NCBI GenBank assembly: GCA_037349105.1
Contig: JAYJMM010000090.1
Coordinates: 360,001 to 424,000 of the forward strand
Direction of reading: 5' to 3'
DNA: 64,000 bases
DNA from: Limnomonas spitsbergensis
Taxonomy: Eukaryota > Chlorophyta > Chlorophyceae > Chlamydomonadales
In this document: positions 1-64,000 of the stretch, piece by piece
How positions within the stretch are numbered: position 1 is the first letter of the stretch
Layout: each line of letters opens with the position of its first letter
Notes under the pieces: model-generated
The model's database searches: none
Seen by the model: only the letters and a program-made list of their open reading frames with translations
Told to the model about the DNA's origin: nothing
Made by a program: the position numbers and the translations under genes

Positions 1-68
1 AAGCAAAATGAAAACCTCCACGTCTCCTACCCTCACCCTGACCTCACCGCACCTGAGAAAAGCCCGTG

Positions 69-116
69 GCCCACTGCGCTTTTTGCCTGCTTCTTGAGCT
101 CCATAAACACCCCCTG
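69..116 (-). repeat. Decoy copy of last exon's 3' edge
   Basis: The segment repeats the 3' end of exon 161-278 (ELKKQAKSAVGHGLF) and ends in its own GT, immediately downstream of the true exon. It is a boundary-spanning tandem duplicate. Confidence 0.75.
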
Positions 117-160
117 TTACAGCCCCGTAACTCAACTTCCCCTCCCCCCACTCGACTCAC

Positions 161-3100
161 CTGTGAATAGCCCGTGGCCCACTGCGCTTTTTGCCTGCTT
201 CTTGAGCTCCGAAAGCTGTGTGAGTAGACGCGCCTCCATGTCAAAGGTGCGAAGCCAAACCAGGGTCCCTGACGTTACCTGCGGCCAGCAAATGAACATG
301 AAGGTTTTAGGGTTTAGGGTTAGGGTTCAGTGCTCAGTTGATAAGCCAAATCAGGGTATCTGACATAACCTGCGGCCAGAAAATGAGCATGAAGGGTTTA
401 GGGTTAGGGTTCAGTGCTCAGTTAATAAGCCTAATCAGTGTATCTGACATAACCTGCGGCCAGAAAATGAGCATGAAGGGTTTAGGGTGAAGGGTTTATT
501 GCTCAGTTAATAAGCCAAATCAGGGTATCTGACATAACCTGCGGCCAGAAAATGAGCATGAAGGGTTTAGGGTGAAGGGTTTATTGCTAGGTTGATAAGC
601 CAAATCAGGGTCTCTGTCCTGACCTGCGGCCAGTAAATGAAGGAACCAGGTACAACTTAAGGGTACAGGGTTTAGGGTTTATTGCTAAGTTGATAAGCCA
701 AATCAGGGTCTCTGTCCTGACCTGCGGCCAGTAAATGAAGGAACCAGGTACAACTTAAGGGTACAGGGTTTAGGGTTTATTGCTAAGTTGATAAGCCAAA
801 TCAGGGTCTCTGTCCTGACCTGCGGCCAGTAAATGAAGGAACCAGGTACAACTTAAGGGTTAAGGGTTCAGATGTGAGACTTACTGCTCAGTTGATAAGC
901 TGAATCAGGGTTTCCGACGTTATATGCAGCCAGAGGAGAACATTAAGGGTCTAGGGTCTGGGGTCTGGGATTAGGGTCTAGGGTTAAGGGTTGAGGATCA
1001 AGGTCTGGGGTTTTGGATTAAAGGTGTAGAGATCAGGCTTGAAGGTGAAGGGAAAATAGCTTAAACATGAAGTCAGGGAGGGGGTCTGGCGCGATTCCCC
1101 GCTAAATGTGCCAAGCAAGATCAAGGTTACGAGTTTAGGGCTCAGGGTTCAGGTTGCTGGGTTCAGGGCTCAGGTTTTAGGGTTCAGGATTTAGGGGTGG
1201 GGAGTGGAAGAGGCACCTCCACATCAAAGATGAGAGGCTAGATCAGGGCCTAAACCCTGAACCCTAAACGAGGCACCTCCACATCATATTTGCGAAGCCA
1301 GATCAGGGCCTTAGGATGTCACATACAGAAGGTGCATGGCGGAAACGGGTAGAGGGCTGTGTGGTTTGGGGTTCCGTCGCAAAGCCAGATCAGGGCCTCA
1401 GACATCAGCCGCAGGAAGTGAACGGAGTTCCTGGATTGGGGGGTTATGGCTTCATCCGCAAGCCAGATCAGGGTTTCAGACATCCCCCACAAGAGGTGCA
1501 TGCAGGAACCAGGATTAGGATATAGGGTTAAGGATTTTGGGGTTCAGCCAGAGGCCCTAGGGTTTCGTGGTTGGGGTTCAGCCACGGGGCTTAGGGTTTC
1601 GGGGTTGAGCTTCAGCCACAGGGATTAGGGTTTCGGGGTTGAGGTTCAGCCAGAGGCCTTAAGGTTTCGGAGTTCAGGTGCAGCCACAGGGATTTTATGA
1701 TTTCGGGGTTGAGGTTCAGCCACAGGCCTTAGGGTTTAGAGGTTGGGGTTCAGCCACAGGGCTTAGGGTTCAGGGGTTGAGGTTCAGCCACAGGGCTTAG
1801 GGTTTAAGGGTTGGGTTTCAGCCACAGGGCTTAGGGGTCAGCTGCTAAGCCAGATCAGGGTCTCAGCCGGTGGCCCTGAACAACAGGCACGGAGGGGCGT
1901 ACTGCCTCGTACCGCTCCATTCAACCTCTTAACCCTCTCTCTGCCTCCACCTCTGCGGTACGGATCGTTCTGCGGCTGTCGCCAGTGCCGGGCGGTGCTG
2001 AACGGCGACCGCCGAGTGGAGTACCGCCTCGTACCGACGCGGTGTTCATCCGACCGAGACGGCCGCTGGCGCCGCCGCCGCTGCTGCTGCTACTAAAGAC
2101 ACTGCTGCTGCTTCCTGGCGGGCCTAAGCCCTGGGAAATGAGGGTGTAGGGTTTGTGATTAAGGCTTTTGGTTTAAGGGCAAAGGGTAAAGGTTTAAGGT
2201 GCAGGGGGGGTGTGAGGAAGGGGAGGGGAATGAGTGACGGCTGGAATGGCTGGAGTGGCGTACCGCCTCGTACCAACGCAATGTTCATGCGACAGAGGCC
2301 GCCGCTGGCGCCGCCGCCGCCGCAGCTGCTGCTGAATGTACTGCTGGTGTTGCCCAGAGGACCTAAGCCCTGGGAATGAGTAGCGGTACGATATGAGGCG
2401 ACCACCCGAGCGGCGTACCGCTACGCTCTGGCGCGGGGTTCATGCGAACAAGGCGACGGCTGCTGGCGCTGCGTACTGCTTAGGGTTTAGGGTTTAGGAT
2501 TTAGGATTTGGTTGTCAGGAGGGCCTATGGCCGGTGCTTAAGGTTGAGAGTTCAGGGTTTAGGGTTGAGGGTTTAAACTAGGATCTTGATCAGTGCTGTG
2601 CCGATGGCGGTCCTAAGGGTGGCTTGTGAGAGGGTTTAAAGGTTAAGGGGTTAAGGGTTGAGAATTGAGGGTTTTAGGGTTACGGTTTTAGGGTTACGAT
2701 TTCATGCCTCACCTGTCGTGATGCATTCCTCCCTGTCTCCATCTCTTGGATCCAGAGGGTGCTGTGCATAAGGCTCAGGGTTACGAGTCCATAATTTAAG
2801 GACGTAAGGATTTAAGAGTTAAGGGTTCAGGGTTTTGGTTTTGATGCCTCGCCTGTCGTGATGCACCTCTCCGTTTCCACCTCTTGGACTCAGAGGGTGC
2901 AGTGCATAAGACGCTCAGGATTACGACTTCATGGTTTGAGGACGTAAATATTTAAAGGTTAAGGGTTCAGGGTTTTGGGTTTGATGCCTCACCTGTCGCG
3001 ATGCACCCTTGCCCGTCTCCACCTCCTGGGCCCTCAGAGCCGCCAGCTTAGAGGGCCAGGCACGCGCGACAGCCATGATTGAGTGCATCTCCTTGGAAAC

Positions 3101-6100
3101 ACCTGAAATGCAAACGGGTTTTGAGGGAGGTTAAGGGTTAAGGGTCTAGGAGACAGGGTACAGGTTTTGGGGGGAGGGGGCAAAGTTGAGGGGGAAGGGG
3201 CAGGGTTTAGTGCTGAGGGGGCAGGATTTGGGCTTTAGGGGCAGCGTTTAGGGGGGGACAGTGCTGCCAGCTAAGAGCGCCAGGCACGTGTGACGGCCAT
3301 GGTTGAGGGTTGAGGGTCTAGGAGAGGGGGTGCAGGGTTCAAGGGGGAGTTTAATAAAATATATTTAAAAAATAAACAAAAAGATGGTGTGTTTTGCACC
3401 TGCCCACTTGCCTGTCAGCCTGCCTGCCGACCTTGCGGCCTGGCTCCCGTTGGCGGGCACCTGCCGACCTGGCTCCCATTGGCGGAAAATGTCCAGTTTT
3501 CCATTTTGTGTGGCTCAGCTACAGTTCAGCTACAGATAAACTAGGCTTCAGCCACAGTTCAGCTACAGACAAACTGGGCTTCAGCCACAGTTCAGCTACC
3601 CTGCATCCTCCGGCCGGTGGCCCCACGTGCGGCCAGCCATGCTGCTCAGGCCTGAGTCTGCAGAACAGTGGAGGTTGAAAACCCCAATCGGGCCTTTGGG
3701 TGGGGCGGCGGGGCGACGGCGGGGCCGGCTGAAGGTTGGGGGGAACAGAGGGGGAAATAAAATAAAATTTGAAATTTTATATATTATACCGTATGAAATA
3801 ATAATAATAATAATTAAATCAATGCAGAGGACCGTAGCTCACCGTCCATTGTAGCCGACAAAGAACCCAGGATCCGGAGCAGGTTTGGCACGACCCGGAG
3901 CAGCGCATCCGCCCGCCCGCCGCCGCCGCCGCCGCCGTCGTGCCCTGCTTGCTGCCGCTGCCGTTGCTGCTGCCTGCCGGCGGGCGCGGCGCAGCAGCAC
4001 TCGTCCAGCGAGCGGATGGCTGCCTGAGTCAGACGGGGCGCACGCGTGACCTGGTCGTCGGAGAGCAGCACCAGGAGCAGCAGCTGTCGGAAGGCGTCGA
4101 GGCCGTCCTTCTGGTGTAGCCCGCGACCGACCTGGCAACGTGTGTGTGGGGGAATGCGTCAGGGGGAAAGGGTCAACAGCAGCAGCAGAAGTAGCAACAG
4201 CAGCAGGAACAGCAGCAGCAGCAGCAGCTGTCCGAAGGCGTCCGTGCTTCTGCTGCAGCCCGCGACCGACCTGGCAATGTGTGTGTAGGCGTGCGTCAGG
4301 GGGAAAGGGTCAACAGCAGCAGCAACAGCAACAGCAATAGCAGCAGCAGCAGCAACAGCAACAGCAGCAGCAGCAGCAACGGCAGCAGCAACGGCAGCAG
4401 CAGCAGCAGCAGCATCTGTCGGACGGCGTCCATGCCGTGCTTCAGGTGCAGCCCGCGACCTACCTGGCAATGTGCGTGTGTGTGCGTGTGCCAGGGGGAA
4501 AGGGTCAACAGCAACAGCAGCAGCAGCTGGTGGCGGAAGGCGTAGAAAGGGAAGGGTTTAGGGCTCATGACGCGCCTGGCGTTGGCGGATTTAGTGTTCA
4601 GGGTTTAGGTTGAGGGCTCATGGCGCGCCTGGCGTTGGCGGATTTAGTGTTAAGGGTTTAGGTTGAGGGCTCATGACGCGCCTGGCGTTGGCGGATTTAG
4701 GGTTAAGGGTTAAGGTTGAGGGCTCATGACGCGTCTGGCGTTGGCGGATTTAGGGTTAAGGGTTTAGGTTGAGGGCTCATGATGCGCCTGGCGCTGGAGG
4801 CTCTCTGTGTCGGTTGTTGTGTCCATAATTTGGGTTTCAGGATTTAGGCTCCAGGATTTAGTTTCAAGGATGCAGGCTATGGGTCGGGGTGGGGTGGGGG
4901 GGAGGATGCACCTGGTGCTTGAGATTTGCCAATCTACTTTCATGTTCCAGGGTTGTATTTGCAGAATATAGGTCAGGGGTAGAGGGTTCACACACATGGG
5001 GATTTAGGGTTAAGGGTGTGGGTTTGGTGTTGGGTTTGATGTGGGTTAGGTGTGGGTTGGGTGTGGGTTTGGTGTGGGTTTGATGTGGGTTTGATGTGGG
5101 TTTGGTGTGGGTTTGATGTGGGTATGATGTGGGTTTGATGTTGGGTTTGGTATGGGTTTGATGTGGGTTTGATGTTGGGTTTGATGTGGGTTTGATGTGG
5201 GTTTGATGTGGGTTTGATGTGGGTTTGATGTGAGCTCGATGTTGGGTTTGATGTGGGTTTGATGTGGGTTTGATGTGGGTTTGATGTGGGTTTGATGTGG
5301 GTTCGATGTGGGTTTGATGTGGGTTCGATGTGGGTTTTGATGTGAGCTCGATGTTGGGTTTGATGTGGGTTTGATGTGGGTTTGATGTGGGTTTGATGTG
5401 GGTTTGATGTGGGTTTGATGTGGGTTTGATGTTGGTTTGATGTGGGTTTGGTGTGGGTTTGATGTGGGTTTGATGTGGGTTTGATGTGAGTTTGATGTGG
5501 GTTTGATGTGGGTTTGATGTGGATTTCATGTGGGTTTGATGTGTGTTTGATGTGGGTTTGATGTGGGTTTGATGTGTGTTTGATGTTGGGTTTGATGTGG
5601 GTTTGATGCGAGTTCGATGTTGGGTTTGATGATATTTGATGTTATGTCTCAACTTTGAGATGAACCGAATTATGAAACAAAGCGCTTTCATTGAAGAATT
5701 ATGATGTTTCACTTCAGTCTGTTTCTGACCCCAAACCCCCACCGGGTGATGAGCTTTTAGAAAGTCCCCCAAATGGAGTCATGGTAGAATTAAGGTTTCT
5801 GGAAAATTAAAATAAACACTGTCGCCAAGGGGGTTTTAGGGTTTTAGGGTTCAGGGTTTTAGGGTTTTAGGGTTCAGGGTGTATGCTTAGGGTTTAAGGT
5901 GTACGCTTAGGGCTAGGGTGCATCCTTAGGGTCTAATGGGTATGCTTATGGTTAACGGTGTATGCTTAGGGTTTAAGGTGTACGCTTAGGGCTAGGGTGC
6001 ATCCTTAGGGTCTAATGGGTATGCTTATGGTTAACGGTGTATGCTTAGGGTTTAGGGTGTACGCTTAGGGCTAGGGTGCATCCTTAGGGTTAAGATCTTT

Positions 6101-9100
6101 GGGATCAGCGCTGAGTTTTCACCGTCTGTGTGTCTCACCGGCAATGGTGCGGATGTGGCTAAGGCTTCAAGCTGCGCTATTTCCTTAATCTCCACGCCCT
6201 TATAGGGCGTAGCTTTCTTTCTTTCTTTTGTGTCTCACCTGGCGCCTGAGGCTCGCCGTGTTGGCCTCGAGGTTCTCTTTCGAGTACGGGTCACGAGAGG
6301 CGGTGGTCTCCTCGGCGTACAGGGACATGTACTGCCTGCACAGCGAGCGGTACAACGGGCGATACAGCTATTCTGATGTTCATTTAGTAGCACGGGGTTG
6401 TCATGAACACTGTTTGATACGGCATGGTACGATTAAGTGCAGTACAATAGGGTACGTCACAGTACAGAGCAGGACACTACGGTACAGTTCAATGCCTTAT
6501 GGCATGTTAACATACAGTGTGATGCAGTACGGCGCATCAAACAGTGTAGTACCAGTGCATGATCAGACCTAGCTGTGCTGATGCTGAAGAAACATCCCTC
6601 ATAGAGCGTCTCCCAGGCAACTTCCGCAAAACTGTACATCTCAACGCATCCAATGCGGTACAGTACCGAATGCTGTACAGTATGGTAAATAAGCGGTACG
6701 GTGTGGTAATACACATGGTTTGGTATGGTACCGCCAATCCACCTGGCCGTGCTGATGTTGAAGAAGTATCCCTGGAAAAGTGCCTCGTACGGCAGGGTCG
6801 CGTAATGGGACATCTGGTCGTACCCCACGCGGCTCTTCTCCAAGCTGCGAGGGAGGGCACAGGTGCCGCACACCGTTACATCTCAACGTGTCCAATGCGG
6901 TAAGGTTCCGCAAGCAGTACATTGTGGTACTGTATGCGGTACGGTATGGTAAGACCTGGTCGTACCCCACGCGGTTCTTCTCCAAGCTGTGAGGGAGGGC
7001 ACAGGTGCGCAGCGTCCTTTACTAATGGGGTTTCTGGTCGTACTCGGACGCAGCGCTTCTCCAAGCTGTAAGGAAGGGCACACAAAATGCAATTGCGCCA
7101 TAGTTCAGAAATCGTGCAAGTAATAACGGTCCCTCACTGCACACAAAGACACTCAATGTCACTTATTTTGTGTTCCTTTCGGCATCCCCTCATGGCAGCA
7201 TCTTGCATTTCTCGACATCTGCCCTGCACTGCTTGCTGCCTTTCTTTCTTGCTGCATGCATCGTGCACTGCTTGCCGTCTCGCAGCCCACCTGTGTTGTT
7301 GCGTCGCCATTCAAATGTGTACAACGCGCGACAGCTAGGACCTTCCTCTCCTTCTTGGCATCCCCTCATGGCAGCATCTAAACACAAACTTTCAACCCTG
7401 AACCCTAACCTTGAACCCTGGCGGCATTCCCTCATGGCAGCTCTTTAACCCTAAAGCCTGAAGCCTGTCCGCATTCCCTCATGGCAGCTCTTAAACCCTA
7501 AAGCCTGAAGCCTGTCCGCATTCCTCATGGCAGCATCTCGTATTTCTCGACACAACCATGCCCTCCTCAAGATTCGTGCCACCCTTTCCAATGGATCCCT
7601 CGGTGGCTCATTTACAATCATGAATGCCTCCCGCATTCACAGGTTACCTCATGGTGTCTTCGACACCGTACTCCTGCTTGGATGCTCCCTAATGTCAAAA
7701 AATCGCCAAAAATCACCACTCTAGAGAATCCGTGATCCCTTGTCCACACCCCTTATGTCCATGCCCTTGTCCACACCCCTTGTGTCTACACCCAGTGTCC
7801 ACACCCATAGGTGTCCTTGGAGTTGAGTTTTTTGAAGGCAAGTCTCTTCAGGGGCAGGGGATGCGGCTTGCCTGACCTTTGTGTTGCTGTTCTTGTTGTT
7901 TGGAAGGTGAACTCGCTTTCCTTTCTTTCCTCTTGTGCCTTCTCCCTTGACTTTCCTAGCTGGCTTCATGTTTGCTGACGTGGCCGAGCTTCATTTTAGC
8001 AAAGCGGTGTCATAACTTTATTAACCCATAGGTGTCCGTCAGGTAACCACTGCCGCCCTTCCTTATTACAGGTTTTTACGGCCGGGTTGGGTAAGGGGCC
8101 AGCGTGAGACGACAAACGCGTCAAGAGGGTTTCAGGGTTCTGAGGGTTACAAACCACGATTTTATAAAACAAGATTTTTTTTAAAGCCACGCTTTGTAGC
8201 GTCTTCTTACTCTCTTTTTCTCTCCATTGTCACAGCTTCCGTAGCTTAGTGGCAAAGCGCTCCCTTCGTAAGGGAGAGATCGCGAGTTCAATCCTCGCCG
8301 GGAGCATTGTTCATCATAGCATCTTCGATTTTTCAACGAATGTAAAATATTTAAAGCGAAGAAGATGGGCAGCGCGGGACGTGCTCAGTCTATCAGCAAC
8401 CTTACGAATCTGCCGCCCTCATCCACACTTTTAGGCCGGATATATGGAGCGATGGAGTTGTTGCAACACGTCACGTCATACATCGCCCCTACCCTCTACA
8501 TTTCCAAATGTTACTATGGAGGGGGCACATTCTCGCCCCACCCGCGAAGTGCACCTCAGTCCACGCCTTACACCATGCACCTTCCACACTTCCACACCTG
8601 GAGTGGTGGAAGAAGTACGTTTTGGATGCCACCTTGAAATGCATCTGAGCGGGTGCATGTGACGACGCACCCCCAGCGTCCGCGGTGGCCTTGGGGGATG
8701 GGTCGATCATGGCCACGCACCGCATGTGGATGCACTTGTTTCCCAACACAAGCCTAATGTAGGAGGAGCGGGGGCAAAGGTTTCATTAAGGGGCAGAGAA
8801 TGCGAAAGATGCATTTCAAGTGGGGGTCGATCATGGCCACGCACCGCATGTGGATGCACTTGTTTCCCAACACAAGTCAAAGGGGGAAGGAGAGGGTGGG
8901 CTAGGTTTCAAACTAGGGACAGGGCATGTGAGATTGTGGATGATGCATTTGATGGGGGGACAGTCACGGCCAGCCACCACCTGTGGATACATGTGCTTCC
9001 CAACCAGTGCTGTGCAATTGCGCCGCAATTCAGAAATCATGCAAGTAATAACGGTCTCTCACTGGTAAAAGTAGCTGAATTTGCCTTGAAATTACGGTGA

Positions 9101-12100
9101 CTGAAACGCAGCTACATAATTCAGCCACCGTAAGGACCCTAATCGGCACAGCACTGTTGCCAACACCCTCTGATAGGCCGCACTAGGTATAATCCCAATC
9201 AGACCTTTGGCGGCCGTGAGGCTTTCGAGGGCCGAAACCCAGGGCCGGGGGGAGTAACGACATCCATACTCAAACATGTGCTTTGCGCTTTAGGCCACAA
9301 TCCGATGAGCCCTACCTGAACCCTAAATCCTTGATTCTATGAGCCTTCAGCCCTGAACCCTAAACCATTTATTCTATGAGCCTTCAGCCCTAAACCCTCA
9401 ATAATTGATTATATGAGCCTTCAGCCCTAAACCCTCATTAATTGATTATATGAGCCTTCAGCCCTAAACCCGAAACCCTCAATAATTGATTCTATCAGCC
9501 TTCAGCCCTAAACCCTAAACCATTGATTCTATGAGCCTTCAGCCCTAAACCCTAAACCATTGATGTATGAGCCTTCAGCCCTGAGCCCTAAACCCTACAT
9601 CTTAAACCCTAAATTCTTACATCATTGGTTATGAGCCCTACACCCTCAACCCTCCACACACCCTTCCCATAACTCACCTCATCGCAGACTTGTCGAAATC
9701 GTCGGGGGAGTTATAGATATCCGACAAGGAGAAGAACTGGTAGAAGGGTGCCTTGCTGCCTACGTCATGTGAGGGGGGGGGGGGGGAGGGTTTGGGGTGA
9801 AGGGTTGAGGGTTGAGGGTTTGGGGTCAAGGGGGGGCCTGGTAGAACGGTGCCTTGCTACCTGCGTTGTATGAGGCGGGGGGGGGGATGGGGAAGGGGGG
9901 AGGGGAGGAGGGGGGAGACTGGTAGAAGGGTGCCTTGCTACCTGCGTTGTATGAGGCGGGGGGGGTATGGGGAAGGTTTGAGGGGAGGAGGGGGGAGACT
10001 GGTAGAAGGGTGCCTTGCTACCTGCGTTGTATGAGGGGGGGGGATGGGGAAGGGGTGAGGGGAGGAGGGGGGAGACTGGTAGAAGGGTGCCTTGCTACCT
10101 GCGTTGTATGAGGGGGGGGGGGATGGGGAAGGGGGGAGGGGGGAGACTGGTAAAAGGGTGCCTTGCTACCTGCGTCAAGTAAGGGAGGGGTGGATGGGGA
10201 AGGTTTGGGGGGAGGAGGGGGGAGACTGGTGGAAGGGTGCCTTGCTACCTGCATGCGCCATACGCATGATTTCTTCTGTGGCATGCACGTGCATTTTAAA
10301 AGCAAACAGGGGCCATGTGTGCGACAGGCTTGGATTTATAAGGAGCTTGGGGGCCTAGGGAGCTTTGGTGCCATGAGGGGAAGGGGAGGGGGAAGGGAAT
10401 GCAAGACCACTGAAACAGAATCTTCATACCCAGGACTGCGGGGGGGTCCACTCATGCCCAGCAGTATGGAGACTTGCCTCGTAGCAAAATATGTGTGGGT
10501 CCCTTTCACACCCAGGAAGTGTGGGGATTTGTCTGTATGCCTGGGAGTGCAAGGGGAGCCCAACGCATGCCCAGAAGTTTGGAGATTTGCCTTGATGGGG
10601 GTCCCATTCATACCCAGGGGATTGGCCTCGATGGCACGAAGTGTGGGGGCGTGCCTTCACACCCCAAAGTGTGGGGCTCACCTTCATACACCTGTGACGG
10701 GGCATCGGTGAAGGCAAGCCCGTCCACAAAGTACACGGGGACCTGATGGATGTCCTCTAGGTCTGTCAGCACCTGAAGGGGGGATGGGATTTCGGGAGTA
10801 GAGGGGGGGGGGGGGGGGGGATGCTTGACCCCGAAATGTAAGATAACTATGTGACGGAAACATTCCAGGATTTGACGGATGGCCATAGGTCTGTCTGCAT
10901 CTGAAGGGAAAATGCGGTTTAGAAAGCGAATGAGGTAAATCCTGAACCCTTATCCTGAAAACCATGAATCCTGGACGCTAATCCTGAAACATATATCCTG
11001 AACCCTAAATCCTGAACAACAATCAGAGAATCAATGTCACAGCCGCGAGTCTGGAGGGATAGAGCGTAAACCCTCGGCTCTTAACCCCCCTCCAAAAATA
11101 TATACGCACTCTCAACCCCAAATATAAACTTGGCGAGCGAGACAAGGGATCGAGCGCTTAATTCCTTCGGTTGGCCTTCTGACCATCGTCGCTCGCCCAA
11201 CCTTCGACGTTTTTGTGAACATGCCGTATCGACCATGTTTGTCTGAAAAGCTGTACAATGTGCATGCCTTGAGAGTTTTTATTTGTTTGCCGCACATGAT
11301 GCGTCGGCAACTCCAGGTAACTGAACGATAATAAGCTTAATTAGGTATTATAAGCTATTAGGTCTGAGGGGGTACAATAAACTAGGTATGGCGAGACACC
11401 AGTAAGGGGTGCAATTCTGCAGGGGGGGGGGGGATGATTTCTGAACCCTAAACCTTAAACCCTGAACCCTAAACAATGAACTAGGTATGAAAAGGGTACG
11501 ATTCTGGAAAGGGCACTTGTTCCCAAGCTGGTTGACGAAGATGCGTGCCGCCTCCTGGTTTCACACTCCACACTCCTCTGTACACACTTTGCACATGCTC
11601 CTCAACTGGCCCATGAAGATGCATACCGCCGCCTCCGGTCAAACACTCCAAACGTCACACTATCCACACTCTGCCCTACCTGTCCGTATACTTGTGCACT
11701 GCAACCAATCTCCACACATTCCACACTTTGCCGCACCTAATCCATGAAGATGCGTACCACCGCCTCCTGTCAAACACTCAAAACTTCACACTGTCCACAC
11801 TCTGCCCTAACTGTCCATGTACTGGCCCACTGCAACAACTTTCCACACTTTCCACACTTTGTCTAACCTGGTCCATGAAGGTCCAAACCGCCTCCTCCAG
11901 TTCCATATTCAAAACTGCACACAATACGAATTCCGCCCCACCTATCCACACTGCAACCACTCTCCACACATTCCTCACTTGGCCTCACCTGATCCAAAAA
12001 GATGCGTACCGCCTCCTCCAGTCGTACGCCCTTCACAATGATGTCTGATCGCATTGAAAGCTCCGGGAATGGCATAGTGGAAGGGCGCCAGACAGCAGCC

Positions 12101-15100
12101 ATGCCCTGAGGAAAACACAGTAGCACAATAAGGCACAATATTGCATGATGAGGTTCCATACGGCAGAATTGCATGGTGCATGGTGCATTGTGGAAGGGCG
12201 CCAGATAGCAGCCATGCCCTGAGGAAAAGTAGCACAATAAGGCACAATATTGCATGATGAGGTTCCATACGGCAGAATTGCATGGTGCATGGTGCATTTT
12301 GGAAGGGCGCCAGATAGCAGCCATGCCCTGAGGAAAACACGGTAAGGCACAAACCGGCATGATGATGTTCAGTACGGCAGATTTAGGGTTAGTGATTTAG
12401 GGTTAAGGATTTAGGACGACTGTAGATTTGCTATGCCTTCCCTCATAATTTATGTTGTTTGGGGTCGAGGGATCCTTGAATTTCCTCATCATCGATTGTC
12501 GACGCCAGTTTCCAGTCAGAAATTAAGAGTTTTTGTCGATTATTTGCCATGAGGGCAGCATTAAAACAAATCATTTTTCTATGTCCGAGGGAAGGTAAAT
12601 CAAATCTACGGTAGTGGTTTAAGGACAGGATTTAGGGTCGATATGAACCAAATATGAACACTTTCATGTTCAGCGGTAAAATTGAGAACGCATTTCCGCA
12701 TGGTGGATGAGCGCCACCAGTGGCCATGACCAGGAGTAGAGTTGAGAAAGCGTTTGCATGGTGCATGGTGCATGGTGCATGGTGCATGGGCGCCAGACCG
12801 CGGCGATGTTCAGCGGTGCAAATGAGAATGCATGTCCGGATAATGGACGGGTGCCAACCAGTGGCCATGACCAGGAGAAGAGTTGAGAAAGCATGGTGCA
12901 TGGTGCATGGGCGCCAGACCGCGGTAATGTTCAGCGGTACAAATGAGAATGCATGTCCGGATAATGGACGGGTGCCAACCAGGGGCCATGACCAGGAGAA
13001 GAGTTGAGAAAGCACGGTGCATGGTGCATGGTGCATGGGCGCCAGACCGCAGCAAAGTTCAGCGGTAAAATCGAGATCGCATTTCCGCATGGTGGATGGG
13101 TGCCACCCAGTGGCCATAACCAGGAGTAGAGTTGAGACAGCATTTGCATGGTGCATGGTGCATGGTGCATTTGCATGGTGCATGATGCATGGTGCATTTG
13201 CATGGTGCATTTGCATGGTGCATTTGCATGGTGCATGGTGCGTGATGCATGGTGCATTTGCATGGTGCATGGGCACCAGGCTACGGCCATGCCCTGACAC
13301 AGCATTGAGAGCAGTGCTGTGCCGTTGCGCTATAATTCTGAAACCGTGTAAGTAATTATGGTCCCTTACTGGCAAAATTAGCAGAATCAGAAATTAGAAG
13401 TTATGGTGACTGAAACTCAGCTACGTAATTTAGCTACCGTTAGGACCGTGATCGGCGCAGCGCTGATTGAAAGCGAGAGGCCTATTATCGAGAGGGGGTA
13501 AAAAAATATTGAACTATCTTCAAGATTTATTCATGATTAAAAACAAGTTGTTATGCCTCAGTGCTGCCTTAAGCGCACGCCATTCTCCAGAAAGCTCCGT
13601 CATGTACCGGTAGTTCAGGTCTGAGTGTCAAGGCTTAAGAGTTAAGGTTTAAGGGGAATGTTAATACCGGTACTAATTCTACTCTTCTACTACTCTACTA
13701 TTCTGAAGGTTTGAGGAATGGTGAATGAATTAAGGACAAACGGATTAGGGCATGCTTCAGTTTTTCTTGGCAGGCCATTTAGCTGTGGCATACTTCAGGT
13801 TCCAGGTTTAGGTTCAGTGTTTAGGGTACAGAGTTTAAGGTTCAGGGTAAAGAGTTTAGGGTTAATGGCTTGGGGTTAGGGGTCCAGGGTAAACAGCTAA
13901 GGTTTTCAAAGGCATACAATGTATGCCAGCGTCAGGGTGTAGGGTAAGGGTGCAGGGAAATCCCATCAAATGGTTTAGGGTTTAGGGTTAAGGGCTCAAC
14001 TCCATCTGAAGCCATAACCCAGAACCGCAAGTCTTCAACCTTTGCAAGAAACCACGCAGATCTCTGCAGTGAGCTTGTCAGGTGTAGGGCCCTAAACGCT
14101 TCCTCTTAAGACCCTAGACGTTAACCTTGAACGCTTCGTCTTAATAACCTAAACCCTGAACTTTAAACGCTTTGTCTTAAGGCCCAAACCCTGAAACTTA
14201 CCCCCACCTCCTCCCCCCCACGCACACACATACCTGCAGTGAGCTCATAACCTGGATCTCATAACCATCCTTGGTTGAAAAGGGCAAGGAGCTCGGGAGG
14301 AAGGTGTCCGGCAGCCCGTCTGACATGACTCGATTCAGCAGCTCAACGGCTGCGCAGAAAAGAAAGGGCACACATTAAGTGTGGTGAAGTAGGGGACAGA
14401 GCGGAAAGTGTGATGGAAGAGGGAGTGAAATAGAAAGTGTGATGGAATAAGGAGCAAAGTGTGAAGTGTGATGGAATAAGGTGCAACACAATAGGTGTGA
14501 TGGAATCTGGAACTAAGTGTGAAGTGTGATGGAATTAGGAGCAACACATGAAGTATGATGAAATCAGGAACGAGGTGTGTAGTGTCTTACGCAGTGGCTG
14601 AGCCATGAGCCGCCCCCACCGCGCCGCCTTCAAAAAGAAGCCGCAGCGTGACACCTACACTCGTTTCCCTGACCCCTAAAATCCAAAACCTAACTTCTAA
14701 ATCGAAGAATGCAAACATAACAATGTCTTGAGGGCACGTAAGCTCCATAAACCCTTAACCACAGCACTCCAGCCTCAAAGCCTAAACCCTGAAGTCTCTC
14801 ACCATCTTTTGAAACCAGACGCAGCACGTGCGGCAAGCCGAAACAAAGCTGGCCCCAGCGGGTCTACACAGCTTCAGATCCACAAGCAACAGCCTTCAAA
14901 ACGTTAACCCTCCAAGCATAAACCCTTAAAGCCTAAACCCTGAAACCTCTCACCATCCTTTAAAACCAGGCGCAGCATGTGCGGCAGGCCGAAGCAGAGG
15001 CCAACCCCCGGCGTGTTTACACAGCTTCGGGACCCCAAAAGATACATCCTGTTTGGCTCAACCCTAAAAGCATAACCCTCCAAAACCAATCACCATCCTT

Positions 15101-18100
15101 TTAAACCAGACGCAGCAGGTGCGGCAGGCCAAAACAGAGGCCCACCCCCGCGTGTCTACACAGCTTCGGGTCCCCAAACGATACACAGGCCGCAGCGCTC
15201 AAACCTGACGGCAGGCCTACACAGCTTCAGGTCCACAAACGACACGTAGGCTGCATTACTAAGCCCTCAAGCCTTTAACTGTCTTAAGAAACCAGACGCA
15301 GCACGTGCAGCAAGCCGAAACAGAGGCTGGCCCCGGCATGTCTGCACAGCTGGAGGTCAGAGCAGAGCACGTGTAGGCCGCTTTGAGAAACCCTCAAACC
15401 TCTCTCCATCCTCTAAAACCTACACCCTCAAACCTCTCACCATCTTTAGAAACCAGACGCAGCACGTGCGGCGGGCCAACACAGAGGCTGGCCCCGGCGT
15501 GCCTACACTGCTTCAGGTCCAAGCGAAGCCACATTACTAAACCCTCAAACCTCTCACCATCCTTTGAAACCAGACGCAGCATGTGCGGCAAGCCGAAACA
15601 AGGCTGGCGCCCGCGTGCGGCAGGCAGAAGCAGAGGCTGGCCCCGGCGTGTCTACACAGTTTCAGATCTCGGTAAAGCAAGTGTAGGCCGCTTTTCTGAA
15701 CCCTCAAACCTCTCACCATCTTTTGGAACCAGGTGCAGCACATGCCAAAACAGAGGCTGGCCCCCACGTGCCTACACTGCTTGCGGTATGAGCAAAGCAT
15801 GTGTAGGCCGCTTCGCTCAACCCTCACACCTTTCACCATCCTCTGAAACCAGACGCAGCACGTGCGGCAGGCCAAGACAGAGGCTGGCCCCCGCGTGCCT
15901 GCAGAGCTTCAGGACTGCAAACGGCACGTAAGCCACTTTGCTCCTGCATCAAAGCCTGAACCCTGAAGTCTCTCACCCTCTTTTGAAACCAGAGGCAGCA
16001 CGTGCGGCAAGCCAAAACAGAGGCTGGCCCCGGCGTGTCTACAGCTTTGAGTCACCAAACGATACACAGGCCGCAGCGCTCAAACCTGACAGCAGGCCTG
16101 CACAGCTTCAGGTCCGCATGCGACACATAAGCCGCTTCTCTTAACCCTCAAGCCTCTCACCGTCTTTAGAAACCAGACGCAGCACGTGCGGCAGGCCGAA
16201 ACAGAGGCTGGCCCCGGCATGTCTACACAGCTTGAGGTCTGAGTAAAGCACGTCCACGCTGCCTTCGGCGTCGCACTCGGCCGCGACGTTTGCGTCCATC
16301 TCGCGCCACAATGCCGACTGGTCGACGTACACGGCGAGGACGTTGGCCAGGTACAGGTAGGGGTTGTCCGGCAGGCGGGGTTCTGAGAAAAGGCCCTTGA
16401 GGGAATCCCGGATTGCTGTGGCCTGAGAATGGGGAGGTGGGGGGGGAGGTGTGAATGTGGTGGCCAGGTACAGGTAGGGGTTGTCGGGCAGGCGGGGCTC
16501 TGAGAGCAGGCCCTTGAGAGAGTCCAGGATTGCTGTGGCCTGAGAATGGGGAGGTGGGGGGGGAGGTGTGAATGTCGTGGCCAGGTACAGGTAGGGGTTG
16601 TCGGGAAGCGAGGCTCTGAGAACAGGCCCTTGAGAGAGTCCCGGATTGCTGTGGCCTGAGAATGGGGAGGGGGGGGGGGAGGTGTGAATGTCGTGGCCAG
16701 GTACAGGTAGGGGTTGTCGGGCAGGCGGGGCTCTGAGAGCAGGCCCTTGAGAGAGTCCCGGATTGCTGTGGCCTGAGAATGGGGAGGTGGGGGGGGAGGT
16801 GTGAATGTGGTGGCCAGGTACAGGTAGGGGTTGTTGGGAAGCGAGGCTCTGAGAGCAGGCCCTTGAGAGAGTCCCGGATTGCTGTGGCCTCAGAATGGGG
16901 AGGTGGGAGGGGAGGTGTGAATGTGGTGGCCAGGTACAGGTAGGGGTTGTCGGGCAGGCGGGGCTCTGAGAGCAGGCCCTTGAGAGAGTCACGGATTGCT
17001 ATGGCCTGAGAATGGGGAGGTGGGAGGGGAGGTGTGAATGTGGTGGCCAGGTACAGGTAGGGGTTGTCAGGAAGCAAGGCTCTGAGAGCAGGCCCTTGAG
17101 AGAGTCCAGGATTGCTGTGGCCTGAGAATGGGGAGGTGGGGGGGGAGGTGTGAATGTGGTGGCCAGGTACAGGTAGGGGTTGTCCGGCAGGCGGGGTTCT
17201 GAACTAGGCCTTTGAGAGAGTCCCGGATTGCTGTGGCCTAAAAATGGGGAGGTGGGGGGGAGGTGTGAATGTGGTGGCCAGGGACAGGTAGGGGTTATCG
17301 AGCAGGCGGGGTTCTGAGAATAGGCCTTTGAGAGAGTCCCGGATTGCTGTGGCCTGAGAATGGGGAGGTGGGGGGGGGGGTGAATGTGGTGACCAGGTAC
17401 AGGGAGGGGATTTTGGGCAGTAGGGGCTCTGAGAATGGACCTATGATAGGGAATCTCGGATGGCTGTGGCCTATAAAATGGTTTACAAGTTCAGGGTTGA
17501 GGGCTCAGGGTTTAGGGCTCTGAGAAGGTGTAGGGGTGAGTTGAATGGTGGGACGTGGGGGCATGGGGCACCATCGGGATGATGTTGCATGGTGTTGCAT
17601 GGTGGGACATGGGGGAGTCTTTGCATGGCGGGAGACGGCGGGGCATGGGGAGCATAGGGTGTGTTGAATGGTGGGACGTGGAGGCATGGGGTGCAAGTAG
17701 GATGATGTTCACGGCATTGCATGGTGGGGCATGGGGGAGTGCTTTGCGTGGTGGGAGGCAGCGTGGCATGGGGAGCACTGGGTGGGGTTGAGTTGAATGG
17801 TGGGACGCGGGGGCATGTGGTGCAAGTGGGATAATGTTGCAGGGCGTTGCATGGTGGGACATGGGGGAGTGCTTTGCATGGCGGGAGACGGCGGGGCATG
17901 GGGAGCAAGTGGGATAATGTTGCATGGCGTTGCATGGTGGAACATGGGTGGGTCTTCTGCATGATAGGGAAAGCGGGATGATGTTGAATGGCGCCGCATG
18001 GTGGGGAAGTGGGAGCATCATGGAGGTGTATTTCACATGGTAGAAACGCAGATACAGGGACATGGGGATAAGAAGTCGCATGGGGCACATGGCGTGGCAT

Positions 18101-18477
18101 GGCGGAGCGCGGTGGACACAGGGCGTGTGTGTTGCATGATGGGGAAAGCAGGAATCGTTTGCATGATAGGGCATCAGTGGGTGATGCTGCATGGCGTTGC
18201 ATGGTGGGTGAAGCGGAGCATGGGGGCGGTGTGTCGTATGGCAGACGCGTGAGCATGGGTAGCAGGGGAAGAGACTTTGCATGGCACTGTATGGTGGCGA
18301 ATGGAGAGCAGGGGGATGATGGTGCATGGCGCTTTTACTCACCACGCCGGAGGTGGAGAGGTACGTCTCTCGCATCTCCTCCTCTAGGCTGGTGGAACCG
18401 CTGGTTTTCGTCTTGTTGTGCTTCGGCAGCGGCACCTCCAACCGGGCTGACGAAGGCCTTGCATACATGATGCTCAT
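161..18477 (-). CDS. Unidentified 12-exon gene, 3' end beyond window
   Basis: I assembled this from splice sites. Exons in transcription order are 18343-18477, 16161-16422, 14234-14349, 11989-12105, 10682-10772, 9678-9759, 6743-6844, 6239-6335, 3843-4131, 2993-3102, 2035-2130 and 161-278. Every intron is GT-AG and every phase matches, giving an open frame of about 538 residues that continues leftwards out of the window. The start is the ATG at 18477, with a TATAA-like box at 18512-18516. The family is not recognised. The N-terminal stretch (EEEMRETYL... then AIRDSLKGLF and DNPYLYLANVL) loosely resembles an RIIa/Dpy-30-type helical motif, which would fit a ciliary or scaffold protein, but this is weak. 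Exon 9 (3843-4131) carries Gln- and Gly-rich low complexity. The last exon ends TQLSELKKQAKSAVGHGLF. No membrane segment or signal peptide is obvious. Almost every intron is filled with decoy copies of neighbouring exon edges. The exon structure is well supported; the function is unknown. Confidence 0.75.
335..935 (-). repeat. Array of decoy 5' edges of exon 161-278
   Basis: About seven to eight units of roughly 85-95 bp. Read on the minus strand, each carries a GCCGCAG acceptor followed by a degraded copy of the exon start (TCAG...ACCCTG.TTTGGCTT), then TTTAGGG-like filler. The true acceptor is at 279-280. Further diverged units lie near 1220-1240, 1375-1400 and 1460-1490. The units sit upstream of the exon whose edge they copy. 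Confidence 0.75.
940..1860. repeat. Degenerate telomere-like intron filler
   Basis: Imperfect TTTAGGG/GTTCAGGGTTTAGGG runs, including a repeated unit built on 'ggttcagccacagg' between about 1540 and 1840. No coding signal was seen apart from the diverged exon-edge copies. It lies within the last intron of the unidentified gene. Confidence 0.7.
2296..2373 (-). repeat. Decoy copy of exon 2035-2130
   Basis: It repeats most of exon 2035-2130 on the minus strand: a CAG acceptor, a Gly/Ser-rich run, then RMN followed by GTACGAGG. It lies about 170 bp upstream of the true exon. A third, more decayed copy is near 2405-2470. The repeated GTACGAGGCGGTAC marks the donor side. Confidence 0.7.
2703..2910 (-). 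repeat. Two decoy 3' edges of exon 2993-3102
   Basis: Units at about 2703-2775 and 2841-2908 each repeat the end of exon 2993-3102 with its CGACAGGTGAGGCAT donor context, separated by TTTAGGG-like filler. A single copy of the exon's middle also lies upstream at 3265-3300. Confidence 0.7.
4150..4545 (-). repeat. Decoy 5' edges of exon 3843-4131 with CAG expansions
   Basis: Three copies of the exon start (CCAGGTCGGTCGCGGGCT..., coding VGRGLHQK) lie at about 4210-4285, 4405-4475 and, truncated, 4525-4550. They are separated by CAG/CTG trinucleotide runs of up to roughly 90 bp that extend the exon's own Leu codons (QLLLLVLL). The true acceptor is at 4132-4133. Confidence 0.8.
4560..4800. repeat. 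Tandem repeat of about 58 bp, four to five copies
   Basis: Units share 'ctcatgacgcgcctggcgtt' followed by 'ggcggattta' and TTTAGGG-like filler. No coding content is apparent. It lies in the intron between exons 6239-6335 and 3843-4131. Confidence 0.85.
5000..5640. repeat. 12-bp minisatellite (GTGGGTTTGATG)n
   Basis: About 50 units of a 12-bp motif, 'gtgggtttgatg', with G-to-T and C variants. It produces a long spurious minus-strand reading frame of His-Gln-Thr repeats. It is purely intronic in the unidentified gene. Confidence 0.95.
5830..6095. repeat. TTTTAGGG-like and ~58-bp tandem repeat
   Basis: It starts with telomere-like TTTTAGGG runs. A unit containing 'gtgtatgcttagggtttaag', 'gtgtacgcttagggctaggg' and 'tgcatccttagggtctaatg' then repeats about three times. 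Confidence 0.85.
6140..6228 (+). mobile_element. Short (~90 bp) insertion, family A, copy 1
   Basis: It carries the family signature GGCAATGGTGCGGATGTGGC at the start and GGGCGTAGCTTTCTTTC with a pyrimidine tail at the end. It is flanked by an 11-bp direct repeat TGTGTCTCACC (6129-6139 and 6229-6239). The right-hand repeat is the splice donor of exon 6239-6335, so the insertion duplicated the donor sequence. Size and tail suggest a tiny SINE or an introner-like element; no autonomous partner is seen. Confidence 0.8.
6420..6560. repeat. GGTACGG/GGTACAG-rich tract
   Basis: A pentanucleotide-like, imperfect GTAC-rich tract. Similar tracts occur at 6650-6720, 22015-22180 and 39850-40010. Confidence 0.6.
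6570..6640 (-). repeat. Decoy 3' edge of exon 6743-6844
   Basis: It repeats the end of exon 6743-6844 (true exon GYFFNISTA; the copy reads GCFFSISTA) with its AGGTCTG donor region, about 100 bp downstream of the true exon. Confidence 0.75.
6950..7082 (-). repeat. Two decoy 5' edges of exon 6743-6844
   Basis: Copies at about 6957-6995 and 7038-7080 repeat the exon start (SLEKSRVGYDQ in the true exon) together with its acceptor context. The acceptor AG is mutated to ACAG/TACAG-like forms. They lie upstream of the true acceptor at 6845-6846. Confidence 0.75.
7355..7545. repeat. Tandem repeat of about 62 bp
   Basis: Three to four units share 'cattccctcatggcagctct' and 'aaccctaaagcctgaagcct'. 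No coding signal. Confidence 0.75.
7800..8016 (-). mobile_element. Dispersed element family B, long copy
   Basis: On the minus strand it matches the long copy at 61727-61925 along its length. Shared blocks are the GCTCGGCCACGT block, a GACTTTCCTAGCTG / AAGTCAAGGGAGAAGGCACA block, and CATCCCCTGCCCCTGAAGAG. It is non-coding and probably a SINE or MITE. Confidence 0.7.
8235..8306 (+). tRNA. tRNA-Thr (anticodon CGT)
   Basis: A full cloverleaf can be drawn. The acceptor stem GCTTCCG pairs with CGGGAGC (one T-G), the D stem is GCTT/AAGC, and the anticodon stem CTCCC/GGGAG encloses the loop TTCGTAA. The T arm is GCGAG-TTCAATC-CTCGC and the discriminator is A. Anticodon CGT reads ACG threonine codons. 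A T5 run at about 8329-8333 can serve as polymerase III terminator. No intron and no encoded CCA. The gene lies antisense inside the 2.8-kb intron between exons 9678-9759 and 6743-6844 of the unidentified gene. Confidence 0.95.
8690..9000. repeat. Tandem repeat of about 120 bp
   Basis: Two clear units plus a third diverged one share 'gggtcgatcatggccacgca' and 'tggatgcacttgtttcccaa'. No coding signal. Confidence 0.75.
9005..9156. mobile_element. hAT-type MITE, copy 1
   Basis: Terminal inverted repeats CAGTGCTGTGC / GCACAGCACTG bound a 152-bp non-coding element. The flanking 8-bp target duplication is TTCCCAAC / TTGCCAAC (7 of 8). An 8-bp duplication and a CAGTG terminus are typical of hAT elements. 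Confidence 0.85.
9305..9650. repeat. CCCTAAA-rich tandem repeat (~60 bp unit)
   Basis: About six units contain 'attgattctatgagccttca' and 'gccctaaaccctaaacc'. This is telomere-like sequence folded into a longer intronic minisatellite, immediately downstream of exon 9678-9759. Confidence 0.85.
9830..10256 (-). repeat. Seven decoy 5' edges of exon 9678-9759
   Basis: Each unit of about 60-75 bp holds AGGTAGCAAGGCACC plus CTTCTACCAG, the acceptor and first 23 bases of exon 9678-9759 (coding SKAPFYQ), joined to a C-rich pyrimidine tract. The true copy is at 9737-9761. Copies lie only upstream of the exon. Confidence 0.88.
10440..10680 (-). repeat. Degenerate repeat abutting exon 10682-10772
   Basis: Five to six imperfect units contain 'caggaagtgtggggatttg' or 'cccaaagtgtggggctcac', the last running directly into the donor at 10680-10681. 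They probably derive from the donor side of exon 10682-10772. A single diverged copy of this exon's 5' edge lies upstream at 10862-10905. Confidence 0.6.
11520..11885 (-). repeat. Four decoy 3' edges of exon 11989-12105
   Basis: Units near 11530, 11605, 11745 and 11870 repeat the exon end (RLEEAVRIFLDQ in the true exon; RLEEAVWTFMDQ in one copy) followed by a GT donor and CACACTTTCCACAC-type filler. All lie downstream of the true exon. Confidence 0.85.
12186..12347 (-). repeat. Two decoy 5' edges of exon 11989-12105
   Basis: Two units of about 105 bp repeat TTTTCCTCAGGGCATGGCTG and the following exon bases (GMAAVWRPS in the true exon; GMAAIWRPS in copies) before diverging into ATGCACCATGCACC filler. 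The acceptor AG is intact in both. Confidence 0.88.
12417..12612. mobile_element. MITE with TGTAGATTTG termini, copy 1
   Basis: About 195 bp with inverted ends (TGTAGATTTGC...CCTTCCCTC against GAGGGAAGG...AAATCTACGG). It matches 19256-19448 along its length. Non-coding. Confidence 0.8.
12680..13300. repeat. CATGGTGCATGGTGCAT minisatellite with exon-edge-like blocks
   Basis: Runs of a GGTGCAT heptamer alternate with four roughly 115-bp blocks. The blocks contain 'gggcgccagaccgcggcgat' and 'agtggccatgaccaggagaa'. The first resembles a strongly decayed 5' edge of exon 11989-12105. Reading frames across it are repeat artefacts. Confidence 0.75.
13312..13465. mobile_element. hAT-type MITE, copy 2
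   Basis: CAGTGCTGTGC / GCGCAGCGCTG termini with an 8-bp target duplication ATTGAGAG / ATTGAAAG. The internal sequence aligns with 9005-9156 and 36635-36792. Confidence 0.85.
14380..14585. repeat. Degenerate ~30-bp tandem repeat
   Basis: Units share 'gaagtgtgatggaataaggag'-like sequence. It lies directly upstream of exon 14234-14349. No coding signal. Confidence 0.8.
14795..16080 (-). repeat. Nine decoy 3' edges of exon 16161-16422
   Basis: Units of about 120-160 bp each repeat the last 60-80 bases of exon 16161-16422 (coding HAGASLCFGLPHVLRLVSKD) with the GGTGAGAG donor. They start near 14810, 14960, 15100, 15290, 15450, 15565, 15725, 15845 and 15985; the true donor is at 16159-16160. Most keep the frame and a usable GT. 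Confidence 0.93.
16423..17475 (-). repeat. Nine decoy 5' edges of exon 16161-16422
   Basis: A roughly 116-bp tandem array. Each unit holds a pyrimidine tract with CATTCTCAG acceptor, then about 80 bases of exon start (coding DSLKGL.SEPRLPDNPYLYL), then returns to intron. Decoy acceptors fall near 16530, 16645, 16764, 16876, 16995, 17110, 17225, 17341 and 17461; the true one is at 16423-16424. Confidence 0.93.
17530..18340. repeat. Degenerate GCATGGTGGGACATGGGG minisatellite
   Basis: Imperfect units of about 60 bp fill the first intron of the unidentified gene up to the donor of exon 18343-18477. Long open frames here are artefacts of the repeat. Confidence 0.85.
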
Positions 18478-18599
18478 AGCGTCCCGGGGCTGCCCCTTCG
18501 CCTCTGACGTGTTATAAAAAGTGCGTCGAAACCAACGGTGGTTTAATTAATGACGCCGTCGTGATCTATGCTGCGTCCCTCTGTTTCGTGTTCTCTGTG

Positions 18600-19250
18600 T
18601 CGCTACTGCCTGCTTGCTGGGGGGAGCTTCGACGCTGCCTCTTCACCGGCCATCGAGCACCAATCAGTCAGTGATGCAAAGGTCGAGCGTGAGCACCATT
18701 AGGTTATCGTCGATCTGTTGGTCGTTTCTCTCCCAGGTTTTTTTCTGTTGTTGGTGTTGTTGCTGTTGTTCTCGTTGCAAAGACAGGCTGTGCAGAGCGT
18801 ATCAAGCAAATTATCGAGAAGTTGTGCAATGCAATGGCTAGTGGAGAATCGATGAATGAGTGTGCGCGCGCTGTCGCGCTGTTGACATGCACTTGACGTG
18901 AGAAAAAAGGGCGTGGGTACGGCAGTGTAACAATGTGCCCCTCTGCCCTGGCCTGACGGTGTGACCAGCCTCACACGGAGAGGCTTGTGGGGGTGCACCT
19001 CTTCGCTCCCTATGTGACTTAGTCCCTGGTTTCGGGTGTGATTGTCCTGTTTGTTGTGGGTTTACGCCTTACGGTTGCCCTCTTAATGTCCAGGCAGCTC
19101 CCTTTCTGACTTCTTGTTAGCACTTGTCTCTCTATAGGTTGGGTATCGTTTTTCGCTGTTGGTAGACGTTTGCAGCAGCTTTCGGGTGGGATTCTGGTGG
19201 TATTGTGCTTAAACTAGAGGGGTGTCGAGGCAGGGTGTCAGTTTGTTTTG
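18600..19250. other. Upstream flank, no gene seen
   Basis: This lies upstream of the unidentified gene's start. I see no convincing exon, RNA or repeat beyond short pyrimidine runs. Confidence 0.5.
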
Positions 19251-19255
19251 ACCTT

Positions 19256-19448
19256 ACGGTAGATTTGCTTTGCCTTCCCTCATAATTAACGTTGTTTGGG
19301 GTTGAGGGATCCATAAATTAACCAATAATCGATTGGCGAAGCCAGTTCCCAGTCAGAAATTAAGAGTTGAAGTCAATAATTTGCCCGAGGGCAGCATAAA
19401 AAGAATTCGTTTTTAATACCCGAGGGAAGGTAAAATCAAATATACGGC
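19256..19448. mobile_element. MITE with GTAGATTTG termini, copy 2
   Basis: About 193 bp with the same inverted ends and interior as 12417-12612 (for example AGTCAGAAATTAAGAGTT in both). Confidence 0.8.
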
Positions 19449-20267
19449 CATTTATTTTTTTACGCATGAGTTATTGCGCACTTGTTGGTCGTGTGCCTTT
19501 CCTGTTCCTGCTCGCCTTTCCGCATGGCAGCTGTCGACGAGAGCCCCTTGCACACCCAGGCTTTCTGGGGGGTTAGCGTCTCAGATTTCTAGGGTTGGGC
19601 GGCCAGTCTCACAACCTGTTACGTCCTAGCAAAAGAGGTTGCAGAGCTAGCTTAAGCAAGGGGTATGCCTAGGCATAGTAAATTCTTCTTAGCCTGATTA
19701 AAAGAGTAAACTTCAATACACCATCCTCCGAAGTTGTAGGGATTGATGACAGCATCTACATCTGATCTTAATGTTCCAGGAGGGGGGGGGCATATGTGGG
19801 GGTCCAATGGGGGGTATATTGGGGTGTATCCCCCAAATAACAAATGTACCGTATACAAAATCCGGTGACAAAATCCACAACATTGTTTTGGAGGCATCAG
19901 ATCGAGAAGATGTTACTCCATTTCCCATGTCAAATGCTGTCGATTCACAGCATGAAAACGGAATGCACTAACATCCTACCCCCTTGGCATGCCATATTGG
20001 CGTGGGGGCGATAGGGGCAGATCTGCAAACACGAATAAAGGGAAGAAAAAACGCAGGGTCCGATGTTTCGTCTGGGAATTAATTAATTCGCCAATATCAG
20101 TGACTTCGAGCTTAGCCTTTTGCTGGTGGACTGTCCATTATCTGGTAATGACCAGATGTCTTCAGCCTACTGTCACATAACAGTCCAAGGCAACTATATG
20201 CCCTCCGGTCCCTGGCCGGTCGGGTGGGATAGTGCTAGAAGGCGTCTCCAAACCAGTCCATACAGGG

Positions 20268-20332
20268 TCAATGACATTACACCTCTGGGCCCTGCTCCAA
20301 AAGGCTCGGCCGCGTGGGCGCCCAAATGTCCC
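20268..20332 (+). mobile_element. Dispersed element family B, short copy
   Basis: It carries ATTACACCTCTGGGCCCTGC and GGCTCGGCCGCGTGGGCGCC, the family head. An AT/GA-rich stretch follows. Confidence 0.7.
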
Positions 20333-21285
20333 GTCAGGAGAAAATAAAAGGAACTTGAGGTAAGAGGGAAAGAAGGAGAAGAACACAAAAGAGAAAGTAG
20401 TCCCCCCCCCCCAAAAAAAAAGAAAAATGCGGCCAAAAGCATCTCTGCCCCCTTCAAGCCTGCTCCCCCAGAGGGCAAAGAAAAGCAACAAGCTAGGCAT
20501 CAACAATGCATGATACCACGTCCTTAACAAAAGCCAGAGCCTCCCACACAAGCCTGCCCCGGTACAACTGTTGGAAGTCAGTGGTACCCTCCGGGGGGCC
20601 TGTCCAAACTCTCTCCCCAAGCCTCTCCGTCACGCCAGGGCACTTGAAGCAGACATACAGCGCATCCTCCTAATCCTCCGCATGCTCGCCATCTCCCCTT
20701 GCCCAACACCCCTGGCAGGAGCGTGTCCCACTTTGTTGACCGCTCCGCCGTCCTCTCGTGGCAGCCGTGCTTAAGTTTATGCGCACACAACCGCACGCCC
20801 TATTGCTGTTGCGGCTCCTGGCTTGCCCCGACACGGCGCTTGCTGTAGACTGGAACCAAGCGCGGTAGGCAGCTGCAGACCTGTGCTCGGTGGCGGGGTC
20901 CTTGGGGTCTCCTCTGCCAGTCCACTCAGACATGTATGAGAGGCCGCGTTTCAGATGCCGGGGCTCCTTTCCTCCCTTTTTTCCGCCCAGCCTTGGAAGT
21001 GCCCCTTAACTGTATTTCCTCTTTCCGGGTTGTCCTGGCGTTCTGCTTAGTATGTGAGTTTCCTTTCTCTTTGTTGAGGGCTAGGATCTCAACGGCCTGA
21101 AGTTTCTTCAGACTTCCTCTTTGGTCGTCGGAAAAAGTGCACGTGGGGGACATTGGTGTGGCGCCGGCCACCGTGGGCCGCCCCACGGTGGGGGGGGGGT
21201 ATTTTCCCTTCCTTCTCCTTTTTTGTCTTGTCCTTTCCCCTCCTCTCGCCTTGAGTTTCTTCTACTGCCGACCACACAGTCGGGC

Positions 21286-21333
21286 GCACATGCGGCCGAG
21301 CTTTTTCAGCATTGCCCAGAGGTCAATAACGTT
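21286..21333 (-). mobile_element. Dispersed element family B, fragment
   Basis: A reverse-orientation family head (GCGGCCGAGCTTTTTCAGCA, GCCCAGAGGTCAATAACGTT), at the outer edge of the nested palindrome. Confidence 0.6.
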
Positions 21334-21335
21334 AC

Positions 21336-23295
21336 TCCCTACCACCCAAGTCCCTACCCCCAGAAACGACATGTATGGTGACCCTCAACAATCATCTACG
21401 TGACTCAGAGGCATGGGTTGTTACTTGGATCAGTCAGGAGGGTGTGGACTAGGGGGGCGTGTCGGGGCTAATGGCTGCGCAACAGTTTTAATTTTACATG
21501 GCAGTTACAATTTTAGCCGAGTCAAGCGTGACCTTTCTGTCTAACGCTTCAGTTGCTCTCTTAGACCCAGACCTTGGTGATAAGGAAAAGGAGCGGAGCA
21601 ATCAACATGCAGGTTGCAGGCAAATTGTCGGGGCTCAGCGCTGCGCCTAGTAAATGACTGCGCAAGTACATGAAACAAATAAAGCAAGTATCAAAGACAC
21701 CCTTTCACTTGCGCTACATCAGCATGACAAAATGCCGGGGTGTTGTTGGATCGTCTGCATTCCAGTGATGCGTCGGCAAGGCCGTTGAAGGCGTCAGAGG
21801 TTTCGGTTCATAGCGGAGCTGGGTAAAGGATACTTGGGAGGCATGGCTAGGATCGATGGGTCAACCTTTCATAGCTGGTATCGGGATGCAACTACAGGGG
21901 CTATCGAGTTGACCATGCATGCTTGCATCATGGGCTAAATAATCAATTATATGTTGCCATACGAGAGCCATCATCAAACATCAACAGCCAGGCATGCAAC
22001 CAGGGTTACACAGCACGGCCGTATTGGCGAAAAAACCCGTACCGTATCCGTACCGTTTGGCCGTACCGTACCGCTCGGAATTACCGTATTTTCCATTTTC
22101 TGACTAGCCCATCCAAAATCCCGTACCGTACCGTACCCGTAACGTACCGTATGACCGTACCGTATTTCCGTACCGGGTAACCCTGCAGGCAACCAACCAG
22201 TGTTTGGCTGTTGATGTTTGATGATGGCTCTCCTATGGCAACATACAATTGCTTTATTAAGCCAATGATGCAAGCATGCATGGTCAACTCGATATCCCAT
22301 GTAGCTGGCAGCTACTAGCTGTATCCCGATACCAGCCATGACAGGTTGACCCATCCCAGCCCTGCCTCCCAAGTATCTTCCACCTACTAGCTCCGCTATG
22401 AGCCGAAACCTCTGACGCCTTCAGCGGCCTTGCGGATGCATCACTGGAATGCAGACGATCCAAGAGCACCCCGGCATTTGCCTGCAATCTGCCTGTTGAT
22501 TGCTCCGCCCCTTTTCCTGATCACCCCCTCCTGGCTCCTTCCGTCGCCGCGAGCTGTGACGGAACGAACATGCAGGTCGGCAGGTGAGTGCCATCGACTT
22601 CTGCGTCGCCATCGTCCGATGGTGGCCCTTCAAGCAAGGCGCACGCCTGATGAGACCAGCGGTAAGCATTGCCACACGGTATACTGTTTTGGCTGAGTGG
22701 ACTATCGAATCTATCTGTCCAAGAATTTCGAACTTGAGGCACCTGGCTAGAGATTATTGGGTACGATACCAAATGCATGTCAGAAAATCAATTACCAGCT
22801 TTTCACCTCACAGCTTTTCATCTAGGGAGGTCACCAGCAGGCGGATCTCCTGCAAGCAGGGTCCACACTTTCCTTTTGACTAGGGCCGGGGAAACAGGCC
22901 ACCCCTGGATTTAGGGTCACATTGCGTCCTTCACGACCATTCCAAGCAGCTGATGTCGCTATTTTACCAGTTTTATACGAGGCATGAATTCAAATGGGGT
23001 TCCGAGGGGTATGGTGTAGCCGCAGCAGGGTTTCCTGCAGGTGGCTGCCGTGCGGCCGTTTGCTATGTCGTGGATCATGGCAACTTCCAACTTAGGGACT
23101 GATCTGATAGATACGAGCAGAGATTCGCTTCTGCTGGCACTTGAATCTGTCACAATGGGCCTATTGCATGGCGCCCCCCTGGTCCACTCATACCCTCCTG
23201 ATCCAAGTAACAGCCCCTGCCTATGAGTCACGTAGTTGATTGTTGAGGGTCCCCATACATGTCGTTTCTGGGGGTAGGGACTTAGGTGGTAGGGA
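21336..23295. repeat. Nested large palindrome (foldback-like)
   Basis: Outer arms 21336-21465 and 23165-23295 are inverted copies sharing, for example, GTCCCTACCCCCAGAAACGA. Inner arms 21565-21990 and 22195-22535 are also inverted copies sharing GAGCGGAGCAATCAACATGC-like and CATCAAACATCAACAGCC-like blocks. The left inner arm has a roughly 100-bp insertion. The centre is a CGTACC-rich tract at 22015-22180. No coding content. Confidence 0.85.
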
Positions 23296-23689
23296 CCATC
23301 GGTATCTATTAGAAGGGACATCATGAGGGTGCACTGATTAAATATTGTTAATTTGAAATATGTAGCTTGTCCCACATACGTCATTCAGACCAGCATTTAG
23401 TTTGCCACATGGGTGGATCATCCACCCAAGGCAGAGTCTGCCTGTTATTTCCTGGACACAAACACTTCCAAAATATGCTGGGGGGTCCAAGAGGCCAGGT
23501 TACCCAGGGTCCCTGATCTGCTGGTTGCTCATTTTCAAAGAATCAAATTTCAGGTTGGGAATAACAGTCATTCCTTGAGCTCTTTCCGGATCGCCTGTCC
23601 TCTTCTAGATATATTTCAGGTGAAAAAACTGGCAGCTGAGTACCGCAGATCCACTTTGACCCCGCTCGTAATTATATAATTATTGGGGT

Positions 23690-24240
23690 GCGCGGACATG
23701 GCTGCGCGCGCGCTAATATTAAATTCAAAAATCGCCGCTGCGCGGAGCGCCAGTCAGATGCCCCAACAACTATTTGGGGGGTGCGCGCTACGAATATAAA
23801 CAGCAAGTATCAAAAAAAAAGCGCGCTCGCGCGCGACTGTTTGATTTGACATCCGTTAAGTGATCCTTACGCCAGTCCCCGTTGCGAAGCTCAATCCAGG
23901 AGGCAGAGACGGGTGCTGACGACTGCTGACGTTTCGGGGCATCAACAGCCACACGTTTCCTGAGGCCAGGAAACGGCGGAGGAGGAGGGTGACGACTATG
24001 CCGAGTATTGCTGACCGTGTACTATCCTTGCTAGCATCAAACTAGGTTTTCACTAAGTTTTACTGTACTGGCTGAAAGTGCTGCGCGAAAGGAAATTTAA
24101 ATTATTTCCAGTGATGCGCGATGTTAAATTAAATTACCTGCTGCGCGTCGTTAAATTAAATCAAAATTTCGTCGCTGTGCGACCGTTTTTAAATTCTTTG
24201 AAGCTGCGCGACGGAAAAACAAATTGGGTTCGCGGAGTCC
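23690..24240. repeat. GCGC/AT-alternating dispersed repeat
   Basis: Islands of CGCGCG and TGCGCG alternate with AAATTAAAT and AATTCAAAAAT blocks. A related segment occurs at 60820-60980. No coding signal. Confidence 0.6.
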
Positions 24241-25300
24241 CAAGTTAGTGGTTCTACGATACTGTATCATCTAGCATATAGCATTTCCTGTACACTGGGA
24301 ATACGCTGGGCGAGAATGTCGATTCACCTTTATTTTAGTTTTTTCTTATGGTTTGGACTATATGGACATGCCCAGGTCCAATCAACCTGTGGTGACACAC
24401 ACAGCTCCCCTGCTTTTCACCGGTCAAACCTGACACTCCCTCCGCAGGTTCAAATAGCCCGTGTATTTTGTTTTACGGCTGTCTCGAATCTGATTTCGTC
24501 CTGCTTCCCACCTTGGATCCTCACTGGCTCTGAATTTGTCTCTTGGGTTTAAATTATATGAATTTGGCCAATGCTCCTTGCTCTGCCGACGTTGGCTCCT
24601 GATTCTGCTGTTTGTGTGGTGCTCTCTGTTCGTTTCATTCTTCTGGTAGGTTTTGGTTCCTGGTTTCTCCAGTCCCCAATCACCGGAATTTTGCTTTCGG
24701 AGCAGGCTCAATCAATCTCACAGGCTGAATGCTTTTTGCTGGGCACATGCAGCCCCTTAGTTGGATCCAGGGGTGATTCAGAGTCCTGGTCTATCTCAAA
24801 TTCTTAAGTGTCGATCAAAGCCGGCTCAGCATGGCATGGATCCAAGTTCACGAAGTGCGATGTGCGGCAGAGAAGTATGTGCAGCCAAAAATAACAGCAT
24901 TGATGGTCCATTCTGGTCCAATGATAGTGCCAATGACTTGAGAATTGTTCGTTTGTTTTCAGTTCCTTGGGTCCAAATTTCCACCCACTTTTACTGCTGG
25001 CCCTGCCCCCCGGCTGCTGGCTGCCACTCTTGTCTATCATCCGTGACCGGCCAATTCCCCTTTTCTTGCACCCATGCGGCTTTCATGTTCCTCTGTTACA
25101 GCAGTTGCCCACGCTCCAAAACTTACGAGGGGGGCGGTCGCAGAGAAGGTTGAGGATCTTGAGGCTCAGATCAAGCTGGCCAACATCATGAAAGAGCTTG
25201 AGCTGACTTTTATTTGCGTGTCTAACAACAGATCTCCGAGTACCAGTGTTACATACAGTGAATGCCTTTAATGCTAATTAGGTAATAAGGATAGCAAGCA
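24240..25300. other. No recognisable gene
   Basis: Short reading frames here (for example 24316-24552) have no motifs, splice support or repeats I can use. I call nothing. Confidence 0.5.
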
Positions 25301-25374
25301 GCTGAACGCTGAAAAAACTCCTCTCGTAACTAATGTCCGGGATCAGCCGCAGTTGACTGTACTGAATGACAAAC

Positions 25375-25670
25375 CCTTAACCCACCATTATAATGCCTGG
25401 CTTCCTCAGTCGCAGCTACACACTAAACCCGCATGATTTATAATGCCTGGGGTCCTCAATCGCAGCTGAATCCTAAACCCACCTGCGTAATCATGCCTGA
25501 GGTCCTCGGTCGCAGCTGAACCTTAAGCCCACATGCGTAATCATGCCTGATGTCCTCAGTTGCAGCTGAACCCTAAACCCATCTGCGTAACCATGCCTGA
25601 GTTCCTCAGTCGCAGCTGAACCCTAAACCCACCCGCGTATTTACGCCTGAGGTTAGCCGGAATAAAACCC
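25375..25670. repeat. Tandem repeat of about 57 bp, five copies
   Basis: Units share 'gaggtcctcagtcgcagctg' and 'aaccctaaacccacctgcgt', mixing a specific sequence with CCCTAAACCC debris. Confidence 0.85.
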
Positions 25671-25959
25671 TTAACTGACCCACCTAATGAACCCTGGTGC
25701 CGCCTGCTGTGATCAGTGGATACATCTGTACCTACCCTTGTCAAGCGACGAACAGCCCTCCACTGATCAGTTGGTTGGAAATGACCCCCGCAGGTTACGC
25801 AACGCAAGCACATGACGCATGCATACAAGATATATGTGGGGCTGCAAAACTGGTGTGGAATTCCCAGGCCCTGAACACCTTATTTACGGTCCATCTTCCA
25901 AGGTTTTCGGCGTTGATGCACAGGTTTGTCGGGTTACATCTGCTAATGATCTGCGCTTG

Positions 25960-26265
25960 GGCGATGCATGGACATCATGCCATCATAGACGCATAGGCAA
26001 TGCAAGGACAACATGGATGTATGTTATGCATGGGTGGTGCATGGGTGTCATGGATGTATGGGCAGCTTGGACGCAGGGTGCATGTAATGCATGGGCGTCA
26101 TGGATGTGTGGGCATCATGGACGCAAGGATGCATGTAATGCATGGGTGATGCATGGATATTATGGATGCATGGGTGATGCAGGGATGCAGGGATGCATGC
26201 ACATGGACGTAGGGATGCATGAGCGATGCATGGACATTATTGACGCATGGGTGCATGATATGCAT
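25960..26265. repeat. GATGCATGGACATCATGG minisatellite
   Basis: Imperfect 15-30-bp units rich in GATGCATGG. No coding signal. Confidence 0.85.
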
Positions 26266-26267
26266 GA

Positions 26268-26336
26268 CCTCTGGGCCCACTCAAAGCTCAGCCGCGTAGG
26301 CGCCCAATTGTTGCCCAGAGGTGTCATGTCATTGAC
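26268..26336. mobile_element. Dispersed element family B, palindromic copy
   Basis: It has ACCTCTGGGCCCACTC on the left and GCCCAGAGGTGTCATGTCA on the right, so both ends look like the family head facing each other. It is a short inverted derivative. Confidence 0.6.
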
Positions 26337-26765
26337 ATGGATGGATCTGCCTGACAACAAGGTAGGTGTTGGGCTTCCCCCTCTACCACCACCAAGGCAT
26401 GCTCGACTATGTATTGGATTCCTTTTTAAGTGGGTTCCGGCATTGGCGCGGTCACCGAAATATGGTGTGACACCTGCATCTCTTTTGCACCCACGTCATG
26501 TTTTATGACTGGGGCTTATCTTCTGCACTATGGGGTTCATTCCCACGCCACTGTCGTGGTTGTGTGCTAGTTGCTTGCCCAGGGGGGTCACTGGTTTTCG
26601 CTTTCTGTCGTAGTGTATCGAGTGCCTGTACCGGTTTACGGGCACATGTCCCATGCATCAAATATGATGCTCTGATGGACTAAAAACTTCACTTCACATC
26701 CCGGAGGACGGCACAGCGATCAGCAGCGTGAAGAAGAGGGGAGGCCCTGGCTTTTGTGGAACTTG

Positions 26766-26912
26766 TGGTTGAGCTTTTTGAAGGCGAATCTCTCAAGGGG
26801 CAGGAGATACTTCCTTTCCTTCCTTTCCTTTTGTACCTTCTCCCTTGACTTTCCTAGCTGACTTTATGCTTGCCGGCGTGGCCGAGATTTATTTAAGCAG
26901 GGCCCAGAAGTG
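26766..26912 (-). mobile_element. Dispersed element family B, medium copy
   Basis: A minus-strand match to 61727-61925, including the CTTCTCCCTTGACTTTCCTA complement block and the GGCCCAGAAGTGTATCAG head. Confidence 0.65.
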
Positions 26913-27091
26913 TATCAGGACTAACCTGCACTCCGGTCGGCAGCTAAGGGATGCAGATGTGGCGAGATATGCCATCTGTATGTGCTGTACAGTTCGAGGG
27001 GCATGTTGGGCAACTAAGGTCACTAAGGGATACAAGGGAAATGTGCTTAGAGTGCCCTCTATTAAGCTCAAGTTAAGATGAAAGTGTAAAA

Positions 27092-27166
27092 TTACGGTGC
27101 ACCTCCGGGCCCTGCTAAAAAGGCTTGGCCTAAAAAAGGCTTGGCCGCCCAGTTCGTATCCTGGCT
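27092..27166 (+). mobile_element. Dispersed element family B, fragment
   Basis: It contains GTGCACCTCCGGGCCCTGCT and a doubled AAAGGCTTGGCC block. It lies just downstream of the cysteinyl-tRNA synthetase stop codon. Confidence 0.6.
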
Positions 27167-27309
27167 TGTGAGGAAAAGCAGCATTAGGGGGCACCTTCCC
27201 GCCAGAAGCGGTGCTTCTAGGGGGGAAGAGTTGTAAGGATGCACATGATGTGGTTGACGCATCGCTCCTTTCAGCATCGCGATACCCCTTGGTGTGGTGG
27301 CTTTACACC

Positions 27310-30300
27310 CTAAACCACCCCCGCTGGCATGCCCGGCCGCCATGTCGTGCCCTCAGGTGCGTCCATGATCATAACCCCGCGGTCGGCCAGCTCCACGCGC
27401 ACCGCATCCCCCGCCGCAAAGTCCTTGGCGTCCCGCGCAGCCGCACGCGCCAAGATGCGGCCGGCGACGTCCGCCTCGCTGAGCCCGGCGCGGACCAGCG
27501 TCAAGCGCCGCAGCTCCGACAGCGCAGCGGAAAGGCCAGACACCGCCAGCGGCGCCGGCGCCGGCGCCACCGGTGCGGCGGCGGCGGGCACCGCCGCCTC
27601 GGCCGGGTCCAGCCCCAGCAGGCGCAATACCGCTGCCGCCGCGAGCTCGATGCCTGCTAGCTGCTGCAGTCGGTCTGGGAGCTTCTTCCCAGCCTTCGTC
27701 GTCAGCAGGTCATTGGCGGTCTTGAGCGGCGCGGAGAGCTCCGAGACCGCGGAGGGCGTGTTGAGGTCGTCAAGCAGCGCGAGCGTCGCCGCAGCTGACG
27801 CGGCCGAGGCAGGGGTGGGCGACGAAGCGGCTTGTTGCCGGGCGGACTCACCGGCGGGACCTGATTTAGGGCGCGGTGGACGGAAAGCTTCACAAGTTTG
27901 CGGAATGGGACACCCGGGAAGTCGTGGAACGGGCGGTACTTCCCCTCCCCACTCCTCCCCCCACCCGAGAAAATCACGAAGCGGGCCGTGTTTCCCGTCC
28001 CCTCATTTCCTCCTCACCAGCGGCATCCTGCGCTTCCCTCAAATCCAAGAGGGATAAATCTTAAACCCTGAACATAACTGACCCCTAAACCCTAAGCCTT
28101 AGCCCTAACCCTTAGCACAAATGAACCCTAAACCCTTAACCTGTAACCCCCCCAAAACTGATCGCTCCCTCTCTCCGCCCCCCCCCCCCCACCGCCTCTT
28201 CCTCCCCACCCTGTACCCCTTCGGAAAAGGCGCAACTGGCGCACAACCGCCGGTATTTCCATCCCCAGACCTCCATTATTAATGAAATCGCGACATGGGT
28301 GGTGTGCCCTGTATTCTCTTTCCACCCTCACGCCTGTAGCGTCCAGCGGTTGCCTTATGTCCGAGAAAGCCTGAAGCACACATGGATAAACACCGCTCGC
28401 TCCTCCCTCCCCTTCTCCCTCCTTCTCCCACCCCAGGAAATTTCGACACTGGCGGTGTGTCCAACCGCCTTTCCCCCCTCACCTGCAGCGTCCAGCGCTT
28501 GCCCCACATCCAGGAGGGCCTGGTACACATAATACAGCCGGTCGCTTGCTTCCTCAAGGGCACGTTGCGTGTAGTTGACTTGCTGCCGGTAGTGTGTGGA
28601 GACGAGGAACCAACGTAGGGACAGAGGATGGTATTTAGCAATGACCTGTAGGGGCAGGTGTAGGTGCAGTTGTAGAGGCAGAGGTATGGACAGAGGTAGG
28701 GACAGAGGTAGGGGCAGAGGAAGGGGCAGAGGTAGGGACAGAGGTAGGGACAGAGGTAGGGACAGAGGTAGGGACAGAGGTAGGGACAGAGGTAGGGACA
28801 GAGGTAGGGACAGAGGTAGGGGCAGAGGTAGGGACAGAGGTAGGGGCAGAGGTAGGGACAGAGGTAGGGACAGAGGTAGGGACAGAGGTAGGGACAGAGG
28901 TAGGGACAGAGGTAGGGACAGAGGTAGGGACAGAGGTAGGGACAGAGGTAGGGACAGAGGTAGGGACAGAGGTAGGGACATAGGTAGGGACAGAGGTAGG
29001 GGCAGTTGTAGAGGCAGAGGTAGGGACAGGTGTAGGTGCAGTTGTAGAGGCAGAGGTAGGGACAGAGGTAGGGACAGAGGTAGGGACAGAGGTAGGGACA
29101 GAGGTAGGGGCAGAGGTAGGGGCAGAGGTAGGGACAGAGGTAGGGACAGAGGTAGGGGCAGAGGTAGGGGCAGAGGTAGGGACAGAGGTAGGGACAGAGG
29201 TAGGGACAGAGGTAGGGGCAGAGGTAGGGACAGAGGTAGGGACAGAGGTAGGGACAGAGGTAGGGACAGAGGTAGGGACAGAGGTAGGGACAGAGGTAGG
29301 GACAGAGGTAGGGACAGAGGTAGGGACAGAGGTAGGGACAGAGGTAGGGACAGAGGTAGAGGCAGAGGTAGGGACAGAGGTAGGGACAGAGGTAGAGGCA
29401 GAGGTAGGGACAGAGGTAGGGACAGAGGTAGGGACAGAGGTAGGGACAGAGGTAGCGGCAGAGGTAGGGACAGAGGTAGGGACAGAGGTAGGGGCAGAGG
29501 TAGGGACAGAGGTAGGGGCAGAGGTAGGGACAGAGGTAGGGACAGAGGTAGGGACAGAGGTAGGGACAGAGGTAGGGACAGAGGTAGGGACAGAGGTAGG
29601 GACAGAGGTAGGGGCAGAGGTAGGGGCAGAGGTAGGGACAGAGGTAGGGACAGAGGTAGGGACAGAGGTAGGGACAGAGGTAGGGACAGAGGTAGGGACA
29701 GAGGTAGGGACAGAGGTAGGGGCAGAGGTAGGGACAGAGGTAGGGACAGAGGTAGGGACAGAGGTAGGGACAGAGGTAGGGACAGAGGTAGGGACAGAGG
29801 TAGGGACAGAGGTAGGGACAGAGGTAGGGACAGCGGTAGGGGCAGGTGTAGAGGCAGAGGTAGGGACAGAGGTAGGGACAGAGGTGGGGACATAGGTAGG
29901 GGCAGGTGTAGGTGCATTTGTAGAGGCAGAGGTAGGGACAGAGGTAGGGACAGAGGTAGGGGCAGGTGTAGGTGCAGTTGTAGAGGCAGAGGTAGGGACA
30001 GAGGTAGGGACAGAGGTAGGGACAGAGGTAGGGGTAGGTGTAGAGGCAGAGGTAGGGACAGAGGTAGGGACAGAGGTAGGGACAGAGGTAGGGACAGAGG
30101 TAGGGACAGAGGTAGGGACAGAGGTAGGGACAGAGGTAGGGACAGAGGTAGGGGCAGAGGTAGGGACAGAGGTAGGGACAGAGGTAGGGACAGAGGTAGG
30201 GACATAGGTAGGGACAGAGGTAGGGACAGAGGTAGGGGCAGAGGTAGGGGCAGATGTAGGGACAGAGGTAGGGGCAGAGGTAGGGACAGAGGTAGGGACA

Positions 30301-32239
30301 GAGGTAGGGACAGAGGTAGGGGCAGAGGTAGGGACAGAGGTAGGGACAGAGGTAGGGACAGAGGTAGGGACAGAGGTAGGGACAGAGGTAGGGACAGAGG
30401 TAGGGACAGAGGTAGGGACAGAGGTAGGGACAGAGGTAGGGACAGAGGTAGGGACAGAGGTAGGGACAGAGGTAGGAACATAGGTTGGGACAGAGGTAGG
30501 GGCAGAGGTAGGTGCAGTTGTAGAGGCAGAGGTAGGGACAGGTGTAGGTGCAGTTGTAGAGGCAGAGGTAGGGACAGAGGTAGGGACAGAGGTAGGGACA
30601 GAGGTAGGGACAGAGGTAGGGACAGAGGTAGGGACAGAGGTAGGGACAGAGGTAGGGACAGAGGTAGGGACAGAGGTAGGGACAGAGGTAGGGACAGAGG
30701 TAGGGACAGAGGTAGGGACATAGGTAGGGACATAGGTAGGGGCAGAGGTAGGGACAGAGGTAGGGACAGAGGTAGGGACAGAGGTAGGGACAGAGGTAGG
30801 GACAGAGGTAGGGACAGAGGTAGGGACAGAGGTAGGGACAGAGGTAGGGACAGAGGTAGGGACAGAGGTAGGGACAGAGGTAGGGACAGAGGTAGGGACA
30901 GAGGTAGGGACAGAGGTAGGGACAGAGGTAGGGGCAGAGGTAGGGGCAGAGGTAGGGACAGAGGTAGGGACAGAGGTAGGGACAGAGGTAGGGACAGAGG
31001 TAGGGACAGAGGTAGGGACAGAGGTAGGGACAGAGGTAGGGACAGAGGTAGGGACAGAGGTAGGGACAGAGGTAGGGACAGAGGTAGGGACAGAGGTAGG
31101 GACAGAGGTAGGGACAGAGGTAGGGACAGAGGTAGGTGCAGTTGTAGGTGCAGTTGTAGGGACAGAGGTAGGGACAGAGGTAGGGACAGAGGTAGGGGCA
31201 GAGGTAGGGACAGAGGTAGGGACAGAGGTAGGGACAGAGGTAGGGACAGAGGTAGGGACAGAGGTAGGGACAGAGGTAGGGACAGAGGTAGGGACAGAGG
31301 TAGGGGCAGAGGTAGGGACAGAGGTAGGGACAGAGGTATGGACATAGGTAGGGACATAGGTAGGGACAGAGGTAGGGACATAGGTAGGGACATAGGTAGG
31401 GACATAGGTAGGGGCAGAGGTAGGTGCAGTTGTTGAGGCAGAGGTAGGGACAGAGGTAGGGACAGAGGTAGGGGCAGAGGTAGGGTATTTCTGAAGGTAG
31501 AGTTACGGGCAGGGATAGGGACAGGGGCAAGTGGGTATGGTAATTTGCGATGACCTGTAGGGGCAGGGACGGGGTCAAGGGCAGGGTCAAGGTCAGGTGT
31601 TAGAGGGTCACCTGTAGGAGGAAGGCTTGGTGACCTGTAGAGGAAGGTGTTTAGGATTTCGGGTTAAGGGGGTTGGCCACATGTAGGGGATCTGTGTGGG
31701 GGGGAAGCTTGGTGTCCCCTCCAGGGTTGAGGGTTGAGGGTTAAGGTTTTAGGGTTGGCGTTCATGTGTGAGGTTAAGGGTTCAGGGTTTAAATTAATTT
31801 GCGGGGTTGGGGTTACGGTTGGCATTCATTTGCGAGGTTTAGGGTTTGAGCTTGGGTTTGTTTCTCTGGCTACCCTACCTCTCTGTTCACAAACCCGTAA
31901 CCCTAAACATCTGTAAACCCTTTGTATCTTCAATTGTGAGCCCCGATTATCCAATTGTCAGCCCTAAACCCTACCTCTTCGGTCTTTAAGCCTCAACCCT
32001 AAAACCTACCTGTTGGGTCTTTGACCCTAAAACCTACCTCTTGGGCCTTGACCTAAACCCTACCTCTGAATTCGACAACCCTACACCCTACTTCTTGAAT
32101 AATGAAACCCGAAGCCCTACCTCTCGTATCGTGAAGAAGTTCCCTAAGCTCTTGCTCATCTTCTCGCTGTCCACATTCACAAAGCCATTGTGCAGCCAGT
32201 AACGCACAAAGCCCGCACCAGCAGCATCAGCAGCAGCAT

Positions 32240-32271
<32 letters not shown>

Positions 32272-35200
32272 GCAGCGGTATCCACGCCGGCAGCAGCAGT
32301 AGCAGCAGCAGTAGCAGCAGCAGCAGCAGTATCCTCGACGGCAGCAGCGTCCGCTGACGGACCAGCAGATACTGGGTTGAGGTTGAGGTGTGCGTGGTTG
32401 TGGCCGCAGCCGCACGGCCCAGCGGCGGCGCGACTCTGCGCAATCTCATTCTCATGATGCGGGAAAACCAGGTCGCGACCGCCTGGCAGAGATCGAGAGG
32501 TAGGTATGTGACCAGGATGAGAGGGCGGGCAGGATCAGCGGTTGGGTCTCCGCACAACTTGTACTTGTGGCGCACATGAAATTCGAAATATGGGGTTAGG
32601 GGCAGGCTACATGAGGGAGTGGAAAACCAGGTCGCGACTGCCTCGCGGGTTAGGGTTTAGGGTGGCCCTAAATCATAACCGTGGTGGCGTGCGAGGGATG
32701 CAGGATGAGGATGAGAGCAGGATGGGGATGTGCATCCATGCAGGATGGATCGAGAGGTACATGATGGGGATGAGAGCAGGATGAGGATGTATATCCATGC
32801 AGGATGGATCGAGATGTACAGGATGGGGATGAGAGCAGGATGGGGATGTGAGCAGGATGGGGATGAGAGCAGGATGGGGATGTGAGCAGGATGGGGATGT
32901 GAGCAGGATGGGGATGAGAGCAGGATGGGGATGTGTATCCATGCAGGATGGATCGAGAGGTACAGGATGGGGATGAGAGCAGGATGGGGATGTGAGCAAG
33001 ATGGGGATGAGAGCAGGATGGGGATGTGAGCAGGATGGGGATGTGAGCAGGATGGGGATGAGAGCAGGATGGGGATGTGTATCCATGCAGGATGGATCGA
33101 GAGGTACAGGATGGGGATGAGAGCAGGATGGGGATGTGAGCAGGATGGGGACGAGAGCAGAATGGGGATGAGAGCAGGATGGGGATGAGAGCAGGATGGG
33201 GATGAGTGCAGGATGGGGATGAGAGCAGGATGGGGATGAGAGCAGGATGGGGATGAGAGCAGGATGGGGACGAGAGCAGGATGGGGATGAGAGCAGGATG
33301 GGGATGAGAGCAGGATGGGGATGAGAGCAGGATGGGGATGTGAGCAGGATGGGGATGAGAGCAGGATGGGGATGAGTGCAGGATGAAGATGAGAGCAGGA
33401 TGAAGATGAGAGCAGGATGGGGATGAGAGCAGGATGGGGATGAGAGCAGGATGGGGATGAGAGCAGGATGGGGATGAGAGCAGGATGGGGATGAGTGCAG
33501 GATGAGGATGTATATTGGCAGGCGACATCCATGTACAGTATCTCTGCAGAATAGCTGCTTGTTATATCTGTGTAAAACAGCTGCCTGTCTGTAAGATCTA
33601 GGTAAAACAGCTGCCTGTCTGTAAGATCTAGGTAAAACAGCTGCCTGTCTGTAAGATCTAGGTAAAACAGCTGCCTGTCTGTAAGATCTAGGTAAAACAG
33701 CTGCCTGTCTGTAAGATCTAGGTAAAACAGCTGCCTGTCTGTAAGATCTAGGTAAATTAGCTGTTTTGTATATCGGTGTACAACATAATCTACGCACCGT
33801 TTTAGTATCTTTCTTAATATCTTTGCATTATAGCACAGGATTCACCTCCGTGGATGTCAATGCCTCTCCCCATCACGTCCTCGATCATGCTGCTGCACTC
33901 TATGTGCCAGCCGGGCCTGCCGGGGCCCACAGGGGGAGGGGGGGCATGGGTATTGCAATTTTATGGCATGGATATTTGGGCATGGGCACATGAATAAGGG
34001 AGCATGAGCATGAGCATGTGCATGTGCATGGGCGACTGGGCATGGGCATGGGCATGGACATGGGCATGTAAATAAGTGAGCATGGGCATGGGCATGGGCA
34101 CGTGAGCAAGGGAGCATGGGCATGGGCATGGGCGATTGTACACGGGCACGTAAGCAAGGGAGCATGTGCATGGGGCATGGGCGATTGTGCATGGGCACAT
34201 GAATAAGGGAGCATGGGCATGGGCATGGGCACGTAAATAGAGGAGCATGGGCATGGGCATGGGCATGGGATGGGCAATTATGCATGGGCACGTAAATCAG
34301 GAAGCATGGGCTGCGTCCACCAGTCTGCCTCTCCGCCTCTGCCTTTCTGCATCTCCCCTCTTTATCTCTGCCTCTCCCCCTCTGCCTCTCCCCCTCTGCC
34401 CCTTTCTGCCTCTAAGCCCACGAAATTTAAAAATTTAAAATTTTCAGCACACCTTCCAGGCCCCCAGGGTGAAGGCCAGCTTGGTTCCCCAGGCTTGGCA
34501 GACTTCCAAAGGGCAAAGTCGGCCGGGCCCCGCTTGCGCCCATCCACGTCCACACGCTCGCCTGCCCTACGGTCGCAGATGAGGGGGGTGTGGGTAAGGG
34601 GGTAGGGGTGAACAGCTTGGCAGACTTCCAAAGGGCAAAGTCGGCCGGGCCCACATGCGCTCATCCACTTCCATACCCTCGCCCGCCCTACAATCGCAGA
34701 GGAGGGGTTTACGGGTTAGGGGGTAGTGGTTAAAAACTCAGCGGACTTCCCAAGGGCAAAGTCGGCCAGGCCCCGTTTGCGCCCATCCATGTCCACAATG
34801 CGCCTGCCCTACGGACATGGAAGGGGGTTATGGGTAAGGGGGTAGGGGTTAACGGCTCGTTGGACATCCAAAGGGCAAAGTCAGCCGGGCCCCGTTTGTG
34901 TCCATCCACGTCCACACGCTTGCCTGTCCTACGGACATGGAAGAGGGGGTTAGGGGTAGAGGGTCAAGGCCTCGGTGGACTTCCAAAGCTCTAAGTCAGC
35001 CAGGCCCCGCTTGCGCCCATCCACATCCACACGCTCGCCTGCCCTACGGTCGCACTGTGTCGGTGGGATCAATTTGGGGGTATGATTCAGGGCCAATAAG
35101 TTAATAATAACTACAAGCCCCGCTTGCACCCGTGCTTGTCTACACCCTCGCCTGCCCAAATATTGAAATAACGGTGAAAGGCACCATGATGTGCAAAACA

Positions 35201-37188
35201 CATGAAAACACATCTGGTATCTCTCCTCTGACCTCTTGTCCTCCTGCGCTCTCCCGGACAGCCGCCCGTAGCCGGGGCAGCGAGTCCATCTCAAAGCTAA
35301 ACATTGCGCCCTCCCGCCTCTCATCGCACAAACCAATCCATAAAAATGACGATATAAGACACCGTGATACGCAAAACAAATGAAAACAAAACTGATATTT
35401 CTCCTCTGACCTGTTGTCCTCCTGCGCTCTGCCGGACAGCCGCCCGTAGCCGGGCAGCGAGTCCACCTCGAAGTAGACATCGCCTCCCACGGCGTAGGCA
35501 TGCCCGTTGGTCATGATGCGTTCTATGGTGGTGATCATTTGTGGAATGAAGTCCGTGGCCTTGGGCTCAAGGCTTGGAGGCAGGCAGCCCAGTGCGGCCA
35601 TGTCCTGCATGGGGATGCATGGGTTCGCATGGGGTGGATGCAGTCTATGGCCTTGGGCTCCAGGCTGAGAGGGAGGCAGCCCAGTGCGGCCATGTCCTGC
35701 AAGGGGTTGTATGGGGATGCATGGAGATGCATGGGCGGGATGCAGTCTGTGGCCTTGGGCTCAAGGCTTAGGGGCAGGCAGCCCAGTGCGGCCATGCCCT
35801 GCATGAAAATGCATGGGTGTGCATGGGGTGGATGCAGTCTATGGCCTTGGGCTCCAAGCAATAAGGCAAGCAGCCCAGTGCGGCCATCGTCTGCATGGAG
35901 TTGCATGGCATTGCATGCGTATGCACGTGTGGGATGCATTCTGTGGCCTTGGGTTCCAGGCTGAGAGGGTGGCAACCCAGTGTGGCCATGTCCTGCATGG
36001 GGAGGCATGGAGAAGCATGGATGTGCATGCCGTGGGGCGGGGCTTTCTGTTCCAGGATAGTTTGCACCAGGGCTTGCTGGTTGCGCCCAAACCCTCCATG
36101 CCTCAGGATCCTCAGAAGAGATGCCCGGTGTGGTGGGCCGTTATTGCGCTCATCTCCCATGCACATCGCAGCGTACCGTGTGGAATTCCCCGATGAACCG
36201 CCGAGACAGTTCCAGCGGGTCCTCCCCTCGCTCGTTCGCCCGTGCAATGATCTTGTCGTCGATGTCTGTGAAGTTGCGGACGTACTGCACGCTGTACTGC
36301 AGGTGGCGCAGCAGGCGGTACAGGACGTCAAACGCGACGTACACGCGGGCATGCCCTACAGAGAGGGTGGGTGCAGCGGCGGGGAATTGATTTCGCGAGG
36401 TACACAAGGGTGATGAGGTACAAAAGGGTGACGAGGTACACAAGGGTGATGAGGTACAAGAGGGTGACGAGGTACACAAGGGTGATGAGGTACACAAGGG
36501 TGACGAGGTACACAAGGGTGATGAGGTACAAAAGGGTGACGAGGTACACAAGGGTGATGAGGAGGAGTGAACTGATATTCTTATGTTTCCAGCGCCGGGA
36601 TATTTTTTGTATCCAAACACATGCCGGACACAACCAGTGCTGTGCAATATTCGCCATAATTGAGACACCGTGTCAATACAGTACGGTCCCTTACTGAGAA
36701 AAGTAGCTGAATTTGCCGTAAAATTACGGTGACTAAAACTCGGCTACCGTAATTCAGCCACCGTAAGGGCAGTCATCGGCAGGGCAGCACAGGATACAAC
36801 GCATTACTCATAACACATCCTGGGCTTATGGCCTGTTGTGGCGGGAACGGTGGTGGGGCATGGATTTTGCGCCTTATCGAGGTGCCAAGGGGTCAAGGAT
36901 ATTAACTCAGATTGTGCGAGGGTTCAGAGTTCAGGGTTCAGGGTTCAGAGTTCAGGGTTCAGAGTTCAGGGTTCAGGGTTCAGGGCCTAACCCTGATCCT
37001 TGCTAAGGATTCAGGGTTGATGACCAAACCCCAACATTTCTGAGTTCTGACCACACACCTATGTGGCTGAAATCGTACACGGTGACCCCGCACACGTACA
37101 TCTTGACCAAGTCCGGTCGATCCTCATGAGTCCGAAAGGCTTCTTTGCCGCGCGACATGGTGTTGTAGAGCTGGAGCTTTGCACGCAT
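27310..37188 (-). CDS. CARS: Cysteinyl-tRNA synthetase, 8 exons
   Basis: It joins cysteine to tRNA-Cys (class I aminoacyl-tRNA synthetase). Exons in transcription order are 37059-37188, 36177-36355, 35411-35604, 34453-34566, 33846-33916, 32121-32482, 28483-28645 and 27310-27860. All junctions are GT-AG with matching phase, giving about 587 residues. Signature motifs appear in the expected order: [10 protein letters not shown] (first zinc Cys), SHIGHARVY (HIGH, split by intron 1), [41 protein letters not shown] (second zinc Cys), [11 protein letters not shown] (zinc His and Glu) and [11 protein letters not shown] (KMSKS). The C-terminal tail is [16 protein letters not shown]. The start shown is the ATG at 37188. 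An Ala-rich in-frame extension upstream and a separate targeting-peptide exon are possible, so compartment is open. An Ala-rich insert of about 65 residues sits between HHENE and KMSKS. Introns are packed with exon-edge copies. Confidence 0.93.
28305..28385 (-). repeat. Decoy 3' edge of exon 28483-28645
   Basis: It repeats the end of the exon (QALDAAG in the true exon, QPLDATG here) with the CAGGYGTGAGG donor context, about 150 bp downstream of the true donor. Confidence 0.8.
28655..31500. repeat. 2.8-kb 12-bp minisatellite (GAGGTAGGGACA)n
   Basis: Well over 200 units of 'gaggtagggaca' with scattered A-to-G and G-to-T variants and occasional 'gtgtaggtgcagttgtagag' spacer blocks. It fills the intron just upstream of exon 28483-28645, and the exon's acceptor context (CTGCCCCTACAG on the minus strand) resembles the unit. 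Because 12 is a multiple of 3, it yields 900-1100-codon artefact frames on both strands. These are not genes. Confidence 0.97.
31530..31556 (-). repeat. Decoy 5' edge of exon 28483-28645
   Basis: It repeats CCCCTACAGGTCAT plus the next exon bases (VIAKYH in the true exon, VIANYH here) at the far side of the minisatellite. It is about 2.9 kb from the true acceptor at 28646-28647, so the minisatellite lies between two exon-edge copies. Confidence 0.8.
32209..32331 (-). repeat. Coding (GCT)n trinucleotide expansion
   Basis: An imperfect GCT/GCA run inside exon 32121-32482 encodes a poly-Ala insert in cysteinyl-tRNA synthetase. On the minus strand there is no AG between about 32331 and 32209. 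The run therefore cannot end in a normal acceptor and is most simply read as coding. Confidence 0.75.
32614..32647 (-). repeat. Decoy 5' edge of exon 32121-32482
   Basis: It repeats GCAGTCGCGACCTGGTTTTC (true edge GCGGTCGCGACCTGGTTTTC, coding GRDLVF) about 150 bp upstream of the true acceptor. The decoy's AG is lost (CGAG in place of CCAG). Confidence 0.8.
32690..33520. repeat. GAGAGCAGGATGGGGAT minisatellite
   Basis: About 45 units of an 18-bp motif, with a higher-order block of roughly 130 bp containing 'atccatgcaggatggatcga' repeated near 32730, 32795, 32937 and 33090. Long minus-strand frames are artefacts. Confidence 0.95.
33570..33765. repeat. 30-bp tandem repeat, six perfect copies
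   Basis: The unit is 'taagatctaggtaaaacagc' plus 'tgcctgtctg', head to tail with no spacers and nearly identical. It lies just downstream of exon 33846-33916. Confidence 0.95.
33950..34300. repeat. CATGGG hexamer minisatellite
   Basis: A (CATGGG)n tract with roughly 65-bp higher-order units containing 'cacgtaaataagggagcatg'-like blocks. Intronic. Confidence 0.9.
34612..35055 (-). repeat. Four decoy 5' edges of exon 34453-34566
   Basis: Units of about 120 bp near 34612-34692, 34738-34818, 34860-34937 and 34975-35052 repeat the acceptor and about 70 exon bases. The true exon reads [13 protein letters not shown] and [11 protein letters not shown]; copies read, for example, PADFALWMS and LADLELWKS. 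Each is followed by a short T/C-rich intron piece. Confidence 0.92.
35215..35335 (-). repeat. Decoy 3' edge of exon 35411-35604
   Basis: It repeats the exon end (DSLP, then [10 protein letters not shown] in the true exon) and the downstream intron including GGTCAGAGGAGA. A one-base insertion frameshifts the copy. About 180 bp downstream of the true donor. Confidence 0.88.
35640..36005 (-). repeat. Four decoy 5' edges of exon 35411-35604
   Basis: Units of about 100 bp (acceptors near 35698, 35800, 35890 and 35993) repeat the acceptor and about 55-60 exon bases (true [16 protein letters not shown]; copies [16 protein letters not shown] and similar). Several keep acceptor AG and frame. The true acceptor is at 35605-35606. 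Confidence 0.93.
36405..36565. repeat. 18-bp tandem repeat (GAGGTACACAAGGGTGAY)n
   Basis: Nine units directly upstream of exon 36177-36355. Not exon-derived as far as I can see. Confidence 0.92.
36635..36792. mobile_element. hAT-type MITE, copy 3
   Basis: It starts CAGTGCTGTGC and ends GGGCAGCACAG, with a flanking 8-bp duplication GACACAAC / GATACAAC. It lies inside the first intron of cysteinyl-tRNA synthetase. Confidence 0.85.
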
Positions 37189-37189
37189 G

Positions 37190-38445
37190 TCATGAACGGT
37201 GAGGGGCGGTGCGGCGGCGGCGACTGTTGCTGCTGCATTAAGTGGTCAAGGTTTGGCATTTTTAAAAGATATAGAAAGTGTGAGGGGCGGTGTGGCGGCA
37301 GCGACTGTTATGCTACAGCAAAAGGTTAGGTTACGCGGTTAAGGTGGTCATGGACGGTGAGGGGCGGTGCGGCGGCAGCGGCAGTTGCTGCTGCGGCAAG
37401 GGTTTATGTTTGGCGTTTATAAGAGAAATAGATGGTGAGAGGGGCAGTGCGGCGGCAGCGGCTGTTGCTTCTGCGGCAAGTGGTCAAGGTTTAGCGTTCG
37501 GAGTGGGGATAGATGGTGAGGGGGCGTTCGAAGGCAGCGGCAGCAGCTATTGATGCTGCGGCAAATGGTCAAGGTTTAGCGTTTGGAGAGGAGATAGATG
37601 GTGAGGGGGGAGCTGCAGCGGCAGCAACTTTTGCTGCTGCAGCAAGAGGTTCGGTTACGCGGTGAAGGTGGTCATGGACGGTGGTGCAGCGGCAGCGGCA
37701 GTTGCTGCTGCGGCAAGGGTTTAGAGTTTGGCGTTTATAATCAAGATAGATGTAGAGAGGGCGGCAAAGCAGGGTGGAGAGAGATGGTGAGGGGGGCGGT
37801 GCAGAGGCGGCTGTTGCTTCACCGGCAAGAGGTTAGGTTCGGCGTATAGGGTCGAGATAGAGGTTGAGGGGGGCGGTGCAGAGGCAGCTGTTGCTTCTGC
37901 GGCATGAGGTTAGGTTCGGCGTATAGGGTGGAGATAGAGGTTGAATGGGGCGGTGCGGCTGCTGTCGTTGCTGCTGCAGCAAGGAGTTAGCTTCGGCGTT
38001 TGGGGTGGAGATATATGGTGAGGGGGGCGGTGCAGCAGCGGCTGTTGCTTCTGCGGCAAGAGGTTAGGTTCGGCGTATAGGGTCGAGATAGAGGTTGAGG
38101 GGGGCGGTGCGGCTGCTGTCGTTGCTGCTGCAGCAAGGAGTTAGATTCGGCGTATAGGGTGGAGATAGAGGTTGAGGGGGGCGGTGCGGCTGCTGTCGTT
38201 GCTGCTGCAGCAAGGAGTTAGGTTCGGCGTATAGGGTGGAGATAGAGGTCGAGGGGGGCGGTGCGACTGCTGTCGTTGCTGCTGCAGCAAGGAGTAAGGT
38301 CGGCGTTTAGGGTGGAAATAGATGGTTAGGGGGGCGGTGCAGCAACAGCTGTTGTTTCTGTTGCAGCTGTGGCAAGGGTTTAGGTTTGGGGACTAAGGAG
38401 GAATGGATGTTAAGGGAGGGGCGGTACTGCTGCGGCTGCGTCAGG
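37190..38445 (-). repeat. GC-rich ~65-bp array upstream of first CARS exon
   Basis: About 14 units on the minus strand repeat GCAGCAGCAAC, GCCGCACCGCCCC and CTCACC or CTCAACC, the sequence immediately 5' of the ATG at 37188. In the exon frame this reads Ala/Pro-rich ([15 protein letters not shown]). The array may represent the 5' edge of a longer first exon. Confidence 0.75.
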
Positions 38446-38541
38446 GTGGGCAGAAAGGAAGAAAGAAAGCTACGCCCCGTGGGAGGCTTTAGAGTTTAGG
38501 AAACAGCACAGCCTGGGTCGAAGCCACATCCGCGCCGCTAC
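38446..38541 (-). mobile_element. Short (~90 bp) insertion, family A, copy 4
   Basis: On the minus strand it starts GTAGCGGCGCGGATGTGGCT and ends GGGGCGTAGCTTTCTTTC plus a pyrimidine tail. It is flanked by the 7-bp duplication CGTCAGG (38439-38445 and 38542-38548). Confidence 0.78.
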
Positions 38542-38649
38542 CGTCAGGAGGGGCAATACTGCCGCGGCTGCTGTGGCAGCTGCTGCGTCAGGAGTTTTTG
38601 GGATGTAATAGCTTTCATAGCTTTCATAGCTTTCATAGCTTTCATAGTT

Positions 38650-38870
38650 TCCATAAGGCCGCACTTCTTCAGGGCAGTCTTGTAGAGCAGAAGTTTGGAG
38701 CGTGCATGCCATGTCTAGCATGGGGCGGTGCAGGGGCCGCTGCTGCTGCAAGGTTTAAAAGTTTAGGATGTTGTAGAGCAGAACCTTGGAGGAAGCCTAG
38801 TTTGGGGCTAAGGGTTTAGGTACTAGGGTGTTCTAGAGCAGAGCCTTGGAAAACGCATGTTGTGGTCGCA
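38650..38870 (-). repeat. Three decoy copies of first CARS exon start
   Basis: Segments near 38660-38715, 38770-38800 and 38825-38865 repeat the bases coding [10 protein letters not shown] (here HARSKLLLYKT, SKVLLYN and a more decayed form). They lie about 1.5 kb upstream of the true exon. Confidence 0.7.
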
Positions 38871-39086
38871 AGGAAAGGAAGGGGCGGTGCATTGGCTGCT
38901 GTTGCGGCAAGGTCAAGAATTCAAGGTTAGGGTTCAATGCTTAGTGTACAGAAACATGGTACAGGGGCTGCTGCTGCAGGGTTAAGGGTTACGGGTTAAG
39001 GGTTTAGGCTTCGATGCTTAGGGTCCAGATCCATGGAACAGGGGCTGCTGCTGCTGCATGGTCCAGGACTCCCTGTGCAATCCCGA

Positions 39087-39130
39087 TGATTCTCTAAAGC
39101 GTGAGGCACTTTCGCGTCTTTAGAGAATTG
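39087..39130. other. Hairpin ATTCTCTAAAG...CTTTAGAGAAT
   Basis: An 11-bp perfect stem with an 18-base loop. No associated gene and no T-run consistent with a terminator role. Confidence 0.5.
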
Positions 39131-39849
39131 GAGAGGCAAAGTGACCCCCTTTAGGTGGCGGGACTCGGTGGGCCCTACGCACCGAAGGTGTGTAAGGCTA
39201 AAGAAAAAAAAGGCCCTCCACCATGACTTAAATTAGGGTCCCAGGCCGGTAGAGGCGGCCCGCCCGGTACAATCAGCGTAGTACCATTGTACCGTGGCGG
39301 ATCCCACCATTACCCCAGGGCTCAGTCACTAGGGTCAATGTGGATGGTATAGGGTCTGCTGCGGCTGCAGGATCCCTAGGGTTCAGTGCTGAAAGTGGGG
39401 TTTCGCTGATTACTTTAAAACACTTCCTCTAAAATTCAGCTACAATTCAGCTACAATTGAGCTACAATTCAGCTGCAAGATGGCCTACAGCCGAGGGTTC
39501 CTGTTGCAGCAGGCCCTGCTGCTCTGGCCACCGGCCGTAGGCCGGTCAAGGTTTCGTCCCGATGGGCCCATTAATGGCCGCCTAGTGGTTCCCCGAAGGT
39601 GCTCTGGCGCGTAAGGAAAAGAAACACTGCTCCGAACCCTGAACTCTTAACCCTGAACCCCTCTAACGCGTTAGCCGTCTGATGTTGTCATCTTATTCAT
39701 TTCACCATGCTTCCTCTGAGAAGTATTACAAAAACGCTTGTCCCCCCACTTGTAGTGCTAGCCCTCCCCTGCTAGCCTTCCCCTGCCTCAGCTTGACAGC
39801 GCACACAAGTTGCTTGTTGCACAGAAACATGAGTGCCTGGTAACGCAAA

Positions 39850-40015
39850 GCACAGTACGGCATGGCACGGTGTGGTACGGCATGGCACGGTACGGTGAGG
39901 TACGGCATGGCACGGTGCGGTGCGGTACGGCATGGCACGGTACGGTGCGGTACGGTACGGCACGGCATGTGAGTCACTTGATGCACGGAAACATGTGTCC
40001 ACGATAGGGCACGGT
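39850..40015. repeat. CGGTACGGCATGGCA microsatellite
   Basis: 5-, 10- and 15-bp imperfect units of GGTACGGCAT and GGCACGGTAC. Related to the tracts at 6420-6720 and 22015-22180. Confidence 0.85.
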
Positions 40016-40599
40016 ACGGCGCAAATTCATCATATTTTGCAATGAATGTGTGAACCAGTTGCAAAGCCCCTGGTTGGAAATTCTAATGTAAACCCTCGGG
40101 TGTAACCCCACTGATGTAAGTGTGAACCAGGTTCCTACCTTCCCAGCCTCACCTGCAGTACTAGCCTTCCTCTGCTTTTTCTCGGCGGCGCATCTGGAGG
40201 CATAAGGGACAGCTTTCAAGGGGCAGGCATAGAGGCAAAACCCCTAAACCCTAAACCCTAAACTAGGCAATCGCCTTGGGATACCATGCACTTGCCTATA
40301 TATTAGGGCATCGAGCACTTCCCAATGTCAGGGTTTAACCACTTGCACCCTGCCAAGCTTCCAAGCCTCATGGCACTTGCATGTCGCAATGCACGTGCAA
40401 TGGTGCATGCATTCCTCAGTATCTATGCCTCCATGCCCCATTAATCCACAATGCATGCAAGCATGGCCCATTTATGATATACGCAAGCATGCCTCACTCT
40501 GCATGTAAGCATGCCGCCACTCTCATGTTGTTGGACCAATGGTAACGCAACCACCCACAGCCGTTTTCGAAAGGGCCAGCGCAGAGCGCTCCGAATCTA

Positions 40600-41460
40600 A
40601 TGAATGCATGCCGCACTACACATGCATGTCTCACTGCACGTGCAAGCCTGCCTCACAACATATGCCTGTAAGCCTCACTCTGCACGCAAGCATGCCCTTC
40701 TCCGCATGCCTCACTTTGTATGCCTGCACGCCTCACTCCGCGAGCAATCATGCCCCACTTCTCAGGTATGCCTCACTACACATAAACATGACTCACCGCA
40801 CGTGCTTGCATGCCCCTCTCCGCATGCAATCATGCCCCACACTTAGGTATGCCCCTCTCCGCGAGCAATCATGCCCCACCTCTTAGGTATGCCCCTCTCC
40901 GCGAGCAATCATGCCCCACCTCTTATGTATGCCTCACTGGCCACTACACATACATGTCTCACTGTACGTGCACGCATGCCTCACTACGTATGCCTTCGAT
41001 GCCCCACTCCGCACGCAAACATGCCCCACTTCTTATGATGCCTCACTACACATGCATGTCTCCGCATGCAATCATATTCCACACTACATGCAAATATGCC
41101 CCACTTCTTATGTATGCCCCCACTGGGCACTACACATGCATGTCTCACTGCATGTGCAAGCCCGCCTCACCAGATATGTCTGTCTGCCCCACTCCGCACG
41201 CAAGCATGCCCCGCTCCGCGTCGATCATGCCCCACTTCTTATGCATGCCTCACTACACATACATGACTCGCCGCACATGCTCGCATGCCTTACTTTGTAT
41301 GCCTGCAAGCCTCACTTTGCATTACGTGCTTCACTACGCATGCCTTACTTATGCCTGCATGCTCCAATATACAGGCATACATGTCTCGCTGACAAAAAAC
41401 ATGTCTCACAAAAGTATAAGCATGTACGCTCCAGTGCGCACACACGCATGCCTCACTGCA
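40600..41460. repeat. Degenerate CATGCCTCACTACACATG repeat
   Basis: Diverged units built on 'catgcctcactacacatgca' with block structure. Long plus-strand frames with Met-Pro-His-Ser-type repeats are artefacts. Confidence 0.85.
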
Positions 41461-41775
41461 TATGCTTGCATGCATGCCTCACTGCGCATGCTTGCATGCA
41501 TGCCTCACTGCGCATGCTTGCATGCATGCCTCACTGCGCATACTTGCATGCATGCCTCACTGCGCATGCTTGCATGCATGCCTCACTGCGCATGCTTGCA
41601 TGCATGCCTCACTGCGCATGCTTGCATGCATGCCTCACGGCGCATGCTTGCATGTATGCCTCACTGCGCATGCTTGCATGCATGCCTCACTGCGCATGCT
41701 TGCATACATGCCTCACTGCATACGCTTGCTTGCATGCCTCACTGCGCATGCTTGCATGTATGCCTAACTGCATGT
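41460..41775. repeat. 27-bp tandem repeat, ~11 copies
   Basis: A homogeneous array of 'gcttgcatgcatgcctcact' plus 'gcgcat'. TGCATGCATGC makes each unit partly self-complementary. It is the young end of the degenerate repeat at 40600-41460. Confidence 0.95.
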
Positions 41776-42651
41776 GTATGCCGGCATCAATACACATGCA
41801 TGCCTAAATACGTTGACATGCCATGCACCGGACCAGGCTGAGCCCCGGCATCTGCCTTTCCTCCCGGTTCGCTCTGCCTGGCCCTTTTTTAAAAAGGCTG
41901 CGGGTGGTTGCATCAACTTCGTAACAACAACATCTGTCATGCCATGCCATGCCATGCCATGCACTCCCAGTGGCACAGAGCTGCCATGAACATTTCTGCC
42001 CGTCTCCAAAGGTTTCTGCGCAGCCGGGGAGCACCGCCTAGCCTTTTAAAAATGGTGTGTTCAGTGGATGGACGCGAGATGCATGTATATGACACCGTCA
42101 TATTTAGTTCAGTAAAAAGTTCTCTGTGCTAACGAAATAGGGTGACACCGCTTTCCCATCGATCGTACTCGTCAATTTCCTTGCGATGGCCCGATGGCTT
42201 TATTCCGGCCTCATCTCCCTGTCGCACCTGACGACGGCCAAGAGAGAACGCCCTCTCATGGATACACATCCGATGCCGGGGCAGTGCGCCATCGAGCCTG
42301 AGGAGGACATCCGCATCCTGCCGGCAGCGTTCATCGGTTAGGATCTCGGCGTGGACGTGCTTGTGTGTGTGTGGTGATGTGCGTGTGACGATGTGCCCAT
42401 GTGCGTTCCTTTTTCTTTGGCTTCACGAAGGTGTGAGGTCGGTGAGGTTGGTGTGGGGACGAAATGATAAAGTGTGACTGACGGCTGAGGTTTCCGTCGA
42501 CTCGTGTCATGCAAGACGCGCTTGTACAGCGTCGCGCTTGCCGAAATCATGGGCCCAATTCCACCTGTGTCCGGAACTCGAAAATAGTGCCAGCTAGACA
42601 AAAGTCAATTCCACTAGTGTTCGGGATCGTGTTCGGGATCCTGCCCACCCA

Positions 42652-42734
42652 TTATCCGTACCCGGCGAGGCATGCTTTTTGCATCGTGCCCAGGGGGGTC
42701 GATGCAAAACTCAAGCCTCGCCGGGTACGGATAA
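42652..42734. promoter_or_regulatory. 20-bp perfect hairpin with nested inner stem
   Basis: TTATCCGTACCCGGCGAGGC (42652-42671) is perfectly inverted at 42715-42734. Inside it TTTTGCATCG and CGATGCAAAA also pair, so almost the whole 83 bp can fold. It lies about 100 bp upstream of the ORF at 42837. It could be an origin, a transposon sub-terminal structure or a regulatory RNA; role unknown. Confidence 0.7.
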
Positions 42735-42836
42735 GCGTGACAGCGAGGCGTGGCTCCATTTCATCACTTGATTATCACTCTCAGTCGCGCGCGCAATTCG
42801 TTTCATTTATCTCGTTCAATCTATCTCTCTTTCTCT

Positions 42837-43178
42837 ATGGTCTCTTTCGTCATGGCTGCCAATCCGTCTGACGGCGGCAAGGATCTTGCAGGCGCCTTTG
42901 CAGAGATCAGCGCGCGCATGGAGTGGCGCAAAGAGCACCACAAAGAGCAAAGCGCACAGAGCAGCGCAAATACAAGAACAGCGCAAAGAGCAAAGAACAG
43001 CACAAAGTGCTACGCAAAGACAAGAGCAGCACAAGGAACAAAGATCAGCACAAAGATCAGCGCACAGAGTAGCGCAAAGAGCACCGCAAAGAGCAAAGAT
43101 CAGCGCAAACGAGACAAGAAAAGACAAGAGCAGCGCCTAGCAGCACAAAGAGCACAGAGGCTGGTTGACAGGCTGTAA
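42837..43178 (+). CDS. Small basic Gln/Ala/Lys-rich protein, unknown
   Basis: About 113 residues, starting MVSFVMAANPSDGGKDL, followed by an AEISARMEWRKEHHKEQ helix and then a long AQSSAKSTAKSKDQ-like, positively charged, probably unstructured or helical tail ending QRAQRLVDRL. An in-frame upstream ATG at 42750 and a downstream one at 42852 are alternatives. Much of the tail comes from an AGCGCAAAGAGCA-like nucleotide repeat. This may explain the open frame, so it could be non-coding. It lies inside a TIR-bounded element. Confidence 0.35.
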   Translation: MVSFVMAANPSDGGKDLAGAFAEISARMEWRKEHHKEQSAQSSANTRTAQRAKNSTKCYAKTRAAQGTKISTKISAQSSAKSTAKSKDQRKRDKKRQEQRLAAQRAQRLVDRL

Positions 43179-43329
43179 TGTTAAGAGATTTGGTTTCGCC
43201 CGTACCCGAACATCTCGCGTGCTCAAGTGGAATTGCATTTGTTGTATTCCCCAGCACTCTGTTTCCAACCAGAAAAACTGACACCGGGATTAATCCCGGC
43301 GAGGCGCAGGTGGAATTGGGCCCCATGAC

Positions 43330-44330
43330 TACTCGACTTTCAATTCGGTTGGGCCAGTCACGTTTTCAATTGTTCTGGCGCTGTCCATGGGGGCCGTTAG
43401 GCTGCGGCCAGGTGTCACCGGCAGGCAACTTCATATCAATTGTGGATTTTGTATAAATTGCGCAGTCATGAAGGCCATGGCCATTGGGCCATGTGTTGCA
43501 TGTAGGGTGCCCTCACATAAGGAGCGGATCGTGCATGTTTGTTTTGTTGTCGAGCATCCCAGATGATGGATTGGTAAACAAAAGTCAATGACGTTACAAT
43601 TCTGGTAAACAAAATTAACGTAAGCCACGGTCCGTCTTTGGGTGTGCGGCCGTTCAACGATGCCTTACCTATAGGCCAGCAGGCTATGTCCCTTAAGACC
43701 CTGCTCTAAACGGAGAACGGAAGATTTAGAGTAGTCCAGCAGAGCATGAAATGAGACAAGGTAGCAAAATCTGGATACGTCTATGCTCTGAGTAGTCCGC
43801 TCCGCTCCGCTTCGATACGACAGGCAAGGAGTAGCAGTACTTTGTTGTCAACAACTTGTTTAGGCACATACTGACATTCAAAGACATGGTAATGGAGTAT
43901 AGGCAGCAGCAGCGTACCAATGCATTTAAACATAGAAGATAAAGATCGATTAAGAGGATCGCCCAACCGACTCCAAGGCTGAGTTGTCACCGTATCGAGC
44001 TGAGTTGGCAAGCACGTCGCCCGTTGTACAAGCGCGACTCTTGTGACAAGAGGTCCAACTCTGATCCGGGCTCTGATCCACATGTCTGGCTGAGCGCTGT
44101 CCAACTGCTAGCCGTCAGGGTGGGCATATTAGAGGACACAGTGTTTCAGTCCGCGCCCCCCCTCTCTATGTTCTGGTGATGGCCAGCCACGCCACGTGGC
44201 TGTATGTGTCGAAACGATCCCGGCTACCGGTACATAATCAACACCAAAGCCGTGAATGTTCACTACCGCCGTTCTCAAAATTTGAACCATTCTCCGCGCC
44301 CCATATCAAGGCAAGAGGACTCGGCTCATT
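43330..44330. other. No recognisable gene
   Basis: Short frames only. I see no splice-supported exon, RNA gene or array. Confidence 0.5.
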
Positions 44331-45250
44331 ATAAATTAAATTCCCGTGTGAAGCGTAGCGTAACGTATGTAAGGGATATTAGGGGGGTAAAATATGTAGG
44401 TGGCTGACTGAGTAAAAAATCAAACTTCTCCAATTGAAACATCATTTATGCAATTGATCATGCACGTTCTGCGTTATGTATTCACCGTGCCAGAAGTATG
44501 AAAAAGTGTGAACGTCGTCTTTTCGCTCGGAAAACTGTTCAAACGAAAATGTTTTCCACATCTGTCGAATAAAACTTCCGCATATTGCCCAAGGTCGCAG
44601 GCAATGTTTTCGGTAGGTTTTCGACAGTCTTTCGCACAGCTTTCACGACGCATGATTCTGACCCCCAATATGCGTGTAAATCCAGTATCCGTAGCTTCCC
44701 GAATCACTGGGAGACAGCATTTAATTACCAACCCGCGTTAGGTACATTAGACAACGTGGCAGATGTTGCGTGAATTCACATTTGCCGAACGACACGCGCG
44801 AGTACATTTCACGCTCACATTTTATTTCCGCATCACGTAAGCCAGTATTCCAGCCGAATCACTGATAGACAGCATTGAAATATTGTCAGGTGTTGTACCG
44901 AACTTCCCCAGTATTAGGGATGGACTCGAAATACGTTGCCTAAAAAGGAAATTCCCGTGTGAACTGTGGCGTAACGGAATTCTAGGGGGGTAAAATGTGT
45001 ATGAGTGCGTCTGATTGAGTAAAAATATGTTTTCTCCAATTGTAAAAATAATTGATGCAATGGATCATGCACGTACTGCGTGATGTATTCACCGTGCCAA
45101 AAGTATGAAAACGTGTGAATTCCGACTTTTCGCCCGAAAGTCCGATGAACGGCGAATGTTATCCGCAGACATCGCTTACCACTTTTGCTTATTTTTTGCA
45201 GGGTCGCTGGCAAGTTTTTCGGTAACCTCTTGACACTCGTTCGCGAAGCT
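44330..45250. repeat. Diverged tandem segmental duplication (~610 bp period)
   Basis: 44335-44760 and 44948-45250 align, sharing AATTCCCGTGTGAA, TATGTATTCACCGTGCCA / GATGTATTCACCGTGCCA and AAAAGTATGAAAACGTGTGAA-like blocks. Reading frames are not conserved between copies, so the unit looks non-coding. Confidence 0.75.
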
Positions 45251-45284
45251 TTCGCGACGATGTTCCGAAGCGTGGTAAGGTTAG

Positions 45285-45515
45285 CCTATCTAGTCGGTCT
45301 ACGGGTCTAGTAGGTCTATGGGCCTAGTAGGCCTAGTAGGTCTAAAGGCCTAGAAGGTCTAGTAGGTCTAGTAGGTCTAGAAGGTCTAGGTAGTCTAGGA
45401 GGTCTAGGAGGTATAGGAGGTATAGGATCATATAGGTCTAGGAGGTCTAGGAGGTCTAGGAGGTCTAGGAGGTCACCGATATAGGTCTTACAGGTCTAGT
45501 AGGTCTAGTATGTCA
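45285..45515. repeat. 9-bp repeat (GGTCTAGGA/GTAGGTCTA)n
   Basis: About 24 imperfect units of 'ggtctagga' or 'ggtctagta'. No coding signal. Confidence 0.93.
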
Positions 45516-45692
45516 AAATATATCAGACCACTCGGCACACAAACAATGAAGTGGAATCTCCCATTATACCGGTTGACCCTTCACTCGGGCCTTGTGACAA
45601 AGGAACCCACTCATAGTACAAGTGCGCATCTGCTGATGATGTGCCCAGCTACTAGTAAAGCACCCAACCGCTGGTGTCCGCCAAAGTAATAC

Positions 45693-47596
45693 ATGTGGCA
45701 TGTTGACATTCCAGCTGGTTCCCACATGTTCGACCGCACGATTGACAGTTTGTGCGGTGACAATGCACATTACACTTACAAAATTCGCCAAACAGGATGC
45801 TGGAAGATTCGCCAACTGGATCCTTTGGCTGTGTTTCCATTGGAGTTTGAGGTGAACGTTTCGTATTCTAAAATGACGCCGGCACAGATGCTCAGTTTCC
45901 TCTTATTTATTCTTTTGCCCATGCTGCAAGCGCCCATCCAAGGCGCCATACCATGGGCCATGATCGCGCCACTGTTGCTGCCCTTGTTTCAGACGGACGA
46001 CTCAGAGCTTGTGCAGCTAGTACTAGGAATCAAGTATCTGTTTCCTCACAATGTACGAGACTACCAGTCACCTTTCTTCGCTGAGCCCCGGACTGAAGAT
46101 CTGTGGGAGAATTTCATGCTGGTTCAATGTTATGATGTCAGATTGAATATTTTCCCGCCACGAAGCCTGTCATTGGGCCAACTAAACACACCCATAAGAG
46201 AAAACCACCGTGAGGAAATTGCTTCTTTCTTTTTGCCTCATGGTAACGGCGCGGATGTGGCTACGGCCCCAAGCTGCGTTGTTTCCTTAACATCCACGCC
46301 CCATAGGGCGTAGCTTTCTTTCTTTTTTTGTCAGATTGAAAGAAACACTTCGGATGGACAAGAGCTGTTTAACCGAGTTGTGCACAAGGCTGACGCCCTG
46401 GCTTGAGGGGGGTACCTCAAACTTCAAGAACCCCATCACTGTGCCCAAGAAGGTCGCCCTCTCCTTGTACCGACTGTCCGGAGAGGTCGTCCCATTCAGA
46501 ATCAAGGAAGACACATTTGGCGTGGCGAAGTCTACTGCTTGTAAAGTGTTCAAGCAATTTGTCATGGCTGTCATTCATGTGAGCCATCATGGCATGCATG
46601 CAACGCATGAAAACAAGCAAACAGCCCCAAGCAAAAGATCCTTGCGTCCTTAATTTAATAGTGTTCATGCATTCTGATATCTTACATTTCCAATTGAACT
46701 GCAGGCCATGCGAGATTCATTCCTGCGGCTCCCTGATGCTGCGCGAAGGACTGTTATCAAGGAAGGTTCTGCGAAGCAAGGTTTTGTTAATTGCCAAGGG
46801 GCTATTGATTGCTCACACATAAAAATACAGTTACCTAACGTGCCTTTCGCTGAAGATTACTATTGTGTGCGGAAAGGCTGTAAGACCATTCAGATGCAAG
46901 CTGTGTGTGATCACGAGGGCATTTTTTGGGATGTGTCTGTGCCAGGTAGACCTGGATCTGTCCATAATGTGCGTATCCTCACCAATTCTGGTATTTTTCG
47001 TGACCATGCCTTGATTTTAGGCACTGAGGCGAAGACGTTACGCACCGGCGAGAGGGTTAAGCCTTGTCTTTTAGGTGACTCAGGTTACCCAGCATCACCA
47101 TGGTTGTCCAATTCCCTGGTCATGATGTGTATGCATACCCCTAGCCTTGAGGCAGTTTAATTTTATTCATTCTAGCGTCCGCATGGTTATTGAACGGGCT
47201 TTTGGGCGTTGCAATAGTTGCAAGGGCCGCTGGAGAATCATGCTTTCAAAGATGCGGCATCATATTGGGATGGTTCCTCTCATCTTTTTGTGCTGTATTA
47301 TTTTGCAGGATTGGCTAACCAGTAAATTAGATACTTTTGATGTTTTTCCTGTTGAAGCTACTGTACCTGATGGTCAGCAAGCTAATGTGGCTAATAAAAA
47401 CACGGATGTTGTTGCCCTTGATGGTTCTGCCTCGAGGGAGAAATTACAAAATCGTATTTTTCTGGATCGATGTAGGATTGATAAGCGTAGAAAGGAGATG
47501 TCTGTCCTGGCCCGGGACAAGGCTTTGTTTTCCAACAGAAGTGCTGCCGCTCTATTGCTGATTTTGGGCAGGAATATTAGGCAGAGGCAAGTGTAA
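45693..47596 (+). pseudogene. Harbinger/PIF-like DDE transposase, interrupted
   Basis: DDE-superfamily nuclease of a Harbinger-type DNA transposon. After a Leu-rich N-terminal part it reads DLWENFMLVQCYDVRL, then KETLRMDKSCLTELCTRL (helix-turn-helix region), FGVAKSTACKVF, GAIDCSHIKIQLP (first Asp), LLGDSGYPASPWL (second Asp) and VRMVIERAFGRC (Glu). A 126-bp GT-AG intron at 46579-46704 keeps frame. Two defects are seen. A 193-bp insertion with 12-bp duplication (46136-46340) splits DVRL from KETLRM. The frame also shifts by one base between GDSGYPASPWL (ends ~47112) and RQFNFIHSSVRMVIE (from 47150), with a stop in each frame. Terminal inverted repeats were not found. Confidence 0.85.
46148..46328 (+). 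mobile_element. Family A insertion inside transposase gene, copy 2
   Basis: The flanks are a perfect 12-bp direct repeat TGTCAGATTGAA (46136-46147 and 46329-46340). Excising one repeat plus the insert restores the transposase frame exactly. The right half (46242-46328) is the family sequence GGTAACGGCGCGGATGTGGC...GGGCGTAGCTTTC. The left 93 bp are not shared with other copies. It begins GGTAACGG and is followed by a pyrimidine tract and GTCAG, yet removing that GT-AG span would not restore frame. Confidence 0.85.
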
Positions 47597-47628
47597 ATTG
47601 GGAGACGTCAAACTGTTTCACTTGCAAT

Positions 47629-48384
47629 TCAAATTTGTCCCGTCCTTTTAGTTTTTTCTTTGTTTTTCTCCCATCTGAAAAGTTGTGCGCCCACGCGGCC
47701 GAGCTTTGAGCGGGCCCAGAGGTGTAACGTTATTACGGCTGATTTCTTCTCCTCTAGCTCATTCTCCACTTCCACGTGTAGCTCGGCCACTCGCAATAGC
47801 TCCTCTCTGCTCCAGATCGTCCTAACTTCGCATTCCAAGGGAGGAGCAGACACAGCCTTACGAGCCTTCTTGGCAGGCTGGCTAGTGCCAACCAGCAGGC
47901 TAGGGGCAGCAGGCCGGCTAGGGGCAGCAGGCCGGCTAGGGGCAGCCTTGTCAAAGGCAGGCATGGCTGCAGCAGCACCCTGAGGGTAAGGGTGGCTCAT
48001 CAAATGCACTGGCCAAAGCCCCATTTGCTGAAGATGCCCATGTTGTTGTTGCTGCCAAGGCTGGTGTGGCTGCGACGGCTGTTGTTGCTGCCACAATTGC
48101 GGTTTTTGGGCCTGCTGAAAGTGGGGCAGCGTATGCAACGCCACCGGCCGCATGATGCCATGTTGTTCCTGCTGCATGGAGCGATGCTGTCCCTGCTGCA
48201 TGAAGGCATATTCCGCCTGCTGCATGAGGCCTTGATCCTGTGGATAAGAGGCACTCGCGGGAGCCGCCAGTCCGACGAGTCGGTCCTGAGTCATTTCGGC
48301 ATCGAAATCACTGGGGTTCTGAAAGGGTGTGGCCTCTGTGTAACCCCAGAGGTCGGACGACTCTCTTCTTGACATACGGCACAA
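47629..48384 (-). CDS. Gln-rich ORF tail-to-tail with the transposase
   Basis: About 250 residues, starting MCRMSRRESSDLWGYTEA. The middle is Gln/His-rich (QQAEYAFMQQGQH, QQQQPSQPHQPWQQQQ), with a PSRPAAPSRPAAPS direct repeat. Then come a basic patch (AKKARKAV) and a probable coiled coil (EELLRVAELHVEVENELEEK). Harbinger elements often encode a second, DNA-binding protein; position and orientation fit that role, but no Myb/SANT motif is clear. The last ~35 codons run through a family B repeat at 47684-47744, so the native C-terminus is probably lost. Confidence 0.45.
   Translation of the reverse strand: MCRMSRRESSDLWGYTEATPFQNPSDFDAEMTQDRLVGLAAPASASYPQDQGLMQQAEYAFMQQGQHRSMQQEQHGIMRPVALHTLPHFQQAQKPQLWQQQQPSQPHQPWQQQQHGHLQQMGLWPVHLMSHPYPQGAAAAMPAFDKAAPSRPAAPSRPAAPSLLVGTSQPAKKARKAVSAPPLECEVRTIWSREELLRVAELHVEVENELEEKKSAVITLHLWARSKLGRVGAQLFRWEKNKEKTKRTGQI
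47684..47744 (-). mobile_element. Dispersed element family B, fragment
   Basis: On the minus strand it reads TAACGTTACACCTCTGGGCC, then GCTCGGCCGCGTGGGCGC. It truncates the Gln-rich ORF. Confidence 0.7.
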
Positions 48385-48529
48385 GCAAGAAAGTAGTAGT
48401 GACGTTCCGTCAGCCCAGACAGACAGTCGATTTCCGTGGAAGAAGCAGAATGAAATAACAATAAAAATAAAACAGAATGAGCGCAGGGCTCAAAACATAA
48501 GGATGTGAAGTATTGTCCAGCTGGCGTTT

Positions 48530-49668
48530 GGAGCGGTGTCCCCCAAACTCACTTCGGGTCTAGCAGCCTGTTTCTGATAGACTGCGGAGGAAAAAAAGTA
48601 CGACGGTCTAATGGCCTGCGGAAGAGTTCCGCAGAGGTCGTTTCTGATTGGACCCTGCGGAACGAGACCGTGCAGGGTTCAGGAGTACTGTAGTATTGCC
48701 GATTGTGTGCACATTATCCCTTCCTTTCTCTTTCTCTTTACAACGTGTCGACCACATCTCTTCCTAATAACAATATGCCTCCAATGGCAGTCAGTACCCT
48801 CGGTCTTATCCTCGAAGGTCGTAGAAGGATGCCTGACGCGGCCTTTGTCCAGGGTCGCCGCCGCGGCCACTGCCCGATAGGTTTATGGACAGAAAAAATA
48901 CAGGGGTTCTAATATATAATTAATGTCAATTCGAAGGCCTAAATGTTCCGCAGACTGTCAGCCTGTTTCTGATTGACTGCGGAACTCCTCCGCAGGCCCT
49001 GTCGTGCAGAAACGGGGTCTGTGGAACTGCTCCGCAGGCCTTTAGAAGATCCACGTGCGGCCTTTTTTCCGAGGACCCCCCCCCCTCCTCGGAACTTCCA
49101 CAGACTGCGGAACATTTCAGGCCTTCGAATTGACATTAATTATATATTAGGACCCCTGTATTTTTCTGTCCATGGACCTATCGGGCAGTGGCCGCGGCGC
49201 CGACCCTGGACAAAGGCCGCGTCATGCATCCTTCTACGACCTTCGAGGATAAGACCGAGGGTACCGACAGCCATTGGAGGCATATCCGCATATTGTTATT
49301 AGGAAGAGATATGGTCGAAACGTTGTGAAGAGAAAGAGATATGAAGGGATAATGTGCACACAATCGGCAATACTACAGTACGCCATGAACCCTGCACGGT
49401 CTCGTTCCGCAGGGTCCAATCAGAAACGACCTCTGCGGAACTCTTCCGCAGGCCATTAGACCGTCGTACTTTTTTTTCCTCCGCAGTCAATCAGAAACAG
49501 GCTGTGTGAAAGTTCCGAGGGGGGTCCTCGGAAAAAAGGCCGCACGTGGGTCTTCTAAAGGCCTGCGGAGCAGTTCCACAGACCCCGTTTCTGTACGACA
49601 GGGCTTGCGGAGGAGTTCCGCAGTCAATCAGAAACAGGCTGTAGGACCCGAAGTGGTTTTGGGTGACG
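48530..49668. mobile_element. Complex foldback element (~1.1 kb)
   Basis: Outer ends are inverted: CACTTCGGGTCTAGCAGCCT on the left, and on the right, reverse-complemented, CACTTCGGGTCCTACAGCCT. Inside, block A (about 48575-48920) is inverted as A' (about 49140-49500). Block B (about 48958-49110) is inverted as B' (about 49497-49640), giving the order A-B-A'-B'. Short palindromes of the type CTGCGGAACTCTTCCGCAG recur at block edges. No protein-coding frame is credible. Confidence 0.85.
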
Positions 49669-49736
49669 TTTGGGCAGAAGCGGCGGGGACATCAACCGTC
49701 GACTCGACTGACTTCAGCGTCCAATGGAAACGTTTT

Positions 49737-49782
49737 CGTCGGAGCGGTCTAGCTGGCGCCTAGCTGGCATCCCGCTCCGACG
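49737..49782. other. TCGGAGCGG...CCGCTCCGA hairpin
   Basis: Arms 'gtcggagcgg' and 'ccgctccgac' surround two direct 'tagctggc' repeats, just right of the foldback element. Confidence 0.5.
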
Positions 49783-49870
49783 TCAAAACAACCAATTCCA
49801 CTGGCGAGTTTTGATTCCTTAATCAGGGTTGGTTGAAATGCAGTTGGCCACAAAGGATTCCTTAATCCGT

Positions 49871-52800
49871 TTGGTGTTTCCACTGAAATCGTACTGGAAC
49901 CAACGAAGGAAAGGGACAGTCAGCTGTCGCGCCACCCCTACACGATCTAGATCGGACCTCAAATGAATCGAATCCTCTTGCATGGCGACATCAAGCGGTC
50001 ATGGTCCGCACAATGGTGCTAATAAACGCCATAGCAATATCGCCGCATGCTTGCACGACTTAGCTTTCTCGCAAGTCCAGAAGGCAACTACGCAAACGCG
50101 GGAACTAGCCCGTTCGCGTTATAATCCCACATGCCTGGTGCTCTGTCGCCATCCATTATGCACCGATTACGCACCGATGATGCACCTTTGCAATCTCCGC
50201 ACCACAAGTGCCGCCTCTGGTTTCTATCAGACACGTAAAGAGCGGCGAAAGCATGCTAAGATCTTCAATGTTGTGAGCGCATAATGACAAAGTCGGCAAC
50301 AAACTTTCGGATTAACTAATCCTGGTCCTCGACGAGGATTAAGCTATTCTTTTTCGGAGGCTTAATCCGTCCTTAATCCGTGTCAGTTGCCGTCGGTTGC
50401 CTCATTCAGCGTCCTTAATCCGTGTCGGTTTGGTCGGGAATCGCCAGTGGAAACACGGTCTTTGGACGCCAGACCGAAACGCGAAATACGTATTGCTGTA
50501 CTGTTGAGTGTTTGTGTACTTTGTTACACATTTCGCAGTGCACTTAAACCGCACCTGCCATTTTTATCCATCGACGATACGATCCCCGTGAATCTGACCT
50601 GCTGATATACGCCACATCTGTCACGAACACAACGTAGCCAACAATGCCTTCTGATGACCATGCCCCTGCTTCTGATCGCCACACTGCTATCATGTAACAG
50701 CGTCTTTGCCAAGCACGCTGCCGTGTACCCTCGTCTAGAGATCAACACACTCATGGAGAAACGCAAGTTCTCGAAGCATGCCGATCTGCTCATCCTGGCA
50801 TTTCAAGCGATGCAGGTTCTTAACACGAGCGATTACGACTCATACTATCAAATTGCGTCCATCCATGGAGCCCCTGCTGGCCCGTACAAGAATGCTGCCA
50901 ACTTGACACACCCCTACAACACAAGCGCCACCAACCGGTGGTTTGGCTACTGCCCTCACGGAGCGACCATCTTCCCTTCGTGGCACCGTGAGTCACACTC
51001 CTGCTCAGTGGTATGAACAACCACGCGCATTCGCGCCGGGCAGCCAGATACGACCAGCAATGCGTCATAACATATCTCAATAATGTTGCCTGTTGCCCTG
51101 CTGCTGCGCGGCATGTATTGTTGCAACCTCAGATTGGAATTCCTGCTGCATGTGACACACGGTTAAAATTGTCCATGCCAACAGTTAGATTGGCTGGGTG
51201 ATAGAGAGCGAGAGAGTTGCCTGCTGCGTACCTGTCGCAGAGGACTGCCTATCTGCCTGTGAATACAACTCTGTCTTACCGCGAGGGGTTGTCCGACCGA
51301 CTGCCTTCCCCATCCACATCAAAAACGAATATTCCATGACTCTCACACCTCGGAACACCCGCCGCACATTGCGGCTCCTAGTATCCTTGGGCCCATTCAC
51401 CTCACGGGATTCACTTTGATGCTTCATTCCCTTGATGCTTCCTATAGTCCTGGCTGGCCGTAGTTACAAACAGTTGGGATTGTTTTGTTTGTTGTGTGCA
51501 AGTGTACGGCTGTTTTGAAAATACCGTTGCATAACATAAAAACAAAAAGCGAACAAACTCTGCCTAGAGAAAAAAATACCCCTCCCTCTCTCCCAACTAA
51601 TCCTCTCTACTGCATCTCTCAAACAGACCCTGCTGTCAATTAATTCTGCAACCTGCAATGCTAGAAGAGAGTAACACCCACCCCTTGACCTGATCCAGTT
51701 CCACTGCACTTGCAACTTGCAATTCAAACAGGCTATCAAAAACCCACTCTCAGCCCCAAACCCTTGACCCGCAAGACAAAACCTTTCTACTTGATAGACC
51801 AGATTTGCCTCATAGGAGTTGGTAGCGAAAAATGCGGGGCCCCATGCTTGGTGTTTCCACTGAAATCGTATTGGAACCAACGAAGGAAAGGGACAGTCAG
51901 CTGTCGCGCCACCCCTACACGATCTAGATCGGACCTCAAATGAATCGAATCCTCTTGCATGGCGACATCAAGCGGTCATGGTCCGCACAATGGTGCTAAT
52001 AAACGCCATAGCAATATCGCCGCATGCTTGCACGACTTAGCTTTCTCGCAAGTCCAGAAGGCAACTACGCAAACGCGGGAACTAGCCCGTTCGCGTTATA
52101 ATCCCACATGCCTGGTGCTCTGTCGCCATCCATTATGCACCGATTACGCACCGATGATGCACCTTTGCGATCTCCGCACCACAAGTGCCGCCTGGTTTCT
52201 ATCAGACACGTAAAGAGCGGCGAAAGCATGCTAAGATCTTTAATGTTGTGAGCGCATAATGACAAAGTCGGCAGCAAACTGTCGGATTAACTAATCCTGG
52301 TCCTCGACGAGGATTAAGCTATTCTTTTTCGGAGGCTTAATCCGTCCTTGATCCGTGTCAGTTGCCGTCGGTTGCCTCATTCAGCGTCCTTAATCCGTGT
52401 CGGTTTGGTCGGGAATCGCCAGTGGAAACACGGTCTTTGGACGCCAGACCAAAACGCGAAATACGTATTGCTGTACTGTTGAGTGTTTGTGTACTTTGTT
52501 ACACATTCCGCAGTGCACTTAAACCGCACCTGCCATTTTTATCCATCGACGATACGATCCCCGTGAATCTGACCTGCTGATATACGCCACATCTGTCACG
52601 AACACAACGTAGCCAACAATGCCTTCTTTGATGACCATGCCCCTGCTTCTGATCGCCACACTGCTATCATGTAACAGCGTCTTTGCCAAGCACGCTGCCG
52701 TGTACCCTCGTCTAGAGATCAACACACTCATGGAGAAACGCAAGTTCTCGAAGCATGCCGATCTGCTCATCCTGGCATTTCAAGCGATGCAGGTTCTTAA

Positions 52801-53824
52801 CACGAGCGATTACGACTCATACTATCAAATTGCGTCCATCCATGGAGCCCCTGCTGGCCCGTACAAGAATGCTGCCAACTTGACACACCCCTACAACACA
52901 AGCGCCACCAACCGGTGGTTTGGCTACTGCCCTCACGGAGCGACCATCTTCCCTTCGTGGCACCGTGAGTCACACTCCTGCTCAGTGGTATGAACAACCA
53001 CGCGCATTCGCGCCGGGCAGCCAGATACGACCAGCAATGCGTCATAACATATCTCAATAATGTTGCCTGTTGCCCTGCTGCTGCGCGGCATGTATTGTTG
53101 CAACCTCAGATTGGAATTCCTGCTGCATGTGACACACGGTTAAAATTGTCCATGCCAACAGTTAGATTGGCTGGGTGATAGAGAGCGAGAGAGTTGCCTG
53201 CTGCGTACCTGTCGCAGAGGACTGCCTATCTGCCTGTGAATACAACTCTGTCTTACCGCGAGGGGTTGTCCGACCGACTGCCTTCCCCTTCCACATCAAA
53301 AACGAATATTCCATGACTCTCACACCTCGGAACACCCGCCGCACATTGCGGCTCCTAGTATCCTTGGGCCCATTCACCTCACGGGATTCACTTTGATGCT
53401 TCATTCCCTTGATGCTTCCTATAGTCCTGGCTGGCCGTAGTTACAAACAGTTGGGATTGTTTTGTTTGTTGTGTGCAAGTGTACGGCTGTTTTGAAAATA
53501 CCGTTGCATAACATAAAAACAAAAAGCGAACAGACTCTGCCTAGAGAAAAAAATACCACTCCCTCTCTCCCAACTAATCCTCTCTACTGCATCTCTCAAA
53601 CAGACCCTGCTGTCAATTAATTCTGCAACCTGCAATGCTAGAAGAGAGTAACACCCACCCCTTGACCTGATCCAGTTCCACTGCACTTGCAACTTGCAAT
53701 TCAAACAGGCTATCAAAAACCCACTCTCAGCCCCAAACCCTTGACCCGCAAGACAAAACCTTTCTACTTGATAGACCAGATTTGCCTCATAGGAGTTGGT
53801 AGCGAAAAATGCGGGGCCCCATGC
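49871..53824 (+). repeat. 1977-bp direct tandem duplication
   Basis: 49871-51847 and 51848-53824 are almost identical, with a few substitutions and 2-3-bp indels, so the duplication is recent. The unit contains the presumed promoter region, the first tyrosinase exon and the start of intron 1. The junction shows only 2-3 bp of microhomology (CTT). Confidence 0.97.
50654..50987 (+). pseudogene. Duplicated first exon of tyrosinase (upstream copy)
   Basis: It encodes the same signal peptide and first copper-site segment as 52619-52964, including SIHGAPAGPY and FPSWHR, and keeps the GTGAGT donor. A 2-bp deletion after the outer ATG (50644) puts that ATG out of frame. The inner ATG at 50654 (MTMPLLLIATLL) is intact. 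The downstream exons are not duplicated. It is therefore either a truncated copy or an alternative first exon that could splice to 54163 by skipping copy two. Confidence 0.85.
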
Positions 53825-56800
53825 TTCCTCTGAAGGTTGGAACGAGCGCAACCTTCCCACCCTGTACGCCTGATTAAGTCGAGACAACGCTGCACTGTTC
53901 CCTAACCCTAACATCCATGCGGGGCATCGTTATCATTACTTTATGTTTATACTGACATTGCTGCGCCCGCACGGGTCCCTTACTGCGCACGCACTGTTCC
54001 CTAACCCTCACATCCCTGTCGGGCATCGTTTTCTTTTCTTTCTGTTAAGACTGACATTGCTGCGCCCCTTTTTGCACTGTTCCCCAACCCTCACGTCCCT
54101 GCAGAGCATTGTTATATTTTCTTTCTGTATAGGCTGACATTGCTGCGCCCTTTTGCACGCAGGACCCTACATCCTGATGATGGAAAAGTAAGTTTTTCTT
54201 CTAGTCTAGGGTGTGGCAGCTACACGTAATCCGTTCCTCAGCTACACTGTAACCTCTGTTCAGCTGTGAAGTTTATGAAGCTTTTACAGTCCAACAGAGC
54301 ATCACATTTGATGCATGAGACATGTGCCCGTAAACTGGTACATGCATTTGATACACCAGGACAGTACAGCTACAATGCTGATTTTGCCATTTCCCTTCTT
54401 GCGTCGCACTCCAGACATTCAATGCTGCGCATCCATGATGCTCGGTACGGTGATCGTTTAACCCCATGCAGCGCCATGCAAACCCATGCAACCTTATGTT
54501 ACCTCATGCAAACCCATGCAACCTTATGTTACCTCATACAAACCCATGCAACCTTATGTTACCTCATGCAAACCCATGCAACCTTATGTTACCTCATACA
54601 AACCCATGCAACCTTATGTTACCTCATACAAACCCATGCAACCTTATGTTACCTCATGCAAACCCATGCAACCTTATGTTACCTCATACAAACCCATGCA
54701 ACCTTATGTTACCTCATACAAACCCATGCAACCTTATGTTACCTCATACAAACCCATGCAACCTTATGTTACCTCATACAAACCCATGCAACCTTATGTT
54801 ACCTCATACAAACCCATGCAACCTTATGTTACCTCATACAAACCCATGCAACCTTATGTTACCTCATACAAACCCATGCAACTCCCAGGGCTCTGATGCG
54901 CCAAGCCATGATCATCGCCAAGACCTACCCCAAGGCAGAGCGCAAGGCCTACAAGCAGGCTGCCAGGGAGCTGCGCATGCCCTACTGGGATTGGGCGCTC
55001 CTCGGACGCGACGGCATGGAAGTGCCCACGGTCCTCACCTCGACCACCTGGGTCGTCGACGGCCCCGCTGGCAAGGCGCTGATGAAGAATCCGTTCTTCA
55101 GCTACACCTTCCAGCAGGACTTCTCCCCTGGGACCGTGGCCCAGGGCGGCTACACGCAGCTCCAGTACGACTCTGTCCCCTGGACGTCACCGAAGGGCTC
55201 ATCCACTGTGCGCTTCCCCGTGAGTAGTGGCGCCTGGTCTGTTCTGTGTTAATGACGATAAACCTCTGGGCCATGCTGAAAATGATGCTCGGCCACGTCG
55301 GCAAACAAAAAGTCTCATCTGCGCCTGGTCTGGTCTGTATAGCAAGACCAAGCTGGTGGGCCCCTTCACCCTTCACCCTTGTTGCTGTTTCTCAACGCTT
55401 CCACCAACGGGCCGATTCACCTGAAACCCTTAATGCTTTTCCTCAACGCCCCCACCCATGGGACCCTTCGACCTTTGCCCTGGCGGCCTCCTCCAGCTCC
55501 ATGCCGATAGGAAGTTATACAAACAGGACCTAAACCCTAAACTCTGTTAGTTTAGTGTGAGGGTTTACGCCATCATCCCTTCGTGGACTCAACTTCATGA
55601 TACTGCCCATGGCACCTTCAAACCCCTGAACCCAAAACCTTCAACCCTTGCCTCCTTCTCCTTCAGGTTCCTGCCGATGGGAAGAATAACAACAGGACCT
55701 GAACCCTAAACTCAGTTACTTTAGGTTGAAACCCTTCAACCCAAACCTTAAACCCTTGCTGCATCCTTTTTCCAGCTCCCTGCCGATGGAACCTTTTAAA
55801 CCCTTAACCCCTACACCAATGGGACCTTAAAAACCCAAAACCCTTGCTGCCTCCTCCTCCAGGTCCTCGCCGACCTTTTTATGCCCCTGAACCCCAAACT
55901 CCGTTAGTTTAGGGTTAAACCCCTGAACCCAAAACCCTGGCCTCCTCCTCCTTCAGATTCCCGCCGATGGGAAGTATTGCAACAGGACCTAAACCCTTAA
56001 CTACCTTAGTTGAGGTTTAAACTCTTGAACCCAAAAACCTGAACCCTTGCTGCTTCCTCGTTCAGGTCCCCGCTGATGGGACCTCAAATCCCTGAACCCA
56101 GAACCCCTGAACCCGGAACCCCCTCAATCCTTAACCCTTCAAACCCCCTGAACCCTAAACACTGGTCTCATCTGTCTTACGTCAGGTTCCCGCCGATGGG
56201 TTGTTTTACAACAGGACCACGTACGCCCCGTCCTACGTTTCCAACATCTCGCAATTCGCGCTCTCCGCCATGACCAACTCGCAATCGGATCCATTCTCCT
56301 TCGTCGGCCAGTCCTGGGCTTCCATCGTGCTTGACGTGATGAACATCAAAACCTGGTGAGCGGCCCTAAACCCTTAACCAGGCCTGGTTCAGGCGCACGC
56401 GCCGGCTTAAAGGCCTCTTGTCTTGAATGCGGATCCTTAAATAAAGGGAGAGACCTGAGGAGGCAGCAGATATAGGGTCAGGCTTGCTAAGGACAAAGTA
56501 TCCGGCTTGTCTAGACAAAAATCGATCGTGAGCGACCGGGGTGGTTCAGGCGCGGGCCAGACTTCAGGCTGTTGTCATTTAGATCAGCAAACAAAACCCT
56601 AAACCCTAAACAAAACCACCGGTCACTGCTGGTAATATCGGCACAGCACCGATGGTATGTAATAAGTTGTTTGAAGGCTTGGGTGGATGACGCCAAAGAA
56701 ACAACCCGATTGCTGAAAATTGGCCAGGCAAATCTGACCAGGTGTTAGGCCTGATTCAAAATCCTTAACCCTAAACCCGAATGCTGGAACTTGGCCAGGC

Positions 56801-59086
56801 AAATTTGACCAGGTGTTTAGGCCTGACACAAAACCCTAAACCCTTAACCCTAAAACCAGTCCTAACCCAGAAACCTGATGTTGTCCACTTGTCCCGTCTC
56901 TGCCCAACTGCAACCCAAACCTTCAACTAACCTGCAGTGTGAACACTACATTTCGAGCTTAGAATCTGTACCCAGGAACCCGACGGCTGGCCTGCTAACC
57001 ATCACTGTTAACCATCACTGGCCTGCTGTCCAATCATAGCCTAAACCCTGGACCAACTCGTGAATGCTCACTGCATTCTCCAAGCATAGAATCTGAACCC
57101 TGAAACTCGACCGCTGACACGGCGGGCAGTGGCCTTCTGTCTCAGTCTTTTTAGTGGTTACCGGACCACCTTAGATGGGCCGTGCTGCGGCCACCCCTGG
57201 GCTGATTGATACCAAACCTGGACTGGCCTTCGGGCCGGAGGCCATGGCAGCAGGGCTGGCCGAGCCCAGGGGCTGGTGGCCGAAGGCCACAGTGTAGCTG
57301 ACATAAAGCTGAAAGTGATGCGGCAACCACTGCACAAACAGTGCTGCTGTCCAACTGCAGGGGTTGCATGGCCAGCGTCCTGGAGCAGCTGCAGAACGAG
57401 AACGAATGCCTCTACACATCGATGGAGCTGCTCCACAACCTGCTGCATTACCACCTCGGAGGCGAGAACTATCAGGTGCAAGGCACCTTTTACCCCCTGG
57501 GGCCCTCGGCTTTCGACCCCCTCTTCTTCCTGCACCACGCCATGGTAAGTGATTAGGCCGCACAGGTGTTGCACCTCGCCGTCCTGAATCGCAACGTGAT
57601 GAGTGGGAGGCGGCATGCACTTTCCTGCACAACATGCAATTGTTTGTGCTCAATCGTCGTCCCGGGCATTTGCTGAGACCCTATCTTGGTCCTGCACCTA
57701 GCCATGGTGTGGTGTGCATTTCATTCGCGGCAGGCGGGGAGCACGCAATTCACTGGGCAGTGACATGGTTGCTTGTGGTCAAGTATCGATTGGTTGCGCT
57801 GAAGCCTCGATTGCATGCGCTTCAGAGCTTTAGTTGCAGCACCGGTAACAATTGTGTACCCTTAAGTCCTAAACCCTATTCATCAGAGTCCTTGCTTTGG
57901 CCGGGACTGTTGGCCCACTCCTACGCGACTCACCTCACCTAGCATGAACCCGAATTTGCATGGGGACCTGCACATGCATGGGGAGCTGTACACGCATGGG
58001 GACCGGTACCTGCAAGGGGACCTGTACACGCATGGGGAACGGCACATGCATGGGGACCTGTACCCGCAAGGGTACCGGTACTTGCAAGGAGACATGCACC
58101 TGCATGGGGACCTTCACATGTATGGGGAGATGTACATGCATGGGGAGATGTACATGCATGGGGACCTGTGCCCGCATGGGTACCTGTACCTGCAAGGGGA
58201 CTCGTACATGCATGGGGACCTGTTCATGCATGGGGACCTGTCTATGCATGGGACATGAACATGCATGGGGACTTGTACGTAAATAGTAGCAAATATCTCC
58301 CTTGGCTTGCTAAAGCATGAATGATTCTGATCGCTTGCTGCGAATATTCCTCATGTGCAGGATGATCGGCTGCTGGCTATCTGGCAGGGCCTTCACCCTG
58401 GCAAGTGGGTGACCCCGAACATCTCCCCCGAGGGCTCCTATATGTACGAGCCGGGCATGCCGCTGGACGCCCTCACCCCTCTTTGGCCTTTCGTAAAGGA
58501 CAACGGAGAATCGATAACCAGCGTCGACGTCATCAACTGGGAAGATTACGGCTACACTTACGAGATCCTCGACGGTAAGCCGGACAATCACGAGCTGCTC
58601 TCCAGGATGACTACGCTATACGGCCCGACGCTGGCCACCGGCTTCAGGTGGTGGGCATGCGCGACGTGCGAGAGCACCAACGCCGATGCCATCACGTACA
58701 ACTACGTCTACTTTGGCGTCACCTTCTCCCCTCGCAATGTCTCGAATCACGTTCTGGTCAACAGCAACCAGGCTCAGCTGAAGGACAGGGACGGCGTCCC
58801 CACCCTGACGTTTACGTACTCCTCTGAGATCACTAACTACATGAAAGCTGCGGGCATCGACACGGACGTACCACCCATCAACGACGACTACGAGCAGGGC
58901 CCGTCCTTCATTCCCATCGGCCGCAACGAGATGACCCACGAGTGCAGATCTGCACTGGGAGCGCTCATCGAATGCACTTGCCAGATCAACGCCTGCTGGT
59001 CTGTGAGCGCTACCGTGAAAGACCCAGTCGCCAAGCAGGGCAAGCTTATCCTGCCAGCCATGCCAGAGGCCACGGCTTGCAAATAG
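52619..59086 (+). CDS. Secreted tyrosinase (type-3 copper oxidase), 6 exons
   Basis: Tyrosinases oxidise phenols to quinones with a two-copper centre. Exons are 52619-52964, 54163-54187 (25 bp), 54889-55219, 56186-56355, 57361-57544 and 58361-59086. All are GT-AG, all phases match, giving 593 residues. A signal peptide (MTMPLLLIATLLSCNSVFA; outer ATG three codons plus) precedes the mature chain. Copper site A: SIHGAPAGPY and CPHGATIFPSWHR, the latter completed by PYILMMEK from the micro-exon (classic WHRPY). MPYWDWALL follows. Copper site B: LHNLLHYHLGG and DPLFFLHHAM-DDRLLAIWQ. The remaining ~190 residues form a C-terminal region with Cys pairs (WWACATCE, ECTCQINACW). Several N-glycosylation sequons fit secretion or vacuolar targeting. 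Introns carry arrays, including exon-4 edge copies. Confidence 0.93.
53880..54162 (+). repeat. ~85-bp tandem repeat before tyrosinase micro-exon
   Basis: Three to four units share 'tgacattgctgcgcccttttgc', 'actgttccctaaccct' and 'gggcatcgtt'. The last unit ends in the acceptor of the 25-bp exon 54163-54187, so the acceptor context was amplified. Earlier units lack the exon bases. Confidence 0.85.
54470..54885 (+). repeat. 30-bp tandem repeat, ~14 copies
   Basis: Near-identical units 'aacccatgcaaccttatgtt' plus 'acctcatrca' fill intron 2 up to the acceptor of exon 54889-55219. They are open in all three plus frames, giving artefact ORFs. Confidence 0.97.
55252..55312 (+). mobile_element. Dispersed element family B, in tyrosinase intron 3
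   Basis: It contains AACCTCTGGGCCATGCTGAA and GCTCGGCCACGTCGGCAAAC, closely matching 60187 and 61727. Confidence 0.7.
55490..56075 (+). repeat. Six decoy 5' edges of tyrosinase exon 4
   Basis: Units near 55495, 55665, 55775, 55860, 55955 and 56062 repeat the acceptor and about 35 bases of exon 56186-56355 (true CAGGTTCCCGCCGATGGG, coding VPADGLFYNRT). Several keep 'aacaggacc'. CCCTGAACCC-type filler separates them. All lie upstream of the true acceptor (56184-56185). Confidence 0.93.
57945..58275. repeat. 18-bp minisatellite (CATGCATGGGGACCTGTA)n
   Basis: About 18 units in intron 5 of tyrosinase. Open on both strands, no gene. Confidence 0.95.
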
Positions 59087-59294
59087 GCAGCTTGGTGGCA
59101 CTAAAACCCATTTGTTTTGAACCTGCCCGTTTTTTAGCTTGCACATATGTTTCTCATCTGGGCGGACAGTGGCAATATTGGCCAATAGTCGTGCCTGGTG
59201 TGTTGGTAGCTAGCCCTTTCGAGGAGCCACTGCTGGATGAAATGGTTCCCTGTCCTTTTCTAGTTTACCAAATAGATGAAGATAAATCAAAATA

Positions 59295-59785
59295 AAGAAA
59301 TCCATATTGTTTGTGGGGCCCTGTTCCACGCACCACTTGTGAGGCACAATGGCTGAATGAAAGTCATCATCCGCTTGGTGTAGCGTCCACTCAACAATCC
59401 GTGGCGGATCCATGCTAGACACCTGACAAAAACACGATGATTTATCGCACTTGTTTTGTTACTCGCAGGGAGAAATAGGATTCTTTGAACATGTTCAAAA
59501 ATCTATTTCATGCATGAACTAATGCGATTGCGATTATATCTTTGACATTTGAGCACCGGTAATTTTGCCACAATATTTTTTTATTTTTTACTCAAGTACC
59601 TCTTCAGAGAAATGCTGCCATCAATGTCTTGAGCTTCAAGCACATACCGGTACCTAAGTACATAAGGCGTGTTTCGTTACTCATAACGGATTTGAGTTCT
59701 ATCATCGCCGATGGAAGCCCGACAGCTTGCCACCCTTTATAAGCGTTGTGTAGCTTCAGTACATCACGCAATCTGCAGCCTCAGC
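59295..59785. other. Tyrosinase 3' flank, no gene seen
   Basis: AT-rich sequence after the stop codon. No exon or repeat recognised. Confidence 0.5.
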
Positions 59786-59789
59786 TCAG

Positions 59790-60180
59790 CACCTGAGTCA
59801 AACAACATATAAGATCGGTATCTCAAGCGATCTGTAGTTCCAACGACCGATCTGCAGCCTCAGTAAATCAGATGATGTGCAGCTTCAGTAATTCGAGCAG
59901 TGTGCAGGATCAGTATCTCAAGCGATCTACCGCCTCAGTATGCAGGTGATGTGCAGCCTCAGTACTTAAAGCAGTGTGCAAGGTCAGTATCGCAAGCGAT
60001 CTGTAGCCTCAGTAAAGCAGGCGATGTGTAGCCTCGGTATGTAAAGCAGTGTGCAAGGTCGGTATCTCAAGCGATCTGCAGCTTCAATTAAGCTGGCGAT
60101 GTGTAGCCTCAGTACTTAAAGCAGTGTGCAAGGTCAGCATCTCAAGCGATATGTAGCCTCAATACTGCAAGTGACCTGAA
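59790..60180. repeat. Degenerate ~45-bp repeat (AGCGATCTGTAGCCTCAGTA)
   Basis: Eight to nine imperfect units mix 'caagcgatctgtagcctcag' and 'aaagcagtgtgcaaggtcag'. Confidence 0.88.
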
Positions 60181-60186
60181 GTCGTA

Positions 60187-60345
60187 GGAATGGTAATGAC
60201 ATTACACCTCTGGGCCATGCTAAAATGAAGCTCGGCCACGTCGGCAAAAAGACAGCAAGGAAAGTCAAGGGAGAAGGCATACGAGGAAAGAAATGATAGC
60301 AAGTTCACCCACCAAACCAAAAGAGGAGCCTCAGGAATGTCGGCG
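60187..60345 (+). mobile_element. Dispersed element family B, medium copy
   Basis: It starts ATGACATTACACCTCTGGGC and aligns with 61727-61925 through AAGTTCACCCACCAAAC and beyond. Confidence 0.75.
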
Positions 60346-60483
60346 AACTACATCCAACGAACTTTATTTTATCTCAAGGAATGCAACATGTTATTTAGCC
60401 GTAGTCTCAAGACAGCGAATGCTGTCTTAAGAATTTGTCGTGATCTTCGTACAGAGCATCACAGTTGTATACCGCATCATATG

Positions 60484-60545
60484 TTAATGACGTTACGCCT
60501 CCGGGTCCTGCTCAAAAAGGCTCGGCCGCATAGCCGCCTTAGTAA
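60484..60545 (+). mobile_element. Dispersed element family B, short copy
   Basis: ATGACGTTACGCCTCCGGGT head, then AAAAAGGCTCGGCCGCATAG. Confidence 0.7.
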
Positions 60546-60819
60546 TAGGGGCAGAAAAAAAGGAAAGGGGGGGGGAGACAAACTAGCTAAAGGCTGGAAA
60601 AGGAAGCCAAAGGAAGAGCATGACATGTATTGCGTAGGGGCTCTGTCTCTTCCCGATCTCTGTTCTTCCTATGTGAATTCTTCTGTGATGTTGGTGATGT
60701 TCAAGTTTCTCATTCAGGACTGGGGGGCCTACCTCTCCTGGACAGGTGAGAATCCTGCGTATCCCGAAAAAAATACCATAAAACGGGGTAGACTTCGCTC
60801 AAAATAAATTTATGATTGG

Positions 60820-60980
60820 GGTATGCAGACCTGGATGCGCGATAATATTAATTCAAAAATTGCCACTGCGCGAACTGTTATCCAGGGGGGGCTAGTATTA
60901 TCACAACTGATGCGCAGTGTTAAATTAAATGATCAGCGAAATTTTCGGCGTTGCGCGGCCATTTGAAACTGTTTTTTGCC
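60820..60980. repeat. GCGC/AT-alternating dispersed repeat, second copy
   Basis: It shares ATAATATTAATTCAAAAAT-like and TGCGCAGTGTTAAATTAAAT-like blocks with 23690-24240. Confidence 0.6.
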
Positions 60981-61239
60981 CCACGACGGAAATCCAGATT
61001 GATATGTTACAGGGGGCGCGAACCCTCTCTGGTTTTACGGTAGCAGTACTGAATAAACCAGGCCATCATCGGAATCCTCACAAGAGGGAATAGCCGACAG
61101 CCAGTGTGGGCGCGGCGCAGGCATCTCACTAGTGCCTCGGTGCAGCGCATGAATGGCAACGGTACCGACTTGGGAGGCTGCCCAACTTCTGTGAAAGTCC
61201 AATCAAAATTAATTTTCCAGGGAAACCAATGTCGGGTTA

Positions 61240-61422
61240 CCGTAGTCACGGACGTGTTTCGTTGTTTTTGAAGTTCGTTGTTGCTTGAAATGTCGCTGTT
61301 TTGGCGATTATTTTGATTCGTTGCCCCTTCACATGAAAAATTCCAGTGGAAAACAGTTTCACAATTGATTTCGTTGCTCCTTGAACAACGATCAAAACAA
61401 CGAAAAACGTCCGTGACTACGG
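61240..61422. mobile_element. TA-flanked MITE with ~30-bp TIRs
   Basis: ACCGTAGTCACGGACGTGTT and its inverted partner at the right end (AACGTCCGTGACTACGGT) enclose about 183 bp. Both ends are bordered by TA. Tc1/mariner-type elements duplicate TA, so a non-autonomous mariner-like origin is likely. Confidence 0.8.
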
Positions 61423-61479
61423 TACTAAATTCCACCTGGACCAGCCATGGTCCAAATTAATCACATATGAATGACTAGA

Positions 61480-61536
61480 ATGACGTTACACCTCTGGGCC
61501 ATGCACAAGAAGGCTTGGCCGTGTGGGGGCCCAAAG
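61480..61536 (+). mobile_element. Dispersed element family B, short copy
   Basis: ATGACGTTACACCTCTGGGC head and GGCTTGGCCGTGTGGGGGCC. Confidence 0.7.
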
Positions 61537-61726
61537 TTACCCATATGTGAAGGCCAGCTTATGGAGCCAAGTGGAAAGAGCACCAAATCAGACTGATGGC
61601 ACGATACTTGCGATTTTCATACTTGACCCTGCTCGGTCCGATTCCACACTGCTCAGGCATCTCCACACTACCACAAAGTGCAATTACGTGAGGGCCGCCT
61701 GCGCACCCGGGCTGTTTCTTTGTAAC

Positions 61727-61925
61727 TGACGTTACACCTCTGGGCCATATGCTAAAATGAAGCTCGGCCACGTAGGCAAACAAAAAGACAGCTAGGAAAG
61801 TAACGGGAGATGGCACAAGTGAAAAGAAAGGATAGCAAGTTCACCCACCAAACAAGAATAACACAAATGTCGGGCAAACCGTATCCCCTGCCCCTGAAGA
61901 GACTACGAGTTCCTTTGTGTGGGCG
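61727..61925 (+). mobile_element. Dispersed element family B, longest copy
   Basis: The reference copy for the family: TGACGTTACACCTCTGGGCC, GCTCGGCCACGTAGGCAAAC, CAAGTTCACCCACCAAAC and ATCCCCTGCCCCTGAAGAG. No coding content. No clear inverted ends. Confidence 0.75.
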
Positions 61926-61980
61926 TCACAGGTTTTCCAGGGTTGGGACTGGCCTCCCACAATTTGCTAAGTCAAGCAAA

Positions 61981-62070
61981 CGGTAACGGCGTGGATGTGG
62001 CTTCGGCCCAGGCTGCGATGTTTCCTTAACTCTCCCGCCCCCCACGGGGCGTAGCTTTTTTTCTTTCAGA
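61981..62070 (+). mobile_element. Short (~90 bp) insertion, family A, copy 3
   Basis: It begins CGGTAACGGCGTGGATGTGG and ends GGGGCGTAGC, a pyrimidine tract and CAG. The flanking 8-bp direct repeat is CAAGCAAA (61973-61980 and 62071-62078). Confidence 0.82.
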
Positions 62071-62099
62071 CAAGCAAAATAATTACGCACACTCGCACC

Positions 62100-62430
62100 T
62101 GCTGGAACGCAATCAACATTTTGTTAATTTTGTACTTGAGAAATCACAGAGCAAGTCCACACTGCCTCTAATTGCAGTTTGCACACTTGTATGTGTGTTG
62201 GATCACATTCCACACTTGAGTAACTCCACACTGTCAGAGCTATTCCACACTGCCTCTAATTTCGGTCAGCGCTCTGAAACTTGCTCTATCGGATTTCACA
62301 CTCGTATATCATATTCACACTGCCTCTAATTGCACTTTGTGCTCTAGTCGCTGCTGGATCACATTCCACACTTAACTATTTGATTAGTTTCACGCTTGAG
62401 TAGTTGCACACTGCCAGAGCATGTCCACAC
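62100..62430. repeat. Degenerate CACACTGCCTCTAATTGC repeat
   Basis: Imperfect units of about 50-60 bp sharing 'ccacactgcctctaattgca' and 'ctgctggatcacattccaca', downstream of the phosphatase stop codon. Confidence 0.75.
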
Positions 62431-62435
62431 TGTCA

Positions 62436-63089
62436 TTAGTTGCGATTTGAGCATTTGTCACTGCTGGGCCGTGTGAAGGTCACCTTGTCAGCGCGGACCT
62501 TGGCGCCTGGCACGCCTGCAATATATTCCCTGCATGGCGAAAGTAAAAATAAATAAACATATATGCAGACAAGTGCATAGAATAAACACGCCGCCCATAT
62601 CGGCTACACACACACAGCAAGTTCAGTGCTTGCTCTATGAACTCATACCAAGACGCCCGGCACGCCTGCGATGTACTGCGTGCGAGACAACTCACACACA
62701 CACATTTTTTCTGTGTTAGAAAAATCACACATCATAGTATCACAGATAACAGTATCATGCATCACACATCACAGTATCACACAACACAGTATCGCGCAGT
62801 CAGAAGTACACATCCAATTTCAATCCCACACTTGCAGTACACACCATTCGGCAATGCGGGTTACTCTCAAGAACCAGCAGTACATATCCAATTTTAACTC
62901 CACACTTGCAGTACACACCATTCGGCAATGCGGGTTACTCTTTAGACCCAGCAGTAAACATCCAATTTCGTTCCACACTTGCAGTACACACCATTCCGCA
63001 ATGCGGGCGCTCTTGAGGGTCAGGTGTCCAAAGCCAAAGGAAGGCGTCCGGAAAGCTGACCACTCCGGCTGCCTCTTGGGGCATATCGG
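62436..63089 (-). CDS. Purple acid phosphatase-like, last two exons (partial)
   Basis: Purple acid phosphatases are secreted or vacuolar binuclear-metal enzymes releasing phosphate from esters. Exon 62990-63089 encodes PEWSAFRTPSFGFGHLTL and then KSARIAEW. This matches the family's C-terminal pattern (P-x-W/Y-S-A-x-R, S-F-G-x-G, then a Trp-containing strand). The last exon, 62436-62515, encodes VPGAKVRADKVTFTR and stops at TAA (62436-62438). The GT-AG intron 62516-62989 keeps phase 1; a donor two bases earlier is possible but would put a stop in frame. Catalytic exons should lie to the right, beyond 64000 or unseen. Both exons have edge copies in the adjoining introns. Confidence 0.7.
62640..62668 (-). 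repeat. Decoy 5' edge of last phosphatase exon
   Basis: It repeats GCAGGCGTGCCGGGCG (true GCAGGCGTGCCAGGCG) about 130 bp upstream of the true acceptor (62516-62517). Confidence 0.7.
62825..62985 (-). repeat. Two decoy 3' edges of phosphatase exon
   Basis: Units of about 70 bp repeat CCGCATTGCCGAATGGTGTG plus TACTGCAAGTGTGG, the donor side of exon 62990-63089 (coding RIAEW). Confidence 0.85.
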
Positions 63090-63149
63090 CTGAACAGACG
63101 CAGAAAACACCACATTCACAATAAAATTGAATTAACAGGTTGAGCCTCA

Positions 63150-63510
63150 GTTGTCCCAATCGTGAAAGCCGACCATTCCGGCTGCCTCTTGAAGCATGTT
63201 GGTTAAACAGACGCAGAAAACACAACATTTAAAAGTGCATCGAGTTAACAGGTTGAGCCTCTGTTGTCCCAATCCGGAAAGCCGACAACCCCGGCTGCCT
63301 CACGGGCACATCGGCTGAATAGACGCAGAAAACACTACGTTATTGTTGTTGTTACGAATTTAACGAATCACTGCAGCCTTTTGCAAAAGGGCCAGACATT
63401 GTCATGCACATTTAGTAATTGGGTTGAGCGTCAGGTGGCCATTCGGAAAACGGACCACTCCGGCTGCCTCTTAGAGTACGTCGGGCAAACAGACGCAGAA
63501 AACACACAAC
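63150..63510 (-). repeat. Three decoy 5' edges of phosphatase exon
   Basis: Units near 63165-63215, 63272-63335 and 63440-63505 repeat GAGGCAGCCGGAGTGGTC and the TTTCTGCGTCTG acceptor context of exon 62990-63089. In most the acceptor AG has decayed. Confidence 0.85.
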
Positions 63511-63624
63511 ATTCACAAAACGCATTTAATCAACCTTGCCTCATGCACAGTCTCACCACAAAAGGAGGCGGAACCCGGCAGTCGTCCTCAGCCGGGTTTA
63601 AGCCTGTTTTGTGCGCGGGGTACC

Positions 63625-63760
63625 TGGGTTGGGGATTAGGGTTTAGGGTTTAGGGTTTAGGGGTACCTGGGTTAGGGTTTAGGGGTTATGGTTTAGGGTT
63701 GGGGTTTAGGGGGTAGGTTTTAGGGTTTAGAGTTAAGGGTTTAGGGGTTAGGGGTTGGAC
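63625..63760. repeat. Interstitial TTTAGGG tract
   Basis: The cleanest telomere-like run in the window, with (TTTAGGG)n and TTAGGG/TTTAGGGG variants on the plus strand. Confidence 0.9.
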
Positions 63761-64000
63761 TAAGGGTCAAGAGAAGAGTGCAGCCTGTCTGAACTGAGGG
63801 CTTGGGGTCCAGGTCTAGGTCCTCAGCCAGGTCTGCGCCCGTTTTCTGCGCAGGCCACGTGGGAACCAGTGATTTTATTTTAGTGGTTACTTGTTGCGAT
63901 TCGTAACCAAAGTGGTAGCCGGAAACTTGATTCGGCGAAGCGGAGGTTCAATCGCGCGATGACCGAAACAAGGAGGAAATTGATTGGGAAATTTTGGCGA
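63760..64000. other. No recognisable feature
   Basis: I see no exon with splice support in the last 240 bases. It is probably intron or flank of the phosphatase gene. Confidence 0.4.

Follow-up and report, generated by a model that had tools for sequence, protein, structure and literature searches.

Tandem copies of exon edges within introns of the green alga Limnomonas spitsbergensis

In the genome of the green alga Limnomonas spitsbergensis (260,226,709 bases in 124 contigs), introns carry tandem copies of the edges of the exons that they adjoin. The copied unit consists of a splice site and some 10-90 adjoining exon bases. The initial annotation of a 64,000-base stretch of this genome (C90:360001-424000, hereafter the window, to which the positions given below refer) had claimed that acceptor copies always lie upstream, and donor copies downstream, of their exon; this is borne out at all 42 copy-bearing junctions among the 211 tested within and outside the window (25/97 acceptors and 17/114 donors). 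At the level of the genomic sequence, the copies, their side, the largely intact AG and GT dinucleotides and a recent expansion in one of a pair of neighbouring paralogs are all evident. It is likely that the arrays originate by recurrent local tandem duplication across junctions, whereby the copy fused to the exon is kept; the decoys are predicted to be spliced out.

Copies of exon edges in and outside the window

Three genes were modelled in the window, namely, CysRS (8 exons), tyrosinase (6) and gene A (2), which together yield 25 junctions (12 acceptors and 13 donors). The CysRS gene, with 61% identity to Chlamydomonas eustigma CysRS, was modelled by spliced protein-to-DNA alignment to two algal CysRS proteins, P0001 and P0002. 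Exons E2-E6, as well as the acceptor of E7, come out alike in both alignments, which diverge over where E1 starts, the donor of E7 and the final exon. For the tyrosinase exons, a fungal homolog and the translation of the window itself served as guides; several edges are supported by one of these two alignments, and that to the fungal protein also yielded spurious small exons. The gene A model is a fragment of two exons. Metagenomic homologs of gene A (P0241-P0243) start at the acceptor of its exon X1 and diverge just past the X1 donor, as judged by eye with a query that stopped at the donor; the rough gene A protein has no Pfam match and no significant match in a PDB search. Among the window frames submitted to Pfam, the curated cut-off was passed only by CysRS, tyrosinase and a DDE transposase, the DDE_Tnp_4 domain of which maps to 46678-47157.

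Intronic copies that include at least 10 exon bases, searched on one strand over a stretch that excluded the upstream tyrosinase exon, are present at 10 of the 25 junctions (6/12 acceptors and 4/13 donors) and involve 7 exons in 3 genes (Table 1). The initial annotation had counted 14 exons or more across four genes, a figure that is not reproduced with the three modelled genes, but its estimate of up to nine decoys per site holds for X1, with 9 acceptor and 10 donor copies. No wrong-side copies with at least 10 exon bases were detected at any of the 25 window junctions. Local BLAST of the window junctions against their surroundings on both strands recovers acceptor copies upstream only and junction-spanning donor copies downstream, with no inverted junction copies. 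Three window donors have an upstream match. At the first exon of tyrosinase, the match comes from a 2-kb duplication that has copied this exon in full, a case separate from the edge copies; the matches at CysRS E4 and the tyrosinase micro-exon are short, do not span the junction and belong to acceptor-side repeats. Under other settings, six wrong-side matches appear at the latter two donors (four at CysRS E4 and two at the micro-exon), and these, too, are acceptor-side repeats, which come within reach owing to the shortness of both exons.

Table 1 Exons with copied edges and the associated arrays in the window
Feature	Positions	Strand	Basis, identity or remark
Gene A exon X1 (ATAIRDSLKGLF...LRLVSKDG)	16161..16422	-	sequence and homologs P0241-P0243
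X1 true acceptor; true donor (GTGAGAGG)	at 16422; after 16161	-	
9 X1 acceptor copies, upstream (~79 exon bases)	16470..17472	-	unit 116-117 bp, 77-94% identity
10 X1 donor-edge copies, downstream	14782..16043	-	68-92% identity; 11 under other search settings
CysRS exon E3	35411..35604	-	spliced alignment to P0001 and P0002
4 acceptor-type E3 copies (59-69 exon bases)	35638..36033	-	77-88%
1 donor-type E3 copy	35166..35296	-	86%
CysRS exon E4	34453..34566	-	spliced alignment
5 acceptor-type E4 copies (40-70 exon bases)	34619..35157	-	83-92%
CysRS exon E6	32121..32482	-	spliced alignment
1 short acceptor-type E6 copy (21 exon bases)	32621..32646	-	92%
CysRS exon E7	28483..28645	-	donor per P0002 alignment; P0001 gave another
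Far acceptor-type E7 copy (~18 exon bases)	31537..31567	-	90%; beyond 2.8-kb array
~236 copies of 12-bp unit between far E7 copy and true E7 acceptor	28647..31485	-	
2 donor-type E7 copies	27952..28380	-	70-74%
Tyrosinase exon E4	56186..56326	+	acceptor from self alignment only; 3' end uncertain
2 acceptor-type tyrosinase E4 copies (33 exon bases)	55615..55989	+	72-78%
Tyrosinase exon E5	57395..57544	+	5' end uncertain
1 donor-edge tyrosinase E5 copy (30 exon bases)	57677..57708	+	81%
30-bp array, acceptor intron side of tyrosinase exon 54889-55219, zero exon bases	54475..54882	+	
83-bp repeat, acceptor intron side of micro-exon 54163-54187	53991..54158	+	

An example of an extended array is that at the acceptor of CysRS E7. 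The sequence of its 12-bp unit is found within the adjacent E7 itself (CCTCTGTCCCTAC), and the unit may be derived from the edge of this exon. Matches of the E7 acceptor inside the array reflect low complexity (5/40 shuffled exons match too); this acceptor is counted as one copied edge because of the far copy and is omitted from the AG count given below. At the tyrosinase acceptors 54163 and 54889, the arrays hold the intron side only. In the X1 array, the identity matrix reveals a two-unit higher-order repeat, a pattern typical of array turnover. A further metagenomic protein, P0245, matches only the donor half of X1 (VLYSDLKLCKH...LRLVSKDG), preceded by an unrelated start, which would be the pattern expected of a decoy copy in a relative.

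Outside the window, genes were sampled by protein family using profile search, with 56 of the 72 matches listed used for chaperonins (PF00118), 22 of 30 for class I tRNA synthetases (PF00133) and 29 of 139 for kinesins (PF00225). The matches were chosen by available DNA and, in the case of kinesins, by compactness, before the array search; one PF00118 match that overlapped another was excluded, and 7 cores in C39 and C99 were added after arrays had been noticed there. In keeping with the view that edges are what is copied, exon middles are not copied as often: among the 107 exon cores, 38 have an end copied on the expected side (25 the 5' end upstream and 15 the 3' end downstream), compared with 7 middle signals on 6 cores and no inverted ones. 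In the 78 chaperonin and tRNA synthetase cores, which lack a junction model, the 5' end is copied upstream in 19 and downstream in 0, and the 3' end downstream in 9 and upstream in 0, with 2 middles copied and 0 inverted. When the 7 late-added cores are left out, the remaining 71 show 17 upstream copies of the 5' end, 8 downstream copies of the 3' end, 0 wrong-side copies, 1 middle and 0 inverted. The 29 kinesin cores have 6 expected-side and 1 wrong-side copies at each of the two ends, and copied middles in 4, three of these cores being short (105-153 bases) and one extending across an intron. Both wrong-side kinesin flags are, as we read them, profile matches that overrun the exon into the intron.

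Junctions outside the window were inferred from profile hits joined at GT-AG or from single hits. Copies are present at 19/85 of these acceptors (14/62 plus 5/23 in kinesins) and 13/101 donors (9/73 plus 4/28), with no wrong-side copies among the 186 junctions. The window is denser in copies than the genes sampled elsewhere (acceptors, 6/12 vs 19/85).

The same asymmetry is apparent at the level of individual bases. Across 16 gene regions, including the three genes of the window, a direct copy within 1.5 kb exists for 50% of the intron bases, 10% of the exon bases and 4.6% of the exon-middle bases; inverted matches cover 0.4% of the intron bases and 0.9% of the exon bases, the exon part being entirely in CysRS. 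The copied share of exon-middle bases reaches 22% in CysRS and 30% in gene A, probably owing to alanine-codon repeats in E6 and edge copies longer than 70 bases; the inverted matches, which involve 7% of the CysRS exon bases, are probably to be put down to the same repeats and long edge copies. Moving into the exon, coverage by acceptor copies drops to zero within about 80 bases and that by donor copies declines to 0.03-0.05, which is what a unit lying across the junction would produce.

Turnover of the arrays and placement of duplications

A case of recent expansion involves two kinesin genes in C124 that are located 15 kb apart and have an exon in common, with 94% identity over 247 bases. 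One of these genes contains an 89-bp unit (~49 exon and 40 intron bases) nine times, with 8 decoys at 96-99% identity and a GC-AAGT donor that is repeated 9 times (L053, oriented 2362-3148); its neighbour has a single GT donor and zero copies. The contrast of 8 vs 0 decoys implies that the expansion is recent; the comparison of copy number is one between paralogs, and a long-read assembly may give inaccurate copy numbers. In a chaperonin pair (C39/C99), the nearest C99 decoy at one exon shows 91% similarity to its own exon, compared with 78% to that of the paralog, whereas at another exon, the decoys are equally or less close to their own exon and look older, possibly predating the paralog split. 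The nearest copy is the more similar one in 10/13 arrays (p=0.08), and identity declines with distance in 8/13, so that the gradient that would result if the junction itself were copied over and over is weak.

We propose that the arrays reflect a general mutational load on non-coding DNA, by slippage or unequal exchange, that would not be aimed at junctions. A duplication that crosses a junction would be tolerated because the exon-fused copy still yields the right mRNA; a duplication within an exon would be purged by selection. The array could then grow and homogenise as any minisatellite, with the spliceosome predicted to choose whichever site lies closest to the body of the exon (exon definition) and the decoys to leave with the intron. 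Ordinary tandem duplication combined with selection suffices under this scheme, without the need for a hotspot. The scenario of repeated tandem duplication with retention of a functional copy, which had been put forward in the initial annotation, is supported, with the functional copy being the exon-fused one, by the side of the copies at 42/42 junctions and by the difference between the kinesin paralogs.

The junctions themselves could be mutational hotspots, where splicing, R-loops or pyrimidine tracts trigger duplication. Such a bias would fit the higher frequency of copies at acceptors than at donors (25/97 vs 17/114, p=0.058) and the enrichment of repeats near intron-exon junctions described for Chlamydomonas and Volvox (PMC3887541). 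However, in 37 introns outside the window, the fraction of points spanned by a local direct repeat is 0.33 in the interior, compared with 0.14 at donors and 0.19 at acceptors, and the direction is the same in the 12 window introns (0.71, 0.17 and 0.42, respectively). The interiors being more repeated than the junctions, duplication appears to be general, with junctions crossed rather than targeted. By this descriptive comparison, the earlier impression that junctions are singled out for duplication is not supported, and we consider a junction hotspot improbable and dropped it. Introns with a spanned junction are longer, with a median of 601 vs 402 bases (n=10 vs 27; a descriptive comparison as well).

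Decoy splice sites

The copies largely retain their splice dinucleotides. With kinesin copies excluded, AG is intact in 33/42 acceptor copies from 15 junctions (0.79, against a mean of 0.72 for other dinucleotides) and GT in 50/53 donor copies from 12 junctions (0.94, against a mean of 0.68), 15 of the 53 coming from one junction. At one acceptor, C106, AG is kept in 0/4 decoys, a loss that could reflect selection against decoys. Decoys were scored at exact alignment columns, 13/42 acceptor and 1/53 donor copies being unscorable. At acceptors, there is no difference in score between decoys and real sites (11 junctions, 29 copies, p=0.43). At donors, the real sites outscore the decoys (11 junctions, 52 copies, p=0.008), and site strength may help discrimination there. 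Nevertheless, at 14/22 column-scored junctions, one or more decoys score as high as the real site or higher, and together with the mostly intact AG and GT, this supports the notion of decoys put forward in the initial annotation. Because the decoys are largely intact, the sites are probably told apart in part by position (exon definition), and we predict that position probably matters besides strength in site choice.

Useful isoforms might, in principle, account for the copies, if these were kept as functional alternative splice sites. The retention of donor GT above neighbouring positions would accord with this possibility, but that score is raised by the inability of the GT of the real site to drift, and the donor copies come from few junctions, one of which contributes over a quarter of them. 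In acceptor copies, AG is retained to much the same extent as the adjacent positions, and the kinesin paralogs differ in copy number from 8 to 0. Furthermore, only 29/95 decoys are in frame, at a multiple of 3 bases, and no more than 9 can be read through without stops, so that decoy use would usually break the protein. With most decoys out of frame, this explanation was dropped as quite unlikely.

The possibility that the arrays are in part assembly artefacts of a long-read genome is more remote still. Units of 89 bp that are nearly the same (96-99%) are difficult to count, but in many arrays the copies differ by 6-30%, beyond what an assembler could invent, and both long and short reads went into polishing the published assembly (PMC11228838). 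Duplication of whole exons, or mutually exclusive exons, was dismissed given that the copies hold one edge, with acceptor coverage ending about 80 bases in. The units carry the exon edge of their own host gene, which would speak against introner elements.

Relation to known systems

The structure of these arrays is known, so that the word 'undescribed', which the initial annotation applied to their density, does not fit the structure itself. In amphioxus, 'mirage' minisatellites, with units of 10-160 bp, have been reported in Adh3 and the globin genes BflGb6 and BflGb9, where RT-PCR suggests normal splicing (PMC3087553), and also in TnC and PGBD5 (PMC3902484). Like the arrays described here, they are boundary-spanning repeats of acceptor and donor types that undergo turnover (PMC3087553, PMC3902484), and many, but not all, of their copies keep AG or GT, as do those counted above. 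Unlike the amphioxus mirages, the present copies are found in a green alga, at 32/186 junctions of three families outside the window and in up to 9-10 copies, and regular splicing is a prediction for them. Mirages are further characterised by a copy number that varies between haplotypes, for which the comparison made here is that of the kinesin paralogs (8 vs 0). Among the papers listed in the literature searched, with subscription journals mostly outside its coverage, we found no report of exon-edge copies in green algae, and the available part of the Limnomonas spitsbergensis genome paper mentions none (PMC11228838). What is new, apparently, is the lineage, the density and the opportunity for a testable natural experiment.

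Other likenesses are more distant. In intron gain by tandem duplication in potato RdRp, the duplicated segment likewise crosses one boundary and inherits splice signals, whereas here, existing introns would lengthen (PMC4974935). In human segmental-duplication genes, minisatellite expansion similarly alters the exon-intron structure of recent paralogs, but there the link is with newly arisen introns and alternative transcripts of primate paralogs, and here the arrays lie in introns of conserved genes (PMC2812944). The introns of Chlamydomonas and Volvox are also rich in tandem repeats, more so toward the intron ends; for these, the accessible text reports positions and motifs and not copies of exon edges or splice sites (PMC3887541).

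The arrays bear on how splice sites are chosen, duplicated splice sites being a classical test of this choice. Under the intron-centred proximity of Reed and Maniatis, the preferred one of two acceptors lies upstream and that of two donors downstream; under exon-centred proximity, preference goes to the sites nearest across the exon (PMC9225289). In the present arrays, the former rule would favour the decoys and the latter the true sites. A broader reading, which we offer tentatively as possible but somewhat short of probable, is that about one-fifth of the acceptors and one-eighth of the donors, tens of thousands of junctions genome-wide, carry duplicate splice sites, that introns lengthen by taking in duplicates of the exon edges next to them, and that the spliceosome ignores the decoys by exon-centred proximity. 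If true, no denser natural collection of duplicated-splice-site experiments would be known. A genome with existing long-read transcripts would hold many natural versions of this experiment, and paralog pairs would allow the rate of array origin and the share of intron length to be measured.

Several other features of the window were observed. The heptamer CCCTAAA/TTTAGGG occurs 90 times in 1-64000, compared with ~8 expected at even base composition. In the tyrosinase gene (50660-59083), a 1977-bp tandem duplication at 49871-53826 (99.2% identity) doubles the first exon, and a 25-bp micro-exon (PYILMMEK) at 54163-54187 is backed by the fungal tyrosinase alignment. Among the matches listed, the best named homologs of this gene are fungal, with Gigaspora margarita at the top (31%), and the gene may have been acquired by horizontal transfer.
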